NCBI GenBank assembly: GCA_947561395.2
Contig: OX387194.1
Coordinates: 20,694,048 to 20,758,047, forward strand
Reading direction: 5' to 3'
Length of the DNA stretch: 64,000 nt
From: Buxus sempervirens
Lineage: Eukaryota > Streptophyta > Magnoliopsida > Buxales > Buxaceae
The translations under genes and the position numbers were made by a program. The stretch's first letter is position 1, and every line of letters starts with the position of its first letter. The notes under the pieces were generated by a model. It made no database searches and was not told where the DNA came from. It saw only the letters and a list, made by a program, of their open reading frames with translations. Shown here one piece after another: positions 1 through 64,000 of this stretch.

Positions 1-599
1 ACATCCCAACCTCTCTTAGGAAAAAAAGTGGAACCCAAACATCAAATTTAATAAAAATATAATATTTTTTTCCTACATTTTTAATTAATATTCTACAAAA
101 ACAGTTATTAAAAATAATTTTATTGATGAAAAAGTGCAAGAATCATAGGGGTGATAGATCAGTCACATGTGCATCTCATATAAAAAATTGAAGACAAACT
201 GTTAAGTTTTATATAATTTTTTTTGAAAAAAAATAGGCTTTTTCGTAACTTTTTTTCATATTGAAAAAAATTTTGATTTTTTACTCAAAATGGCTATTTC
301 GATCTATAAATTTCACTTGAAATTGATAGATTCATATAAAACATTGTCAAACCATGCTTAAATATGAAAAAAATAATGATTTAGATTTAAAATTTTGAAA
401 ATCTACAATACCTTTCAAAACTGTAGACGATTTTGATTTCTGTTGCTTGATTCGTTCTTTGAAGTTGTTTTGCAGAATTGTAGTACAAATTAGGTCGAGA
501 ATAGGCACAAAATAATGGGGTTTCACTGATTTTGGAATGGGTTTCTTAGTAAAGAGCTATCTTCATTCTTCTAACATGCTGTTATTCACGTTTTTTGCC
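1..599. other. AT-rich DNA with no recognisable gene
   Basis: Strongly AT-rich, with many poly(A) and poly(T) runs and stop codons in all frames. I see no conserved coding pattern and no element end. It may be diverged flank or intron of the hAT-like element that follows, but nothing in the sequence proves it. Confidence 0.45.
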
Positions 600-668
600 C
601 TTTTATCGACTATGTCAAGTGATATAGTCGATACACCATCGATACTCACTTTTTCACGAAACAGTACT

Positions 669-716
669 GTGTATCGTGCCATTAGGCACGATACACGATA
701 CGTATCGCGCGATACG
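669..716. repeat. Nested palindromes of the GATACG repeat
   Basis: GTGTATCGTGCC at 669-680 and GGCACGATACAC at 685-696 form a perfect 12-bp stem with a 4-base loop (ATTA). It is followed by the palindromes GATACGTATC (697-706) and CGTATCGCGCGATACG (701-716). Such subterminal palindromes fit transposase-binding repeats of a hAT-type end, but the function is inferred. Confidence 0.7.
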
Positions 717-763
717 AAACGATACTTAATACCCTGGGGAAGCCTACCAGACCAAGTAGCTAT

Positions 764-1673
764 GTGACAAACTTGGTCAACAGATTTAATGATGATGAGG
801 GAGGAGAAAATACAAGAGTTGCAGGGAGAATTCGTGCTGGGGTGAGCAGCAGTAGTACTAGAGTGGGCTGTGATCCTCCTGATGATGGTGACGAGGATGA
901 CGACGACGACGATGATGATGGAGATGTTGACGATGGAGATGATGATAATGATGATGTTGGACATCGTGAAAGTCCTTCATCACCACCAGGTCCACCACAG
1001 GGTGGTACTGATAGTGGCTATGGTGGTGGTGTTCACATTACAGAGAAGGCTAAAGAGCAGGAGCAGCAGTATGATCGTGGTAGTGGCCATGGAGCACATC
1101 CTCCTTCCGTTCATAATCTTTACCATCGAAGACGACATGAGGGGCCATCCAGCACTAGGATCAGGACACGATGATGTAATGAGGCCACGTGGATATGGTT
1201 TAGATGCCATTACACAAGGAATAGACTTGATTAATGTTGGTCTTTCAGGCATATTTGGAGGTGGACCACATCCAGGGTCGTGGTCATCATCTTTTAGGTA
1301 TGATCAGGAGAGGTCGTCTTCTTCGTATGATTATGGTTATGGCCAAGGGGGATCATCTTGTTAGCCTAGTTATGGATATAGATATGGTTATGAGCATATA
1401 GGCTATGGGCATGGCCAGGAGGGATCATCATCTCAGTCCTCATATTATGGGCAGCAGATGGATTGGTATGGTCACTATGGGGGTAATGTTGGGGGTTACC
1501 ATGGGCCTACTTCAGCACAATATAAGCGATTTAGAAGGGAGTATGAGGCATGGTATCAAAATTATATGGATTGGGCTTCTTATTGTCAGCATGTTCAGTG
1601 CATGCATAACGTGCCATTGGCCGATTATGAAGAAACTGAAGATGAACTTGCACGTCACTCCTTCTGGCATTGA
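764..1673 (+). pseudogene. C-terminal tail of a hAT-superfamily transposase, broken
   Basis: The reading frame starting at 764 gives an acidic run of Asp residues followed by Ser/Pro/Gly-rich sequence to about 1174. A one-base shift near 1165 moves the coding pattern to the next frame, which runs through a Gly/Tyr/Ser-rich stretch (repeated YGYG), an in-frame stop at 1362-1364, and continues to 1673. It ends in RRYEAWYQNY-like aromatic/basic sequence and the terminal HSFWH. Plant hAT transposases with BED and DUF659 domains typically carry such an Asp-rich, then Tyr/Gly-rich tail after the dimerisation domain and end in (R)HSFW. The catalytic RNase H-like core and BED finger are missing, so it cannot be active. 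The assignment rests on composition and the terminal motif, not on a catalytic domain. Confidence 0.5.
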
Positions 1674-2113
1674 AGATGGGGACCATGGGGTAGCTTTGTA
1701 AGTTTGGATTTTAGAACCAGATATTTGTATGTAATGAATTATGGAGAATGTTATGTTATAACAGTTATGTATTGTTGATTTTGATGTTTTAATTGTTAGT
1801 GACTTAGTGTGTTGCTTACATTACATGAATGAATTTTCTAACCTTATTTATTGGTTTATCTAGCCTTTTTATAGCTTTTATTATAATTATCATTCATTTT
1901 CAAATATGCCTATTTGCTTCTATAATGCATAAATACTCTGTGTGGCCCTATAATGCTAGAAACATGTTTATTTGACATATTTTTAATTTATCTTTCTATC
2001 TAGATAGGTTTTGTTCACATATCCACCGTATCCACCATTTTAGTGCGTATCCTCAATACATTTCCATTTTTGGATCGTCCGATACGGCACATTGATACGA
2101 TACTTTGAACCAT
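1674..2113 (+). repeat. 3' untranslated part and right end of the hAT-like remnant
   Basis: AT-rich sequence after the transposase tail, then from about 1985 a run of GTATCC/GATACG words ending in GATACGATACTTTGAACCATGG at 2092-2113. The end is related to the 711-738 segment, supporting an element terminus. Confidence 0.4.
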
Positions 2114-2348
2114 GGATATAATTGATATTGACTCACCCAAAGTGAGTTGTCAAGCCCCATTTCCACAAAGATTAGTGCCCTTGCATAGGAATAAACATCA
2201 CGCTAAAATCCTTGAGATTTTCAAGAAAATTAGGATCAACATCCCATTGTTGGATGCAATTCAGCAAATCCCAACGTATGCCAAATTTTTGAAGGATTTG
2301 TGCATTGTTAAGAGGAAGCTTAGTGTGAAAAAAGCTTTCTTAATATAG
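2112..2348 (+). pseudogene. Athila gag, C-terminal remnant
   Basis: About 78 codons ending in a stop at 2346-2348. The stretch PLLDAIQQIPTYAKFLKDLC and the basic tail after it match the conserved region just before the protease in Athila-type gag-pol polyproteins, where the gag product would form the particle core. Everything N-terminal, including the nucleocapsid domain, is missing and replaced by the hAT-like remnant. The start codon at 2112 comes from the transposon junction (CCATGG) and is not a genuine gag start. Confidence 0.75.
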
Positions 2349-2351
2349 TAG

Positions 2352-2853
2352 GTGAGTGCAATAATTCAGACCAATACACCACCTAAATACAAGGATCCTG
2401 GCTCTCCTACTATATCATGCACCATTGGAAGTTCAAGGGTAAGCCATGCTTTGTTAGACTTGGGTTCAAGTGTTAACTTGTTGCACTATAGTGTGTATGA
2501 ACAGCTGGGTTTAGGCGAGCTAAAACCCACTTCAATCACACTCCAATTGGCTGATAGATCCATCAAAATACCTAGGGTTGTAGTGGAGGATGTTTTGGTT
2601 TTAAGTAGATAAATTTTACTATCCAGTTGACTTTGTAGTCTTGGATATGCAAGTTTCTGCCCATCCCTTGAACCAAGCACCTGTGATACTTGGTAGGCCA
2701 TTCTTAGCTACTTTTAATGCTTTAATTAATCATAGGAGTGGTGTTTTAAAGCTTAGCTTTGGTAATATGACTTTGGAACTAAATATTTTCAATCTTTGCA
2801 AGCAACCACAAGAAAAGGAGGAGGTTCAAGAAGTGAATGTGCTAAATAAATAG
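2352..2853 (+). pseudogene. Athila aspartic protease remnant
   Basis: Two pieces (2352-2612 and 2641-2853) separated by a short frame disruption. The first holds ALLDLGSSVNLL followed by YEQLGLGELKPT, the catalytic-Asp flap region of Athila-type retropepsins; this lineage has DLG where other Ty3/gypsy proteases have DTG. The second holds PVILGRPFLAT, the hydrophobic-hydrophobic-Gly motif near the protease C terminus. The enzyme would cut the gag-pol polyprotein. The stop and frame loss inactivate it. Confidence 0.8.
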
Positions 2854-3009
2854 CATCCTAGCTGAAAATTTTCAATTTTTTAATCATGCTATGATGAGTT
2901 ACTTGATTTAGAACATGAAGATTGTTTACTTGAGGATTATAATGACCTTTCTCTTGTTGCTTTTGTAGGTAACTCACAAGACCAGCTTGGGAAGCTCAAA
3001 TATGAGCCT

Positions 3010-3970
3010 TTGCCTCCATGGACAGCATCTATCAAGCCCTCAACTGATCAGATTCCAATTTTGGACTTAAAGCCATTACCATCAGATCTGAAGTATGCAC
3101 TCTTAGGACCCAACAACTCATTCCCTGTGGTGAAATCTTCCCATTTGACCCAATTTCAAGAAGGTAAGGTGTTAGAAGTTTTAAAACAACATAAATGTGC
3201 CATTGGACCGACTTTAGCTGATCTCAAAGGTATAAACCCTTTCACTTGCACTCATTAAGATTTACTTGGAACTTGCAAAATAATGCTAGACCTTCTAGGG
3301 AATTGCAAAGAAAGTTGAACCCCGCCATGAAGGAAATAGTAAAGAGGGAAGTGCTCAAATTGTTAGATGTTGGGATCATTTACCCCATTTCGGATAGCAA
3401 GTGAGTTAGTCCCATTCAAGTGGTCCCAAAGAAGTCTTGGGTAACTGTAGTTAAAAATGACCAAAGTAAGTTGATCCCCACAAGAGTCCCCACTAGTTGG
3501 CGTATGTGCATAGACTATAGAAAGCTAAATAGAACCACTAGGAAAGATCACTTTCCTTTGCCTTTTCTAGACCAGATTTTGGAAAAAGTGGCTGGTCATG
3601 TGTTCTATTGCTTGGCTATTCTGGCTATTATCAAATTGAAATAACACCTGAGGATCAAGAGAAGACCACCTTCACTTGTCCTTTTGGTACTTTTGCATTC
3701 AAGAGAATGCCATTTGGATTATGCAATGCACCAGCTACTTTTCAAAGATGCATGTTTGGAATCTTTAGTGACATGCTTGAAACCATGCTTGAAGTATTTA
3801 TGGACAATTTTTCAATATTTGGTAGCTCATTTGATCACTGTTTATCTAACTTGCAGGCTGTCTTTTCAAGGTGTGAGGAGAAGAACTTGCTTCTAAATTG
3901 GGAAAAGTGCCATTTCATGGTGCAACAAGGCCTAGTTCTTGGTCATTTAGTGTCTTCTAGGGGTATATAA
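3010..3970 (+). pseudogene. Athila reverse transcriptase remnant
   Basis: The pre-RT linker (KGINPFTCTH, near 3220-3257) is followed by a stop and frameshifts, then the fingers region with the VPKKS and RMCIDYRKLN motifs (about 3420-3530), the GYYQIEI region (about 3615) and RMPFGLCNAPATFQ (about 3705). The catalytic box near 3790-3815 reads FMDNF where the active enzyme has FMDDF: the second metal-binding Asp is now Asn. At least two frame changes (near 3258 and 3605) and several stops break the chain. It is adjacent to RNase H as usual for Ty3/gypsy. Confidence 0.88.
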
Positions 3971-4691
3971 GTGGACAAGGCTAAAATAGAACTGATATCC
4001 AAGCTTCCTATACCCAAAACAGTGAAGGACATCAGATCTTTCTTAGGACATGCTGGATTTTATAGGAGGTTCATAAAAAATTTCAGTTCAATATCTAAAC
4101 CTTTGTACCAATTGTTAATGCAAAAGACAAGTTTTGAATGGACTCCTAGGTGTCAAGAAGCCTTTGATCAACTGAAATCCTTGCTGACCAAAGCCCCCAT
4201 CTTGCAACCACCTGATTGGACCATTCCTTTTGAAATTATAAATTATGTGTGATGCTAGTGATTTTGCCATAGGAGCTGTACTTGGGCAAAGGAAAGATAA
4301 ACTTCCACATGTTATTTACTATGCTAGTAGAACCTTAAATGACACCCAAAGGAATTATTGCACCACAGAAAAGGAACTATTAGCTGTAGTATTTGCATTG
4401 GAGAAGTTTAGATCTTACATTCTTGGCTCACCCATAATTGTTTTTACTGATCATGCAGCCCTCCAGTACTTATTGGCAAAGAGGGATTCCAAGACAAGGC
4501 TGATCAGATGGATCCTTCTGCTTCAAGAGTTTGACATAACAATAAAGGACAAGAAGGAAGCTGAAAATGTGGTGGCAGATCACCTATCTAGGCTGATCAT
4601 TGTGGAAAATGAGAAATCTGACCCTATAGTTGATTCTTTTCCTGATGAGAACCTTTTATCATGTGAAACACTTCCATGGTATGCGATATAG
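3971..4691 (+). pseudogene. Athila RNase H remnant
   Basis: Starts right after a stop at 3968-3970 with the connection domain SFLGHAGFYRRFIKNF, then RNase H. Its acidic centres are readable: [13 protein letters not shown] near 4248, [18 protein letters not shown] near 4360, [10 protein letters not shown] near 4447 and [10 protein letters not shown] near 4567. A frame change sits at about 4240-4250 between the connection and RNase H. The domain would degrade the RNA strand during reverse transcription. The four catalytic acidic residues look preserved, unlike those of the RT. Confidence 0.87.
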
Positions 4692-4779
4692 TTAATTTCT
4701 GGGTGACAAGGCAAACTCCTCCCAATTGGGGCACACATGACATCAAAAGGCTCAAGCATGATGCTAAGTATTTTCTTCT

Positions 4780-5903
4780 TTGATGATCCTTATATTTTCA
4801 AGTATTTTGCTGATCAAGTCATTAGGGAGGTGTGTACACAACACTAATATCCTAGCCATACTCTCATTTTGCCATAATGAAACATGTGGAGGGCATTTTT
4901 CAGCCAATAAGACAATTGCCAAGATTTTACACAGTGGTTTTTATTGGCCTCACATGTTTAGGGATGCATTTAATTTCTGCAAATCATCTGAGTCATGTCA
5001 AAAGTTAGGGGGAATTACAAAAAGGAACATGATGTCATTGCAACCCATCTTAGTAATTGAAATTTTTTATTGTTGGGGATTGGACTTCATGGGACCATTT
5101 CCTCCCTCTGATTATTTGTATATTTTATTGGGGGTTCAATATGTCTCAAAATGAGTTAAAGCTATCCTTTGCAAGTCAAATGATCATCAAGTGGTAATCA
5201 AGTTTTTACAAGAAAACATCTTTGCTAGATTTGGCATGCCAAGGGCTATAATTAGTGATAATGGAACTCACTTTTGCAATAGACACTTCGCTGCCCTGAT
5301 GAAGAAATATGGCATTCATCACAAGGTTTCATCCCCTACTATCCTCAAACCAATGGCCAAGCTGAATTGGCCAATAGGAAGATTAAACACATCCTAGAGA
5401 AAACAGTTAATCCTACTAGGAAAGACTGGTTTTTAAGGCTAACTGATGCTCTGTGGGCCTATAGAACAGCCTATAAAACCTCTCTAAACATGTCTCCCTA
5501 TAGGTTGGTTTATGGAAAGCCTTGTCACTTACCAATTGAGCTTGAGCATAAAGCTTATTTGGCCATCAAACAGTTCAATTTTGGCCTTAGTAAAGCTGGT
5601 AATGTGAGGAAGCTTCAAGTGGCTGAACTTGAAGAATTGAGGAGGGATGCCTACGATAATACCCTCATTGCTAAGGAAGAGATGAAGGTTCAACATGATA
5701 AGCACATCCAAAGAAGGACTTTTGAACCAAACCAACAAGTGCTACTTTACAATTCCAAACTTCATCTCTTTCTAGGCAAGCTTAGGTCTAGGGTAGGACC
5801 TTACATTGTCAAAAGTGTTTTCCCTCATGGAGCTGTAGAAATCACCAATCCTCAAAATGGCAACACTTTCAAAGTGAACGGCCAAAGGCTTAAACCCTTC
5901 TAG
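4780..5903 (+). pseudogene. Athila integrase remnant
   Basis: The HHCC zinc domain is partly preserved (CHNETCGGHFSANKT near 4870, SCQKLGG near 4995). The DDE core follows: GLDFMGPFP near 5080 with the first Asp, SDNGTHF near 5255 with the second, and the Glu region near 5350 where a one-base indel splits the TNGQAE motif between two frames. The C-terminal part (5367-5903) runs open for 178 codons, with the usual Athila ending that includes HGAVEI and [10 protein letters not shown] stop at 5152-5154 and the indel make it non-functional. Integrase would insert the cDNA into the chromosome. Confidence 0.87.
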
Positions 5904-8310
5904 GCCAATTTCTCACCTGAGGATACCACCATCTCTTCAGTCTTCACAAGACCCTACTTACCCAAGTCATGTTTAGATTAGTCCCTAGTTTTCTTTTGTT
6001 TTTCTTTCTCTTTTAGTTTTGCTTATTTGCTTTTTTTTATTTCTTGTTTTGTAGCTAGATTTCCATTTAGCTCATTTTCTTATTTTTTAGATTACTTTCT
6101 TTGCTAATTTAGCTCATTTTAGATAATTCTTTAGTTGGTGTTTTTATTTTGTGTTTAGAGTAGTGCTTTAACTCATTTAGAAACTGTTTTTTTTTTCTTT
6201 AATTGAATTTCCCCAATGCTCCAAGGTGCGTTTGATTTGTTCTTTTCATGATCACCTCTAGTAGCACAGGTGCTGCCAAGGATCTGGGAAGATGGAATTG
6301 CTGCAACCAAACTCAAATCAGTGCTCAGGTCAATTCTCAGGGTGGACAGATAGCTGCCACAAAAGATTCAGAACATGGATTTGCTGCAGCCCAAGGAACA
6401 AGAAGGCAGGAATCAATTTAATATATATATATTACAGGTGTGTGGAAAGGTGTAAGCTGCTAGAGAAGTGCACAAGACCTTGTAATCAGGTGTTCAAGGT
6501 CGCAAGAGATCTTTCCCTGGTTAATTTTGCATCTGAGTTTACAACTGATTTGGATTACTCAAGTCTTGAAACTCAGGTGACCAAGTCACGATCAGGTCTT
6601 TGTCACAGCAATCAGTGCACAGGTGATAGCTTATATTCAGGTCAGGGATTCAGAAGAGCAGTGAGAGGGGAACAGGAAGAAACTCATAGGTTCAAAGAAC
6701 CAAGGATTGAGAATATTTCCCTGTTATGATTAGTCCACAGTAAAAATGCTCATCCAATGCCTTCCAAATGAAATTCCTGTCACAGGGCATGATCAAATGA
6801 GTTGTTCACAGGTGCGCTTTGCCATCTGTACAGTCAGGATCACAATAAGAATTGCTTGGTGCAAATCTGTTTAGTTAGTGCATTGCAAATCTGCACAGGC
6901 CATTGCACAGGTGTGACCTTAAGCATTATACTCAGGTGTTTGCAACAGCAAAAATCAGGTCAAGAATGAGAGGAAACTTGAAGTGTGCTGTTTGAGCTTG
7001 CAAGTGCCTAAGTTTGCTGTCAAATCAGTTTCATGCATGTACAAATCTGAACCTGTTTGGCAAGGAATGCAAGGATAAAGCTATGAATGGGATTTGATGC
7101 AAGCTAAGGAGCAGAAGCAAGCAATCTGATGTCTAGTTGTCCTTTAACTTGATTCATGGATGCAATTGAGTTATGAGGACATATGAGGGGGTCAAAGCCT
7201 TAGTAATTGCAGAAATCAAGGAGATTTTGCTCTTCAGTACCAGAGGCCAAGGGAGCTGGACAACGAATGGTACTATAGGAACTAGCTCAGGAAATGCACT
7301 GAGGGGATTGGCATTGAGGAAATACACCTGAATTTCCCATCCTTATTAAAAGCAGTGTTACATAGGCAGAAATGTATTGGATTTGGTATTGTTTTATCCA
7401 AACTCCAACCAATGGAACCTCAGGTCAGCTTAGTGATATCTTGAACTCTAAAATGATCAACCCAATGCTCAAATTAGCTCAATTTACAGGCAAAATCACC
7501 GTCTTGATCATCCCCATCTAGGAGTGACAAAAAACCCTCTGCAGCTCAGATTTTTACCCTCTAAAGAGGGTCAAACCTGATCCAATCTGTGAGGAATTGG
7601 AATGCATGCCACACACAGTTGGAAAACCCTATCAGTCTAGTTTCCAACAAACCAAACGGTGTGTGAAATGGAGCTTTCTAGAGGAACTTATGGCGATTTC
7701 ACTAAAGGGCGTTTTGGGTGACTGTTATGGCAAGCACACCCATTCTTTCTTTTGAAACTTGGGAAGCTCAACTCCAATTGATTCTTCAAGATCAAGAGAA
7801 ACAAGTGGGGTGTTTTGAAGCAATTAAGTGAAGGTTTTTAGAGAGGTTTGGAGTTTCTAAAAGAACTTGGGTATTGAGAATGTTAGCATTGAGATGGAAC
7901 GAAATTGTTGGGTGTAACAATTCAAGTCAAGCAAGATTGAGGGAATTTCACGCAAAGCCTGAATGTGCTTCACCCCAATCAAGCTCATAACTTTCTTGGA
8001 AACCTTGGTGGAAGCACATGCAAAAGGATGGGAAATCACTACTCATCTCATTCTTGTTTTATTTTTTTTATTTGTAATTAGTTTCTTTATTTTCTTTTTT
8101 CCCTTGTTATGCCTTGCTTTTGTTATAACCTTTGTTTTCAGCTCAGCTACTCAACAAGGTGATTTTTAGGCCAAGCTTTCTTATGCATCCCCTTGCTTAC
8201 TCATGCATTTCTCAAGGTAAGGTTGCAATTTTTCATCCAATTCAAACAAGTTTCAGGCAGATACTACTTATTTTTGTTCTTTACCTTCCAAACATTGAGG
8301 ACAATGCTTA
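5904..8310 (+). other. Athila spacer between pol and 3' LTR
   Basis: About 2.4 kb without a convincing coding frame. Many Athila-type elements carry an env-like frame here. The longest frame (6292-6729) shows no signal peptide, transmembrane segment or recognisable similarity, so I do not call env. The part 6250-7440 is unusual for its dense CAGGTG/CAGGTC words. T-rich tracts occur at 5990-6200. Confidence 0.6.
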
Positions 8311-8315
8311 TTTTT

Positions 8316-8332
8316 AAGTTTGGGGTGGGGGA
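8316..8332 (+). promoter_or_regulatory. Polypurine tract of the Athila element
   Basis: AAGTTTGGGGTGGGGGA follows ACATTGAGGACAATGCTTAT. This phrase and G-rich tract sit just before the 3' LTR in many Athila-type elements and would prime plus-strand DNA synthesis. Its position, 1.3 kb before a recognisable LTR end, fits. Confidence 0.6.
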
Positions 8333-9612
8333 TTTAAATTTTTGCATGCTACTTCACTACTTTGAGAAAATTTTCACTGATTTCTCTGTTTTTGAGCTAT
8401 CTTGAGTGAATTTGAGCAATTTTGAGTGAATTTTGAACTTTGAAGCCCATGTTTAGATTAGTTTTCAATGTCCGTTTTTCTTTTTATTTTGTTTTTTTTT
8501 TTTTTTATATGTTCTAGTTTTTGCTTTGTAGTTGAAGTTCTTTTATTCTTCATAGCTTTCAGGTTATCTTTTAATTTCAATAATTCACTCAATTGGGATC
8601 AGCTCACTTTAGGTAATGACCTTAAATTTGTGCTTTAATTTGATAAGTTTGCGACACTATTGGTAAGACTGATGCATGTTCTTGGTAAAAGAATTGCTAT
8701 TTTATTTTTCTGCTATTGCCATAAAAAAATGAGTCATTACTCTCTTCATAACAGCCATGTTTTTCTTGCCCTTAACCTCCAAATTTTAATTGTACTACTT
8801 GATCTTAGTTGGGGGGTATTATGGGCAGCTCATGGTATAAACTTTCTTGCATATTCTCATGCCTGTTTTCATTCCCTCAAGTGTGCAAATTATTCAAGTT
8901 AGTCCCGTGCTTAAGATTATTTATCCAAGTTTCAGCTTGTCTTTCATTCTAAAGATGTCAATTTATTTTACTGAAACCTAGAACAGTGAGTTTCATGGTC
9001 CACATTAATTCTGAATGGTTGGAGTGTAATTCACATGGGGCTATAGTGATGTTCTTGACCATTCACACCTGGGTAATGCAATGTATAGTTGCTGTCACTG
9101 ACTTTCATGCACAACAGTGAGTGTTTAGCTGATTTTTAAGCCTCAATTAGAGTTTCTAACCAACCAACCTCCAAGAGCTCTATTGAACCATATTTTCAAG
9201 GCCCAACACAAAAAGGAATCAAAAAGAAATATACAAATGTATAAGTGGTAGAAGCTTCCCTCTTCCTCCATTGACTGATTCTCAACGAACTCTCTCATTC
9301 GGTTTTCCATGCTTAAGTAGATAATCTGATCTGGGTTTCTTTACAAATTTTTCCATGTTATCATTTTCCTAGTATATATAAAATAAGAGTAGTTTATATT
9401 ACTTGTGTAGTGTAGCTAATATTTTGTTAATTAGATTGTTTAGGTTTGGATTTATTAGTTTCCTTTGTTAAATTTAGCTTTTTCATCACTTTTCATTTTT
9501 GGTTTACTTCTAATCATCGTATTCCTATGGAAATCGACCTTGGGGCTCACCCAAGTATTATAACTTGATACTCCTACACTTGGGAGCAGCACTTTTGTGA
9601 ACACATCACTAG
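8333..9612 (+). repeat. Athila 3' LTR, approximate limits
   Basis: The right part carries CCTATGGAAATCGACCTTGGGG (near 9522-9545), then CTACACTTGGGAGCAGC. This is the phrase found at the 3' end of Athila-type LTRs shortly before the primer-binding site. The left limit is placed directly after the polypurine tract. Neither TG start nor CA end is certain, and no partner LTR exists in the window. Confidence 0.5.
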
Positions 9613-12600
9613 TGAACTTTCAGAGGCATGTTGGTGAAATTTTGCTAGGTCCTTTGCAAAATTCTGGGTGAAATTGAAATGTAAAACCTCACCTTTATAC
9701 CTCCGCAACATGTGTAAGCAAATGTGCTTCTCAGGTTCCAACTTAAGGCAATAACTTTGGTACAAGCCCATGGGCTTTACTTTCTCATCATGGTTTGAAT
9801 GGTCAAGTCATCATGCATATGAGATTCCAGTAGGTGTGCATGTAAGTCAGTTCATTCATGAAAATAAGCATTTGAAAAGCAAATATTGGATTGAAAAGTT
9901 GAGATGGAATTCAAATTTCAATTTGGCCGATGTTCCTCAATCTAGGCTGCAGATGTCATCAAAATGATCACACCGAAATCATCAAATGGACACAAGCTCA
10001 TGCTAATAGTTGTAGACTAATTTACTTAGTGATAGGAGGCTGAATCCAATGCTAAGATCCTTACATCCAAGTTCTTCTAAACAATAAGAACACTTTGACC
10101 CACCATTTTGTGCCTACCTGAGCTTCAGCCTACCACTCTACGACAAGGCTTAGAAGAAGCGCACACAATCCTACGGTTTGTGTCTTCCACTATGAATAAT
10201 TTAAGTGTTTTAAAATCCCATGCAAAAATACAATTTTTATGCACAGCTGTATATGCCTTTAAAGTTGCTTTACTTTAGCGATGATAGTTATTTTTGGATT
10301 GCATTTTGTAGGACAATGCCTTTTGTTTTTTAACCTTAGACTCCTAAAATTTGTAAAATTGAAGCAAAATTTCTCTTTCTAATGGGTGCTGAAATTTCTC
10401 TTATATAAATGTTTCTCTTGATATAAAAGCTTCCTTTTACATAGATTATGGAAAATATTATGAAATTTCTCCAATATGTCCCCCACCCAAAAACATAATA
10501 TTTGCCCTTAAATTGGCATTTAATGTTTGGTTCGTTACTGACCATGTTCAATATCAAGATAAACACTATTTACAAGCTTAGTATGCAGTAAATACTAATT
10601 GTTATTACAAATAATAATGACAATGATAATGATGGAAATGACAACAACAAAGAAGATGTTGACAATGATAATTACAAATGCAATTACCTCTATCTAAAAT
10701 CTTAATTGAGAAGTTTAAAAGGAGCGAGAAGTTCATCTAGATCAAACAACCTTTGCATCAATGAAGAAATTTTTCTTTAAACAAAATGGAGCCATTTATC
10801 TTTGACATAGCACCTAGCAGCTCCTGTAAGCACTCTTCTGCTTTGCCACACTCTCTATCAGTTCCAAGGTTGTTTCACATTCAATAGAGCATTTTGATCT
10901 TGTCTTTTGATCCTTTTCTTCATTTCTTTTGTAAAAATTTATTTTCCATTATTGAGAAAAACAAATACTCAGTAATGTGCTAAAAGATGAAAATTTTAAC
11001 AAATAGACACCCTGATAATGCACAGAAAAAAATATAAAACTAAAAACATTGAAAACGTGTAACTACTCTTTTCTTCAAATCTATCCAATTAAATCGACCA
11101 ATTTGATTTTTTTAAACCTCCATGTCAAGCACAATTTACAAAATCCTACAGGTAAGAAAGAAAAGAAGAATCCGTACCTTCTGCACTCCTTCCTATTTCT
11201 GAAAATGGTGTTGGACCATTGTCCATCTCTTATTCCAGATAAACTATCCACCACCCTGTGAATCAACAAGTTAGAAAATTGTGCAAGAACTGATGCTTAA
11301 ACAAAAAAAAAATCCTAATTCAGAGGAAAGATCAAATCCAAAAAAAGAAAAAAGAATTGATGACTTTCCGAAATAAAAAATAACATAACAAGTCTTGTGT
11401 AAAAGAGTTGAAGTTCCAGCTCAAAGCATGAGTATACACCATGTGCAGGTGAAGCATTTTGTTTCTCTAAACAAACAAGCAACCAAAAGAACCATCTACT
11501 TCTATAAAGTCTCTATGCATCTATAAACATTATTAAATTCCTCTGTGCTTCTGCCGTTTAGTATATAAAACAAGGTATCTTAAATTACGGATCATATCAT
11601 GAGTACCTCCCAATACTTTTCAACAAATTCTATTTGATGTGGGTATCTCACAGGATTTGGCACAGATCTGTTAGAGAATACTAAAGTAAGGTATGACAGG
11701 TCTGCATATTTGAAGATAAAGGTTCTATGGAATATGGGCCACTCATAATCTCGTTGTCACGTTGGAAGGAAAGAAGGAACATAATTTTCAAAGGGAAAGA
11801 AACTGCAATAATGGTGGTGCAGTTCTGAAAATCTACTTTAATATATGACACATCAGTTTTGCAAAATCTGGGAAAGTTCTCCAAGTGAGCTCTTGTCATT
11901 GATTTTTGTTTTTTTTTTTTCCTATTATTTTCTTGGGTACATTTCATTCTATATAGCTTGAGGAAGACCTTTTGGTTATCCAATTGTATGCCAACAACAT
12001 ACAAAGGGTTTCATGTCAAAACATTTTCAATTTATATTTTTGGCCAAAAGATTTCCTTTTGTAGTAAAGCATTCAATTTTTTATTTCAATTGTCAAAATT
12101 TTGCTGAATTCTTAGACTAAAGAGGTAAATTTCCTTAGATAAGCAAAAAAGGAAAAAGAAAGAAGAAAAAAAAAACAAAATGAAACTTTACTTATTCTCA
12201 AGTTCATCGTGGAAATTTGTTTTTTTATGCAATATTAAGAACCCCACTTCCTTCAATAGAGGTTGTAGGTTATATTCATTTTGAGGAAGTTTTCACCACT
12301 AAATGTAAATTCTCTCGGATGTTAAGTAGTTTATGGACTTCATCTCAAATATCAATTTGTTATATATACTTGGCAGCACATATCTCAAATATCCTTGCAA
12401 GCACATATTTCCACATTGTAAGTGTCACACTTAGGTAGAATAGGAAAAAATAACAATTTAACCAGAGATATGATTTTTTTTTATAGGTTGGGATTGTGGG
12501 AGATGATAGTGTTTCCAACCCAAATCAATTGGGGTAAGGCATTTTTTTTTTGTATGTAATCTCCCTTTTTATGTTATCATTTGATATTTTCTCTCAACAG

Positions 12601-13915
12601 AATTAAGTTTAGTTTTGCTTCAACAAGAAAAAATTTTATACCAAAATCAAACATTTTTCCCGTCAAAAGGGAAACTTACTTCTGTCAGAAACAAAATCTG
12701 AGACCTCAGATATAATTGAGTGTAGAACTTACCGATTGAAAATAATTACAGTTTGATATATTTTATTATCCAAGTATATCCTATGTCGTTGAGTTTAACT
12801 AATCTGATGCAGGATGCTTGTGTCATACATTTGACATTTTGACCACCATGAAGATAGTTTCCAACCTATTAAAGGCACTGCTGAACTTGCATTCAAGATC
12901 TCAATTTAAGTTTGATTTTCCTTCACAAAAAAGAATCCCCCTTAATAACTCAAAAGGACATCATACTAAATCCTGCAATCTGTCACCTAAATCAAAGTCA
13001 GTCAAGGCCGCATAAAAAGAAGTTTATTTTGATAAGAATTTTCAATACTTCTACTTTTTCCAACTCCATATAACAATAACTGCATAGTTGTTTTTTATGA
13101 CTATCATGTAAATAACAGTAATAACAATCATAGCAACAAGAGCAGTGATGGAGTAACAATACTACTAGCCCCAATCTTTAGACATCCCATTAGACAAATA
13201 ACATGTGGCAAGCACATCTGACAATAAGTTATAAGCAACTTGACAATCTGGCTTTTTCATTTTGAATTAACAAGCGTTCGCATTTTATTTTGTTTTCAGA
13301 ATCCATAGGTACTGGATCTATTATCTATGCATTTTTCCTAGATAATCTCCACAACAAATCACATAGAAGCAACATCCTTGCAAGTCTTAATGTCGCATTC
13401 TCTTTGTTGAGTTAACCAAATGCAATTTCAAAGAACCTCTGTGATCAATTTTCTCATTTATTCCAATGCTCCAAGCCAGCGTTGGAACCACAAAAACACT
13501 AATCAAAGGGAATTGAAATCTCAAATGCAAACGAAAGAAAAAACAACAATAGAACAAGTTATTTGGACCACCATAATCGGATTTCTCTTTCTTTCATCAC
13601 CATTCCGTCCCAAGTCGAGCATTCCAAAAATGTAATCAAAATAACCTAAAATGCAGAGGCTTATTAGAACTATAAGTAGTCCTGACATAAGAAAGCAGAC
13701 AACTAATCCATCACACTAAGGGCTCATATTCTCCTCCATGTCTACACATGAAACATTCATAAAACTCAAAGTAATCTCTTCGTCCTGATATATAACCCTA
13801 AAATTGAATTTGAGACAAGAAATACAAAAGCTTCACAGAGCGATTAAAAAGGAAGGTGAAGACGAAATTGCAGACAAAGACGAAGAAACAACTCTCACAG
13901 AGATTGGACGGGAAT
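9613..13915. other. Unassigned AT-rich region
   Basis: About 4.3 kb without recognisable domains, LTR ends or tandem arrays. Frames are short and none shows a familiar motif. Minus-strand fragments near 10760-10878 and 12800-12930 could be exons by composition, but lack recognisable similarity and clear splice borders. The lower repeat content suggests it may be genic flank or an old intron. Confidence 0.4.
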
Positions 13916-14086
13916 ATGTCCGCCGGCGGGATCGACAAACTCCAGCGGACGATCTCCGACGAGTTCTGCCGCAGCTACTGCGAATTCTTCGGGGAAGCAA
14001 ACGTCGCAGAAAGGAAGCGCTTAAGCGAAAATTTAAAAAAACAAAAAAACAAGAAAACAAAAAAAACCAAAAACAAAAAAATCTAA
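13916..14086 (+). CDS. Possible first exon or small ORF (56 codons)
   Basis: A GC-richer island in AT-rich surroundings. From the ATG at 13916 the frame reads MSAGGIDKLQRTISDEF, then an amphipathic stretch with Cys, Tyr and Glu, as a normal plant protein N terminus might. After about 40 codons it runs into an A-rich tract giving a Lys-rich tail and stops at 14084-14086. The abrupt change from GC-rich codons to poly(A)-like sequence suggests a real exon cut by a retro-insertion, an exon whose donor I cannot place, or a captured gene fragment. I do not recognise the family. The 5' side (AACCCTAAAA at 13796 and an A-rich leader) is compatible with a plant 5' UTR. Confidence 0.3.
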   Translation: MSAGGIDKLQRTISDEFCRSYCEFFGEANVAERKRLSENLKKQKNKKTKKTKNKKI

Positions 14087-15097
14087 TGCCACGTGTCGGT
14101 CGAAAATTTGTTAGCGTACGTGTCCGATCAGAATTTGGCGCGCAAGATGTTTTTGCCAACGTGTTTCGCGTTTCATTCATTTTGCAAGGAACGTGCCACA
14201 TAAATTGATTGCTTCTAAAAATCTGACTAAAGTTACATTCCACATACCTTCCAAAAAAAATAAATAAATAGTATACCCCTTCTTAATTCAACTTATCTTA
14301 AAACCTTTTAATTCTAGCGTATCCCCCCTCTGTAACTCCAATTACTCACTTGCTGCTCCTTTGGTTTAACCTAAAAGGCTATATCATTTACAAATAGTGT
14401 ACATTAAATCATCTTTTCTTGAATATTACTAGTTAATTTCTCTATAACTAACACAAATAAGATAGGGACTCATAGTTCATGTAAATTTATTGTTATTAGG
14501 AGCTTAAATGTCTCAGCTTTCGCCTTAGTTAGTTTACTCTCATATACGTATATATATACATAAAACACATACGCATTAGGTAACTTAATGCTCCTTATGT
14601 GATATAAGTACAACGTCTAGGAATATAATTTTCCTAGGTCGTTGAATGAGCTAAGGAGAGAAAATAGCTCATATGACACTATTAATACTATTTTGTTATA
14701 ATCTCATGTGGATGAAATAGATGGTTCTGACAAGTTACTTCTAATAATATTTTCCAAATAAAAAAAATTCCATTGACATATTAGTCAACCACATCTTTTT
14801 ATTCTTTTCTTGCTAAAAAAACAAAGAAAATTTGATTTATCTGTAGGAACAAAGACAAGTTAGAACACCCTTTTATCTAAATTTCAGAAAAAAAAAGTTT
14901 TTTCTTGTAGATTGCTAAATCGGTTGTATTAGTAACAAAAGCAATGTGATCTATTTTTTTTTTTTTTTTTTTTGGGTTCAACAACATTCAAGGGAACATA
15001 TGTGTACACAACGAAATACTATTGAAAAGGCAAACTTACTTTCTTGAGATGAATTCCTTCTAAAAAGCTATAGAAATTAAGGTAAATTGCCCAACCT
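14087..15097. other. AT-rich spacer with a 21-base poly(T) run
   Basis: No coding frame or element end recognised. It includes a TATATATATA stretch near 14548 and a T21 run at 14953-14973. Confidence 0.45.
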
Positions 15098-15381
15098 TGA
15101 TGACGATCAAGAGACATGATAGTTGGAGTTTCAAATGTTTGAATTTTAATTTTATTTTCATTAGGCGGTTGCTATTTAGATTTTGAATTTCTTATTTAAA
15201 TTCTTTTGTAGTTCTTATCTCTCTTATAAGTAGGTTTTCTAAACTGAGAATAAGCAAAGAAAGATAACTTAATGAAATATTCTTTGAGGTGTGAGGCTTC
15301 ATCATCTGGTGAGACTTCATAATTCCAGAAGAAATTGTGTGAGACTCCATTCTTCTTTCCTTCTTTGATGCTCATGCATCA
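15098..15381 (+). repeat. gypsy-1 5' LTR
   Basis: Starts TGATGACGATCAAG and ends GATGCTCATGCATCA, immediately before a primer-binding site, with a TATAAG box inside. A short LTR of this design is usual for this group of Ty3/gypsy elements. The left limit is inferred from the TG start and overall design, not from a second LTR. Confidence 0.5.
15224..15230 (+). promoter_or_regulatory. TATA box of the gypsy-1 LTR
   Basis: TTATAAG lies about 150 bases before the LTR end, as expected for the U3/R border. Function is inferred from position. Confidence 0.4.
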
Positions 15382-15384
15382 ATT

Positions 15385-15396
15385 TGGTATCAAAAC
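15385..15396 (+). promoter_or_regulatory. Primer-binding site (tRNA-iMet type)
   Basis: TGGTATCAAAAC lies three bases after the LTR end. It is one or two changes from TGGTATCAGAGC, the complement of the initiator methionine tRNA 3' end used by many plant LTR retrotransposons. Confidence 0.65.
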
Positions 15397-15438
15397 ATTA
15401 TAATGATCCCATTATCCTTATTGAATTAGAAATGAGAT

Positions 15439-16540
15439 GATATGGTAATAGAGGTTATCAACCAAGTTTTTGCTCTAAATCAATGTATGAATTCTACGTG
15501 GGAAAGGTTTTTTTCAATACAACCACACAATGAAGAAGACCAAGGTGAAACTGAACATCCAGAAAAACCTAAAGAACCAACTAATGGAGGACAACCACCA
15601 ATTAGAGGACCTCCATTACCACAATTTGGTAACAATCTTCCACCCATTTTAATGCTACTAACAATCCCTTGGACCAATTTCAGTGGCTTTGTTATCATTT
15701 TTAAGACAAGTTGGATGATACATCAAAGAGGTTGCGTGTAGATGTACATGATTATGTTGGAAATCCGGATCCCAATAGCTCCAAGATTGGCTCATATCAT
15801 TGGTAGACTACTTTTATTGGTTCCAAGTGGTAAAAGAAAGATAGGTGCATTTTTTCAAGATAAAGTTAAGGGTCAAGTTTGTGTTTGGTGACATAGTGTT
15901 GGAGAACAGTTACATCGACTCTATCAGCCTCCAATTACGGATTGGAAAGAATGAAACTGCATTTTTTGAGGACCTTTTGGCTCATTACTAAGGTTCAAAT
16001 ACTATGGAAGAGTATATTGCCAAGTTTCATGAATTAACTATTAGGAGTGGAGTTATAGAAACTGACAAACAATCCTTAACACATTATCGTCTAGGGTCCA
16101 AAGAAGGAATTCAAAAGGAGCTTGTCACTATTTGTCTGTCTAGTCTTGAAGAAGCTTTTCGATTGGCATTAAATGTGGGAGCACAACTCAAAGGGGTATT
16201 CTGTAATAGATCAATGGAATCAAATTAAAAGAATTCCACATGACATCTCCAATCGTGGGTCACTTTTTCCACCAAGACAACTTCCTAAATCAGAATTTTG
16301 ATTAACCCATGGAAGGCTTGGGAATAAAAACTATGATCAAGAAGATAACGGAAAAAAAATTATTAAGGTCGCCGTAATTTATCCAGAATGCTACAAAATG
16401 TGGAGGAAAGGGCCATTTTGCGGTGGTGTGTCAAAAAAAAAATCAAAAGTTTGTGTTACTTTGTGATGATGATGAAGTTATTCCTACTCAAGCAGACAAT
16501 TCACAATCTGTATGTGAATCTAAACAAAATGAGACTGTAA
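15439..16540 (+). pseudogene. gypsy-1 gag remnant
   Basis: Several frames together encode a Ty3/gypsy gag. A segment near 15720-15900 resembles the capsid start (RLRVDV, then NPDPNS). The frame 16004-16228 reads MEEYIAKFHELTIRSGVIET and later CLSSLEEAFRLAL, the typical retrotransposon gag helical region. A CCHC zinc knuckle lies at 16389-16430 with pattern C-x2-C-x4-H-x4-C (CYK, CGGKGHFAVVC), but an extra A splits it between frames. Gag would package the RNA; with many stops and shifts this copy is dead. It ends abruptly where the 1 kb insertion begins (about 16541). Confidence 0.75.
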
Positions 16541-17400
16541 TACCCTGAATTTTTCTAGATTTATTAATTAATTTAAATTTGTGATTTATTGAGATTAGTT
16601 TGTTAATCAGAGACTTGATTTAAATAGGTGATCATGTGAAGGAGGTGAATCCAAAATTTGGAGTTGATCCAATGGTTAGATCTTGATTTATGAGGTAAGT
16701 CGATCGTCCTTTCCCAGGTTCGCCGTTCAGTGCTCTGTTTAATCCATCTGCTCTGATATCCGATTCCCCACTCTCTTCCCTGGGTTGGGCTTTTGAGAAA
16801 TAGAAGAAGGCGTTTGAGACAGGGCTTGGTTAGTTTGACATTTAGTGGTTGCTAGTTTGCATACTTCGTGAATGGCTGTGGAGATGGAGGATGATGCAGA
16901 TGACCCTGATGGGGAAGATGAGGGGAGCTGCAGATGGATTTGCCTTGGTGGTTCATCGAGTATTGCATCCTCTGTGTTTTTTTATGTCTGATCTGTTTTT
17001 GTTGGTTGATGGATGCTTTGATTTGGGGTTTGTTAGTCGAATAATTTTTGTGTCTCTTGTCAACCCTGGAGTGTGGTTGGTAATGTTGCAGCTCCTTGCT
17101 AGTGGAGCCAGTTATCCTGTGTTTTTTTTTTATACGTTTCTTGTTGGTTTAGTTGGTTGGTTTTGTCGAACAAAGATGCTGGTTTCCATGGCATCTTCTA
17201 TACTTTCCGCATGTTGCCTTTCTTCTCTGGGACAAGTATTGGTTTACCGATTACTCTCCCACCTCTCATCACGTCTTTGACGATGATGATTTTAACCCCT
17301 TTAATGGGTCTTCAATCTGTTTTTATACGGAGCCTCCGTCACACTCTACCCCTATTTTTCAAGTGGTTTTATGTGGCTTCGGAAACAGGTCTGACATTTC
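16541..17400 (+). other. Left part of a 1 kb insertion in gypsy-1
   Basis: Starts TGTAATACCCTGAATTTTT, which resembles the start of Tekay-type LTRs elsewhere in this window (51048, 48085). From about 16700 it becomes T/G-rich sequence resembling a transcript's untranslated region, with long hydrophobic frames (16849-17280) of no recognisable family. It is continuous with 20256 across solo LTR A, shown by the ATTTC duplication. Its nature (truncated LTR, LINE-like tail or processed transcript) is open. Confidence 0.4.
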
Positions 17401-18148
17401 TATAAGCACCTCATTTTTGCGCTCCCAGAAAAGCCGGAAATGCAAACCCTGGACAGGAAGTCAAACCCTAAGGGGTGAAAGTTTGACTTTTGATCAAGTG
17501 AAAATTGGCCACCTCACTTTATCTCAATGGATGGAGAATCCCAACACGAGTCCAACACAACTAAGTTTGCTGGAATCGGAGTCCGAATGAAGGTTCTGCA
17601 GGCCGATCAAACTTGAGGGCAGCTAAAAGTTGACTTTCTGCTAAAACCCGATCCAGATGCTTACCTCTATGTCATTGGATAGAGAATCTCGACACGGTTC
17701 CAACGCAACTGAGTTTGCAAGAATCGGAGTCCGGATGAAAGTTTTGCGAGCCGGTCAAACTTGAGGGGAGCCGAAAGTTGACCTTATGCTAAACCCCAAT
17801 CCAGATGCTTACCCCTATGTCGTTGGATAGAGGGCTCCGATACGATTCTAACACAACTGAGTTTGCCCAGATCGGAGTCCGGATGGAGAAAATATGAGCC
17901 GATGAAGTTTCGGAGCAGCAAAACCGGCAAACTGCACACGTGGCAAAAAGCTGCACAAGTGGCAAGTTGCACAGGAAAATATCTCAGGGATCAAATCCGT
18001 GAATATTCAAACGTACGAAATATCCAAAGGACTAAATCTGTAAAAATCCAAGAATATCGGATTAAATCGAAAATATACAGGGACTAAATTCGAAAAAACA
18101 GATTTCCCGACCATTTAGCTGCCGCATTAATTATTTTTCCATCATTAT

Positions 18149-18202
18149 GCCGCTCGCGCGAGCTGGGTGAGCGCAAAACGCGCTCGGTGCCAGCTAGGCG
18201 CC
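18149..18202. repeat. Hairpin array, 5' module of LTR A
   Basis: A cluster of self-complementary words built on CGCTCGCG/GAGCGC/AGCT: CGCTCGCGCGAG, then GAGCGC and GCGCTC around an AAAAC loop, then GGTGCCAGCTAGGCGCC. The same arm words recur in the 3' module at 19227-19410. Confidence 0.6.
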
Positions 18203-18230
18203 AACCCAGCGAACCCTCTTTCCTTCTTTC

Positions 18231-18238
18231 TATAAAAG
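18231..18238 (+). promoter_or_regulatory. TATA box of LTR A
   Basis: TATAAAAG followed by a pyrimidine-rich leader. Equivalent boxes occur in LTRs C, D and E+. Confidence 0.5.
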
Positions 18239-19226
18239 CCGCACCATACTTCGTGCAAAAGGTTGGGAAAATTTTCAGTTGGCTCTCCTTTGGTTGGAGG
18301 GATTTTTCGTTGGCTCCAGTTGCTGTGCTCAAGCTTCTTCCCCATCCGAACCTTATTTGTCTCAGTCGCTTTGGCCTCCCCAAGCCCCCCACCTTGATCT
18401 GATACTCCCCTTTTCTTGCTTCTTCTTCATCCCCACACAAACAAGCGAAGGCTTGCTGCTGCCGTTGGTGCAAGAGGAAGAGAGCCCCAGCACTGGCGTC
18501 ACCTCGAGGAAGAGCCTCCACCTTACACCAAAGTTTAAGAACCCTCAAGTATTGTTTCTCACCGACTTTCGTTTCACATATATAAAAATGGGAGCTTTCT
18601 AAAGAGCTCTTAAGTTTATCTTCTCCCCTAGCCGGATCCGACCTGGTGATCATAAGCATGCATCTTTTTCACTTGCCGGTTAAGGTGGGGGTCTCTAAAG
18701 GTAAGAGAGACCCCACGCTTAGTTCCCTCTTGCTGTTATTGTCTTCCAAGTTTGCTGCCTGGGGATTCTCGGTCATCAAGTAAAGGGAGTATGTTCCCTC
18801 ACAATGAGCCTATCCAATGTACCCCGTATAAACCCCCCTTCTCTTTCCCTTCTCTGAATCTTCTTGAGTTGAAACATGGATCTTAGGTTCTGATGTTACT
18901 GTGATTCGTAGGTGATACATGCTAGCTAAGGATCCCACCTGTCATGTTCTTGTACATATAGGGTTTGCTATTCCCACCTTTGCATGCATGTGTTCTTGCT
19001 GTTGGCCTATCTTGTATGGTTTTTCTTTGATTTCTTGAGGGCTAGAAGCATACGCACACACCCCATGGTCTGAAATAATCTTATCTGAGTTGTGCTATTT
19101 TAATTTCAAAGTATGTTTAAAGGCCTTCTGGAGTCTGGTAGAAGCACTGGGAGGTGTCACAGAGACTGGAAATCAAGCCAGTCTCTGAGAAAAAGAAAAA
19201 ACAGAGAATCGGGTTTCGACAGGGGT

Positions 19227-19410
19227 GTTCGCCGAGCTAGCGCTGAGCTCGCTCCTAGCTCGCACGAGGCTCGCGCTCAGCGCTTTTCGCTCGCGCCGGG
19301 AGCCTTTTTGCGCCCGCCTTGCTCGCGCTGAGCGTGCGCAGGCGTCCCTTTTTTGCTGATTTCCGGTTCCACCCAGCTCGCGTTGACCTCGCGCCTAGCG
19401 CCTGAGGTCA
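19227..19410. repeat. Hairpin array, 3' module of LTR A
   Basis: GC-rich run of GAGCTCGC, GCTCGCGC, GAGCGC and CAGCGC words with many fold-back options, including TGACCTC pairing with GAGGTCA across GCGCCTAGCGCC near 19383-19410. It shares its vocabulary with the 5' module of the same LTR. Confidence 0.6.
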
Positions 19411-20255
19411 GCTCACCCTCTTAAAAATGCCGAATCACTTATATTTTTGGAAACCCAAAAATGCCCTTTACCGTCCAATACGGCCCACCCGAACTTGTTG
19501 GTGAATTGATGTATGAAATTTGTGGTTTGACCGAGACCAAGGGCTTATCGGGCTCACCAACTGAACCAAGGAAGGGTGCAAATCCTAACTTTCCGTAACT
19601 TGGGCTTTCAAGCCCTAATCAGGACTACGGGCCCCAAGCCCAGTGTCCAACCCATTTTCTGGAAACTTAAAAAGATAAATCCGATCAATTACTTGGCTAC
19701 CATGTGGGCCCACCTAAGGGGCCCACGAACCAATCCGGCCCACCTTTACATGAAAACCACTTAAATCTAATTTGAAACCAAAAGTAAAATCAATTGAACT
19801 AACCAAAGCCCAAAGGGCCTCTTAGGCCAGACTGAGGTTCACAAGGGTACATGGGCTTGACTAAGCCCACCAAGGACACAGTGGGCCTTCCAACGGGGCC
19901 CACCCAACTAGACTCAAATTACCTAATTAATCAAGATAAAAGCAATCAAAGGGACCCACACCACTCAGGTGGTCCCACCAGACTTAATCAGTTTGCATGC
20001 CGACTTAGGAATCGGGTGAAAAAATAAGTGAGTTGACTCAAACCGGGATAAACCTAGGGGACCCGTCACCCGACGGGGTGGACCGGGGTGTCTACGGACT
20101 TCCCCGAACCACAACCGAGACCCTACTTAGAATCTCAAGCCGTAGACCAAAGCCTTAATAGACGAGATTAGGCACCTAGGTGTCCGCTTGCACCCCATCA
20201 GGCGGTGGCAACTCCGAATTTTCCCGTGCGGTGTTTCCGACGCGTGCACAATTTC

Positions 20256-20424
20256 GTTAAGAATTGCAACACTGTTTGGGTTTATGGATGTTATGGTTAT
20301 CCTGCATCTTCTCTTTTTCTATGTTCTTGTCTAGTTTATGTATTATCCATGGCTTTTGGCCTATGTTCTTGTAATGTTGTTATTTGTTAATGAAAAGGCT
20401 TAGCCTGGATGGTTACCAAAAAAA
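20256..20424 (+). other. Right part of the 1 kb insertion in gypsy-1
   Basis: T/G-rich, transcript-tail-like sequence ending GGATGGTTACC followed by an A-run (20419-20425). It continues 16541-17400. After it gypsy-1 pol resumes. Confidence 0.4.
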
Positions 20425-20429
20425 AGAAC

Positions 20430-20749
20430 CAAGGAAATTTTTTAATTATAACAAGATAATATTCCTTCTAATTTTGTCCCTTTATTACAAGATTTTTCAG
20501 AAGTTGCTCCTGCAAAATTTCCGTTCTCTTTATCTTTTAAGTGTGATATCCAACACGCAATAGATTGCATTCCTAATTCAAGTTTACCAAATCACCGAAT
20601 ATATCAGATGAATCCAAAAGTACAGTTTATTTATTAGAGAATCTCTTCATCCTTGTGTTTTCCTACCTTACAACAAAGAAGGATGGCTTGTGGTGAATGT
20701 GTGTTGATAGTAGATTCATTAATAAAATCACCATCAAATATAGGTTTAT
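20430..20749 (+). pseudogene. gypsy-1 pol fragment (start of RT)
   Basis: Reads in one main frame as a pre-RT linker (PLLQDFSEV), CDIQHAIDCIPNSSLPNH, YQMNPK, then with a frame shift KKDG, a stop replacing the Trp/Arg position, MCVDSR and INKITIKYRF. These are the N-terminal RT motifs of Galadriel/CRM-like chromoviruses. It stops at the first base of the Tekay-type LTR at 20750. The Val-Asp region is present but the YxDD box is not in the window. Confidence 0.75.
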
Positions 20750-21365
20750 TGTAACGCCCTAGATCTGGATTTATATAAAAAGCATAAATCCAAACCCAAG
20801 TGCTATGATGTGGACCCAAAGCATACTGAAAATTCAAGTAAAATTTTCAAATTTTATTTTCATCAGAGTGATAATGCGGAAACATAAAACAATAACCAAT
20901 TTACAATTACACAATTTGGGAGAGGGGTCATCTAACTCTCATTCTCACTAAATACATTTTTTATAACAACAATAATTTCTCATTATTAAGCTTTCATTTA
21001 GGCCTTGCTCATAAATCAATTTTGCCCTCTTTAAATTTTAACAAATTCTTGACATCCTTTCTAAGAGTACCTAAAAAAGGGGGGAAACTGGAGTGAGATA
21101 TAAATCTCGGTAAGTAGGAATATGCATGCTGGAAAACAGTCCAATAGATTTATAAAATTCATTTCATGATGTATAAGTAGTATAATAGAATAGCAATAAG
21201 AATTCCTATTTGAAATATACAACACACCACAAAAGTGACATCATAGGACTTGTGAACTAAAATATCTTTGAAAGGCTAAAGTCCCATTCCCAATTTCCAC
21301 CTCATGTTTTTACATGTATGAAGCTGAGATACACGATCATCATATCCAATATGAGAAATATAAGT
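20750..21365 (-). repeat. Truncated Tekay-type LTR, reverse orientation
   Basis: Begins TGTAACGCCCTAGATCTGG, the reverse complement of a Tekay-type LTR end, and contains AAGTGCTATGATGTGGACCCAAAGC. That matches the start of reverse LTR L at 48375 (AAGTGCTATGGGCCCAAAGC). The reverse of the conserved CATGCATG...ATATCTCAC box lies near 21092-21130. The series breaks off near 21365, where forward-oriented LTR sequence begins, so it is a partial copy. Confidence 0.65.
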
Positions 21366-23421
21366 TGTAGAATAGGTAGACTGAAATATTTCGGGTTTCA
21401 TGTTCTGTTTAGAAATTTTGTGATTAAGGTGTTTGATTTGATGAAAAACTTGAGTTTGATTTGTTTAGAATGATTTATTATATTTTATAGATGGTATTAG
21501 ACGTGTTAGAAGTGATTTGAATTGTTGGAATTATGGTTAAAAGGTTTGAAAAGGAAAAATCACGAAAATCGGAATTTTTAGAAATTGCCGAAATTGGCCG
21601 AGCGCTCGGGTTGCTGCTTGAACCCCCTTGAGCGCTTGTGTATTTTCAGTAAGTCGCTTGACATAGGTCGAACGCCCATGTTGAGCACCTCAACTGTGAT
21701 TATTTTGTGACTGTTGCTCAACATAGGGTCGAGCACGAGGTTGAGTGGGGTTGAGTGTTAGTTTTAAACTTAGATTATAGGCCACTTGAGCGTGGGGTCG
21801 AGCGCCCAACTTTGTTTTTCTGAATTTGAGAAATTTGTAAAATTATCAACTACAAAATGATTTTTAATCAAAACTAACCCATGCACCAATAAGATTTAGG
21901 TGTTTATGAGTTATTTTCACTAGCCAATTGTTTAAATACAATTTTGTAAAGATTTTGGGTACGTTCTACTAAAATAGGTCTTGTTTTGGTATAAAAGAAA
22001 GTTTGGTTCCAAACTTCATTTAAAACTGAATTGGTTGATTCTAGCATTTGTAAAACTTAGTTTTATATGTGTTTTAAGTTGTGGAATTGATTCGGAAGGT
22101 TTTATATGAGATTTGGGTATATTGAGCTTATCATTTGGGTTTAAAAAGGCTTTTTATTACTCTATATACCACTAAGTACTATACGGTTTCGTATTGGTAA
22201 TATAGTATTGTTTGAGTGTGTTTAGTGGGCATAGCTGAGTATGGATCCATAGTGTCATGCTAGATAGCGAAGGACTATTTCCTTTGTTTGAGTACTTTTG
22301 CTTTACAATCGCGCTTTCTTTACAAGTTAGTTTGCATTGAGAGGTCCTCATATCATATACAATAGGGACTCATTTTAGATTTAGCTTGTTGATAAGGCTC
22401 ACATAGTGAGGTTATTTCTATATGTGTCCATAAGCGGCTACCCCCCATAATGTGATTTATCTTTTTGCATGCATGGTAGCACATGCCAACTCCATATTTC
22501 GAGATATGCATGTTAATATGTGAGTTCTTGCGCAATAAGTCGATGTCCAAAGCTTTATATTTCTAGATTGATTTGATACTAGTATATGAGTGTTTACTGG
22601 TTTCGCTCATAAGTCGTAAGGTGGCATAGTGAATGCAAAGTGGTTACTCAAAGATTTATTTATTTCATGAGTCCTACTAATAATATTGTTATGAATTGGC
22701 TTATGATATGACATTGGGTTGGAATTGCTTTTGAACAATGGGATTGATATTGTTGAACTTCCACATACAATGATTTTATTTGCCTGTATGTTGAGTTTGA
22801 TATTGGGATATTGTCGGGATTGGCCGGCATTGCTTTCATCACAGAATTGATTTATTCTTGAGTTAAGTGGTTTGATTTTAACTGTTGAGATTGTATTGTG
22901 TATTATTCGTTTTTTTTACCAAGTATGAAAGAATATTATTTTTATATATGAACTGTTTATACATGCATGTGTTGCTTATTGGGATATTCATATCTCACAC
23001 CACGCTTTGTTTTGTTTTTAGATAACCCATGTGAGGACGTGTTTGGGATTGATCATCAGGGAGGAAAGGTTCCTGGTTTCATTGTAGAGGATTATTACTA
23101 TTCGAATTAGTTACTTTTATTTTTTTGAGGTTGTTATTAGATGTTTTTATTTTGATGGACCTACTATTGGACTTTTTTATGAGAGAGACAGAGTTTAGTT
23201 TATCCCTTTGTACTAGACTTGGTTATTATTTTTATTTTTGGATGGCTTGACTTTATTGGAGACCACGCTTATGGTTATTTGATTAATTGAATTTTTATTT
23301 CCACACTCTAATATAATTTGGAATTGTTATGATTAATTGTCTGATATTTAGTTACTTTGGAGCACAATTTGAGTATGGGTTTGGTGCATGTTTTGCATAG
23401 ACCCGGATTCAGGGCGTTACA
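21366..23421 (+). repeat. Tekay-1 5' LTR, 5'-truncated
   Basis: Forward LTR sequence ending CCGGATTCAGGGCGTTACA, directly followed by the primer-binding site. It contains the GAGCGCTCG hairpin region (21597-21815), GTGGGCATAGCTGAGTATGG (22226), the conserved box CATGCATG...GGGATATTCATATCTCAC (22962-22998) and a TTTTTAG acceptor-like site. The TGTAA start is missing, lost at the junction with the reverse fragment. Confidence 0.7.
21597..21815. repeat. Hairpin/GAGCGC module of the Tekay-1 LTR
   Basis: Contains the palindrome CGAGCGCTCG and repeated TTGAGCGC, GTCGAACGCCC, GTCGAGCAC and GTCGAGCGCCC words. It occupies the same relative place as the modules in LTRs M, F, J, K, L, G and N. Confidence 0.55.
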
Positions 23422-23425
23422 GAGA

Positions 23426-23437
23426 TGGTATTAGAGC
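23426..23437 (+). promoter_or_regulatory. Tekay-1 primer-binding site (tRNA-iMet)
   Basis: TGGTATTAGAGC, one base from TGGTATCAGAGC, four bases after the LTR end. The spacing and match are as expected for Ty3/gypsy elements. Confidence 0.8.
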
Positions 23438-23556
23438 ATAGGATCCTAAACCTAGGTAGTTTGACCTTAGGGTGGTATGGGATTGTGTGCTCATTAGATA
23501 GAACCCCTAGTGATTTTATAACGAGAGTTTCTAATTAAATGTTTTAATATTTTTAG

Positions 23557-24032
23557 ATGGCTGGCAGAGGCAGAGGATGATGACATGTGTTGAGACTCCT
23601 GTTGAGAGGCCAGATGAGGCCGAGGAGTATGTTGATGAGCTGTAGCTGTAGGCTCCACCACCACCACCACCCCATGTAGCAAGAGATAAATGGTATGTAG
23701 TGGGCACATTGGCTGAGCTCCTTAGCAAGGAAAGAGAGGAGAGATTGAACCAGAGTGGTAATAGCAATGGTGCTAGAGGTGACCGTGGGCCTCGGGATGG
23801 AGGTATGATAGCACCACATGGGGAGATACAGGTTGCATGAGACTTGGAGCAGTTCCATAAGATGGATCCACCTACTTTTTGAGGGTTACCTAATCCCATG
23901 GAGGTAGAGCGCTGGCTTCTACGTGTGGAGTGGATATTTGAGGCCATGGACTTTCTGGATGGTAGGAGGACTAGACTAGCATCTTTTCTGTTTGAGGGAG
24001 AGGTAGCTCATTGGTGGAAAGTTGTGAAGAGG
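23557..24032 (+). pseudogene. Tekay-1 gag, N-terminal part
   Basis: The ATG at 23557 begins MAGRGRG, the usual Arg/Gly-rich start of these gags, then stops and frame changes follow. Proline-rich sequence (PPPPPH, near 23655) leads to the capsid segment FHKMDPPTF (near 23855), a stop, then GLPNPMEVERWL, FEAMDFLD and FEGEVAHWWKVVKR up to 24032. The frame resumes at 35193 on the far side of LTR M. It would form the particle shell; multiple stops make it dead. Confidence 0.82.
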
Positions 24033-24893
24033 AGTGAAACCCCAGATTTCTATACAATTAGCACACCCTAAACAGAGTAATTTATTCTGTAGGTAAAGTT
24101 GGAGAAGCCAAGACTTAAAGCCAGATAAGTGGCTAAGTCCAGGCTTATTAGAAATGGATAAAGGTAAGCAATCCCGAGATTATTAAATCAATTTAATTGT
24201 TGAAACGAAAAATAGCTAAGTGGTAAATTTGTGTGAAGTAGAAGGAGTGGCAAGGATGTAAATATCTTGGTGTTTGATGGGAAAAGGGCAAACTTGGGAG
24301 TTTTGCCAAATGTCATGGTGGGAAGAATTTGTTAAGTATGGAAGAAAGGGCATTTGCCCCATACGATTGGAACACCCTTCCCAACTTCATCTTCTCCTTC
24401 ACTCTCTTCTCCTCTCCCACTCCCTACACTCTTCTTCTTCTCCTCATTCTCTTCCCTCATCACACTCTCCTTGTCAAGGAACGTAAAGGAGCATTGCAAA
24501 GAAGAGAAAGGAGATCAAGGTTGACATTTTCGTTTGGAGGTTTTGGGTTTGGAGATTTGTAAAGGAAGCAACCAAGGAAGCAAGGGTGCTGTTCGTGGGT
24601 TGATTTGTGAGCTAGAAGACTTGCTAGCTTGATTAGAAGAGGTAAGCAACACCAGCCTCACCTAGTTTTCTCATTTTCCCCATTTTCATATGAAACATGA
24701 ATGTTTTGGGGTTTGAGTACAAATCCGTTTATCCTTGCAAATAGGAGAGATTTTTGTTAGGGGTTTAGTATGAAATAGGTAACCATACATGCTAGAGATA
24801 ATTTAGAGACCAAAAACCATAGGAAAGAGTGAGATTTGAAAAACCCTAGAAGATGGAGAAAATCAGATTTTTCGCAAACATGTGAAGTTTCCA

Positions 24894-24933
24894 GGGCGCT
24901 TGAAGTATCGCTCGAGCGCGACTTCGAGCGCCC
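24894..24933. repeat. 40-base fold-back in LTR M
   Basis: GGGCGCT (24894-24900) pairs with AGCGCCC (24927-24933). Inside, GAAGT (24902-24906) pairs with ACTTC (24921-24925), around the palindrome GCTCGAGC (24910-24917). Confidence 0.75.
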
Positions 24934-25677
24934 ACGTTGAATTTTGGTGGTTGGCTGGCTGCTCGCTGCTGTAAGCACCTCATTTTTGCGCTCCCAGAAA
25001 AACCAGAAATGCAAACCCTGGACAGAAAGTCAAACCCTAAGGGGTGAAAAGTTGCCTTTTTGATCAAGTGAAATTTGTCCACCTTGCTCATTGGATAGAG
25101 AATCTCGACATGGTTCCAACGCAACCGAGTTTGCAGGAATCGGGGTCCGGATGAAGGTTCTGCGGGCGGTCAAACTTGAGCAGAGCCAAAAGTTGACTTT
25201 TTGCTAAAATCTGATCCAGATGCCTACCCCTGTGTCATTTGATAGAGGGCTCCAATACGATTCTAACGCAACTGAGTTTGCCCAGATCGGAGTCCAGATG
25301 AAGGATCTATGAGCCGGTCAAACTTGATGGGGAGCAGAAATTGACTTTCTGCTAAACCCCAGAACAGCTGCTCAAACTTGTCCCAGTGGATAGGTCATCC
25401 TGACACGATTACAACGCAACTGAGTTTGCTCGAATCGGAGTCCCGGATAATAAGTTATGGGCAAAACAAGAAACCCTAAAAACTGCCCACGTGGCAAAAA
25501 AGCAGAGAAAACAACAGAAAAAGGTGTCTGGGGGCAAAACCGTAAAATATCAGGACAGTCAAAAATATCTGATGGCATGTCTGTAATTACCTGGGGATTA
25601 ATCTGTGAATATCGAGTTGATGTGAAAATAGCTCAGGGACTAATCTGCAATTATCAAGAAAATCCCCCCCCCCCCCA

Positions 25678-25793
25678 CATGCTTAATTCCCCACCACATC
25701 TTTCTCTCCCTCTCTCTCCTCCATAACTCATCCTCCACATGCTTAATTCCCCACCACATCTTCTTTCCCTCTCTCTCTCCTTCATAAATGCAT
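25678..25793. repeat. 60-bp direct duplication plus (TC)n microsatellites in LTR B
   Basis: CATGCTTAATTCCCCACCAC occurs at 25678 and again 60 bases later, each followed by CATCTT and a CTCTCTCC run. A C10-type tract precedes it (about 25665-25676) and (TC)13 lies at 25871-25896. Confidence 0.8.
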
Positions 25794-25870
25794 GTCCCCC
25801 ATGTACATCACCTCATCATGCAACTCTCTCTCTCCCCCCATGAGCATGCATCATGCACCACCATCATGAG

Positions 25871-25901
<31 letters not shown>

Positions 25902-27580
25902 TCATGTGGGACCCACCTCCAAGCACATTTATTCATCCCTAAGCAATCCCATGCATGCATCTCTCTCTCTCGCTCTCTCTCCCCCATGGGCATCCTCCAT
26001 GTCCCATCTCTCTCCCATGCACCCATTCATCATCCACTCATAACAAAAACCCCAAGCCCCATACGTATGGGAGGGGGTTAGCTCATTTTTACCTCTCCAT
26101 TCTTCCATCTCTTCCCTCTCTCCCAAGCTCATCCTACAACCCTCCCATTAGAACCTCTCTTCCCTTCACCTCTCTTTGCCCCTACATCTCCCAAATACCC
26201 TCTCAAGACTAGTCTACCTTCCTTTTTTTTCTCTTCTTCTTCATTCTCACCCAAGCAAGAGGAGGAAGAGCTGCTGTTGGTGACAAAAGGAGGAACTCCA
26301 GCACTTATTCTTGCTTCAAGAAGGCTCAACACACCTCCAAGAAGAAAAGAAATCCCAAGGTAATGTTCCCTAGTACCATTTATTTCACATATATAAGAAT
26401 GGAGGTGTTCAAAGGGGTTTAAAGAGGGCTTCATCTCTTCTTGTTCAAATCTGTTTTCATGTTTAGTTTTTACACATTTTTTCCTCATTTTCGTGATGTG
26501 AAAGTCTCCAAAGGTAAGAGGTTGTGCGTATGGTTCTAAAAGGGGAGATGAGTGACCTTCCCACATCCATCTTTTTTTGGGTCTTTGAAGTTATAGTTTG
26601 GTATGTTTTTCTTTCTTTCTTGATCTTAATGACGGAGCATGTTCCCCACTTTTAGCCCATCTAATGTACCCCGTACATAAGCCCCACTATCCTTTCCCCT
26701 ACTCTTTTTTTATATGGTTCTCATTTCCTTTCTTTTCTTTCTTATATGTGTGTTTTATGATGTTCGGTTCTCCTTTCGGCATGTTTTACTGATTGTGAAA
26801 TGTACATGTGTGTGCGTGTCCTCCTTTTCCTTTAGCATACCACTGTTTTGGGTTGACTGGCATATTCCCACACTCCCTTTAAGGTATAGTGTATAGCTCA
26901 TGTAAAGCCTTGCATATGGATCATAGGTGTTCACTCATGCACAGTTATGCTCACCCATTGTCGTGTACCCCGCAAGACCTTTCCCATATGATCCCTTACC
27001 CCACTTTTCCCATCATTTTCAACCCTTTAGCATGGTTAAATCCCCCCACATTGGTTGCTGTTCCCCATACCAGCAGCATGTTCCTCTCATGTATGCTTGC
27101 ATGATAATCTCATTTTCTTGCTTACCTTGAATGAAAGCCTACACTTACCATCACTAGGTGCATGTTAGGTCTCCTCCCACTTATTTTATCATGTCTCTAT
27201 TGCATGGATATGAGCTGGTATGTTTCTAGTTTAGAGGCATGATGAATGTGAATATGTGTGTTCAGGTTTTAGATTAAAGCTTGCTTTAAGCCCTTAATAG
27301 GTTGGATTTCTCATTGATTGTTGACTTGCTGTTTGTGGATCCACAGAGACCAAAACAGGGACAACTTGGTCCCTGTTTTACTATCATTCATAGCTCAAAA
27401 GGGAGAGGGCAACCACCCATGCCCTCTCCCCTTTTTCCTTGTTACAAAATCCCAAAAAGAGACCCGGATGGGGAGTTCGCCATTCTCTAAACCCGTGTGG
27501 GCTCACATTGGGGCCCACACAAGCTTAATACCTCCCTGGGAAGCCCAAGAACTTAGCCCACCCAAAAAAGAGCATTTTTA

Positions 27581-27728
27581 GGCTGATCCGACAACTCAGG
27601 TAGGATCAGCCACCTTTTGTTTGTAGCCAACCTAACTGGTTGGCTACATGAATTTTTCTATGTAGCCGACCTCCTAGGTGGGCTACAAATATACTTATGT
27701 GTAGCCGACAATTCAGGTCGGCTGCACT
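27581..27728. repeat. Hairpin array of LTR B (arm word TAGCCGACC)
   Basis: Four fold-backs in 150 bases: GGCTGATCC/GGATCAGCC (27581-27611), GTAGCCAACC/GGTTGGCTAC (27623-27632 with 27638-27647, 10 bp perfect), GTAGCCGACCT/AGGTGGGCTAC (27662-27686, one mismatch) and GTAGCCGAC/GTCGGCTGC (about 27701-27724). Confidence 0.85.
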
Positions 27729-30663
27729 GTCATAGACTCAGTTTTGTGTCTTTTATGATTCTTCAGCATTCTTCATGTCCGTTTAATTAAACCAGGCAAG
27801 CCAATAGGGTTTCCGGGCCACCCGGAAACCCAAGATGGGACTTGGACCAACCCGGTCCAACTAGACAACCTTGTGGGCCTTCCAACGGGGCCCACCAAAC
27901 TTGACAAACATCACAGGGTACAAGCATGTAACTTAAGTAACTTCGATAAATTAACTAACCAAACTGAGTGGGCCAAACCCAATGCGGCCCACCCAGACAA
28001 GCCTCATTTGTAGCATGATATGATAATTAGCATGGTTTGGCCGAGACCACAGGCAAGGGCCTATCAGGCCCACCAAGCCCACTAACCAAGCAAGCAAGGG
28101 TTCAAACCCTAACTTCAAAGAACTTGGGCTTCCAAGCCCAAATCTGGACTACGGGCCCCAAGCCCAATGTCTAACTCATTTTGGCAAAACTTAAGCAAGA
28201 TAACTTGAAAATATTTGGCAACCTTCATGGGGGCCCACCCAGGGGCCCGCAAACCAATGCCGACCCACTTTTTGCACGAAAGACATTTAAATCTCTAAAT
28301 TGAACCTTAAGATAAAATCAATTCATTTGAACCAAGCCCAAAGGGCCTCCTAGGCTAGACAGAGGCCCACTAAGGACATGTGGGCTTGACAAAGCCCACC
28401 AAGGACACCGTGGGCCTTCCAACGGGGCCCGCCCACTCAAATTTAGATCACTTAAAATTAAGCAAGATAAAAGCAATTAAAGGGACCCACACCACTCAGG
28501 TGGTCCCACCAGACTTAACCAAACTGCATGTCGGAATAGGAATCGGGTGAGAAATCATCGAGTTGACTCAAACCAGGAGGAACCCACGGGACCCGTCATC
28601 CAACGGGGTGGTCTAGGGTGTCTACAGACTTCCCCAGACTGCAACCGAGAACTTGCTTAGAATCTCAAGCCGCAGACCAAGCCCAATAGACCAACTTAGG
28701 CACCCAGGTGTCCGCTTGCACCCCATCAGGCGGTGGCGACTCCAAATTACCGTTTTACCCTCTCGGAGGCACGCACGAAAATCCGTGTGCCCCGCCGTGC
28801 GATTTCCCATGCGCACAGCTGCCACTCGAGCGCTAATGCGAGTGACCCACCTGTGTTTCAAAAAAAATTCAAAACCTGAGAGTTAGTTTCCCAAGTAAGC
28901 CGAGCACCCGAAGCACCGCTCGAACGCCCTTTCGAGTGACCTGAACAGTTTTTCCAAAATTTTGGATTTTAGCCCAAATTAAACTACGGATTGTTTTTAT
29001 TGGAATTCAAGCAATGTACAAGTAGGATTTAGGTATCTAGGAAGTGTACCAACTAGAATTATTTCAAAATTCCAAATAACAAAGATTTTGGGTACGTTTT
29101 CCTAAAATAGGTTTTATAGAAAGTTTACGTTCCAGATTTTTATAGAAGTGGGATAATTTGATTCTATTACTTAGAACACCTTCCAAATGAGCCTTGGAAG
29201 TAGAAAACAAGAACCAAAACCAAGTTGCACCTGTTTCCAAGAAATTAGGGCCTAGGTTGCCCAAATAGTACATGATGAATGAATGATTTATTTTAATAAG
29301 CATGTCTTGTTTCTATTGCTTGTTCTAAAGCATGCAATACATGACTTGAAGGGCTTTGGCCCAATATTTGGCATATGTATGGAGGGCAGTGACCCTTTAT
29401 TGAGATGATTTATATGGAGGGCAGTGGCCCAGATTCCATGAGATATGAAAGAGGGCTTGGCCCAAGATTGACTCAAGTAAGGCCATGGGCTACGCTTGAG
29501 AATTTTTCATGCATGAGTGCATACTACACTTGATGTGGAATTGATGAAATGAATACTCGCATAATGAACCCTTAAGCTATGGATCCATAAACTTAAATAG
29601 GATTGTTTGTATATAAATGCCATGACCAAGTTACTGTTGTTATTGTTATTGCATATTGTTTATATCATCCTGACACCAGTAACATCGGTGGCCAATGCCC
29701 ATTTGCTACGGGGAATCGGCAATGGATGCCTGTACGTCAAGGGTAATCGGCGTATGGATGCCCACGTCAAGGGTAATTGGCGTGGATGCCTAGCCACCAT
29801 GTGGAATTGGTGAAGCTAGATGAGGTCATGTGCATTGTATACTAAACAACCTAATTAAAAAGTGATAAGAATATGTGAACGGTGTTTATTAAATGGATTA
29901 TATTGTACACCTAAGCACAGATTGCACCTATTGTATGGCACTGAATTGTTGATGATTTCTTATTCTTGCAACTACCCACATGTCATGGTTTCATCGATTG
30001 ATATTAGCATCAAATATGTTTTCATCGAGCATGCATGAGTTGCTTACTGAGACATTTGTCTCACAGTTGCTTTATCATCTTATTTTCAGAGCCGTCGACG
30101 TCCGATGTGAAGGACTGGACCGGGGACCGAGGAAAGTGTGCGCATGTCATGGGAATGCAACGCGAGGGCGCACGCGATGAAATGCGAGGGAACGAGGGGT
30201 GTAGGAGTCTCCACTGCCTGATGGGGTGCAAGCAGACACCTGGATGCCCTAAGGATGTTTACTTTGGTCTGCGGCTTGAGATTCCTGTTAAGATCTCGGT
30301 TACGGTCCGAGAAAGTCCATAGACACCTTGGCCCGCCCCGTCAGTTGACGAGTCCCTTGGGTTTCCCTGTTTCGAGTCAGTCTTGGTTTAACTCACCCTT
30401 ATGTCTTAAACCAGCATGCTCACTTATTAAGTCTGAATGGGACCTTCAAAAGGTGTGGGTCCCTTTTATTTCAATTGATTTTATCTTTCTTTGTCCAAGT
30501 GATGTTGGTCTGATGTGGACCCCGTTGGAAGGTCCATGGAATGCCAAGTAGGGCTTAGGTCAAGCCCAATTCCCATTCGGGGTTATGTTGGATAACCCCA
30601 TTCATTGGATTTGGTTATGTGGTTTGGGGATTAATTAAGTACACAAAATTGGTTGGCTTACTG

Positions 30664-30755
30664 GGCCTAACCGTAGAACAGGTGTGGTTTGGCCTCAACC
30701 GCACATGTAGTGCGATTGGAGCCAAACTGCTCTGTGTATGCGGTTTTGGCACAGA
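30664..30755. repeat. Hairpin array, 3' module of LTR C
   Basis: CAACCGCAC/GTGCGATTG around ATGTA (about 30695-30718, one mismatch) and GCCAAAC/GTTTTGGC around an 11-base loop (30721-30750). It uses the same AACCG vocabulary as the 5' module at 32561. Confidence 0.65.
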
Positions 30756-32540
30756 AAGTCTAAAAAAGTGATTTTCCATGAGGGCTTTGGGCTCTTGGGT
30801 CTTTTGTAATGTTCCAGCAACTGTGTGGGCCCATGGTGGTTCAATGGAGGGAGAAGATCCCTTTTTTTGGCCTCTTTTTGGATTTTCTCAATCAAAGAAA
30901 GAGGGGGGAAGGCATGGGGTTGCCTTTCCCCGCTTTGGATTATGCACAACACTGGACAGGGACCATGGAGTCCCTGTCTTGGTTTCTCAACACACCAAAC
31001 AGCAAACAAGCTTCACCTTGGTAAAAGGAAATATAATCAAATAAGAACCTACAGCATGCTCGCTCAAATAAACTCAACATACATATTTCCACACACCATG
31101 CAAGGGAGCAGCACATGTTTAGGCTTGAATTCATCCGAGAGGTGCTGGTAACACATATGTGAGTGACCTAGCATGCCACTAGGGTGGGGGTGCATGTATT
31201 GCAATCAAAGTAGTCAAGCAATAGCACATCTCATGTAAACACCAACAACAAGTAAATAAAAACCTGCTGTGGAAATGGGGGGACAGCAACTGTTGGAAAA
31301 AGGTTTAAGCATGTTAATGGAGGGGGAAATGCAAGGGAATTAGGTGAGGGGGCTGCATGCATGCCCAATGCCTAATTGATTAGACTGGGGAGTGTAAACG
31401 GGTGAGGGACTTTGCTGGAAACAGCAGTTGTCCTGGGGGTTATAAACATGCTGGGATGGCAATTGAAAGGGGGTAATGAAACATGTTTATATACACAAAA
31501 CAGCAAGTTACAGGGGGAAAGGGAGCATGCATGCACATTTTAGTGTGTCAGGTTAAGGGGAGTGCACATGCACTTTAGGAGACCTGCTGAAGGGTGCAGT
31601 ACAGCAACCAACAGTAGGAGTTTGCTGCTGTCTCCAGCAGCAAACCTGTGCAATCAAGTGCATGGGGATTGTGGAGGGAAATGCTGCATTCGTACATGGT
31701 GTTTGGGGCTAAGATTTGGTGTGCCAACAGGTGAACAACCTGCTGGAGCAGCTGCTGTCCAAGGGATTTTATGCATGCTAAAATCAACAAATGTAAAAGG
31801 GGGAGGGGATCATGCTCACACGCAGAAATACATGCTCCCTAATCACTAATCATTCCAGCACATATGAATATGCACACTTCGTCCTTAATCATGCTCGAAA
31901 CAACCACCTATTTGACAGGAAAACAAACCAACGAGAAGGGTATAAAAAGAGGGGTTTATAGGGAGTACATCGGATGAAGATTGAGAAGGAACATGCTCCT
32001 TCTTAAAATGACACTCATAAGCCCAAAACAGTAGCTCAAGTGACTCAAGTGCTTGTGAACATGGCTCTCACTATCCCATGGAGCTGCACGTGAGGTCTCC
32101 CTTACCTTTGGAGACCTCCATGCTTATGGAAATGGGATAATAATACATACAAACCACTAAAAAAAGCATATCTGGACAGAAGAGAAGATTAGCTTTCTAA
32201 ACATAGCAAAATGCATCCATTTTCATATATGAGGGAAAGAACATGTTAAGGAGCAATACCTAGGGGTCTTGAGACCTTGTTGAGAGGTGTAGACTCCTTG
32301 GAAGCTGAACCAAGTGCTGGAAGCCTCTTCTCCAGCAGCAACAGCAGCTCAAACCTCCTTCTTCAAGTTTGGTAGTGGTGGAGAAGAGAGGTGGAGGGCT
32401 TAAGAGGCCTTCGGAGTGGGTTTTGGAGGTGTTGGAGGCAAAAGAGATGGGAGAAAAGGGGGTTTGGAGGTTCAGTGGGTAGGGGAGAAGGAGAAGAAGC
32501 AGTGGAAGTCAGCCATCCTTAGTCCCATGCTCGAATTTTG

Positions 32541-32550
32541 CTTTTATAGC
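32541..32550 (-). promoter_or_regulatory. TATA box of LTR C
   Basis: The reverse complement reads GCTATAAAAG, in the same place relative to the LTR start and hairpin module as the boxes of LTRs A and E+. Confidence 0.5.
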
Positions 32551-32557
32551 ACACTAG

Positions 32558-32715
32558 GACAAAACCGTATACTTAGTACGGTTTTGCCAAAATTGAACAG
32601 TAACCGCACATACCGCACGATTTGGTAGAAAACTGCAGGGTATGTGTGGTAGAAAACGCTAATTGGCTCGCGTAGACGGTGGCCGAAAAAATCAACCGTA
32701 CACCATATGCGGTTG
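32558..32715. repeat. Hairpin array, 5' module of LTR C (arm word AACCGTA)
   Basis: AAAACCGTA (32561-32569) pairs perfectly with TACGGTTTT (32577-32585) across a 7-base loop. ACCGCACATACC pairs with GGTATGTGTGGT (near 32592-32650). AACCGTA pairs with TGCGGTT near 32695-32715. Confidence 0.82.
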
Positions 32716-33177
32716 CGATTCTCCCACTTTTTTGGTTGAGTTGACGGCTGAGGTGACTTAGCTGCCCACTCGGACGAATCAGATTTCCCCATTTTTTAAT
32801 ATTTCCTATTGATCTTAATTAGTTTAATTAAGATATTTTAACTTTGATTGATTTGCCCTTGGGACTGTTTTACTCATATCTTCCCCATTCGGGCTCCGAT
32901 TCCTACAAACTTAATTGCGTTGGAACCGTGCCGGGATGCTCTACCCATTGGGATAGGGTATAGCAATCAATTTGGACTCAAAGGGAAAGTCATCCTTTTG
33001 CTCTTAAGGGTTTAGACTTGTCTTTTAGGGTTTTGCTTTCGGGCTTTTTAGAGGGGTGCAAAAATGAGGTGCTTACTGTAGACACCCCAAATTGTACTAC
33101 AGAATGAGAAAGTAATAAAAACATGTAATTAAAGTTTAAAACAGGCCAAAAATGCATGCATATGAATAATTTAAGCC

Positions 33178-33288
33178 TGGACCGTATTGTATCTACGGGC
33201 TAAGCGCGCCCGAAATGTATATACGGGCACGCAGCGCCCGTAATACAAATACGGGCACCTTTGGACCGTAAAGCATTTACGGGCACTT
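33178..33288. repeat. Hairpin array of LTR D (arm word CCCGTA)
   Basis: Four fold-backs of about 20 bases each: ACCGTA/TACGGG, GCCCG/CGGGC, GCCCGTA/TACGGGC (33236-33242 with 33250-33256, perfect, 7-base loop) and ACCGTA/TTACGGG. Confidence 0.85.
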
Positions 33289-33485
33289 TAGACTCGTGCG
33301 AGTTCTGTTCTTCTCTCGATTTCTGAGCTTTATCTTTAGTCCAATATATCCCTTTAAATGAGTGAATTACATATTTTATTCATGCGAAATATCTTTGTGG
33401 ATAAAGGATGGGCATGATCTTGTGTTTAACTCAAACTGAACTCTATCTTGCCAAACCTTGGACCAACCATACCCCTGTGTTTGCC

Positions 33486-33494
33486 TATAAATAG
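33486..33494 (+). promoter_or_regulatory. TATA box of LTR D
   Basis: TATAAATAG, about 100 bases before the donor-like CAG/GTAAGT at 33590. This looks like a transcribed leader with an intron start. Confidence 0.55.
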
Positions 33495-33680
33495 AGGGCC
33501 TTTCCTCAAGAAAAAGGCCACGAAAATTTGAAGTCCAAGGAGCTCCAAGAGAAGAGAGGAATCCCTGCTGCCCTGCTTGCTCAATCCAGGTAAGTCCCTT
33601 TTCCCTTTTATTTTCTGTCTTCAATTCTAGATGTAATAGGATCTTCTCTATTGCTGGGCCATCTTTTGCATCTAGTATTC

Positions 33681-33918
33681 CTAAACTTGCCTCTAAGTAC
33701 CTCAAGAGTCTCTCTAGCCGTAAAACGTGAAGAGAGAGCTAGGGGAAAAGAGAACAGGGGGATCCCTAGAATAGAACCCATATCTGTTTTTCTCCTTTTT
33801 TCTAGAATAAAGCCTCTGATTGTGTTTGTATACCCAAACCTATTTCCAAGTACCTCAAGAGTCTCTCTAGCCATAAAACGTGAAGAGAGAGCTAGGGGAA
33901 AAGAGAACAGGTGGATCC
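33681..33918 (+). repeat. 85-base direct repeat in LTR D
   Basis: Two near-identical units (33681-33765 and 33833-33918) share AAGTACCTCAAGAGTCTCTC, AAAACGTGAAGAGAGAGC and AGGGGAAAAGAGAACAGG. They are separated by about 67 bases. Confidence 0.85.
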
Positions 33919-35192
33919 GTAGGGTAGACCCCCATGTGCTCTAATCTGTGAGATATGACTGCTTTGGATATCCTGATCATGTTTTAATTGTTTTTATGAT
34001 GAATGTGAATGAATAACATGAATCCATGATGTTTATAGCATGAGATCGCCACTTTTTTGTTATAAAATTTGGATTTTCCACATATTTGCACCTACAGCAC
34101 TGTTTTCGTGATTTTTGTGATATTAGGCTAAGATCCTGGATTTGTTATGATCAATATGGTAGATCTGGATCCAAAAGCCTGAAAGTAACTTCTAGGGTTT
34201 CATGATGTGGTTTTTAAATCGTTTTTCATTATTGAGAGAAGACCCTATGGTCTCAGTTCTCCCCTTTTGGTGTTTTTCATCAACGTGGGTATTTTTGGTT
34301 TTGATTTTCAGATTTAATGTGAAATTTGGGCTATATCTATGTCCTGGACTATTCAAGTTCAATTTTGAAATATTTTATAAAAATCATATTTTTCTAGATT
34401 TCTAGAATTTGACTTGAAGCCAGATTTTTGGATTTTTCATTTTAAATTGATTTTATTTGATTTTATCTCAATTTTGTTTTGATCATGAAACCCTAGGAAT
34501 GGTATGATCATATTTGAAAGTTCTGGATCAATCAGGCTATTCATATGAAAAAACCATACAATTTTTGTCTTTTTGTGATTTTTGTGATTTTATAGCAAGC
34601 TTTTTCCTTTATTTTAACATGAACAAATACCTGGCAACCACCTTGTGTGGATGGATAGGGGTGCCTAACACCTTCCCCTGTTCATAACCTAATCCCCTTA
34701 CCCATCTCTGGTTGTTTTTTTAGGAGGGTTATTTTTACCCTAAAATTGCCTTTTGTGCTTATTTAATATTTTGGTGTCCATTCTCACCTAAATTGAATGG
34801 TGGCGACTCTTTGTTTAATTTAATCCCGCGTGATGATAGAGGAAGGCACCTGGGTATAGAGATGAAGATTTCTATAGACCTACCGAGGACTTTCTTTCTG
34901 TTATACTTTTGTTGTAAACCTTTTAACTGAGAGGAGTAATTAGTCACCCACCATTTTGTAATAACCATAGAAATTTTGTAATTAACTTTGTAGTCTACGT
35001 GACTTGTTAGATTTCTTTTATACAAATACACTTTTGATATGCACATGACTCAATTGTTCTTTCACTTCACTTGCCTTAGGAAAAAGTTTTAAAATTATCC
35101 GCATTTCAATTAGGTTGAAATACCAACCTGTGACGACCGGGGACAGGTTGTGCCTGGGAGAGGCAGACTTGGTTCCAGGTCGTGACAAGAGG

Positions 35193-35960
35193 TAGGACCC
35201 TCAGGCTACCTACATGACATGGGCTTGATTTATTGAGAAGTTCTTCAAGCAATAATTTTCTAATGAGGTCTGTCTACAGAATGAGCAAGAGTTCCTGACC
35301 ATATCCCAGGGGAGTTAGACAATAGCGAGTATAAGGCCAGATTTGTAGAGTTATCAAAGATTTTCACCTCATATGGTCCAGGATGAGAAGAAGAAGACTG
35401 GGCACTTTGAGTGAGTCCCGAGGCTAGATATTAGGAGTATGCTAGTTATTCTTATCTGTTCAGAGTACAGTGACATTGTTCGCAGAGCTACCAGGGCTGG
35501 AGAGACATTGAGGTGAGAGTAGAAGTGAGTTGGGCTAGGTTTCCACCTAGGCCAGCAAAGCAAAGAGGCTTCCTTATTGAGAGTAAGAGGCCTAGGGAGA
35601 TTTTTAGAGGAGAGTCTTTTGGTAGCTAGCTTGCTAGACCAGTTACTCAGGGTTGTGTTAGATGTAGGAGACACCATGTACCTGGTCCATGCTATGCACC
35701 TACAAGGGCATGTTACAGATGTGGTTAGTATGGCCACCGAGTTCATGAGTGCACCTACCCACCTATGTATTAGAACTTGCTCATCAAGCGACCACAGCAA
35801 TTAGATGCACCTGTAGCTCCCACACTTCCCCAAAGCCCCAGTTGTAGCATGTAGGACAAATGGCACCATTTGGACCGAGACCACAAGGTCAGGGCAAAGC
35901 AGGACCCCAGAGTAGAGGAGTAGTTCAGAGAGGAGGCTAGAGGCAATCGGGACCAGCTCT
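35193..35960 (+). pseudogene. Tekay-1 gag, C-terminal part with zinc knuckle
   Basis: It continues the frame interrupted by LTR M: FIEKFF, then NEQEFLTISQGS, with stops in between. It ends in a CCHC knuckle at about 35708-35756 (C-Y-R-C-G, then G-H-R-V-H-E-C, with a stop at one internal position), followed by a Pro/Gln-rich linker. The knuckle would bind element RNA. There are many in-frame stops. Confidence 0.75.
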
Positions 35961-37430
35961 GCAGTTGCAGCAAAATAGAGTTTTTGTTGTAGAGGCACAG
36001 GAGGAGGAGCCGGGGCAAGACACTAAGACTGAGACTCCAGAGCTATTGGAGGTATATTATTTATCTGTGGTAGATCAGCATGTTGCTTATTTGTCTCTGG
36101 TTCTTCGCATTCCTTTATTACACCTGCATGTGCACTTTGGATTAGATTGATACCTGTTGATTTGGATGTTATGATGACTGTGCACACACCACTGTGAGAG
36201 TCTACTCGGGTGCAGAGTGTCTATAGAGATTGTATGATCAGACTAGGTCGACTAGAGTTACTAGGATATTTGATAGCACTGGAGTGTGGGGAGTTCGATG
36301 TTATTTTGGGGATTGATTGGCTGTTTCGACACCATGTCACTCTGGATTGTCATAAGCGGACAGTGACAGTTAGTGGATCAAATGAGGGCACTCTTGTTTT
36401 AGATGTGAAAGGTTGAGATCATGCATAGGGACTCAAGCATCCATTATAGCAGAGGCTCTAGGGGCTTGACACATCCAATGTCTCTGAGGTAGAGGTAGTT
36501 TGGGATTATGCAGATGTTTTTCTAGATGATTTGCTCGAATTACCACCTGCTAAAGAGGTTGAATTTAGGATTCAGCTGTTGCCAGGGAAAACACTTGTTT
36601 CAAAGTAGCCTTACAGATTATCTAAGCCTGAGTAGGATGAGTTGAAGAAGAATATAGATGAGTTTCTAGAGAAGGGATTTATTAGACTGATCATGTCACC
36701 ATGGAATGCACTGGTTTTATTTGTCCAGAAGAAGGACGGTAGCATGTGCATGTGCATCGATTACAAGCAACTTAATTAAGTCACGGTTAATAACAAGGAC
36801 CCTTTGCCTAGGATTGATGACTTATTTGCTCAGTTGGGAGGCGCATCTTGGTTTTCTAAGATTGATCTGAGATCAGGTTATTATCAGTTGAGATTGGCTG
36901 AGGAAGATGTGTAGAAGACTGCATTTCAGACATGGTATAGGCATTATGAGTTCTAGGTTATGCCTTTTTGGCTGGCCAATGCCCCAATAGTTTTTATGGA
37001 CCTTATGAACAGGGTTTTCCACAAGTACTTGGATAGTTTTGTGGTGGTATTCATAGAAAATATTTTGGTTTATTCTAGGACCCAGGAGGAGCATATTGGG
37101 CATTTACAAATAGTATTGCAGATCTTGAGGCATAAATAGTTGTTTGGAAAGTTTAGCAAATGCCAGTTTTGGTTGAGGAATATATCATTCTTAGGTCACA
37201 TTATTTATGGAGAGGGGATTTCTATGGATCCTAAGAAGGTCAAGGCAGTAGCAGAATGGTCCAAACCCACTACAATTTCAGAGATTCGCAGTATTTTTGG
37301 TATGGCAGGGTATTATAGGCGATTCATAGAGGTATTTTCCCGCATTGTAGCACCTTTGTCTAACCTAACCAAGAAGACAATGAAGTTCCAGTGGCATGAT
37401 AAACGTGAGAAGAGTTTCTAGAAACTGAAG
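35961..37430 (+). pseudogene. Tekay-1 protease and reverse transcriptase remnant
   Basis: The protease C-terminal part is readable near 36210-36418 (FDVILGIDWLFRHHVTLDC). RT follows from about 36560: [55 protein letters not shown], and a catalytic box near 37047-37070 reading FIENILVYS where active members have FIDDILVYS, so both metal-binding Asp residues are changed. SFLGHIIYGEG and IFGMAGYYRRFI follow. Stops interrupt it in many places. The enzyme would copy element RNA into DNA. Confidence 0.87.
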
Positions 37431-37850
37431 CAGGGGTTGACTACAACCCCAGTGTTTATAGTACCATCCATGGATGAGGCCTTTGATGTGTATTGCGATA
37501 CTTCTAGGATTGGTTTGGGGTGCATGTTGATGCAGAATGGCAGGGCTATAGCATATGCATCACGGTTGTTGAGACTGCATGAGAAGAACTACCATACTCA
37601 CGATCTGGAGTTAACAACCATAATCTTTGCATTGAAGATATGGAGGCATTACCTATATGGGATAGAGTTTGAGATTTTCTCTGATCACAAGAGCTTAAGG
37701 TATTTATTTTCATAAAGGGATCTTAACATGAGGCAAAGTAGATTGATGGATTTACTTAAGGATTACAGATTCACATTACAATACCATTCAGGGAAGGTGA
37801 ATATAGTAGCAGATGCCTTGAGTCGTAAGAGTGTAGTTGAGGACCTGATT
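37431..37850 (+). pseudogene. Tekay-1 RNase H remnant
   Basis: Open for 92 codons (37437-37715) and then, after one TAA replacing a Gln position, to about 37850. The motifs [45 protein letters not shown] and NIVADALSRK carry the catalytic acidic residues. It follows RT directly, as is normal. Confidence 0.87.
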
Positions 37851-38019
37851 GTCACTTTAGCATCATTCATAACTAATCAGTGCAGTTTGGTGGATTCAGT
37901 CAGGGATTGGCATGGAGAGTTCAGTTTGCCACATGATGGGGTGATTAGAGTGGCACATGTGCAGATAGAGCCTAATTTGATTAGGCGTATTTGGGAGAGC
38001 CAGTTGACAGATGCATAGT

Positions 38020-38645
38020 TTACTCAGAACAGGGAGTTGATGAGTAGAGATTATGATGCTGCTGTAGAATTTTCTGAAAGGGATGGACTATTATACTTTA
38101 GAGGTTATATCTGTGTTCCAGATAATGAGGAGATTAAGAACATTATCATGATTGAGGCACATAGATCCAAATATGCAATTTATTAAGGCTATTTATTGGT
38201 GGTCAGGGATGAAAAATGAGATTACAAAGTTTGTGGCTAAATGTTTAGTATGTTAGCAAGTTAAGGCAGAGCACAGGAGACCACCAGAATTACTTCAGAC
38301 TCTTCCTATTCCAGAGTGGAAGTAAAGAACATATCACCATGGATTTTGTATCAGGTTTTCCATTGACAGCAAAGAAGGAAGATGAAATTTGGGTGATAGT
38401 AAACAGATTGACTAAATCGGCACATTTCTTACCTATTAGCACTACCTAGCAATTGATGTCTTTTTAGAGTTGTATGTCAAGGAGATTGTGAGACTTCATG
38501 GGATGCCGGTATCTATAGTGTCTAACAAGGATGCACGCTTTACTTCACGTTTTTTATTAGTATCTCAAGAGGCCATGGGTTCGAAGTTGGAGTTTAGCAT
38601 GAGTTATCATCCATAGATAGATAGTCAATCTGAGTGCACTATTCA
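38020..38645 (+). pseudogene. Tekay-1 integrase, first part
   Basis: The zinc domain is partly deleted (RSKYAIY near 38165, KCLVC near 38238). The first catalytic Asp region TMDFVSGFP is near 38335. The second reads SNKDARF near 38520, where the family has an SD pair, so this Asp is Asn. The stretch up to the catalytic Glu (SQSE near 38625) ends at LTR J (38646). Confidence 0.83.
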
Positions 38646-40395
38646 TGTAACGCCATGGATCTGGAGGCTTTTTTTTTCAAAAAGATCAAGACACTACTTG
38701 AATGATGACAAACAATTAAGAGCGAGAGCATAAATGGAAAAAGGTATTTCAGAGTATGCCAAAATGTAAATAACTCCTTCATTAATTCAATATAAAAGTG
38801 TTAATAATCTTCGAAAATAAACTTCTTAACTCAATACATCAAATCTAAAATTTAAAAGGCAACTACCTATTCTAAACACTTCTCAAACCTACCATAAAAG
38901 AAATAACTCCTAAACAAATCTCCTACAAATATATAAGGCAAACTAATAAGCTATAAAGTGCTCATTCAAGGTCCTCTGCTGTACCCTTTGTATTATCTAC
39001 CCCTACTTGCATGTCTTCTCCAAGAGTATCTGAAAACAAATATTTAAAATAAGGGTGAGATATAAAATCTCAGCAAGTAGCAACATGCATGCTATAAAAC
39101 ATTCCATATAATTTAAAAACCATTTTCTTGAGGTACAACGATTAAACAAAAAGTTCATAACCAAAAAATACAATATAAAAATCCAAATCCAACAAGTTAC
39201 AATCCAAAACTAGCATAATATTCACGCAACAAGCCACACAATTGTGACATCACAAGACTCATGAAATATGACCACTTTGAGAGGTTAACTCTGTCCTAAT
39301 CGCCCTCTCACGCTCTTACGTGTAATGAACCAGCCTACTTTGGGTTTTGGTCATGACGAAGCCAGCCTATTCTGGGTTTCGGACTTCGCTTTATACCACG
39401 GATCACTTAAACCTGATACAGGTATTAAGTAGGCAAGTAAAATCTAGTCAAAGAACAACGCTGCAACATATCCAACAAAGACCTCACCATCTTGGTGGAA
39501 ACGGATCGTTGCAGCTCATTCCCTCTTAGAATAGCTTCTCCTTCTTTGAAAAAAATGCATAAATGGAACTAAACTTAATCCAAACAAAGATAGACAGACC
39601 TCACTATCTAGCTAAACTATGGATTCATAATGAGCTAAGCACACTCGACACAAGCCAACCAAAAACAGTTATATAGTTTGAAAATACATGTCAATAATTG
39701 CCAGCATAAGATAATTCATTGCTTCATAGATTTAAATCAGCAGCCACTGCCTTTTTGGTAGAAATACTCTCTCATAGAGATGACAAATAAACACTACTTA
39801 CATTGAAGAGCCCATCATATTTCATAAGTCCACAAGATTCAATAACCGTAAATATCCAATCAAATACTCAAAATGTATTGTATGTGTAAGCACCTCATTT
39901 TTGCACCCCTCTGAAAGCCAGAAATGAAAACCTTAAAAGACAAATCAAACCCTGAGGAGCAGAAATTGACTTTCTAATCAATCTTGAATTGACTGCTATA
40001 CCCTGTCTTAATGGATAGGAAATCCTGACATGATTCGAACGCAACTGAGTTTGCCAGAATCGGAGTCCAAATGAAGAAGATATGAACAGAACAACCCTAA
40101 GGGCAAAACTGTAAATAAAAGCAATAATTCTGTCCACATGGCAAATGTGCAAGCCACATTTGCCAAGTGGCAAATTAAAGGGGCTAAAAGACAAAATAGA
40201 GATAAGACAACACAAAAGAAAATATCTTGATTAAAATAATACTATTTCTTAAAATATCTTAATTTAACTAATTAATTAAATAATAAAATCAAAAAATCAG
40301 ATTTCTCTCATTAATGAGAAATCATGAGAGAATCAAGCATCATTTCAGCCAAATAGGAGAGAGAAAATTAAAATCTAAAAAATAGTTGTAAATAA

Positions 40396-40620
40396 CTGAA
40401 ATTAAATTTCAGATATATACAAAATTATGTATGACCAAAATTTAATTTCGGTTCATAGATTTTTCCTAGATTCTTGTATCAGACTAATCATTGAAAATCT
40501 CTGACAAAATCTGAGTTGAAGTGATCCTAAGGTGACTGAAATTAAGAAAAATGTGTATAGCCTAAATTTAATTTCGGCTAAACATGAAAAATAGTGTGAC
40601 CGAACTGAGTTTTCGGTCAC
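40396..40620. repeat. Hairpin array, 5' module of E+ (arm word GACCGAAATT)
   Basis: Successive fold-backs: CTGAAATTAAATTTCAG (about 40398), GACCAAAATTTAATTTCGGTTC (about 40433), AGCCTAAATTTAATTTCGGCT (about 40559) and GTGACCGAA/TTTCGGTCAC (about 40595-40620). The core GAAATT/AATTTC is constant while the outer arm bases change in matching pairs. Confidence 0.82.
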
Positions 40621-40632
40621 ATTATTTTTGGG

Positions 40633-40640
40633 TATATAAG
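40633..40640 (+). promoter_or_regulatory. TATA box of LTR E+
   Basis: TATATAAG immediately downstream of the 5' hairpin module; the same arrangement is seen in LTRs A and C. Confidence 0.5.
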
Positions 40641-42569
40641 CTGGTTTTCAGCTCATTTCAAGGGGTTTAGCCATTTTTGCTCTCTCCACTCTCTCTCCCA
40701 CGTACGCCTCTCTCTCCTAACCTCTCTCCTCACCCTCCAAACCCTCTAACCCTTACCAAACTACTTCAAATCCTTTCCTTTCCTCACTCTAACCAAGAAG
40801 GAGGCCAAGAGATCATCTTGGACTTGAAGAAGGAGCATTCTGGTTGCTGTACACACTTCAAGGACCTTCAAGCACTCTCAAGAAGTTGTTTCTCTTCAAG
40901 GTGAGCTTCCTTAACAATTCTTATATAACATATATTAGATTTATGGTACAATGAGCATGCTTTACCATGCATGCTAGTTCTGTGCATTCTTTCCCCCCTC
41001 TTTCTCCTTTCCTTCTTCCCTTTTATTTTTTTTTCTTTTGTTCTCTTTATCGAAAGAAGGTTCCCATGGTAAGGGGAGATGCATGAATATGAGAGAGGGA
41101 GAGGTCATATTATTTCACCAAATGCATGGTTTAAGCCTTGGTGCAAAAAGGGTCTTCATGACACCATTTGCATGAGGTTGTCTTAGCTTGTGAATATGAG
41201 TATAGGTATTTTAGTAGGCTGAAATGTGGCCTTTTCTTCCTCTTAAATTTGGATCATTGTACCCCTTTAACTTTTCTTTTTAGTTGCTTTTTTTTAGTTG
41301 TTCTTATGTTGTTTTATCATTCTTTTGCTTTGTGTGAATGGCTGTATAGATTTGTAGACTTGCATGCACACTAGAAGCCTGTCACACACTTCATTATAGT
41401 GGCCACATACCACTTCTTTTTTTCTCTGTTTTGGTTATCTTTGATGATTATGCACACAAAGCACTATACACATGCATGATACACTTAGAAAGCATGCCTA
41501 GGCTTCTTTCTTCTTAGCTTCATTTTGCTAACATGTACACTGATATGAATGGTTCAGACACACATCTAGTAATTCATAACATGCCTTAAGTCCATAATCT
41601 GTATTCTCTTGTATGATTTGTGCATTGTGTGCGTGTGCTTCATGGATTGGCTGATTAGATCATGACTTGGCTTACCGAGCTGCCTCCTTTTCCTCTCTTG
41701 TGGAAGAGGTGAGGACGTTCATAAGTACTAGATGTGCGCACGTGAAATCGCACGGCGAGGCGCACAGGGTTTTTTGGGTGCATACCTTTGAAGGGTAATC
41801 GGAAAAATGGGAGTCGCCACCGCTTGATGGGGTGCAAGCGGACACCAAGGTGCCTAGCTTTGTCTAAATTGCTGGTCCGCGGCTTTTTTGAGATTCCGGC
41901 TAAGCTCTCGGTTAAGGTCTGGGGAAGTCTGAAGACACCCTGGTCCGCCCCGCTGGTTGATGGGTTCCTTGGGTTTCCCTAGTTCAAGTCAACTCTAACT
42001 CACCCTATTCCTAAGCCAACATGCACATTTTTTATTTGAGTCTGGGTGGGGACCACCAAAATGGTGTGGGTCCCCTTTATTTGATTTTATCTTGATTTAT
42101 GTTTAGATGATCTGGGTCGGATTGGGTAGGCCCCGTTGGAAGGCCCACGGATTCCTTGGCGGGCTAATCTTAGCCCACATGTCCTCTGATGGGCCTTAAT
42201 CTAATCCTAAAAGGCTCTTTGGGCTTTGGTTAGTTTGATTATTTTTACTTAAGATTTAAGTGGGAAGTTAAGTTAAATTTTATGTAAAGTATGTCTGGAT
42301 GATTTGGTGGGTCTGTTAGATGTGCCTCACTTGTAAAACCCCGTCCCAGATTATACCTTAATTACCTAAAGTGTGATTATTAGACTAATTAAGTATTCGT
42401 GTTATGAAGATGAGATAAATGTGGATCATTCTTGAGGATTTAGAGAAATCAATTGAACTTTATGAAGGTTCTCAAGGTAAGTTTAATTAATGTTATTTCT
42501 CAATTCCAATTGTCTAAGATTCTCTCCAATTAGCTTTAGTGAATTGGAAATCAAATTCTGAAAAAAATA

Positions 42570-43885
42570 GAGTTAAGTGTACCACAAAGTATCTCCCAAA
42601 TATACTTAAAGTACCTTCAAAGTGTACCCAACATACCTCTCACATGTGCCTCAAGTAACTCCTAAGTGTACCTAAAGAACCTCCTAAGAGTACCCAAGGT
42701 ACCTCTCAAATGTACCTAAAGTATCCCCTAAGAACACCTAAAGTAACTTTTAAGTATACCTAAGGTACCCTCCTAAATACCACTAAAGTACCTCTTGTAT
42801 TACCCAAGGTACCACCATTTTATACCTAAAGTACATCCAAGTATTACCCAAGATACCACCCAAGTATGCCTAGGGTACACCCATGCATTACCTAAGGTAC
42901 ACCCAAGTATTGCCCAAGGTATCACCAAAGTATACCTAAAGTACCCCCATGTATTACCCAAGGTACCACACAAGTGTTGCTTAAAGTACCCCCCAATTAT
43001 ACCTAAGGTACCCCACTTGTATCCCTAAGGTACCCCATTGTATGCCCAAAGTACACCCCAAGTATTACCCAAGGTACCCCATTGTATACCTAAGGTACAC
43101 CTGAGTATTACCCAAAGTACTCCCATTGTATGCCCAATGTACACCCAAGATATCCCACTGTTTCACCTAAGGTACCCTACTTTAATTGCCTAAGGTACCC
43201 CTGTGTTTACCTAAGGTATCCCCTTGTGTTTGCCTAAGGTACCCTTGTGTTTGTCTAAGGTATCCTCTTGTGTTTGCCTAAAGTACCCCTGTGTTTGTCT
43301 AAGGTATCCTCTTGTGGTTGCCTAAGGTACCCCACATGTATACCTAAAGTACCCCCTTATATTATCTAAGGCACCTCACTCATATTGGTTAAGGTACCCC
43401 ACTGTTTTGCCCAAGGTACCCCATTCAAATACCTAAAGTATCCCCTAAATATACCTAAGGTACCTCACTTGTATTGCCTAAGGTATCCCTTTATTTTGAC
43501 TAAGGTACCCTACTGTCTTACTTGAAGTACGCCCTTGTTTAGCTAAGGTACATTCCCTTACACAACAGAGGTACCCCCTTTATATAACTAAAGTACCTCC
43601 AACATACCTAAGGTACATCCCTTATGTCACTTAGGGTATACCCTCCTTGTATTACTTAAAGGTACCCCCTTTATATCACTAGAGTACCCCCTTATATTAC
43701 TAAGGTACATCCCTTACATTACCTAGGGTACACTCCTTAAATTTCCTAGAGGTACTCTTCTCATATAAGTAAGGTACCCCTATTGTTTTACCTAGGGTAC
43801 ACCCTCTATATAGCCAAAGTACCCCCTTTGTCTGACCAAAGTAACCCCTATAGAAGTAAGGTAACCCCCCATTGTTTTCCCTGAA
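42570..43885 (+). repeat. Minisatellite of about 21-22 bp built on GGTACC
   Basis: About sixty imperfect units of the type TACCTAAGGTACCCCNNTTGTAT run without interruption for 1.3 kb. The GGTACC/AGTACC core recurs every 20-23 bases. The middle (42800-43450) is most regular and the edges are more diverged. It lies in the 5' third of LTR N. Confidence 0.92.
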
Positions 43886-44199
43886 GAATCATTTGCATGT
43901 AGGGTTTTGCTTAAAAAATTCGTAGGGTTTGGTTTATGTAACTATTCGGTTTAGATTTCCATTGATTTTCCATGGATTTCCATCTCTATTGTTCACATTT
44001 CGAATTAAGGTTTGAGTTTGGTATTTGAATGATGATTTATGTGATAGATGTTGTGTTCATGAGGATTTGGGGATGAATCCTTGTTGTGGAAGATGTTTTA
44101 AGTGTGTTGGGATGATGTATGATCATCAAATTTGGTGTTGGAAAGGTTAGAGATGATTTGTAGGAGTTCTTATGTTTAAATTAGCCAAAATTTCGTAAG

Positions 44200-44445
44200 A
44201 GCCCGAGCTGGTGATTAATCCTGGAGTTTGGCGATTAATCCTGAGCCAAAACACCCAAAAAGCAGTCACTGTAAATAGTAATCGCGAATCAGGATTAACC
44301 TGGGTGATTAATCCAGAGCCTTAGCGCGCGAACGCTCAAAGGGAGCACGCGCACGTCAGGAGGGTTTAAACCTTAGCGCGCGAGCGTCAACCCTCAACGC
44401 CCGAACGCTGAGGCTAATCACCCCTGGGCGATTAATCCATGACCT
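44200..44445. repeat. Hairpin-like module of LTR N (arm word GATTAATCC)
   Basis: GATTAATCC recurs at least four times. GGATTAA pairs with TTAATCC across CCTGGGTGA near 44297-44320. GCGCGCGAACGCT and GCGCGAGCGTC words and an AGGGTTTAAACCT palindrome follow. Confidence 0.6.
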
Positions 44446-46861
44446 AATCGTGGACCCTGTGTTTGACATTTCTTCATCCTTTTCTCCCAAACCCTTTTCC
44501 AAACAGCATAAGACCCTTTTCCAAACAGCATAAGTAAATGTCATGTGTATTTATTGCTCAATTTACTTAAGTCTTTACATGTAAATAAGGTTTTACCCCC
44601 CATTTGGAACCAATAAAAATACTGCCAAGGCCCAATTCCCAACCAATAAAAAGTCAAATTTTCAGTTTGTGCCTAAATTTCCAGTTTTCCTGATTTTCAA
44701 AAATGGCCACTTTTTGAGTTTGATATCCAAATGAGTGATTCGGAAGCCTAGAAAATTCTAAATGATTTGTATACCCTCCAATAAACTACAATCAGAATTT
44801 GAGCCCCAAACCCCTTGTAGATTTGTTTAGAAAAATTCGACACCGAAAAGTCAATGTTTTATCCAGACAGAATATTTTTAAGGTCCAAAACTTTTTGTCT
44901 CGGAATCTGTTGATTTTTGGTATGGTGACTTTATTGGGGATCCTAAGACTATCCCACTTCTCAAATGCGTAATTCGTGGACCTTAAGGGGTATGATTTTA
45001 CTGTGAATTAGCTTTGGCTGTGAAGTGCTTGTTGGTTATTTCTTACCCATTGGGAATATTAATTTGATTTGGTAAAGCTGTGATGAGCTTTTTCTATGTG
45101 ATTTAAGTGACGGTGTAGATCTCACTTGGTCATGGTTGATTGGCAGTGACGGTGTAGATCTCACTTGGCCTTGGTTAAATGGTAGTGGATGGGGAATTCC
45201 ATTTGGTTTGTGAATTTAGTACTATATCTTGGTTTGTGGGATGTGATATTGGTTCTAGTAACTACTGACAAAAGTTTGTCCTACATCATGAGCTCTACAG
45301 GTTTGTCTTATATTATCAGTCCTACCAGGTTTGTTAGCTAATTTTTATGGGTTATATTATTTAGATGCTTGACTTGAGAATATGAATTGCATAAACTGCT
45401 TTTATTCATTTAATGTTATATGAATCGCATAAACTGCTTCTACTCATGATGTTGTATAAATTGCCTAAACTGTTCTAATCATGATATCATGTGAATTGCA
45501 TCAACTGCTTCCATTCATGCATGTTTGCTACTTGCTGGGACTTTAAGTCTCACGCATTTTGTTTTACCGGATTTATTTTCAGATCCGTTTGGTGAGCCAC
45601 GTACTGGGGCAGCTATCGAGGGTGAGCTTGAGCGCAGGCCCGAGGACTTTTACTATCCGTAGTAGGGGTTCTCTTTACGTTATTGTATTTAGTTCCTAGA
45701 AACTATCAATGGGAATGTAGTTATTCTTTTTGGGATTTGTAAACTTGGGAGCTATCTTTAGATTATCATTTTTGTGTATAAATGCTCTTGTGAGAGATAG
45801 TGATGGAGAGATCTTAGTTGCCTTTTTGTATACCTAAATGTTGTATTTTGGAGTTATTACATAGATGCCTTTTATAAAGTGGAAATAACCTAAGCATGCT
45901 CCTAATGCATAGATATGTAAATTTATACATGAGACATATGAAGAATGATGGGACTGATTCTTTATAGGCAAAACAGTGACCAATAGGAGGTAAAAACATG
46001 GTAAGAATATACAAAATAGTAACAAGAAAATCATAGTTTCTTTCATATGCATGCTTTTAGTACTAATGAATAAATTTCATGTACACATGCTTGAAATAGT
46101 AACTAAACCATGTACAAGTAAAATAAACAAAGAAAATACAACTTAACATACATCCTACAGCATGATTATATTCGTACTAATCATCCATCCAACCTGAAAG
46201 AGAGCACCTAAAGAAGGGGTAAAGGGGGTTACACATAGGGTACATTAGATTAAGGTAAAAGGGAACATGCTCCCCTTTTAATTGAAAAGAAAATAGCAAT
46301 AAGGAAAGGAAGAAAACAGCAGCAAAATAAATGGTTTTAGAACCTTTAAAAATCAAATAAGAAGACCTCTCTTCCTCTCTTTTAGTTACCCATGCATTCC
46401 CCTTACCATAGGAAGTTGTTTACACTTAAAAATGAAGATTATGAGAAGACAAAGTAAGTAGGCAAGTTATTATAATAGAAAACAGTAGATGCATAGTATA
46501 AAGAAGCATGAAAGTATTCATCCTTTATTCATTTTTGATTATGTTAATTAAAAGACACAAAGGGACTCACCTTGGGGGTTTAAACCCTTGTTGGAGGTGT
46601 GCTTGACCACTTTGAAGCACAACAGTAGCCGGACAGCACTTCATTTTACAAACTCTCCCAAGTTTTCTTCTTGTGTTTGAAGTGGAAGAGAAAGGGTTAG
46701 GGAGTGATTGGGGAAGAGTTTGGATGTGGGTTAGGTACTTGGGGAAGAGAGGAAAGGAGCAAGAGAAGGGGGTCGTGCAAGGTAGGGGGAGTGAAGGAAG
46801 AAGGGGCTAGCCAACCATAAGAATGGGGGCTGGGCCCCCTTATTATAATAAAAAAAAAAAA

Positions 46862-46980
46862 TTGTGAACCGAAATAAGATTTCGGTCACACTAATTAATA
46901 CTTAATACTGTGACCGAAATTTTATTTCATGTTTGGTGTTTTTCACTTGTAACCGAAATTTAATTTTGGTTACAAGTGAA
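46862..46980. repeat. Hairpin array of LTR E- (arm word ACCGAAAT)
   Basis: TTCACTTGTAACC pairs perfectly (13 bp) with GGTTACAAGTGAA (46942-46980). TGTGAACCGAAAT pairs with ATTTCGGTCACA (about 46863-46890). A third, degraded GTGACCGAAAT copy lies between. Confidence 0.85.
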
Positions 46981-48374
46981 AGCCTTATTGAGTGACATGT
47001 GTCCCTCTCCATTCTTATCCATCCAACACATGAGCTTATCCGCATTCTCCACATGCAAAATTGATTTTCAATTTTAATTTTTATTTATTTTAATTATTAG
47101 ATTTTTATGATTTATTATTATTCTATTCTTTAGATTTGACATGCGTTTTCAATTTTCTTTTTATTTTTTATTTAATTTAATTAATAGATTTTTATGATAT
47201 AATATTATTTTATTGTTAGATTTTTATTTAATGTCCTTTCTTTAATCTTTGCCACATAGGCAGTTTTGTCGAGACTTTGACTGCCTATAACTCTTTCATC
47301 TGGTATCTGATTTTAGCAAACTTAGTGGCGTTGGAATCAGGTTGAGATCTTTTATCCACTGAGCTAGAGTTTAGCAACAAATTCGGGTTTTTAGCAGAAG
47401 TGCGAAACTGCTACCTCGGAGCCAGTTTTGCTCATATCTCTTTATCCGGGATTCCGATTCTGGAAAACTCAGTTGCATCGGAATCATGTCGGCAATTTGT
47501 TTCCTTTGGGATAGAAATAGCAGACAATCTGGGTTTGAGCAGAAAGTCAATTTCTGCTCCCCCGGGACTTGCTCTGCCCATAAATCCTTCATCTGGACTT
47601 CGATTCTAGCAAACTCAGTTGCTTTGGAATTGTGTCGGAAGTCTCTATCTGTTGGGATAAAATTGAGTAGTTGATTCAGATTTTAGTAGAAAGGCAAAAC
47701 TGCTCCCTGGGAGCCGGTTCTGCTCATAACTTTCTATCCAAGACTCTAATTCCAGCAAACTCAGTTGCGTTGGAATTGTGTCGAGATGCTCTTTCTACTG
47801 GGGTAAATTTGGATAGCTGATCTGGGGTTTAGCAGAAAGTCGATTTCTGCTCCCCTCAGGTTTGATCGGCCCATAACTTCTTCGTTCAGACTCCGATTTG
47901 AGCAAAATCAATTGCGTTAGAATTGTATCGGAATCCTTTATCCATTGATAAGAAGTATGATGGCTGATTTGCACCAGATAAAAAGTCAAATTTTTAACCC
48001 CTCAGGGTTTGACTTTTTCAATTAGGGTTTTCATTTTCGGCACTTCCGGTGCGTAAAAATGAGGTGCTTACACTAGAATTGTGATGTAAAACCCTGGATT
48101 TTCCTAATATAACATAAATAAATAAATAATTAATGAATAAATTAGAAGAGACTTGGAAGTATAAATAAATTTAGAAAAAGGAAAATAGGAACTAAGTATA
48201 GTGATTTAAATTTATATTATAAGTGAGAATTTGTAGAATTAATATTTAGGATTTAAATTTCAAATTATGAATAGAAATAATAAAAAGAATAGAATTTGGA
48301 GAATTTTGGAGAAATTCAATGATTAAGTGTGGAAATTAAAGAAAGGGCATTTTGGTCATTTCTAATTAGTCAAA

Positions 48375-50727
48375 TGTAACACCCCAAACCCGGGTCAATG
48401 CAAAATCGGCACTCAACTCGAATCCGAAGTGCTATGGGCCCAAAGCTTCTAAATACAAGACAATTAAATTCAATTTGTTTAACAAATAATATCAGAGTGT
48501 GGAAGTCTTATCATTAATAAAATCCAATAATAAGCGTGGATTAAATTCATCCAAACCATCTCATCAAAATATAACTCAAGTTTGGTAAAACAGGTTCTAT
48601 CACTCTCACTCTCATAAACATCAATCCATAAATTAGCAAATAAATAATCAATGTCTCAAATAACAATATCAACCTCTAAACCTAACTGCTCTGGATAATA
48701 ATAGTCCTTTGGAAGAAAATCAGCAAACTTGCCCTCAGAAGCAAACCCCAAGTCCCTCTTACGCGTATCAGCTGAAAAACAAAACAAAGCAAAATACGAA
48801 TGAGATACGAATTTCTCAGTAGGTAACACTTTACATGAACAAACAGTTTATATATAGAAGATAGTTACTTTCATGCTTGGTAAAAATAAATGAGATAAGC
48901 AGGATACGATACAATCTCAACAGATTAAACAGTAATCAAATCAAAATAGTTCAACAAGTATAATCATTTCCATCAACATAAATTCCAACGCAATAGTGTA
49001 ATAAGCAAGATAAAAAATAATCCATCATACATCATTGTAGAACTCATGAAGACAAGCAAGTCTTTGAAAAAAAAAACTCTCCATTCACTATGCCACCACA
49101 CGACTTATGAGCGAAGCTACTAAGACCCTTAAACTCGTATATCAACTAAGACAAGAGGCGTAGTCATCAACTTATTGTGCACGAAACTTACGGAGTTCGG
49201 CACGTACCATCCAACATGCAACACCTTAATCAATACACAGGGATGGCCGCTTATCCACACATACATGAGGACCCTCCAAAGCAAACTAACTTGCAAAGGA
49301 AGCACGAGCGCAAACTAGGAGTACCCAAACAAAGAAAAAGCTCTTCACTCTCAAGCTTAACCCTATGGATCCACATGCAGCTATGCCCACTAGACACCAA
49401 CAATAACAATTTTCTCAAACGAATATGGTTCAATAATAGTGCCTAGTGGCATATAGGGTTTCCCAAGGCTCATATTCTTTCCAAAGTTAAATCTACAAAG
49501 TAGTTTCTGGCGTAAAGTTTTTCAAGTGAAATTCAGAAATCGTTATACTTTAAAATACCTTTTCCTGAGTAAGAATTTTCAAGCAAATCGATTCAGGTTT
49601 CTAAATAACCCAAAAATCCCATCTTATTTTCAAATTAGACAATCCCTTTTTGCAAACAGTCCAAAATCATTTTTCAATTTGTTTTAAATACAAAAGATCA
49701 TAGAATAGTTGTAAACACCTAAAATTAGTTGGTTTAGATATTTAAATTCATTTAAAATCTTCTTATTTTGGAATAATATTTCAATATGTGAAAAATCAAG
49801 ATTTTGTGTGGGTTGCTCAACCCTGTTGCTTAGGCGACTTGGTTGGGCGATTGAACAATTCAAACACAATTTCAAAACCAACGGGCGCTCAGGTGGGCGC
49901 CCAAGTGATCCCCTTGGGTGACCTACCCAAAATCTAATTTTTTTTATCGTCGCTTAGATGATCGTTTGGGTGACCTATGTTATGTATTTCTAAAACAGAC
50001 AGGCGAGACGCTTGTCCAGATCGCTTAGGCGATCGTGCCAAGCGCTTGACAAACAGCAACTAATCCGACTTCCAAAAACTAGTTTTTATGCATCAATCAA
50101 CAATCTACGTATTCAAATCAACTCTAATAACTTCAAAACATATATATCATACATCCAAATCATGTAGGAACATATATACCATACTTTCAGATCATGTAGA
50201 AAGATCAAACCGTAAGAAAACTAAGTATCGACTAAACGGGTGTGCTACCTACCTCTGTTCGATCAAGTTTTCCTTCTTCCTCTTCTTCCCTTGTAGTGTA
50301 GAAGTAGACCTCTCCCTCTACAGCAACACAGAACAGATGCAGAACACTTCAAGATCAACAAGGCTCATCGTCTCCTTCTCTTCTCTCTCGGTCTCTCGTT
50401 TCCTTCAGCCACCAGAGAATACAAGACGAAATACGATTAGTATTCTCTGAAGTATTCTCTTAAGTATTAAACCATATTTTAATCTCAAGATTCCACGTAT
50501 CTCCCCTCCATCAAATCCTATACTACTAACCAATCAGATTAAAAATTAGTCTTACATTAATACTTACTCCTTTATTTCATGATCCAACGGTTAGATTTGC
50601 TTCAAACTCCTGATCTCCACCATCAATGTGATAACCTATATTTTAAATTACAATCCATCAGTAAAATCTGCAATAAAATACTGATTATTATTTGATTAAA
50701 ATTTTTACAAATTTTCGGGGTCTTACA
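48375..50727 (-). mobile_element. Solo LTR L (Tekay type, reverse, 2353 bp)
   Basis: Starts TGTAACACCCCAAACCCGGG and ends TTTTCGGGGTCTTACA, flanked by perfect TCAAA duplications (48370-48374 and 50728-50732). It contains the reverse conserved box near 48805-48840 and the module at 49815-50050 (GGGCGCTCAGGTGGGCGCCC, TCGCTTAGGCGATCG). Confidence 0.92.
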
Positions 50728-51047
50728 TCAAATCCATGAAAAGAATAAAATAATTAATTATTAGGATAGGAAACTTAATTAGACCAAATTTGGGTTTAGT
50801 TGGATTTAAATAATAAATCTAAGGGTTAAAAGAAGGAAAAGGGCCTAATTGTAATTATGTTTATTTAGGGGCTTTAATTTTAGTAATAAGGGAGATAATA
50901 AAGAGTTTAGTTAATATTTAAAAATAAGGATGATAAATAGCATGAAAATTAATAAATTAGGAGTCACTAATTGTAGAGGATTTAGAAGATGAGTTTAGAA
51001 AGAAGAAATAAGGAAAGATATGTAAGTGGGAAAGTTAAGTGTTATCT

Positions 51048-53470
51048 TGTAAGACCTCGAATTTTTGCTAACTCTAATTATGAGGTAATTAATAAATGTA
51101 ATTAAATATTATTGGTGAAATTTTCCAGATAATTGAGGAACAAGGACAGATTCGGAATTTCTGGAAGTAAAGGAGCAAAATTATATCTTAAGGTTTGTGA
51201 TGGTTATAACTTAAAGTGAATGGATAATTATATTATGAAAATTAATTTAAATTGGCTTGGATGTTAGATTATTATTGCCGGAGTGGCAAAGTATATAATC
51301 AAGGGACAAGAAGTGTTGGTGTAGAGTGGCTATCATGGGTGAGCACTCGGCGAAGCAAGGAGTGGTTTGAGCGCCAATTGCGTCTATAAATAGACTGAAT
51401 ATTTCAAGCGGTGTTTCGCTTGTTTGATCGGAGAAAAGTTGAAGAGCTGAGCAGTGGAGTCGACTGAATTTCAGAAGGCTAGTTGGAGAGAGAGTGTTGG
51501 AGATCATCGGAGGAGAGTTACTTGTTGATTTGAAATCTCAGCGACTGCAAATTTGTGAGGTGCAATCAGGTCTAGTTGCTGATATCAAGAGCAGATCAAT
51601 TTCAGGTGAGTTAGTAGCAAGTTAGGTTAATTTGGATTAGTAAGGAGAGATCAAGTTCAGATCTAACCAGATCTGGAATTTCGTGTGGAACAGAAACCAT
51701 CGGTAGTAGAAGTGTTCACTCAGAGGTGTTCGAGTAAAGGATTGGAAGCTAGAAGATTTAATTAGCAAACCAGGTAAGTAGCACTGGATTTATTCGTAGT
51801 TTTGCAACCGGTTGCATGAATTAAATTGGATCTATATGCTGCAAGTTAAGATTATCAATGGAAATCTGTTTTTAAGAGCAAATGGTCGATTCGGAGCATG
51901 ACCTTAGTTAGATTAATTTCAAATTGGTGTTATAGGATTGTTAGAAGTGTTAGGAGTTTGGATTTGCCATCGTAGAAGCTTCAATTTAGGTCAGTCATGT
52001 CGGAATCGAATTAACAGAGGCTAGAAATACCTGTCGGAGAAATAAGGGGGTATGCGCTGAGTGCCGCCCAGTGATTTTTTGCTAAGCGGCACTCAGCGGA
52101 TGTTAAAATCTAGGATGCGCTGACCTGGCGCCTATTTCCGCCTACTGTCTTGAGGTCAGCGCACCCACCAAATTACCAGGTGAAATGCGGCTGATCATTT
52201 TGAGTTGATTTTCTCCACTCTATCACTTCAAACACTTCTCTAGAAGCTGGATTAAGGTGTTGGAAGTATTATAAAGTGGTCAGAACCTACGGAGATTATT
52301 ATGCCAATTTTTGGTAGGATTTATGAGTTCTAAAAGTCAAGTTTGAAGGGCTGGTGGGTTGTTAAATTGCTGTTTGGGTACCATGAGGTAGTGGTTTTGT
52401 TTTATCTATGTTTTACTATTGTTTCTAGCTTGTGAAATTGTATAACTCGAGTTTTATCGAATTACAAGGTGCTGAGCAGAATTTATGAAAAAGGTATTTG
52501 TGTGAGTAAAGGATTATACAATTGGTTTGGATTTGTGTTTTGGGTTAGATTTCCAATTGAAGTTCCATGATGTTACTGTTCTGGTCCTGAGTGACCCGTT
52601 ATGAGTTTGGTTTGTGTTATTGATGGTAATACCAGAGGTTGGTATATTTTGCTACAGAGGTTGATTGGGATGTTGAGTTATTTGTTTTGTTCCAACTTGT
52701 CCCAGATCCTAGACTAAGCTTAGTAATGTAATGAGTTGGCTTTATTGTGGTAATTGCATGGCCATGAGTATTGCCATGACCAGGGTAGAGCAACCCGTGA
52801 TCCTTGGTAGGCCGGGTTGTCAATGCCGAAACCTGGAGTAGACCGGCATTAGATGACAAAGTCCCTGGGTAGGCAGTCATTTCAGAGTTCCACGTCTACG
52901 TTGGCCGGACTATGTTCCAGGAGGCTTGGATGTTGCTCCGGCATGTGAATTACACAAAATAAGTGAACTTCATGGCATTGGCCACTTGTGTATGGTTTAT
53001 TATTGCTGTTTGGATATTGTATTTCCCGATTATTGAGAACTTGGGATTTTGGAATTTATGACAACTCTTATTGTTTATCGTGATCGAATATTATTCGAGA
53101 CACATTTTAGAATTGATATAAATTGTTTTATTCATGCATGTGCTACTTGCTGGGATATTCGTATCTCATTACTTTTGTTTTGTTTTGTTTTACAGATACT
53201 CTCGGTGAGGACAAGTTTGTTGGGGTAGAGCCAGCTAATTACTATAGGGGAGAGGATTACTTCTTTCCTTACAGATTGTAGGTTCTATTTCTCGTTTTGA
53301 ACTGTGAGAGTTGTAATGGAATAATCCTAGTTGATATTCAGATTTGTTTAGAACTATTAACCTTCATGTTGATTAGATTAGACGATTATAAAATATGGAG
53401 AGAGAGATCGAGAGAAAAAAAAATATACTTTATGAAGGAGTGCTGAAGAATTCAGACTAGTAGTAATCAA
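51048..53470 (+). mobile_element. LTR G (Tekay type), right end uncertain
   Basis: Starts TGTAAGACCTCGAATTTTT. It contains a donor-like GGTAAGTAGC (51774), two strong hairpins (52055-52163), and the conserved box CATGCATGTGCTACTTGCTGGG with a TTTTACAG acceptor-like site (53134-53196). The usual TGTTACA end is absent; sequence of host LTR F is recognisable again by about 53480, so the 3' end is truncated. Confidence 0.65.
52055..52163. repeat. Hairpin pair of LTR G (arm word GCGCTGA)
   Basis: CGCTGAGTGCCGC (52055-52067) pairs perfectly with GCGGCACTCAGCG (52086-52098). TGCGCTGACCT (52116-52126) pairs perfectly with AGGTCAGCGCA (52153-52163). These 13-bp and 11-bp stems are the longest perfect ones in the Tekay-type modules. 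Confidence 0.92.
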
Positions 53471-53964
53471 ATTAAGATCTGGAGATTTTCAACCGTTGGA
53501 TCAGCCTCAAATTTGGAGGTTGTATTCATGACTCGTAGGGCTTCAATCTAAACAGTAGAGATTTAATTTGGAGATGCCTAGAGTGGTGCGCAAATTTCAG
53601 AAAGTTGGTGAACAATCGGGTTCATTGGAAAGAAAAATTTCATATGTTGAGGCAAGTAGCAAACACTTTGAAAACTGGAGCAATTGCATGTTTTCCGTAT
53701 GATTTAGATGTTTTATCTTGGCTGGTTTTGATTCATATCTTGGTTTGAAGACTTGAGAATTTTCTAAGATGGTTTTGTTTTTATATACTTTAAGAGAAAT
53801 CAAGAAAAGTGATAATCACAAGAAAATTTTAGATCAATACATAATTGATGAGAATAGATTATGATTATTTTAGAAGTGATTTAGAATGAAATTATGATGA
53901 TTAGAAACAATTAAAACTATACAGATTTCGGAAAATTAGAAAATCCAAAAAATATATTGAAATT

Positions 53965-54160
53965 TGCCCGAGCGCTCGTCGACGCTCGAGCGCAATTGCA
54001 GGCCTCTCGCCTGTGTGTTTTTAAAACAAAAATAACAGAAACTTAAATCTCGATTCCTTGGAAACCACTCAAGCACCATCTCGAGCAGCTAAGCAGAAAA
54101 TTCACTCAGTAAAGGATGCCCGACATGCCGCTCGAGCGCAATGTCGAGTGACCATTGTCA
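53965..54160. repeat. Hairpin module of LTR F (arm word CGAGCGC)
   Basis: CGAGCGCTCG palindrome, GACGCTCGAGCGC and later CCGCTCGAGCGC words, in the same relative place as the modules of M and the Tekay-1 LTR. Confidence 0.6.
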
Positions 54161-55387
54161 AAGTTTTTTGAATTTTGGATTTTGAGCCCAAATATATTTT
54201 TAATGATTTTTCTTGGAATTCTAAAGTTGTAACACCTGTAATTAGGGTAATATGAGATGTAGGAAGTGGCGGAATTAAATTTGAATAAAAAAATATTAAT
54301 TTGGACCGATGAATGTAAAAATGGGCTATAAAGAGGTATCGTGGAGGAATAAGTGGACTTAATCTAATTACAATTGGTCTTGGTTGATAGAACATATTCC
54401 TAAACTTCACTACAAACCTAAATAACTCTATATATGGATTAAATAACAATAATACTGGGATTTGACACATTAGGTTTTTAAAAGAAGAAATTTGGACATT
54501 ATTGAGTAAAATATTGAGATTAACAACCAACTAGGGGATGAATTTTAGCAAAACCTAATATATTGATCGTAGGTGGGGGGAGAGAATGCTGATCGTGTAT
54601 CTCGGCTCCATATCATGTAAGCTCGTGAGGTAACAAACTTGGGAACATGAAGTAGCTTTTCAAAGTGGTTTCAGTCCATGAGTCCTGTGATGTCACACAT
54701 GTGTGGTTTGATTTGATTATTATTATCGTGATTTGGTTTTAGTGTTATACCTCATGACTTTATTTTTATAGATAAATTTGGACTGTTTTATTTCATGCAT
54801 CTTGTTTCTTGTTGAGATTTATATCTCACTCCGGTTTTCACTATTTTTTAGGTATTCTTGATGAGGTCGACAAGCATTGGGGTATTATATGAAGGGTAGT
54901 CATTAGATGTAAACCAAATGTAAATTCAATTTGTATCAAGCAAATTCATTTGATTGTAATTAGAGTTTTAGTTTGTTTTATGTTTCTACATAATAACTCT
55001 CATAAAGATATTAATAAAAGTTTTAAATTATTTTGGATTTTAGTTGCTTTAGCCCACTTACACTAGCACTTCGGGGTTGGACAATTGATCTAGAACCGGG
55101 GTGTTACACGGGACATCCTGAGTCCCATGCATATGCATGAGTTTTAACTCATGGGTGAGGGTAAGAGGCCCCAAGCCTCACCCTCACCTTTCTTTGGCCC
55201 TAAAATTAACTAACTAGTTTAATTAGGTCCACACACTCAACCTTAGACCATTGTGGGCCCACAAAAGGGGTCCACAGAAGCCCTGGTTCTCCCCAAAGAC
55301 TAATGAAACTCAACCTTGATTCAGAAATGCCAAATTGAAGTTTTCTGTGCTTGACTGAAAACACAATTTGGTCAAGCATAAACCTGT

Positions 55388-55497
55388 TCATAGCTGAAAT
55401 TGAATTTCGGCTATGCACTTTTTATTGTATGACCGAAATTGAATTTTGGTCATGAACAGATATGGGTTTGACCGATTTGTCTTTTCAGTCAAACCCA
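55388..55497. repeat. Hairpin array, 3' module of E+
   Basis: CATAGC...GCTATG around GAAATT/AATTTC (55389-55415), ATGACCGAAATT/AATTTTGGTCAT (about 55433-55457) and TTTGACCGA/TCAGTCAAA (about 55468-55495). The core matches the 5' module of the same LTR. Confidence 0.85.
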
Positions 55498-56934
55498 GAG
55501 AAAACCTAGAAATGCCCTTTTTGAACCTTTTATTACTTTAATCCCTTTCTAAGCATAAACAAATAACTCCAATAGGGTTTTAGGGTCATCGTATAACCCA
55601 AAATGGGCCTTGGGCCTAGTGGGCCCAAATTGAACAATTGGTGGGCCTTCCAACGGGGTCCACCCATCCCGACCCATTTTATTTTGATTAGTTAAGCAAG
55701 ATAAAACCTAATCAAAGGTCGTACCTCATGAGGCCCGATCAAAGCCCAACTAAATATATGCTTGATAACTTTTAGATGGTTTGGCCGTGACTTAGGGCTT
55801 GGGCCTACCGGGTCCTATCTCTTTAAGGGGAGCTTGCTCATCAAACCAAAAAGGGAAGGGATACACATCCCTACCCAAAAAAGACTTAGGTTTCCTAACC
55901 TAAACCTAGGAGATGGGCCTCAAGCCCATCCCTAGTCCAATGGGTATTAAACCTTAACTAAGATAACAAAACAAAATGAAACCACTGTGGGGCCCACCTA
56001 AGGGACCCATAGATCATTCAGGCTCATCAAAGACATAAAATCTTAATTTCAATCTCTTGTAACCTTAATCTAATAATTAACAAAACTTAACAAACCCTAA
56101 AGGGCTTCTAGGCATAGACTAGGCCCAAGAATAAGACATATGGGCTATCCCTTAGCCCATCTTGGATTCCACGGGTCTTCCAATGGGGCCTCGCCTGTCA
56201 AACCAAGATCACTTAATAAAGAATATAAAATCCAAACGGGACCTACACCATTCATGTGGTCCCCACATGGACTGAATCAATGAGTGCATATCTGTTTAGG
56301 ATGGGTGAGGTAAATTGAGTTGACTCATAACTAGGATGACCCATGAGACCCGTTACCCGATGGGGCGGACGGGGGTGTCTATGGACTTCCCCAAATCGTA
56401 GCCGAGTACTTAACTAGAATCTCAAGCCACAAACCACCTAATTAGATAGCCTCTTAGATAGCCAGGTGTTTGCCTGCACCTTATAAGGTAGTGGCGACTC
56501 CCCATTCCCCATTTAATTTTCCTGATCCCGAGGGCACGCAATTCTTTGTGCTTTCAATGGATAACACGCCAAGAACCATTCCCCTAAAGGAGGCACGCAC
56601 ATTGTGCACCTCCTAGAGCATCAAAGAGTGCAACCGCGGATTGATGCCTGCACAGTATGTGAAATTGAATAATTCCAAGGATGAAAACATGTTTAAAACA
56701 ATCTCAGAAAGCTGTAGGAATAAAAAAGAAGCAATAAAACCCACTTTGAAATCCCCAAATCTACTACTTTAGTCTTAAACCACGTATTCCACCAAAACGT
56801 ACTAGAGATCTTCAATAAATCAGATAAAATTATTTGGCTAGTGCAAACACACTCAAAATACCCTAATCTAGTTGGTAAATGAGTTGAAATTCCATAAAAA
56901 CAATTTTAAAATAAAAAATTACACAAAAACGTTG

Positions 56935-57190
56935 TCATGGGCGCTTGAGCCCTGATGGGCGCTATGTCAGGGGCTCTAAGAAAATTGATCCAGGTCCTTG
57001 GCTGCTCAACGTGGTGCTCGAGCCTCATCCTAGGCGCTCAGTTTGTTCCCAAATTCTGGGTTTCGGGTTATCTATTTCTAAAAAAAACACAGGCGGGGCA
57101 CTCGTTTTTGTGCTCGAGCGGTGATAGGCGTTTGTTCAATACACTACGGCGCCTGGCTTGGCATTCGAGCTGGGTACTGGGCGTCTGTAT
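56935..57190. repeat. GGGCGCT/GAGC module of LTR J
   Basis: Repeated GGCGCTTGAGCC, GGGCGCTATG, GTGCTCGAGCC, TAGGCGCTCAG, GTGCTCGAGCGG and GGCATTCGAGC words, with short fold-backs. It is equivalent in position to the modules of the other Tekay-type LTRs. Confidence 0.55.
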
Positions 57191-58472
57191 AAATCTCGAA
57201 AATTCTGGAATTTTGTGAATTTTCAAACTACATTCAATTAACACCAATCCAACTTCTCATGTCACTTCGAAAACATGTAATATCATCCTCCAAACTTACT
57301 AGATTATACTAAACACATCAAAACATTGTTTTACAATAAATCTCATACAAAATCAACTAAAAATAATACTTTACTCATACTTTACAGTTTTATGAACTTT
57401 GTATGAAATCCTTCATACCTATGAATAAATCAATATCAAATATAGAGTTTTGCTTCTAAATCATCACACATACTTTTCAAATCACTCTTAAACAATTAAA
57501 TATAAAAACCATGCATCTATTAAACAAAAAGGGTGTTACTACTTGCCTTAAGAACACAAAATCCTTCTTTTCTAATAAACCTCAAGGTAAAGCCAATTTT
57601 TTGAAATTTTCGCACAACTCTAGGGATCTCCAAACGCAATATCCATCTTTAAGATTGAAGAACCACCAGTTAAGAACAAAACTCCGAATTTGAGGCCAAT
57701 CAAACAGTTGATCGTCTCTAGATCGCCGTTTGATGGATGCTGGTCGGAAATTTCTGCAACTTTTCTTTTTCTCTAAAGTCTCTTATTCTCTCTCTATTTT
57801 TTCAGTCGCGTGCACCACTTTTCTCTCCTCTTTTCTTTACGTGTTTAAATTAATGGAAACCCCAAATCTTCCCTAATGCCTTCCTTTTATAGATTCACCC
57901 AACTAGGATTCCTAATTTTATTTGGAAAACTTCCCTATTTCATCATAACTCTCCTTCCCTATTTCATCACAACTCTCCTTCTAATTCTATTTTTCTTTAT
58001 TTTCGTACTAATTTAATTCATTATTTTAAAATATTACTAAAACACTCCAAAACTCCTCTTATCCTCAAATTTAAGGCCCCTAATTAAGTATAATTACAAT
58101 TAGGTCCTTTTCTCATCTTTTAAACTTTAAATTAAGCTACTTAAATCCAAATTTAATCTAACTTAAATTTAATTAATTATTTCAATTCTAATAATTATTT
58201 AATTAATTAATTTAGTAATTGGCCATTGGGAAAAGACTAAAATACTCTTTTTCTTTATTATACTATATTTAACCATTAGATTCATTTCAAAATTTCTAGA
58301 TTTTAATCTCCTCATTATTTCTTCTCATAATATGAGTATAGATTATAATTTCAATCTCCCAAATATTTAGATTAAATATTTATCCTCCAATATTTCAAAT
58401 TTATTTATTTTATTTCTTTTAATATTTAGATTTAAAATTATATTATTATTTTCTAAAATTCAATATCCTACA

Positions 58473-58505
58473 ATTCAGAAATTAGAGGACATGCTCAGGT
58501 GTTGT
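58473..58505 (+). pseudogene. 33-base integrase sliver of Tekay-1 between two solo LTRs
   Basis: The sliver consists of the right ATTCA duplication of J, a stretch reading KLEDMLR in the integrase frame, and the left GTTGT duplication of K. It continues the frame that stops at 38645 and resumes at 60967, which shows J and K landed separately 28 bases apart in the target. Confidence 0.9.
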
Positions 58506-59393
58506 TGTGACGCTCCGGAACCGGACATGTTCATTAAAGCTATATGCCAGCTCCTAGACATCAAGTAAGGTCCCAGTAGCACTTCCTAAACCCGATTGAC
58601 CAGTTAACATCTGAATGCACTAAAATTTAAAACAAAATAAAATAAATAAAGCGTGGGTGTAAGTGTTGACAAAATCTAAACCTATATATACATATCCAAA
58701 TAAAAGTCTACAGATACAGTTTCACTAAGTTTCACACACACTCTCTCTATAAACAATATTTACATGATCCAAAAAGATAGAAAAACTATAAAAGAAAAAT
58801 CTTTAGTCCTAGCCAGGAAAATAATAATCCTCTAGACGATAGACATCTGAATCATTATCTCTGTCTACCCCAGCACGTACTCGCTCTGCAGAATTTTCTG
58901 AAAACAAAACCGATAAAACAAAACGCGTGAGAATTTCTTCCCCTTAAGTAGCAAATGCATGCTAAATACAATTTATGCAGATTATAATATAATATAGCAG
59001 TTAAATTCTTATTCAAACAATCTCCGAAAGTTCAGTAATTTCAGTAGTATTCAAGAGTCATAGTATAACGAGAAGATAAAATCAAAATCAATCCAAACCA
59101 CGGTATTAGTAAACCACAATCAATTATAAAGATGGGTCAATATAGGACTCGTGGATTAGAATACCTTGGGTGATTTAACACTAGTGTCCAATTCGCCACC
59201 TCACAGCTTACAAGGAAAGACCTCACTAGGGTCGCCCTTCCAAAGCAGAGTACTCACTCATGAGTTGGAAAGTACAATCCAATCAACTAGTTAGTAGGAG
59301 TTAGTGATTATAGCATATTTGAATATAATAAACCATCAAGTTGACCTCACAGGTTGCTATAGCTCACCCGCACAGAGGGTGGCCTTAATTTTG

Positions 59394-59880
59394 TGGTGGA
59401 TGCAAGTTCACTACCCCCGACTCCTCACGAACTAGGGTGAACGGCCGTCCACTACCCACAAATTAGTGAAACGCATGTTGGACAAGAGTATTAATTCCAC
59501 ACAAGTCAAAAGACACACCATCTGGCTTAGACATGGATCCAACTCTACAACCAAGCCCACTAGACCATAAAAACAAACCACTGTTTCCATATACTAAATT
59601 ATAAACAATCTCACAATTCTGAGCTTCTGGGTGAATTTAGGTTTACTACCCACAATGCCTTAAAGCATGTGGTGAACTTGAGTTCACTACCTCTGGAATC
59701 CATATTTGTGGTGGATGCAGGTTCACTACCCCCAGTTAGGGTGAACAACAGTCCACCACCCCCAACTAAGGTGAACATCAATCCACTACCCACAAATATC
59801 CACGTCTATGGTGGATGCAAGTTCACTACCCCCAGCTCTCATAGCAAGGGTGAACGACAATCCACTACCCACAGAATCAA
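59394..59880. repeat. Minisatellite of LTR K
   Basis: GTGGATGCAAGTTCACTACC and the paired phrase GGTGAACNNCNNTCCACTACC recur three to five times (for example 59396, 59717, 59812) with spacers of variable length. Confidence 0.8.
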
Positions 59881-60204
59881 CATGCCATATATTATACTTG
59901 TACAATTCATAGATAAAACCATTTCCAAATCATCTCAATGTAAGTGTTATTAGATCTAATTATTTACTAAAGATCACTTCTATATAGAAAATGTATAATT
60001 TATGTCATAATTTAGGGTTTTCACTGATTATTAATTTCTAACTCATTTTGTGACTAAACATTAATTATTTACCAAACTACGAACTCACTTTTGATTACAA
60101 TATACATTAAGCACTCAAACTAAATTTTATTATTCAATTGACTAAACCTTAACAATTTATTATGATGTGAACTAATTTATAATTAAAATATCATTCTTTT
60201 ATAT

Positions 60205-60350
60205 AGGGCACTTGGCTTGGTCGCTTGGGCGACTAAGCTAGGTGCCCCTTTTAATGGATTTAACATGGTTGCTTGGCCCATCGCCTGGGTGATTGTGTTG
60301 AGCGACCCTTATAGTTTTTGGTCGCTTGGCTCTGATGCTAAGCGACCAGA
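60205..60350. repeat. Hairpin module of LTR K (arm word GGTCGCTT)
   Basis: GGTCGCTT (60320-60327) pairs perfectly with AAGCGACC (60340-60347). GGTCGCTTGGGCGACTAAGC lies near 60218, with further GCTTGG/GCGACC words between. Confidence 0.8.
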
Positions 60351-60966
60351 AAACCCCAAATTTACGGAGCCTCTGTTCTCCTGATTTTAAGCTACAAAAC
60401 CAATTTTTTTCACTCTAAATCACTTAACAAACATTAACAAGCATGCAAGAATCAAAGCCTAACAACCTACCACTCGATTTATGCAACATAATTCGTTCGA
60501 TCCAAATCAAAACGTTTGAACTACCGAAATCTCGTTTGAAACAAAACGAACAGTATTTTTCTGTTGAAACCAAAACTTCTACACAATCTAAGAGTAAAAG
60601 ATGCTACTTACAACGGGTTATAGATCTGGCCTCTTCTTTTTCCCCTTCTTCCTTTGCTCTCCTTCCCTCTCTTTCTGTTCTTTCTTTCACCGACTTTCGA
60701 CAAGCAACCAGAAAGTTCTGGGTTTGTCGGATAAACCTATAACTAACCTAAACCAACCAAACCGGTTTTACTTAAAATGAACCGACCCAACCAAACCAAA
60801 CCCAAATCAATTAAACCGGTTCACTTAAAGTAAACCAACCTGAACCAAACCAAACCACCAAACCAAAGGGTTTCTTTTAAGTTTGATTTAATTAATCAAA
60901 TTAAATAATTTAACCTTTATTTACTTTTAATTAAAATTACTTAAAATTTCAGGATCTTACAGTTGT

Positions 60967-61240
60967 GTTCTAGATTGGGGTGATAGTTGGAGTAAGCATT
61001 TGTCATTAGTAGAATTTGCTTATAATAACATTTATTAGGCAAGCATTTAGATGGCATCATTCGAGGCATTGTATGGTAGAGCATGTAGATCACCTGTATG
61101 TTGGGAGGAAGTTGGAGAGAGGCAGTATCTTAGTCCCTAGATGGTGCAAGATAGTGTGGAGACAGTGAATTTGATCAGATAGAGACTGCTTACAGCTCAG
61201 AGTCGTCAGAATAGCTATGGAGACACTAGGAGAAGTGAGT
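60967..61240 (+). pseudogene. Tekay-1 integrase, C-terminal part
   Basis: Reads VLDWGDSW, LSLVEFAYNN, then, with stops at positions where relatives have Gln, Gly or Glu, EALYGRACRSPVCWEEVGERQYL and LLTAQSRQNSY. This is the GPY-side end of Tekay/Del integrase. It breaks off at about 61240; the chromodomain and 3' LTR that should follow are not in the window. Confidence 0.83.
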
Positions 61241-61302
61241 TAAAAGCGCAACCCAAAGTATTGATAATACACCAAACCAAAGTGTAAACAAGCTACTAAG
61301 TA
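61241..61302 (+). other. Unclassified repeat, left of solo LTR
   Basis: Short non-coding stretch that continues at 62749 once the solo LTR and its TGTAA duplication are removed. Confidence 0.4.
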
Positions 61303-61307
61303 TGTAA

Positions 61308-62743
61308 TGTAGAATCCTAAATTTTAGAAAAATAATAATATAATTTTAAAAATTGAATGTTATGAAAAGACATAATGAGGAGATTAAATATGGAAATTTT
61401 GGAATAAATCTAATGGTCAAATATAGTATAATAATGAAAAAGGATATTTTAATCTTTTCCCAATGGCTAATTATTAAATTAATTAAATAAATAATAATTA
61501 GAATTGAAATAAACAATTAGACTTAAGTTGGATGAAATTGGATTTAAGTAGCCTAATTTAGAGTTTAAAAGATGAGAACAGGACCTAATTGTAATTATAC
61601 TTAATTAAGGGCCTTAAATTTGAGGATAAAAGGAGTTTTGGGGTGTTTTAGTAATATTTTAAAATAAGGAATTAACTTTTGGGTTGAGACTTGGATTTCC
61701 TTTATGTATCTTGGAGTTAACTTGTGGATTATTGATGATGTTTTAAGTATCTAAAAGAACATGTTTGAGTATTTGATTGTCTTTTGTTTAGCGGGCATAG
61801 CTGGTTATGGATTCATAGTTTAGCTAGATAGTGAAGTAGGTCGTTCTTTGTTTAGTTAATCCTATAGTCCATTTATGCATTTTAGTCCATGTATTTCAGC
61901 AATTCTTTTCCTTTATCCGTGTATTTCGGTGGGAAGTTGGAACTCATAGCAATCATATTCCTTGATATGTGTATCTCGGTGGGAATTTGTGGTTGTACAT
62001 GCCAACCTTAATCCCTGTATCTGGATGGGTACTCCCCTATGTTGTAGTTTGTGTATCTCGGCCAACATATGTCGAGATGTGGCATTTGGAATCGGGTTTT
62101 TAATTTTCACAAATGTCCTATTTCACGAGTCTTGTGATGTCATAAATTGTGGTGTGCTGATTGTATTATGTAAATATTGATTATTGGTTTTACTTTGCAA
62201 ATATGTGGTTTTGGATTCATGATATATTATTCTTGGATATTTGGTATTTGGATTTATCATTGGAATCTCATGGAAAAGGATTTCAAACTATAGACTGTTT
62301 TCTTTCATGCATGTTACTGCTTGCTGAGATTTTATATCTCACCCCTTGTTTTCAATATTTGTTTTTAGATACTTTTGGAGAGGACGTGCAAGTTGGGGTA
62401 GATAATACAAAGGGTACAATAAAGGACCTTGTATGAGCACTTTATAGCTTATTGGTTTTCTTTTATATTTTGTTAGGAGTTGTTTATTTTTTTTAGGGAT
62501 TTGTTAGAGAGATGATGAGTAGTTAGTTTACCCTTTTGAGTTCAAATTTCATGTATTGAGTTAAGAAGTTTATTTTAAGGATTATTAGCACTTTTATATT
62601 GAATTAATGAAAGAGTTGTTTAAATTTTGGCGTACTCTGATTTACCTTTATCTCATTTATACTCTCGTTCTTCATTGCTTTATTATCATTCAAGTAATGC
62701 CTTGATCTGTTGAGAAAAAAACTATCGGATCCGGGGTGTTACA
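61308..62743 (+). mobile_element. Short solo LTR (Tekay type, 1436 bp)
   Basis: Starts TGTAGAATCCTAAATTTTAG and ends ATCCGGGGTGTTACA, flanked by perfect TGTAA duplications (61303-61307 and 62744-62748). It shares CCTAATTGTAATTATAC, GCGGGCATAGCTGG and the box CATGCATG...ATTTTATATCTCACC with the longer Tekay-type LTRs, but lacks their hairpin module, so the middle is deleted. It contains GTGTATCTCGGTGGGA repeats (about 61917-62060). Confidence 0.92.
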
Positions 62744-62748
62744 TGTAA

Positions 62749-63931
62749 GGAAGTGAGGTAAAAGTAGAATCACAAACAAAAGACAAGATTTAACATGGTT
62801 TGGCACTAAGGCCTATGTCCACGAGCAATCCGGAAAGATGGAAATCCACTATCAATGGAAAAGGTTATAGCAAGAGAGGATTTAAAAGACTTACCTCTCT
62901 ACAAGCTTGATATATAAACCATTCACTTAACTCCCGCACTTGCAGCCTTCCACAATGTGTTTGTAACCCCAAAACTACTATGAAAGAACCCCCAATTACC
63001 TTGGAACAACTCTTGCAAAAGATGGAATGGTGAAAACCATTGTAGAGAAAACCTTTGTTTATTTTCTCTATTTCTCTCCCCTTCTTCTCTTCTAATATAA
63101 CCCCATCTAGTGTCTTATAAACCCATATAAGAAAAACCCCTCTTTCATGTACCACACTGATGGAATATAACTTCAATGTTATACCCCCCATACAAAATAA
63201 CAAATCCAAGAGAAGAAAAAAGAGATAAAAGGAGATTTTGTATCACCTCTCAACACATAACATGCTGCAATGCCTAGAAACTAGAAATGTAGTGGAAATG
63301 TTTTCATTGTTTTCTATGAGTTTATTACCTCTCCAATCATCAAGCTTGAAATGGAATGAAGCAACGAATGAAAAATCCAGAGTAATCTATAGAAACATAA
63401 AAGTACAGAGGAGTTTTTTTTTTTTTTGAATTTGGTTATACGGTTCGGTCATGCATAGTCAAACTCTATCTTTTTATTTTACTTTTTTTTATGCTTCCCT
63501 TCACCAAGCTCCCTTAATGCATCAAAAAAAAAAAAAAAAAAAAAAACAACAACAAGAGATGTCATTTTAAAACAACTAAACTTCGAGTTGCATGCTATTG
63601 CAGAGAAAAAAAATAAAAATGTAAATTGTGGTGACATTGAAACAGAGCATCCGAATCGCTGCACTTTCTCTCATCCTTTTATAGTAATTTCATCAATTCC
63701 TTTCTATTTTCATGAGACTAGCCAAATCTGAAATGAACAATATGAAGATAAAATATACCTGAGTGGATAATATCTTGTCAAGACTTTCGCAATCCGGCCT
63801 TTGAACCTTCCACGGTGGTTCTAATCTCTCTCGCGGATGATTTGTGCCTTTTTTTTCCTCTCCAGTTGTTCTCTTACTTGCTCCTGCTTTCAGCGAGAAG
63901 CTCTCCTCTATTCATAAAGGAGAGGCACCTC
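62749..63931 (+). other. Unclassified repeat and low-complexity DNA
   Basis: It includes the phrase AACATGGTTTGGCACTAAGGC, then CCTATGTCCACGAG, which resembles a phrase shared by many dispersed plant repeats. T and A runs occur at 63416-63427 and 63524-63546. No coding frame is recognisable, and I cannot classify the repeat. Confidence 0.4.
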
Positions 63932-64000
63932 TTAGGCTGTGTTTGGGATTGCTTAATTAAGTGCTTATTTTGACTTTTAACTTAATTAAGCACTTATTTA
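63932..64000. mobile_element. MITE-like end, cut by the window border
   Basis: TAGGCTGTGTTTGGGATTGC is followed by CTTAATTAAGTGCTTATT and, 13 bases on, CTTAATTAAGCACTTATT, forming fold-backs. GGCTGTGTTTGG-type starts are common among plant hAT-type MITEs. The other end lies outside the window. Confidence 0.45.

What the first reader, a model, noticed from the sequence alone, without database searches (positions are those of the whole stretch)
17401..60961. Position-conserved, sequence-variable hairpin arrays in nearly every long LTR
Seen directly: LTRs A, B, C, D, E+, E-, G, K, L, M, F, J and N each hold one or two compact clusters of short fold-backs. Within one LTR the hairpins share an arm word; between LTRs the word differs completely. 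Examples with exact pairing: AAAACCGTA/TACGGTTTT (32561-32585, C), GTAGCCAACC/GGTTGGCTAC (27623-27647, B), GCCCGTA/TACGGGC (33236-33256, D), a 13-bp stem at 46942-46980 (E-), CGCTGAGTGCCGC/GCGGCACTCAGCG (52055-52098, G), GGTCGCTT/AAGCGACC (60320-60347, K). In A, C and E+ the 5' and 3' modules use the same vocabulary, so the arms evolve together at two sites over 1 kb apart. Conserved architecture with replaced sequence suggests selection for structure plus a changing recognition word (RNA dimerisation, packaging, sub-family specificity or silencing evasion), or a copying mechanism that makes matched inverted repeats. The function is inference; I know of no description.
Basis: partly seen in the sequence, partly recalled or inferred. 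Interest (0 to 1): 0.88.

Follow-up and report, generated by a model that had tools for sequence, protein, structure and literature searches.

The report
Fixed-geometry palindromes in retrotransposon promoters
Long repeats of several probable plant retrotransposon families carry arrays of short palindromes whose letters change from lineage to lineage while their length and their distance to the promoter stay fixed, which looks like DNA docking sites whose lock is re-cut again and again.

Summary
The fold-backs are real: 25 with arms of at least 9 bp in 17401-60961, against 2.35 in shuffles. In lineages B, C, D, E+ and E- the main unit is one object: a 17-bp dyad, CCG-N11-CGG, whose neighbouring letters change in matched pairs between lineages (9 in the region, shuffles 0.18, maximum 3). 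Lineage A keeps the length with other letters. Genome-wide, ACCG-N11-CGGT upstream of a TATA box occurs 488 times; the 16 neighbouring gap lengths together give 90. In 45 of 69 strings the dyad ends exactly 15 bp before TATA. The commonest unit spacings are 28 and 38-39 bp. G-U and A-C mispairs are equal (75, 72), so nothing points to RNA hairpins. In A, C and E+ the promoter module shares words with a second module over 1 kb away; B does not. Best reading: DNA sites for a dimeric factor in the LTR promoter, with a half-site that turns over. Sirevirus LTRs have a similar published design; this is a new variant in probable Ogre/Tat (Ty3/gypsy) elements. The factor is unknown.

The parts
17401..20250 (+). 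LTR A (solo LTR, target duplication ATTTC), probable Ogre/Tat-like family
   Evidence: flanks ATTTC at 17396-17400 and 20251-20255; blocks shared with B
18169..18202 (+). A 5' module: GAGCGC-N5-GCGCTC (18169-18185) and GGTGCC-N5-GGCGCC (18186-18202), 17 bp each, 28 bp upstream of TATAAAAG at 18231-18238
19219..19420 (+). A 3' module, GAGC/GCTCGCG words shared with the 5' module
24970..28817 (+). LTR B (solo LTR, target duplication GCTGC)
27580..27730 (+). B 3' module: four dyads GATCCGAC/GTAGCC(G/A)AC-N7-, centres 39 bp apart
30137..33076 (-). LTR C, approximate ends
   Evidence: TGTGCGCA at 30137-30144 read
32541..32712 (-). C 5' module: dyads 32565-32581 and 32696-32712 and a decayed one between; TATAAAAG at 32541-32548, 15 bp from the 19-mer 32564-32582
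30690..30770 (-). C 3' module, AACCGCA words, decayed dyads 28 bp apart
33178..33290 (+). D module: four CCG-N11-CGG dyads at exactly 28-bp period (33182, 33210, 33238, 33266)
39885..41732 (+). LTR E+, 5' part (continues at about 55105; inferred)
40390..40640 (+). E+ 5' module: ACCGAAATT-type dyads, several decayed, last one 40600-40616; TATATAAG at 40633-40640, 15 bp from the 19-mer 40599-40617
55391..55497 (+). E+ 3' module: three dyads, each decayed on one side, the first two of the 5' module's word; centres 39 bp apart
41733..48072 (-). LTR E-, inserted into E+ (target duplication CTAGA), itself carrying a nested insertion
46868..46981 (-). E- 5' module: dyad 46869-46885 and the 14-bp stem 46941-46981 (same geometry, one CGG decayed)
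60190..60348 (-). K module of an unrelated LTR family: GGTCGC/GGGCGC words next to a TATA box; its relatives carry 42-bp palindromes there (the window copy did not pass the detection threshold)
52055..52160 (+). G module, another LTR family, CGCTGAGTGCCGC stem and GCGCTGACC words; geometry not studied

Best explanation
The arrays are clustered DNA-binding sites of the LTR promoter. Each unit is a dyad read by a dimer: two half-sites around CCG-NN facing each other across an unread centre of 7 bp, so that the two CCG triplets are 11 bp apart. [quoted passage not shown] a second cluster with the same word lies further into the LTR in lineages A, C and E+. The factor's geometry is conserved; the letters next to the CCG drift by lineage, both half-sites changing together because one dimer reads both, and both modules changing together because one factor reads both. 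Shown: geometry, TATA distance, preferred spacings, covariation, lack of RNA asymmetry. Inferred: that a protein binds, that it activates transcription, and that word turnover marks escape from silencing or from cross-talk between lineages. Whether the factor is element-encoded (for example the plant mobile domain or another extra ORF known from the Ogre/Tat clade) or a host protein is open.
For: CCG-N11-CGG 9 times in the region against 0.18 in 200 shuffles, maximum 3. Gap 11 is the commonest gap in B3, C5, C3, F5, E5 and D5: 56, 35, 3, 20 (of 20), 1, 4 (of 4). Upstream of TATA, N11 gives 488 sites (reversed pattern 38); gaps 3-10 together 41 and gaps 12-19 together 49 (reversed patterns 195 and 223). 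Dyad-to-TATA distance exactly 15 bp in 45 of 69 and 14-17 in 62 of 69 distinct strings. Pair k=5 is Watson-Crick in 36 of 47 distinct 19-mers, 14.9 expected if the sides were independent, with four pair types; k=3 26 against 15.5. Pairs swapped on both sides at homologous sites: GC 11/CG 10 (one exception) in B3; GC 10/AT 5 (one) and GC 9/AT 5 (two) in F5. Unit spacing 39 in 49 of 53 (B3), 19 of 37 at 38-39 (F5), 28 in 3 of 3 (D); 28 (43), 38-39 (24), 23 (18) of 100 listed places. Shared 8-mers between the two modules: 38 on, 6 off the diagonal among A, C, E+. K family: another geometry, palindrome centre 21 bp before TATA in 6 of the 8 copies where both were found, 19 examined.
Against: No binding, expression or methylation data. 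Lineages are related, so part of the constancy may be common descent; many of the 69 strings share spacer letters. B has no such dyads upstream of TATA. Spacing is a preference, not a rule: C5 has 10 of 45 at 86-87, 8 at 76-77, 11 at 28-29, 9 at 39; F5 has 18 of 37 at other values, in part gaps left by decayed units; 23 is half a helical turn off 28 and 39. Pairs k=1, 2 and 4 show little or no covariation (18/12.8, 24/23.7, 40/38.4), and pairing fades at k=12-13 in C5 and F5 (0.39-0.56). Some outer flanks are self-complementary but differ between sites of one LTR, which a simple binding site does not need. The second module has no known promoter next to it. Lineage A lacks the CCG core. E+3 has no exact CCG-N11-CGG, and the generic dyad count is not above shuffles in E5 and J3 (1 against 0.42, 0 against 0.19) and only just in F5 (30 against 16.0, maximum 27). 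The pairing test has only four LTRs (1 of 24 permutations).
Confidence: 0.66

Rival explanations
1. RNA hairpins: the stems work in the transcript (dimerisation, packaging, 5'-3' pairing between the U5 and U3 copies).
For: Both modules would be in the full-length RNA if the TATA box marks its start; 5-9 bp stems with a 7-base loop; arms covary. B3 and F5 lean to G-U (24/15, 29/21).
Against: Overall G-U 75 against A-C 72 (p 0.87), C5 the other way (17/31), shared events 12/9; K family 13/24, p 0.10; distance to TATA is a DNA feature. Most mispairs may be decay after insertion, so this test is not final.
Confidence: 0.08
2. Host-silencing template: the palindromes are kept because of promoter function but mainly matter as hairpin sources of small RNA, as proposed for maize Sireviruses; word turnover is escape from those small RNAs.
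For: Published precedent in maize Sireviruses (passages of PMC10760457); CCG/CGG cores decay by C>T and G>A as methylated sites do. Compatible with the main reading.
Against: No small-RNA data here; does not explain N11 or the TATA distance by itself; Martin et al. report no obvious structure peak in maize Ty3 elements.
Confidence: 0.1
3. Inheritance without present function: one ancestral dyad array, copied by tandem duplication and kept in register because indels are rare, arms kept alike by template switching during reverse transcription.
For: Lineages are related; 28- and 39-bp periods could be duplication units; constancy weaker outside them.
Against: CCG stays while neighbours change in matched pairs; words are unrelated at about 80% flank identity between A and B; a different family (K) shows the same logic with another geometry; template switching does not link modules over 1 kb apart.
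Confidence: 0.14

Closest known systems
Sirevirus (Ty1/copia) LTR repeated motifs, RM boxes (PMC2829016)
   Same: Family-specific palindromic boxes, a CGG-CCG core in all but one, clustered in the LTR upstream of TATA, word differing between families
   Different: Those are about 10-20 bp with variable gap and mostly CGG..CCG order, at least 8 copies per element, in copia elements; here probable Ty3/gypsy, CCG..CGG with a fixed N11 gap, one to five detectable units per module, near-fixed distance to TATA, and a second module
Palindrome-rich cis-region of maize Sireviruses (Bousios et al. 2016; not held, seen only as cited in PMC10760457)
   Same: Palindromic clusters in the LTR cis-region, proposed regulatory role in tension with small RNAs
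   Different: RNA structure and small RNAs stressed there; no sign of RNA constraint here; Ty3 elements of maize were reported to lack an obvious peak
VANC target repeats of VANDAL transposons (PMC5735166, passages)
   Same: Arrays of a short word in non-coding DNA, word changes between related elements, read by an element-encoded protein
   Different: VANC motifs stand in the same orientation and are in DNA transposons; no such protein is identified here
Tandem repeats and antisense TRP28 ORF of Retand, plant mobile domain ORF of Ogre (PMC11963269 passages, PMC6317226 passages and section 13)
   Same: Probably the same clade; extra proteins with possible DNA-linked roles
   Different: Those repeats lie mostly between pol and the 3' LTR; LTR dyads were not in what I read

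Membership tests
Sirevirus RM boxes | Palindromic repeat unit, family-specific word | tested here: met
Sirevirus RM boxes | CGG-CCG core | tested here: inconclusive
   CCG..CGG order in B, C, D, E+, E-; absent in A
Sirevirus RM boxes | At least 8 copies per element, mostly in the upper half of the LTR | tested here: not met
   1-5 detected dyads per module and copy, and a second module downstream of TATA
[quoted passage not shown]
   not in B
Sirevirus RM boxes | Host element is a Ty1/copia Sirevirus | tested here: inconclusive
   LTR pair C9 encloses Retrotrans_gag (PF03732, E 3.5e-8; no other Pfam family at E 0.01), best named relatives are Fagus sylvatica 'Retrotransposon gag domain-containing' proteins, and the PBS-like TGGCGACTCCACTAGGG is not the usual Met one; that these point away from copia is recall. 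No RT found to classify
Ogre/Tat clade (Ty3/gypsy) | LTRs of several kb, element to about 24 kb | tested here: met
   LTR B 3.85 kb; same-strand LTR starts 12.7 and 17.4 kb apart, 96 and 93% alike over 1.1 and 1.9 kb, with like gag regions between them. Not diagnostic alone
Ogre/Tat clade (Ty3/gypsy) | PBS for a tRNA other than Met | tested here: inconclusive
   TGGCGACTCCACTAGGGACTT 3 nt after the LTR; tRNA not identified
Ogre/Tat clade (Ty3/gypsy) | RT phylogeny and second RNase H domain | tested here: inconclusive
   No RT-like ORF seen by eye in the 9.2 kb read of the C9 copy; three further ORFs have no significant Pfam match: non-autonomous, so neither could be tested
Ogre/Tat clade (Ty3/gypsy) | Plant mobile domain ORF (57% of Ogre) | tested here: inconclusive
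   PMD-like ORF (E 0.0014, below cut-off) beside one copy in antisense (L057); no ORF over 100 aa before gag in C9
RNA hairpin element | Excess of G-U over A-C mispairs on the transcript strand | tested here: not met
   75/72 and 12/9
VANC-type anti-silencing targets | Cognate element-encoded binding protein and demethylation | not testable with these tools
   no expression or methylation data

The most novel reading that the evidence does not exclude
A clade of giant, probably Ty3/gypsy retrotransposons runs a lineage-private transcription system: an element-encoded dimeric DNA-binding protein family with one invariant docking geometry (two CCG triplets 11 bp apart, 15 bp upstream of TATA) and a rapidly switching half-site letter code, so that lineages sharing one genome, including gag-only non-autonomous ones, are switched on and hidden from silencing separately.
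Probability: 0.22. Interest if true: 0.88.

Novelty: new variant of a known kind. Interest (0 to 1): 0.62.

Why it matters
It gives probable Ty3/gypsy elements a promoter code that, in the open-licence papers I could search, I found described only for Ty1/copia Sireviruses, and it turns a vague hairpin cluster into a rigid, countable motif. That makes a standing question testable: how do retrotransposon lineages sharing one nucleus keep separate control and dodge trans-acting silencing? The motif itself (CCG-N11-CGG plus lineage letters) is a probe for fishing out the factor.

Tried and rejected
RNA hairpin as the primary function: rejected on the mispair test and on the distance to TATA. Rfam: no family at gathering score in the window. 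VANC-like same-orientation repeats: the units are palindromic. Second promoter at the 3' module: I looked by eye for a TATA box about 15 bp from the B3 and E+3 dyads in the sequence and saw none; not tested statistically. An ORF over 100 aa before gag in the C9 element (Ogre extra ORF): none. A CCG core in lineage A: absent. Exact 5-mer half-site matrix: uninformative for C3 and E+3 (no perfect word dyads there); replaced by shared k-mers. Gag homologues: five proteins, two named ones from Fagus sylvatica, none of which settles the clade. Literature: ten searches, judged from listings plus passages or sections of the eight papers opened (PMC10760457, PMC2829016, PMC11963269, PMC5735166, PMC6317226, PMC7156037, PMC3601003, PMC10398659), showed no description of such dyads in Ogre/Tat LTRs; only open-licence PMC text is covered, and two searches found no paper holding all their terms.

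Rows dropped: in group C3 I used 3 of 10 fetched 3' loci plus the window (the other seven do not reach the module or hold other DNA); in A3 8 of 10 plus the window (L076, L084 miss it); in B3 all 30 loci plus L065 and L066, of which 26 gave sites. Mispair and spacing counts use only sites with at least 5 of 7 pairs. For K, 10 of 19 sequences gave sites (the window copy gave none); one of the 15 sites is an overlapping shift of another (L151). An earlier count said 24 of 30 for the B palindrome; the call shows 23.


Full report
WHAT IS IN THE WINDOW. The window lies at G000:C21:20694048-20758047 of a 676.5-Mb assembly; it looks like a plant genome (inference from its elements). Its right two thirds is a nest of LTRs. 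One family (start TGTAAGCACCTC, end TGCGCACA) is represented by A (17401-20250, duplication ATTTC), B (24970-28817, GCTGC), C (minus), E- (41733-48072 minus, CTAGA) and E+ (39885 on, interrupted, probably resuming about 55105). D (from 33077, TGTAGACACCCC) is a second family, K and G are others. Two places in the genome with same-strand LTRs 12.7 and 17.4 kb apart have a like gag region between them; the protein of one matches Retrotrans_gag (E 3.5e-8); its LTR is followed after 3 nt by TGGCGACTCCACTAGGGACTT. LTR and element size fit the Ogre/Tat clade as described in PMC6317226 (passages and section 13 read). Calling the gag Ogre/Tat-like is recall; a protein search gave five relatives, two named, both Fagus sylvatica gag proteins. 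By eye no RT-like ORF lies in the 9.2 kb read of that copy, and three more of its ORFs have no significant Pfam match, so it is non-autonomous and the clade is not proven.

CHECK OF THE OBSERVATION. The quoted stems exist and perfect fold-backs exceed local shuffles about ten-fold for arms of 9 or more (25 against 2.35). Not every module carries perfect stems (A5 and C3 have none of 7 bp), so 'nearly every LTR' holds only if imperfect dyads are allowed.

ONE GEOMETRY UNDER MANY WORDS. Listing every CCG...CGG in the window by gap shows one mode, at 11, with 9 well-flanked sites in the finding against 0.18 in shuffles. The first was searched genome-wide with a free loop of 1-12; the matches listed all have a loop of exactly 7 (70 sites, 3 for the reversed pattern, not all listed). 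In fetched copies the same gap dominates (B3 56, next gap 19; C5 35, next 9; F5 20 of 20; D 4 of 4). E+3 has no exact site, its dyads being decayed on one side. Lineage A has no CCG core; its 5' module keeps 17-bp dyads (GAGCGC-N5-GCGCTC, GGCGCC-N5-GGCGCC): 9 in 11 copies against 2.09 in shuffles, maximum 7.

POSITION. The 5' module stands upstream of a TATA box: C at 15 bp, E+ at 15 bp, A at 28 bp. Genome-wide, ACCG-N11-CGGT followed within 5-35 bp by TATAWAAG gives 488 sites and 38 for the reversed pattern; all gaps 3-10 together 41, all gaps 12-19 together 49, some of these being evident indels or second anchors of the same array, with 195 and 223 for their reversed patterns. Of 69 distinct strings copied from the listing, 45 have exactly 15 bp between dyad and TATA and 62 have 14-17. 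Words at this one site include CCGCA, CCGTA, CCGGA, CCGAA and CCGAT, usually with the matching partner arm. The strings are not independent: several share spacer letters.

SPACING OF UNITS. Consecutive detected centres: B3 39 bp in 49 of 53; F5 39 in 16 and 38 in 3 of 37, the rest scattered; E+3 39 in 2 of 2; C5 9 at 39, 11 at 28-29, 8 at 76-77, 10 at 86-87 of 45; C3 28-29 in 3 of 3; D 28 in 3 of 3; E5 84. A genome pattern for a dyad followed by a second ACCG gives 24,427 matches (reversed pattern 6,718); the 100 listed places, all from one end of contig C1 and often the same site on both strands, lie at 28 (43), 38-39 (24) and 23 (18).

COVARIATION, AND RNA OR DNA. Arms change in matched pairs at k=5 and k=3 (36 of 47 against 14.9; 26 against 15.5) but not at k=1, 2, 4; at homologous sites several pairs are swapped on both sides. 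If a transcript stem were selected, G-U should exceed A-C mispairs on the coding strand; they are 75 and 72 (p 0.87; B3 24/15, C5 17/31, F5 29/21), and 12 and 9 for mispairs shared by two or more copies. The K family gives 13 and 24 (p 0.10). The test is diluted by decay after insertion: CCG/CGG lose letters mainly by C>T and G>A. Together with the distance to TATA this points to DNA.

TWO MODULES, ONE WORD. For A, B, C and E+ in the window, distinct shared 8-mers between 5' and 3' module are 12, 2, 8 and 18 on the diagonal; off the diagonal among A, C, E+ the total is 6; the diagonal is the best of 24 pairings. B is the exception: its 5' part has no dyad array; 23 of 30 B-type loci have CCCATACGT there instead. 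A and B are about 80% identical in their conserved blocks with unrelated words, so words can change faster than flanks.

OTHER FAMILIES. Relatives of K carry 42-bp palindromes with nested half-sites: 10 of 19 sequences gave sites (the window copy did not), three of five intervals are 61 bp (the others 121 and a spurious 17), and the centre lies 21 bp before TATA in 6 of the 8 copies where both were found; three K-related copies have a GA-rich tract instead. So a palindromic array against the TATA box recurs in an unrelated LTR family of this genome.

HOW IT MOST LIKELY WORKS. A dimer reads two half-sites around CCG across an unread centre; arrays and a second module give cooperative binding at the LTR promoter. 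Turnover of the letters beside CCG changes lineage specificity. Shown: geometry, position, covariation, no RNA asymmetry. Inferred: protein, activation, reason for turnover. Candidate factors, from the literature only: the plant mobile domain ORF of Ogre and TRP28 of Retand (PMC6317226, PMC11963269); host proteins of the plant mobile domain family are tied to a promoter motif in Arabidopsis (PMC7156037, passages).

WHAT IS KNOWN. Sirevirus RM boxes are the nearest relative in design (PMC2829016, section 9 read): palindromic, CGG-CCG core, family-specific, upstream of TATA, and there called Sirevirus-specific. Martin et al. 2023 (passages) found structure peaks in maize Copia LTRs and no obvious one in Ty3. 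A survey of LTR models (PMC3601003, passages) has no occurrence of 'palindrom'. VANC targets (PMC5735166, passages) are the functional analogy. By membership these arrays fail the copy-number feature of Sirevirus RMs and the host clade is unproven; by working principle they probably resemble them.

Noticed in passing
60175-60350; loci L134-L151: Relatives of the K LTR carry 42-bp palindromes GGGCGC..GGTCGCC|TAGGCGACC..AGCGCCC abutting TATA; three related copies (L136-L138) have a GA-rich tract in place of the module.
   Followed up: partly
B-type loci L005-L034: CCCATACGT, in many copies as the palindrome CCCCATACGTATGGGG, near a TATA-like box in place of the upstream word array (23 of 30).
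   Followed up: partly
20752-24020: Chromovirus-like element (inferred): LTR ending GGGCGTTACA at 23422, PBS-like ATGGTATTAGAGC, gag-like ORF; its GAGCGC words at 21595-21800 resemble those of the unrelated lineage A.
   Followed up: no
G000 C9:4859300-4868500 (L127, L129, L133): Element with gag and a lysine-rich tandem repeat region but no RT-like ORF seen between its LTRs: a gag-only non-autonomous derivative.
   Followed up: partly
42578-43886: 1.3-kb array of degenerate 22-bp repeats (CCTAAGGTACCCC) inside a nested insertion.
   Followed up: no
CCG/CGG cores of dyads in B3, C5, F5: Core letters decay mainly C>T and G>A on both arms, as expected of methylated CG/CHG sites.
   Followed up: partly
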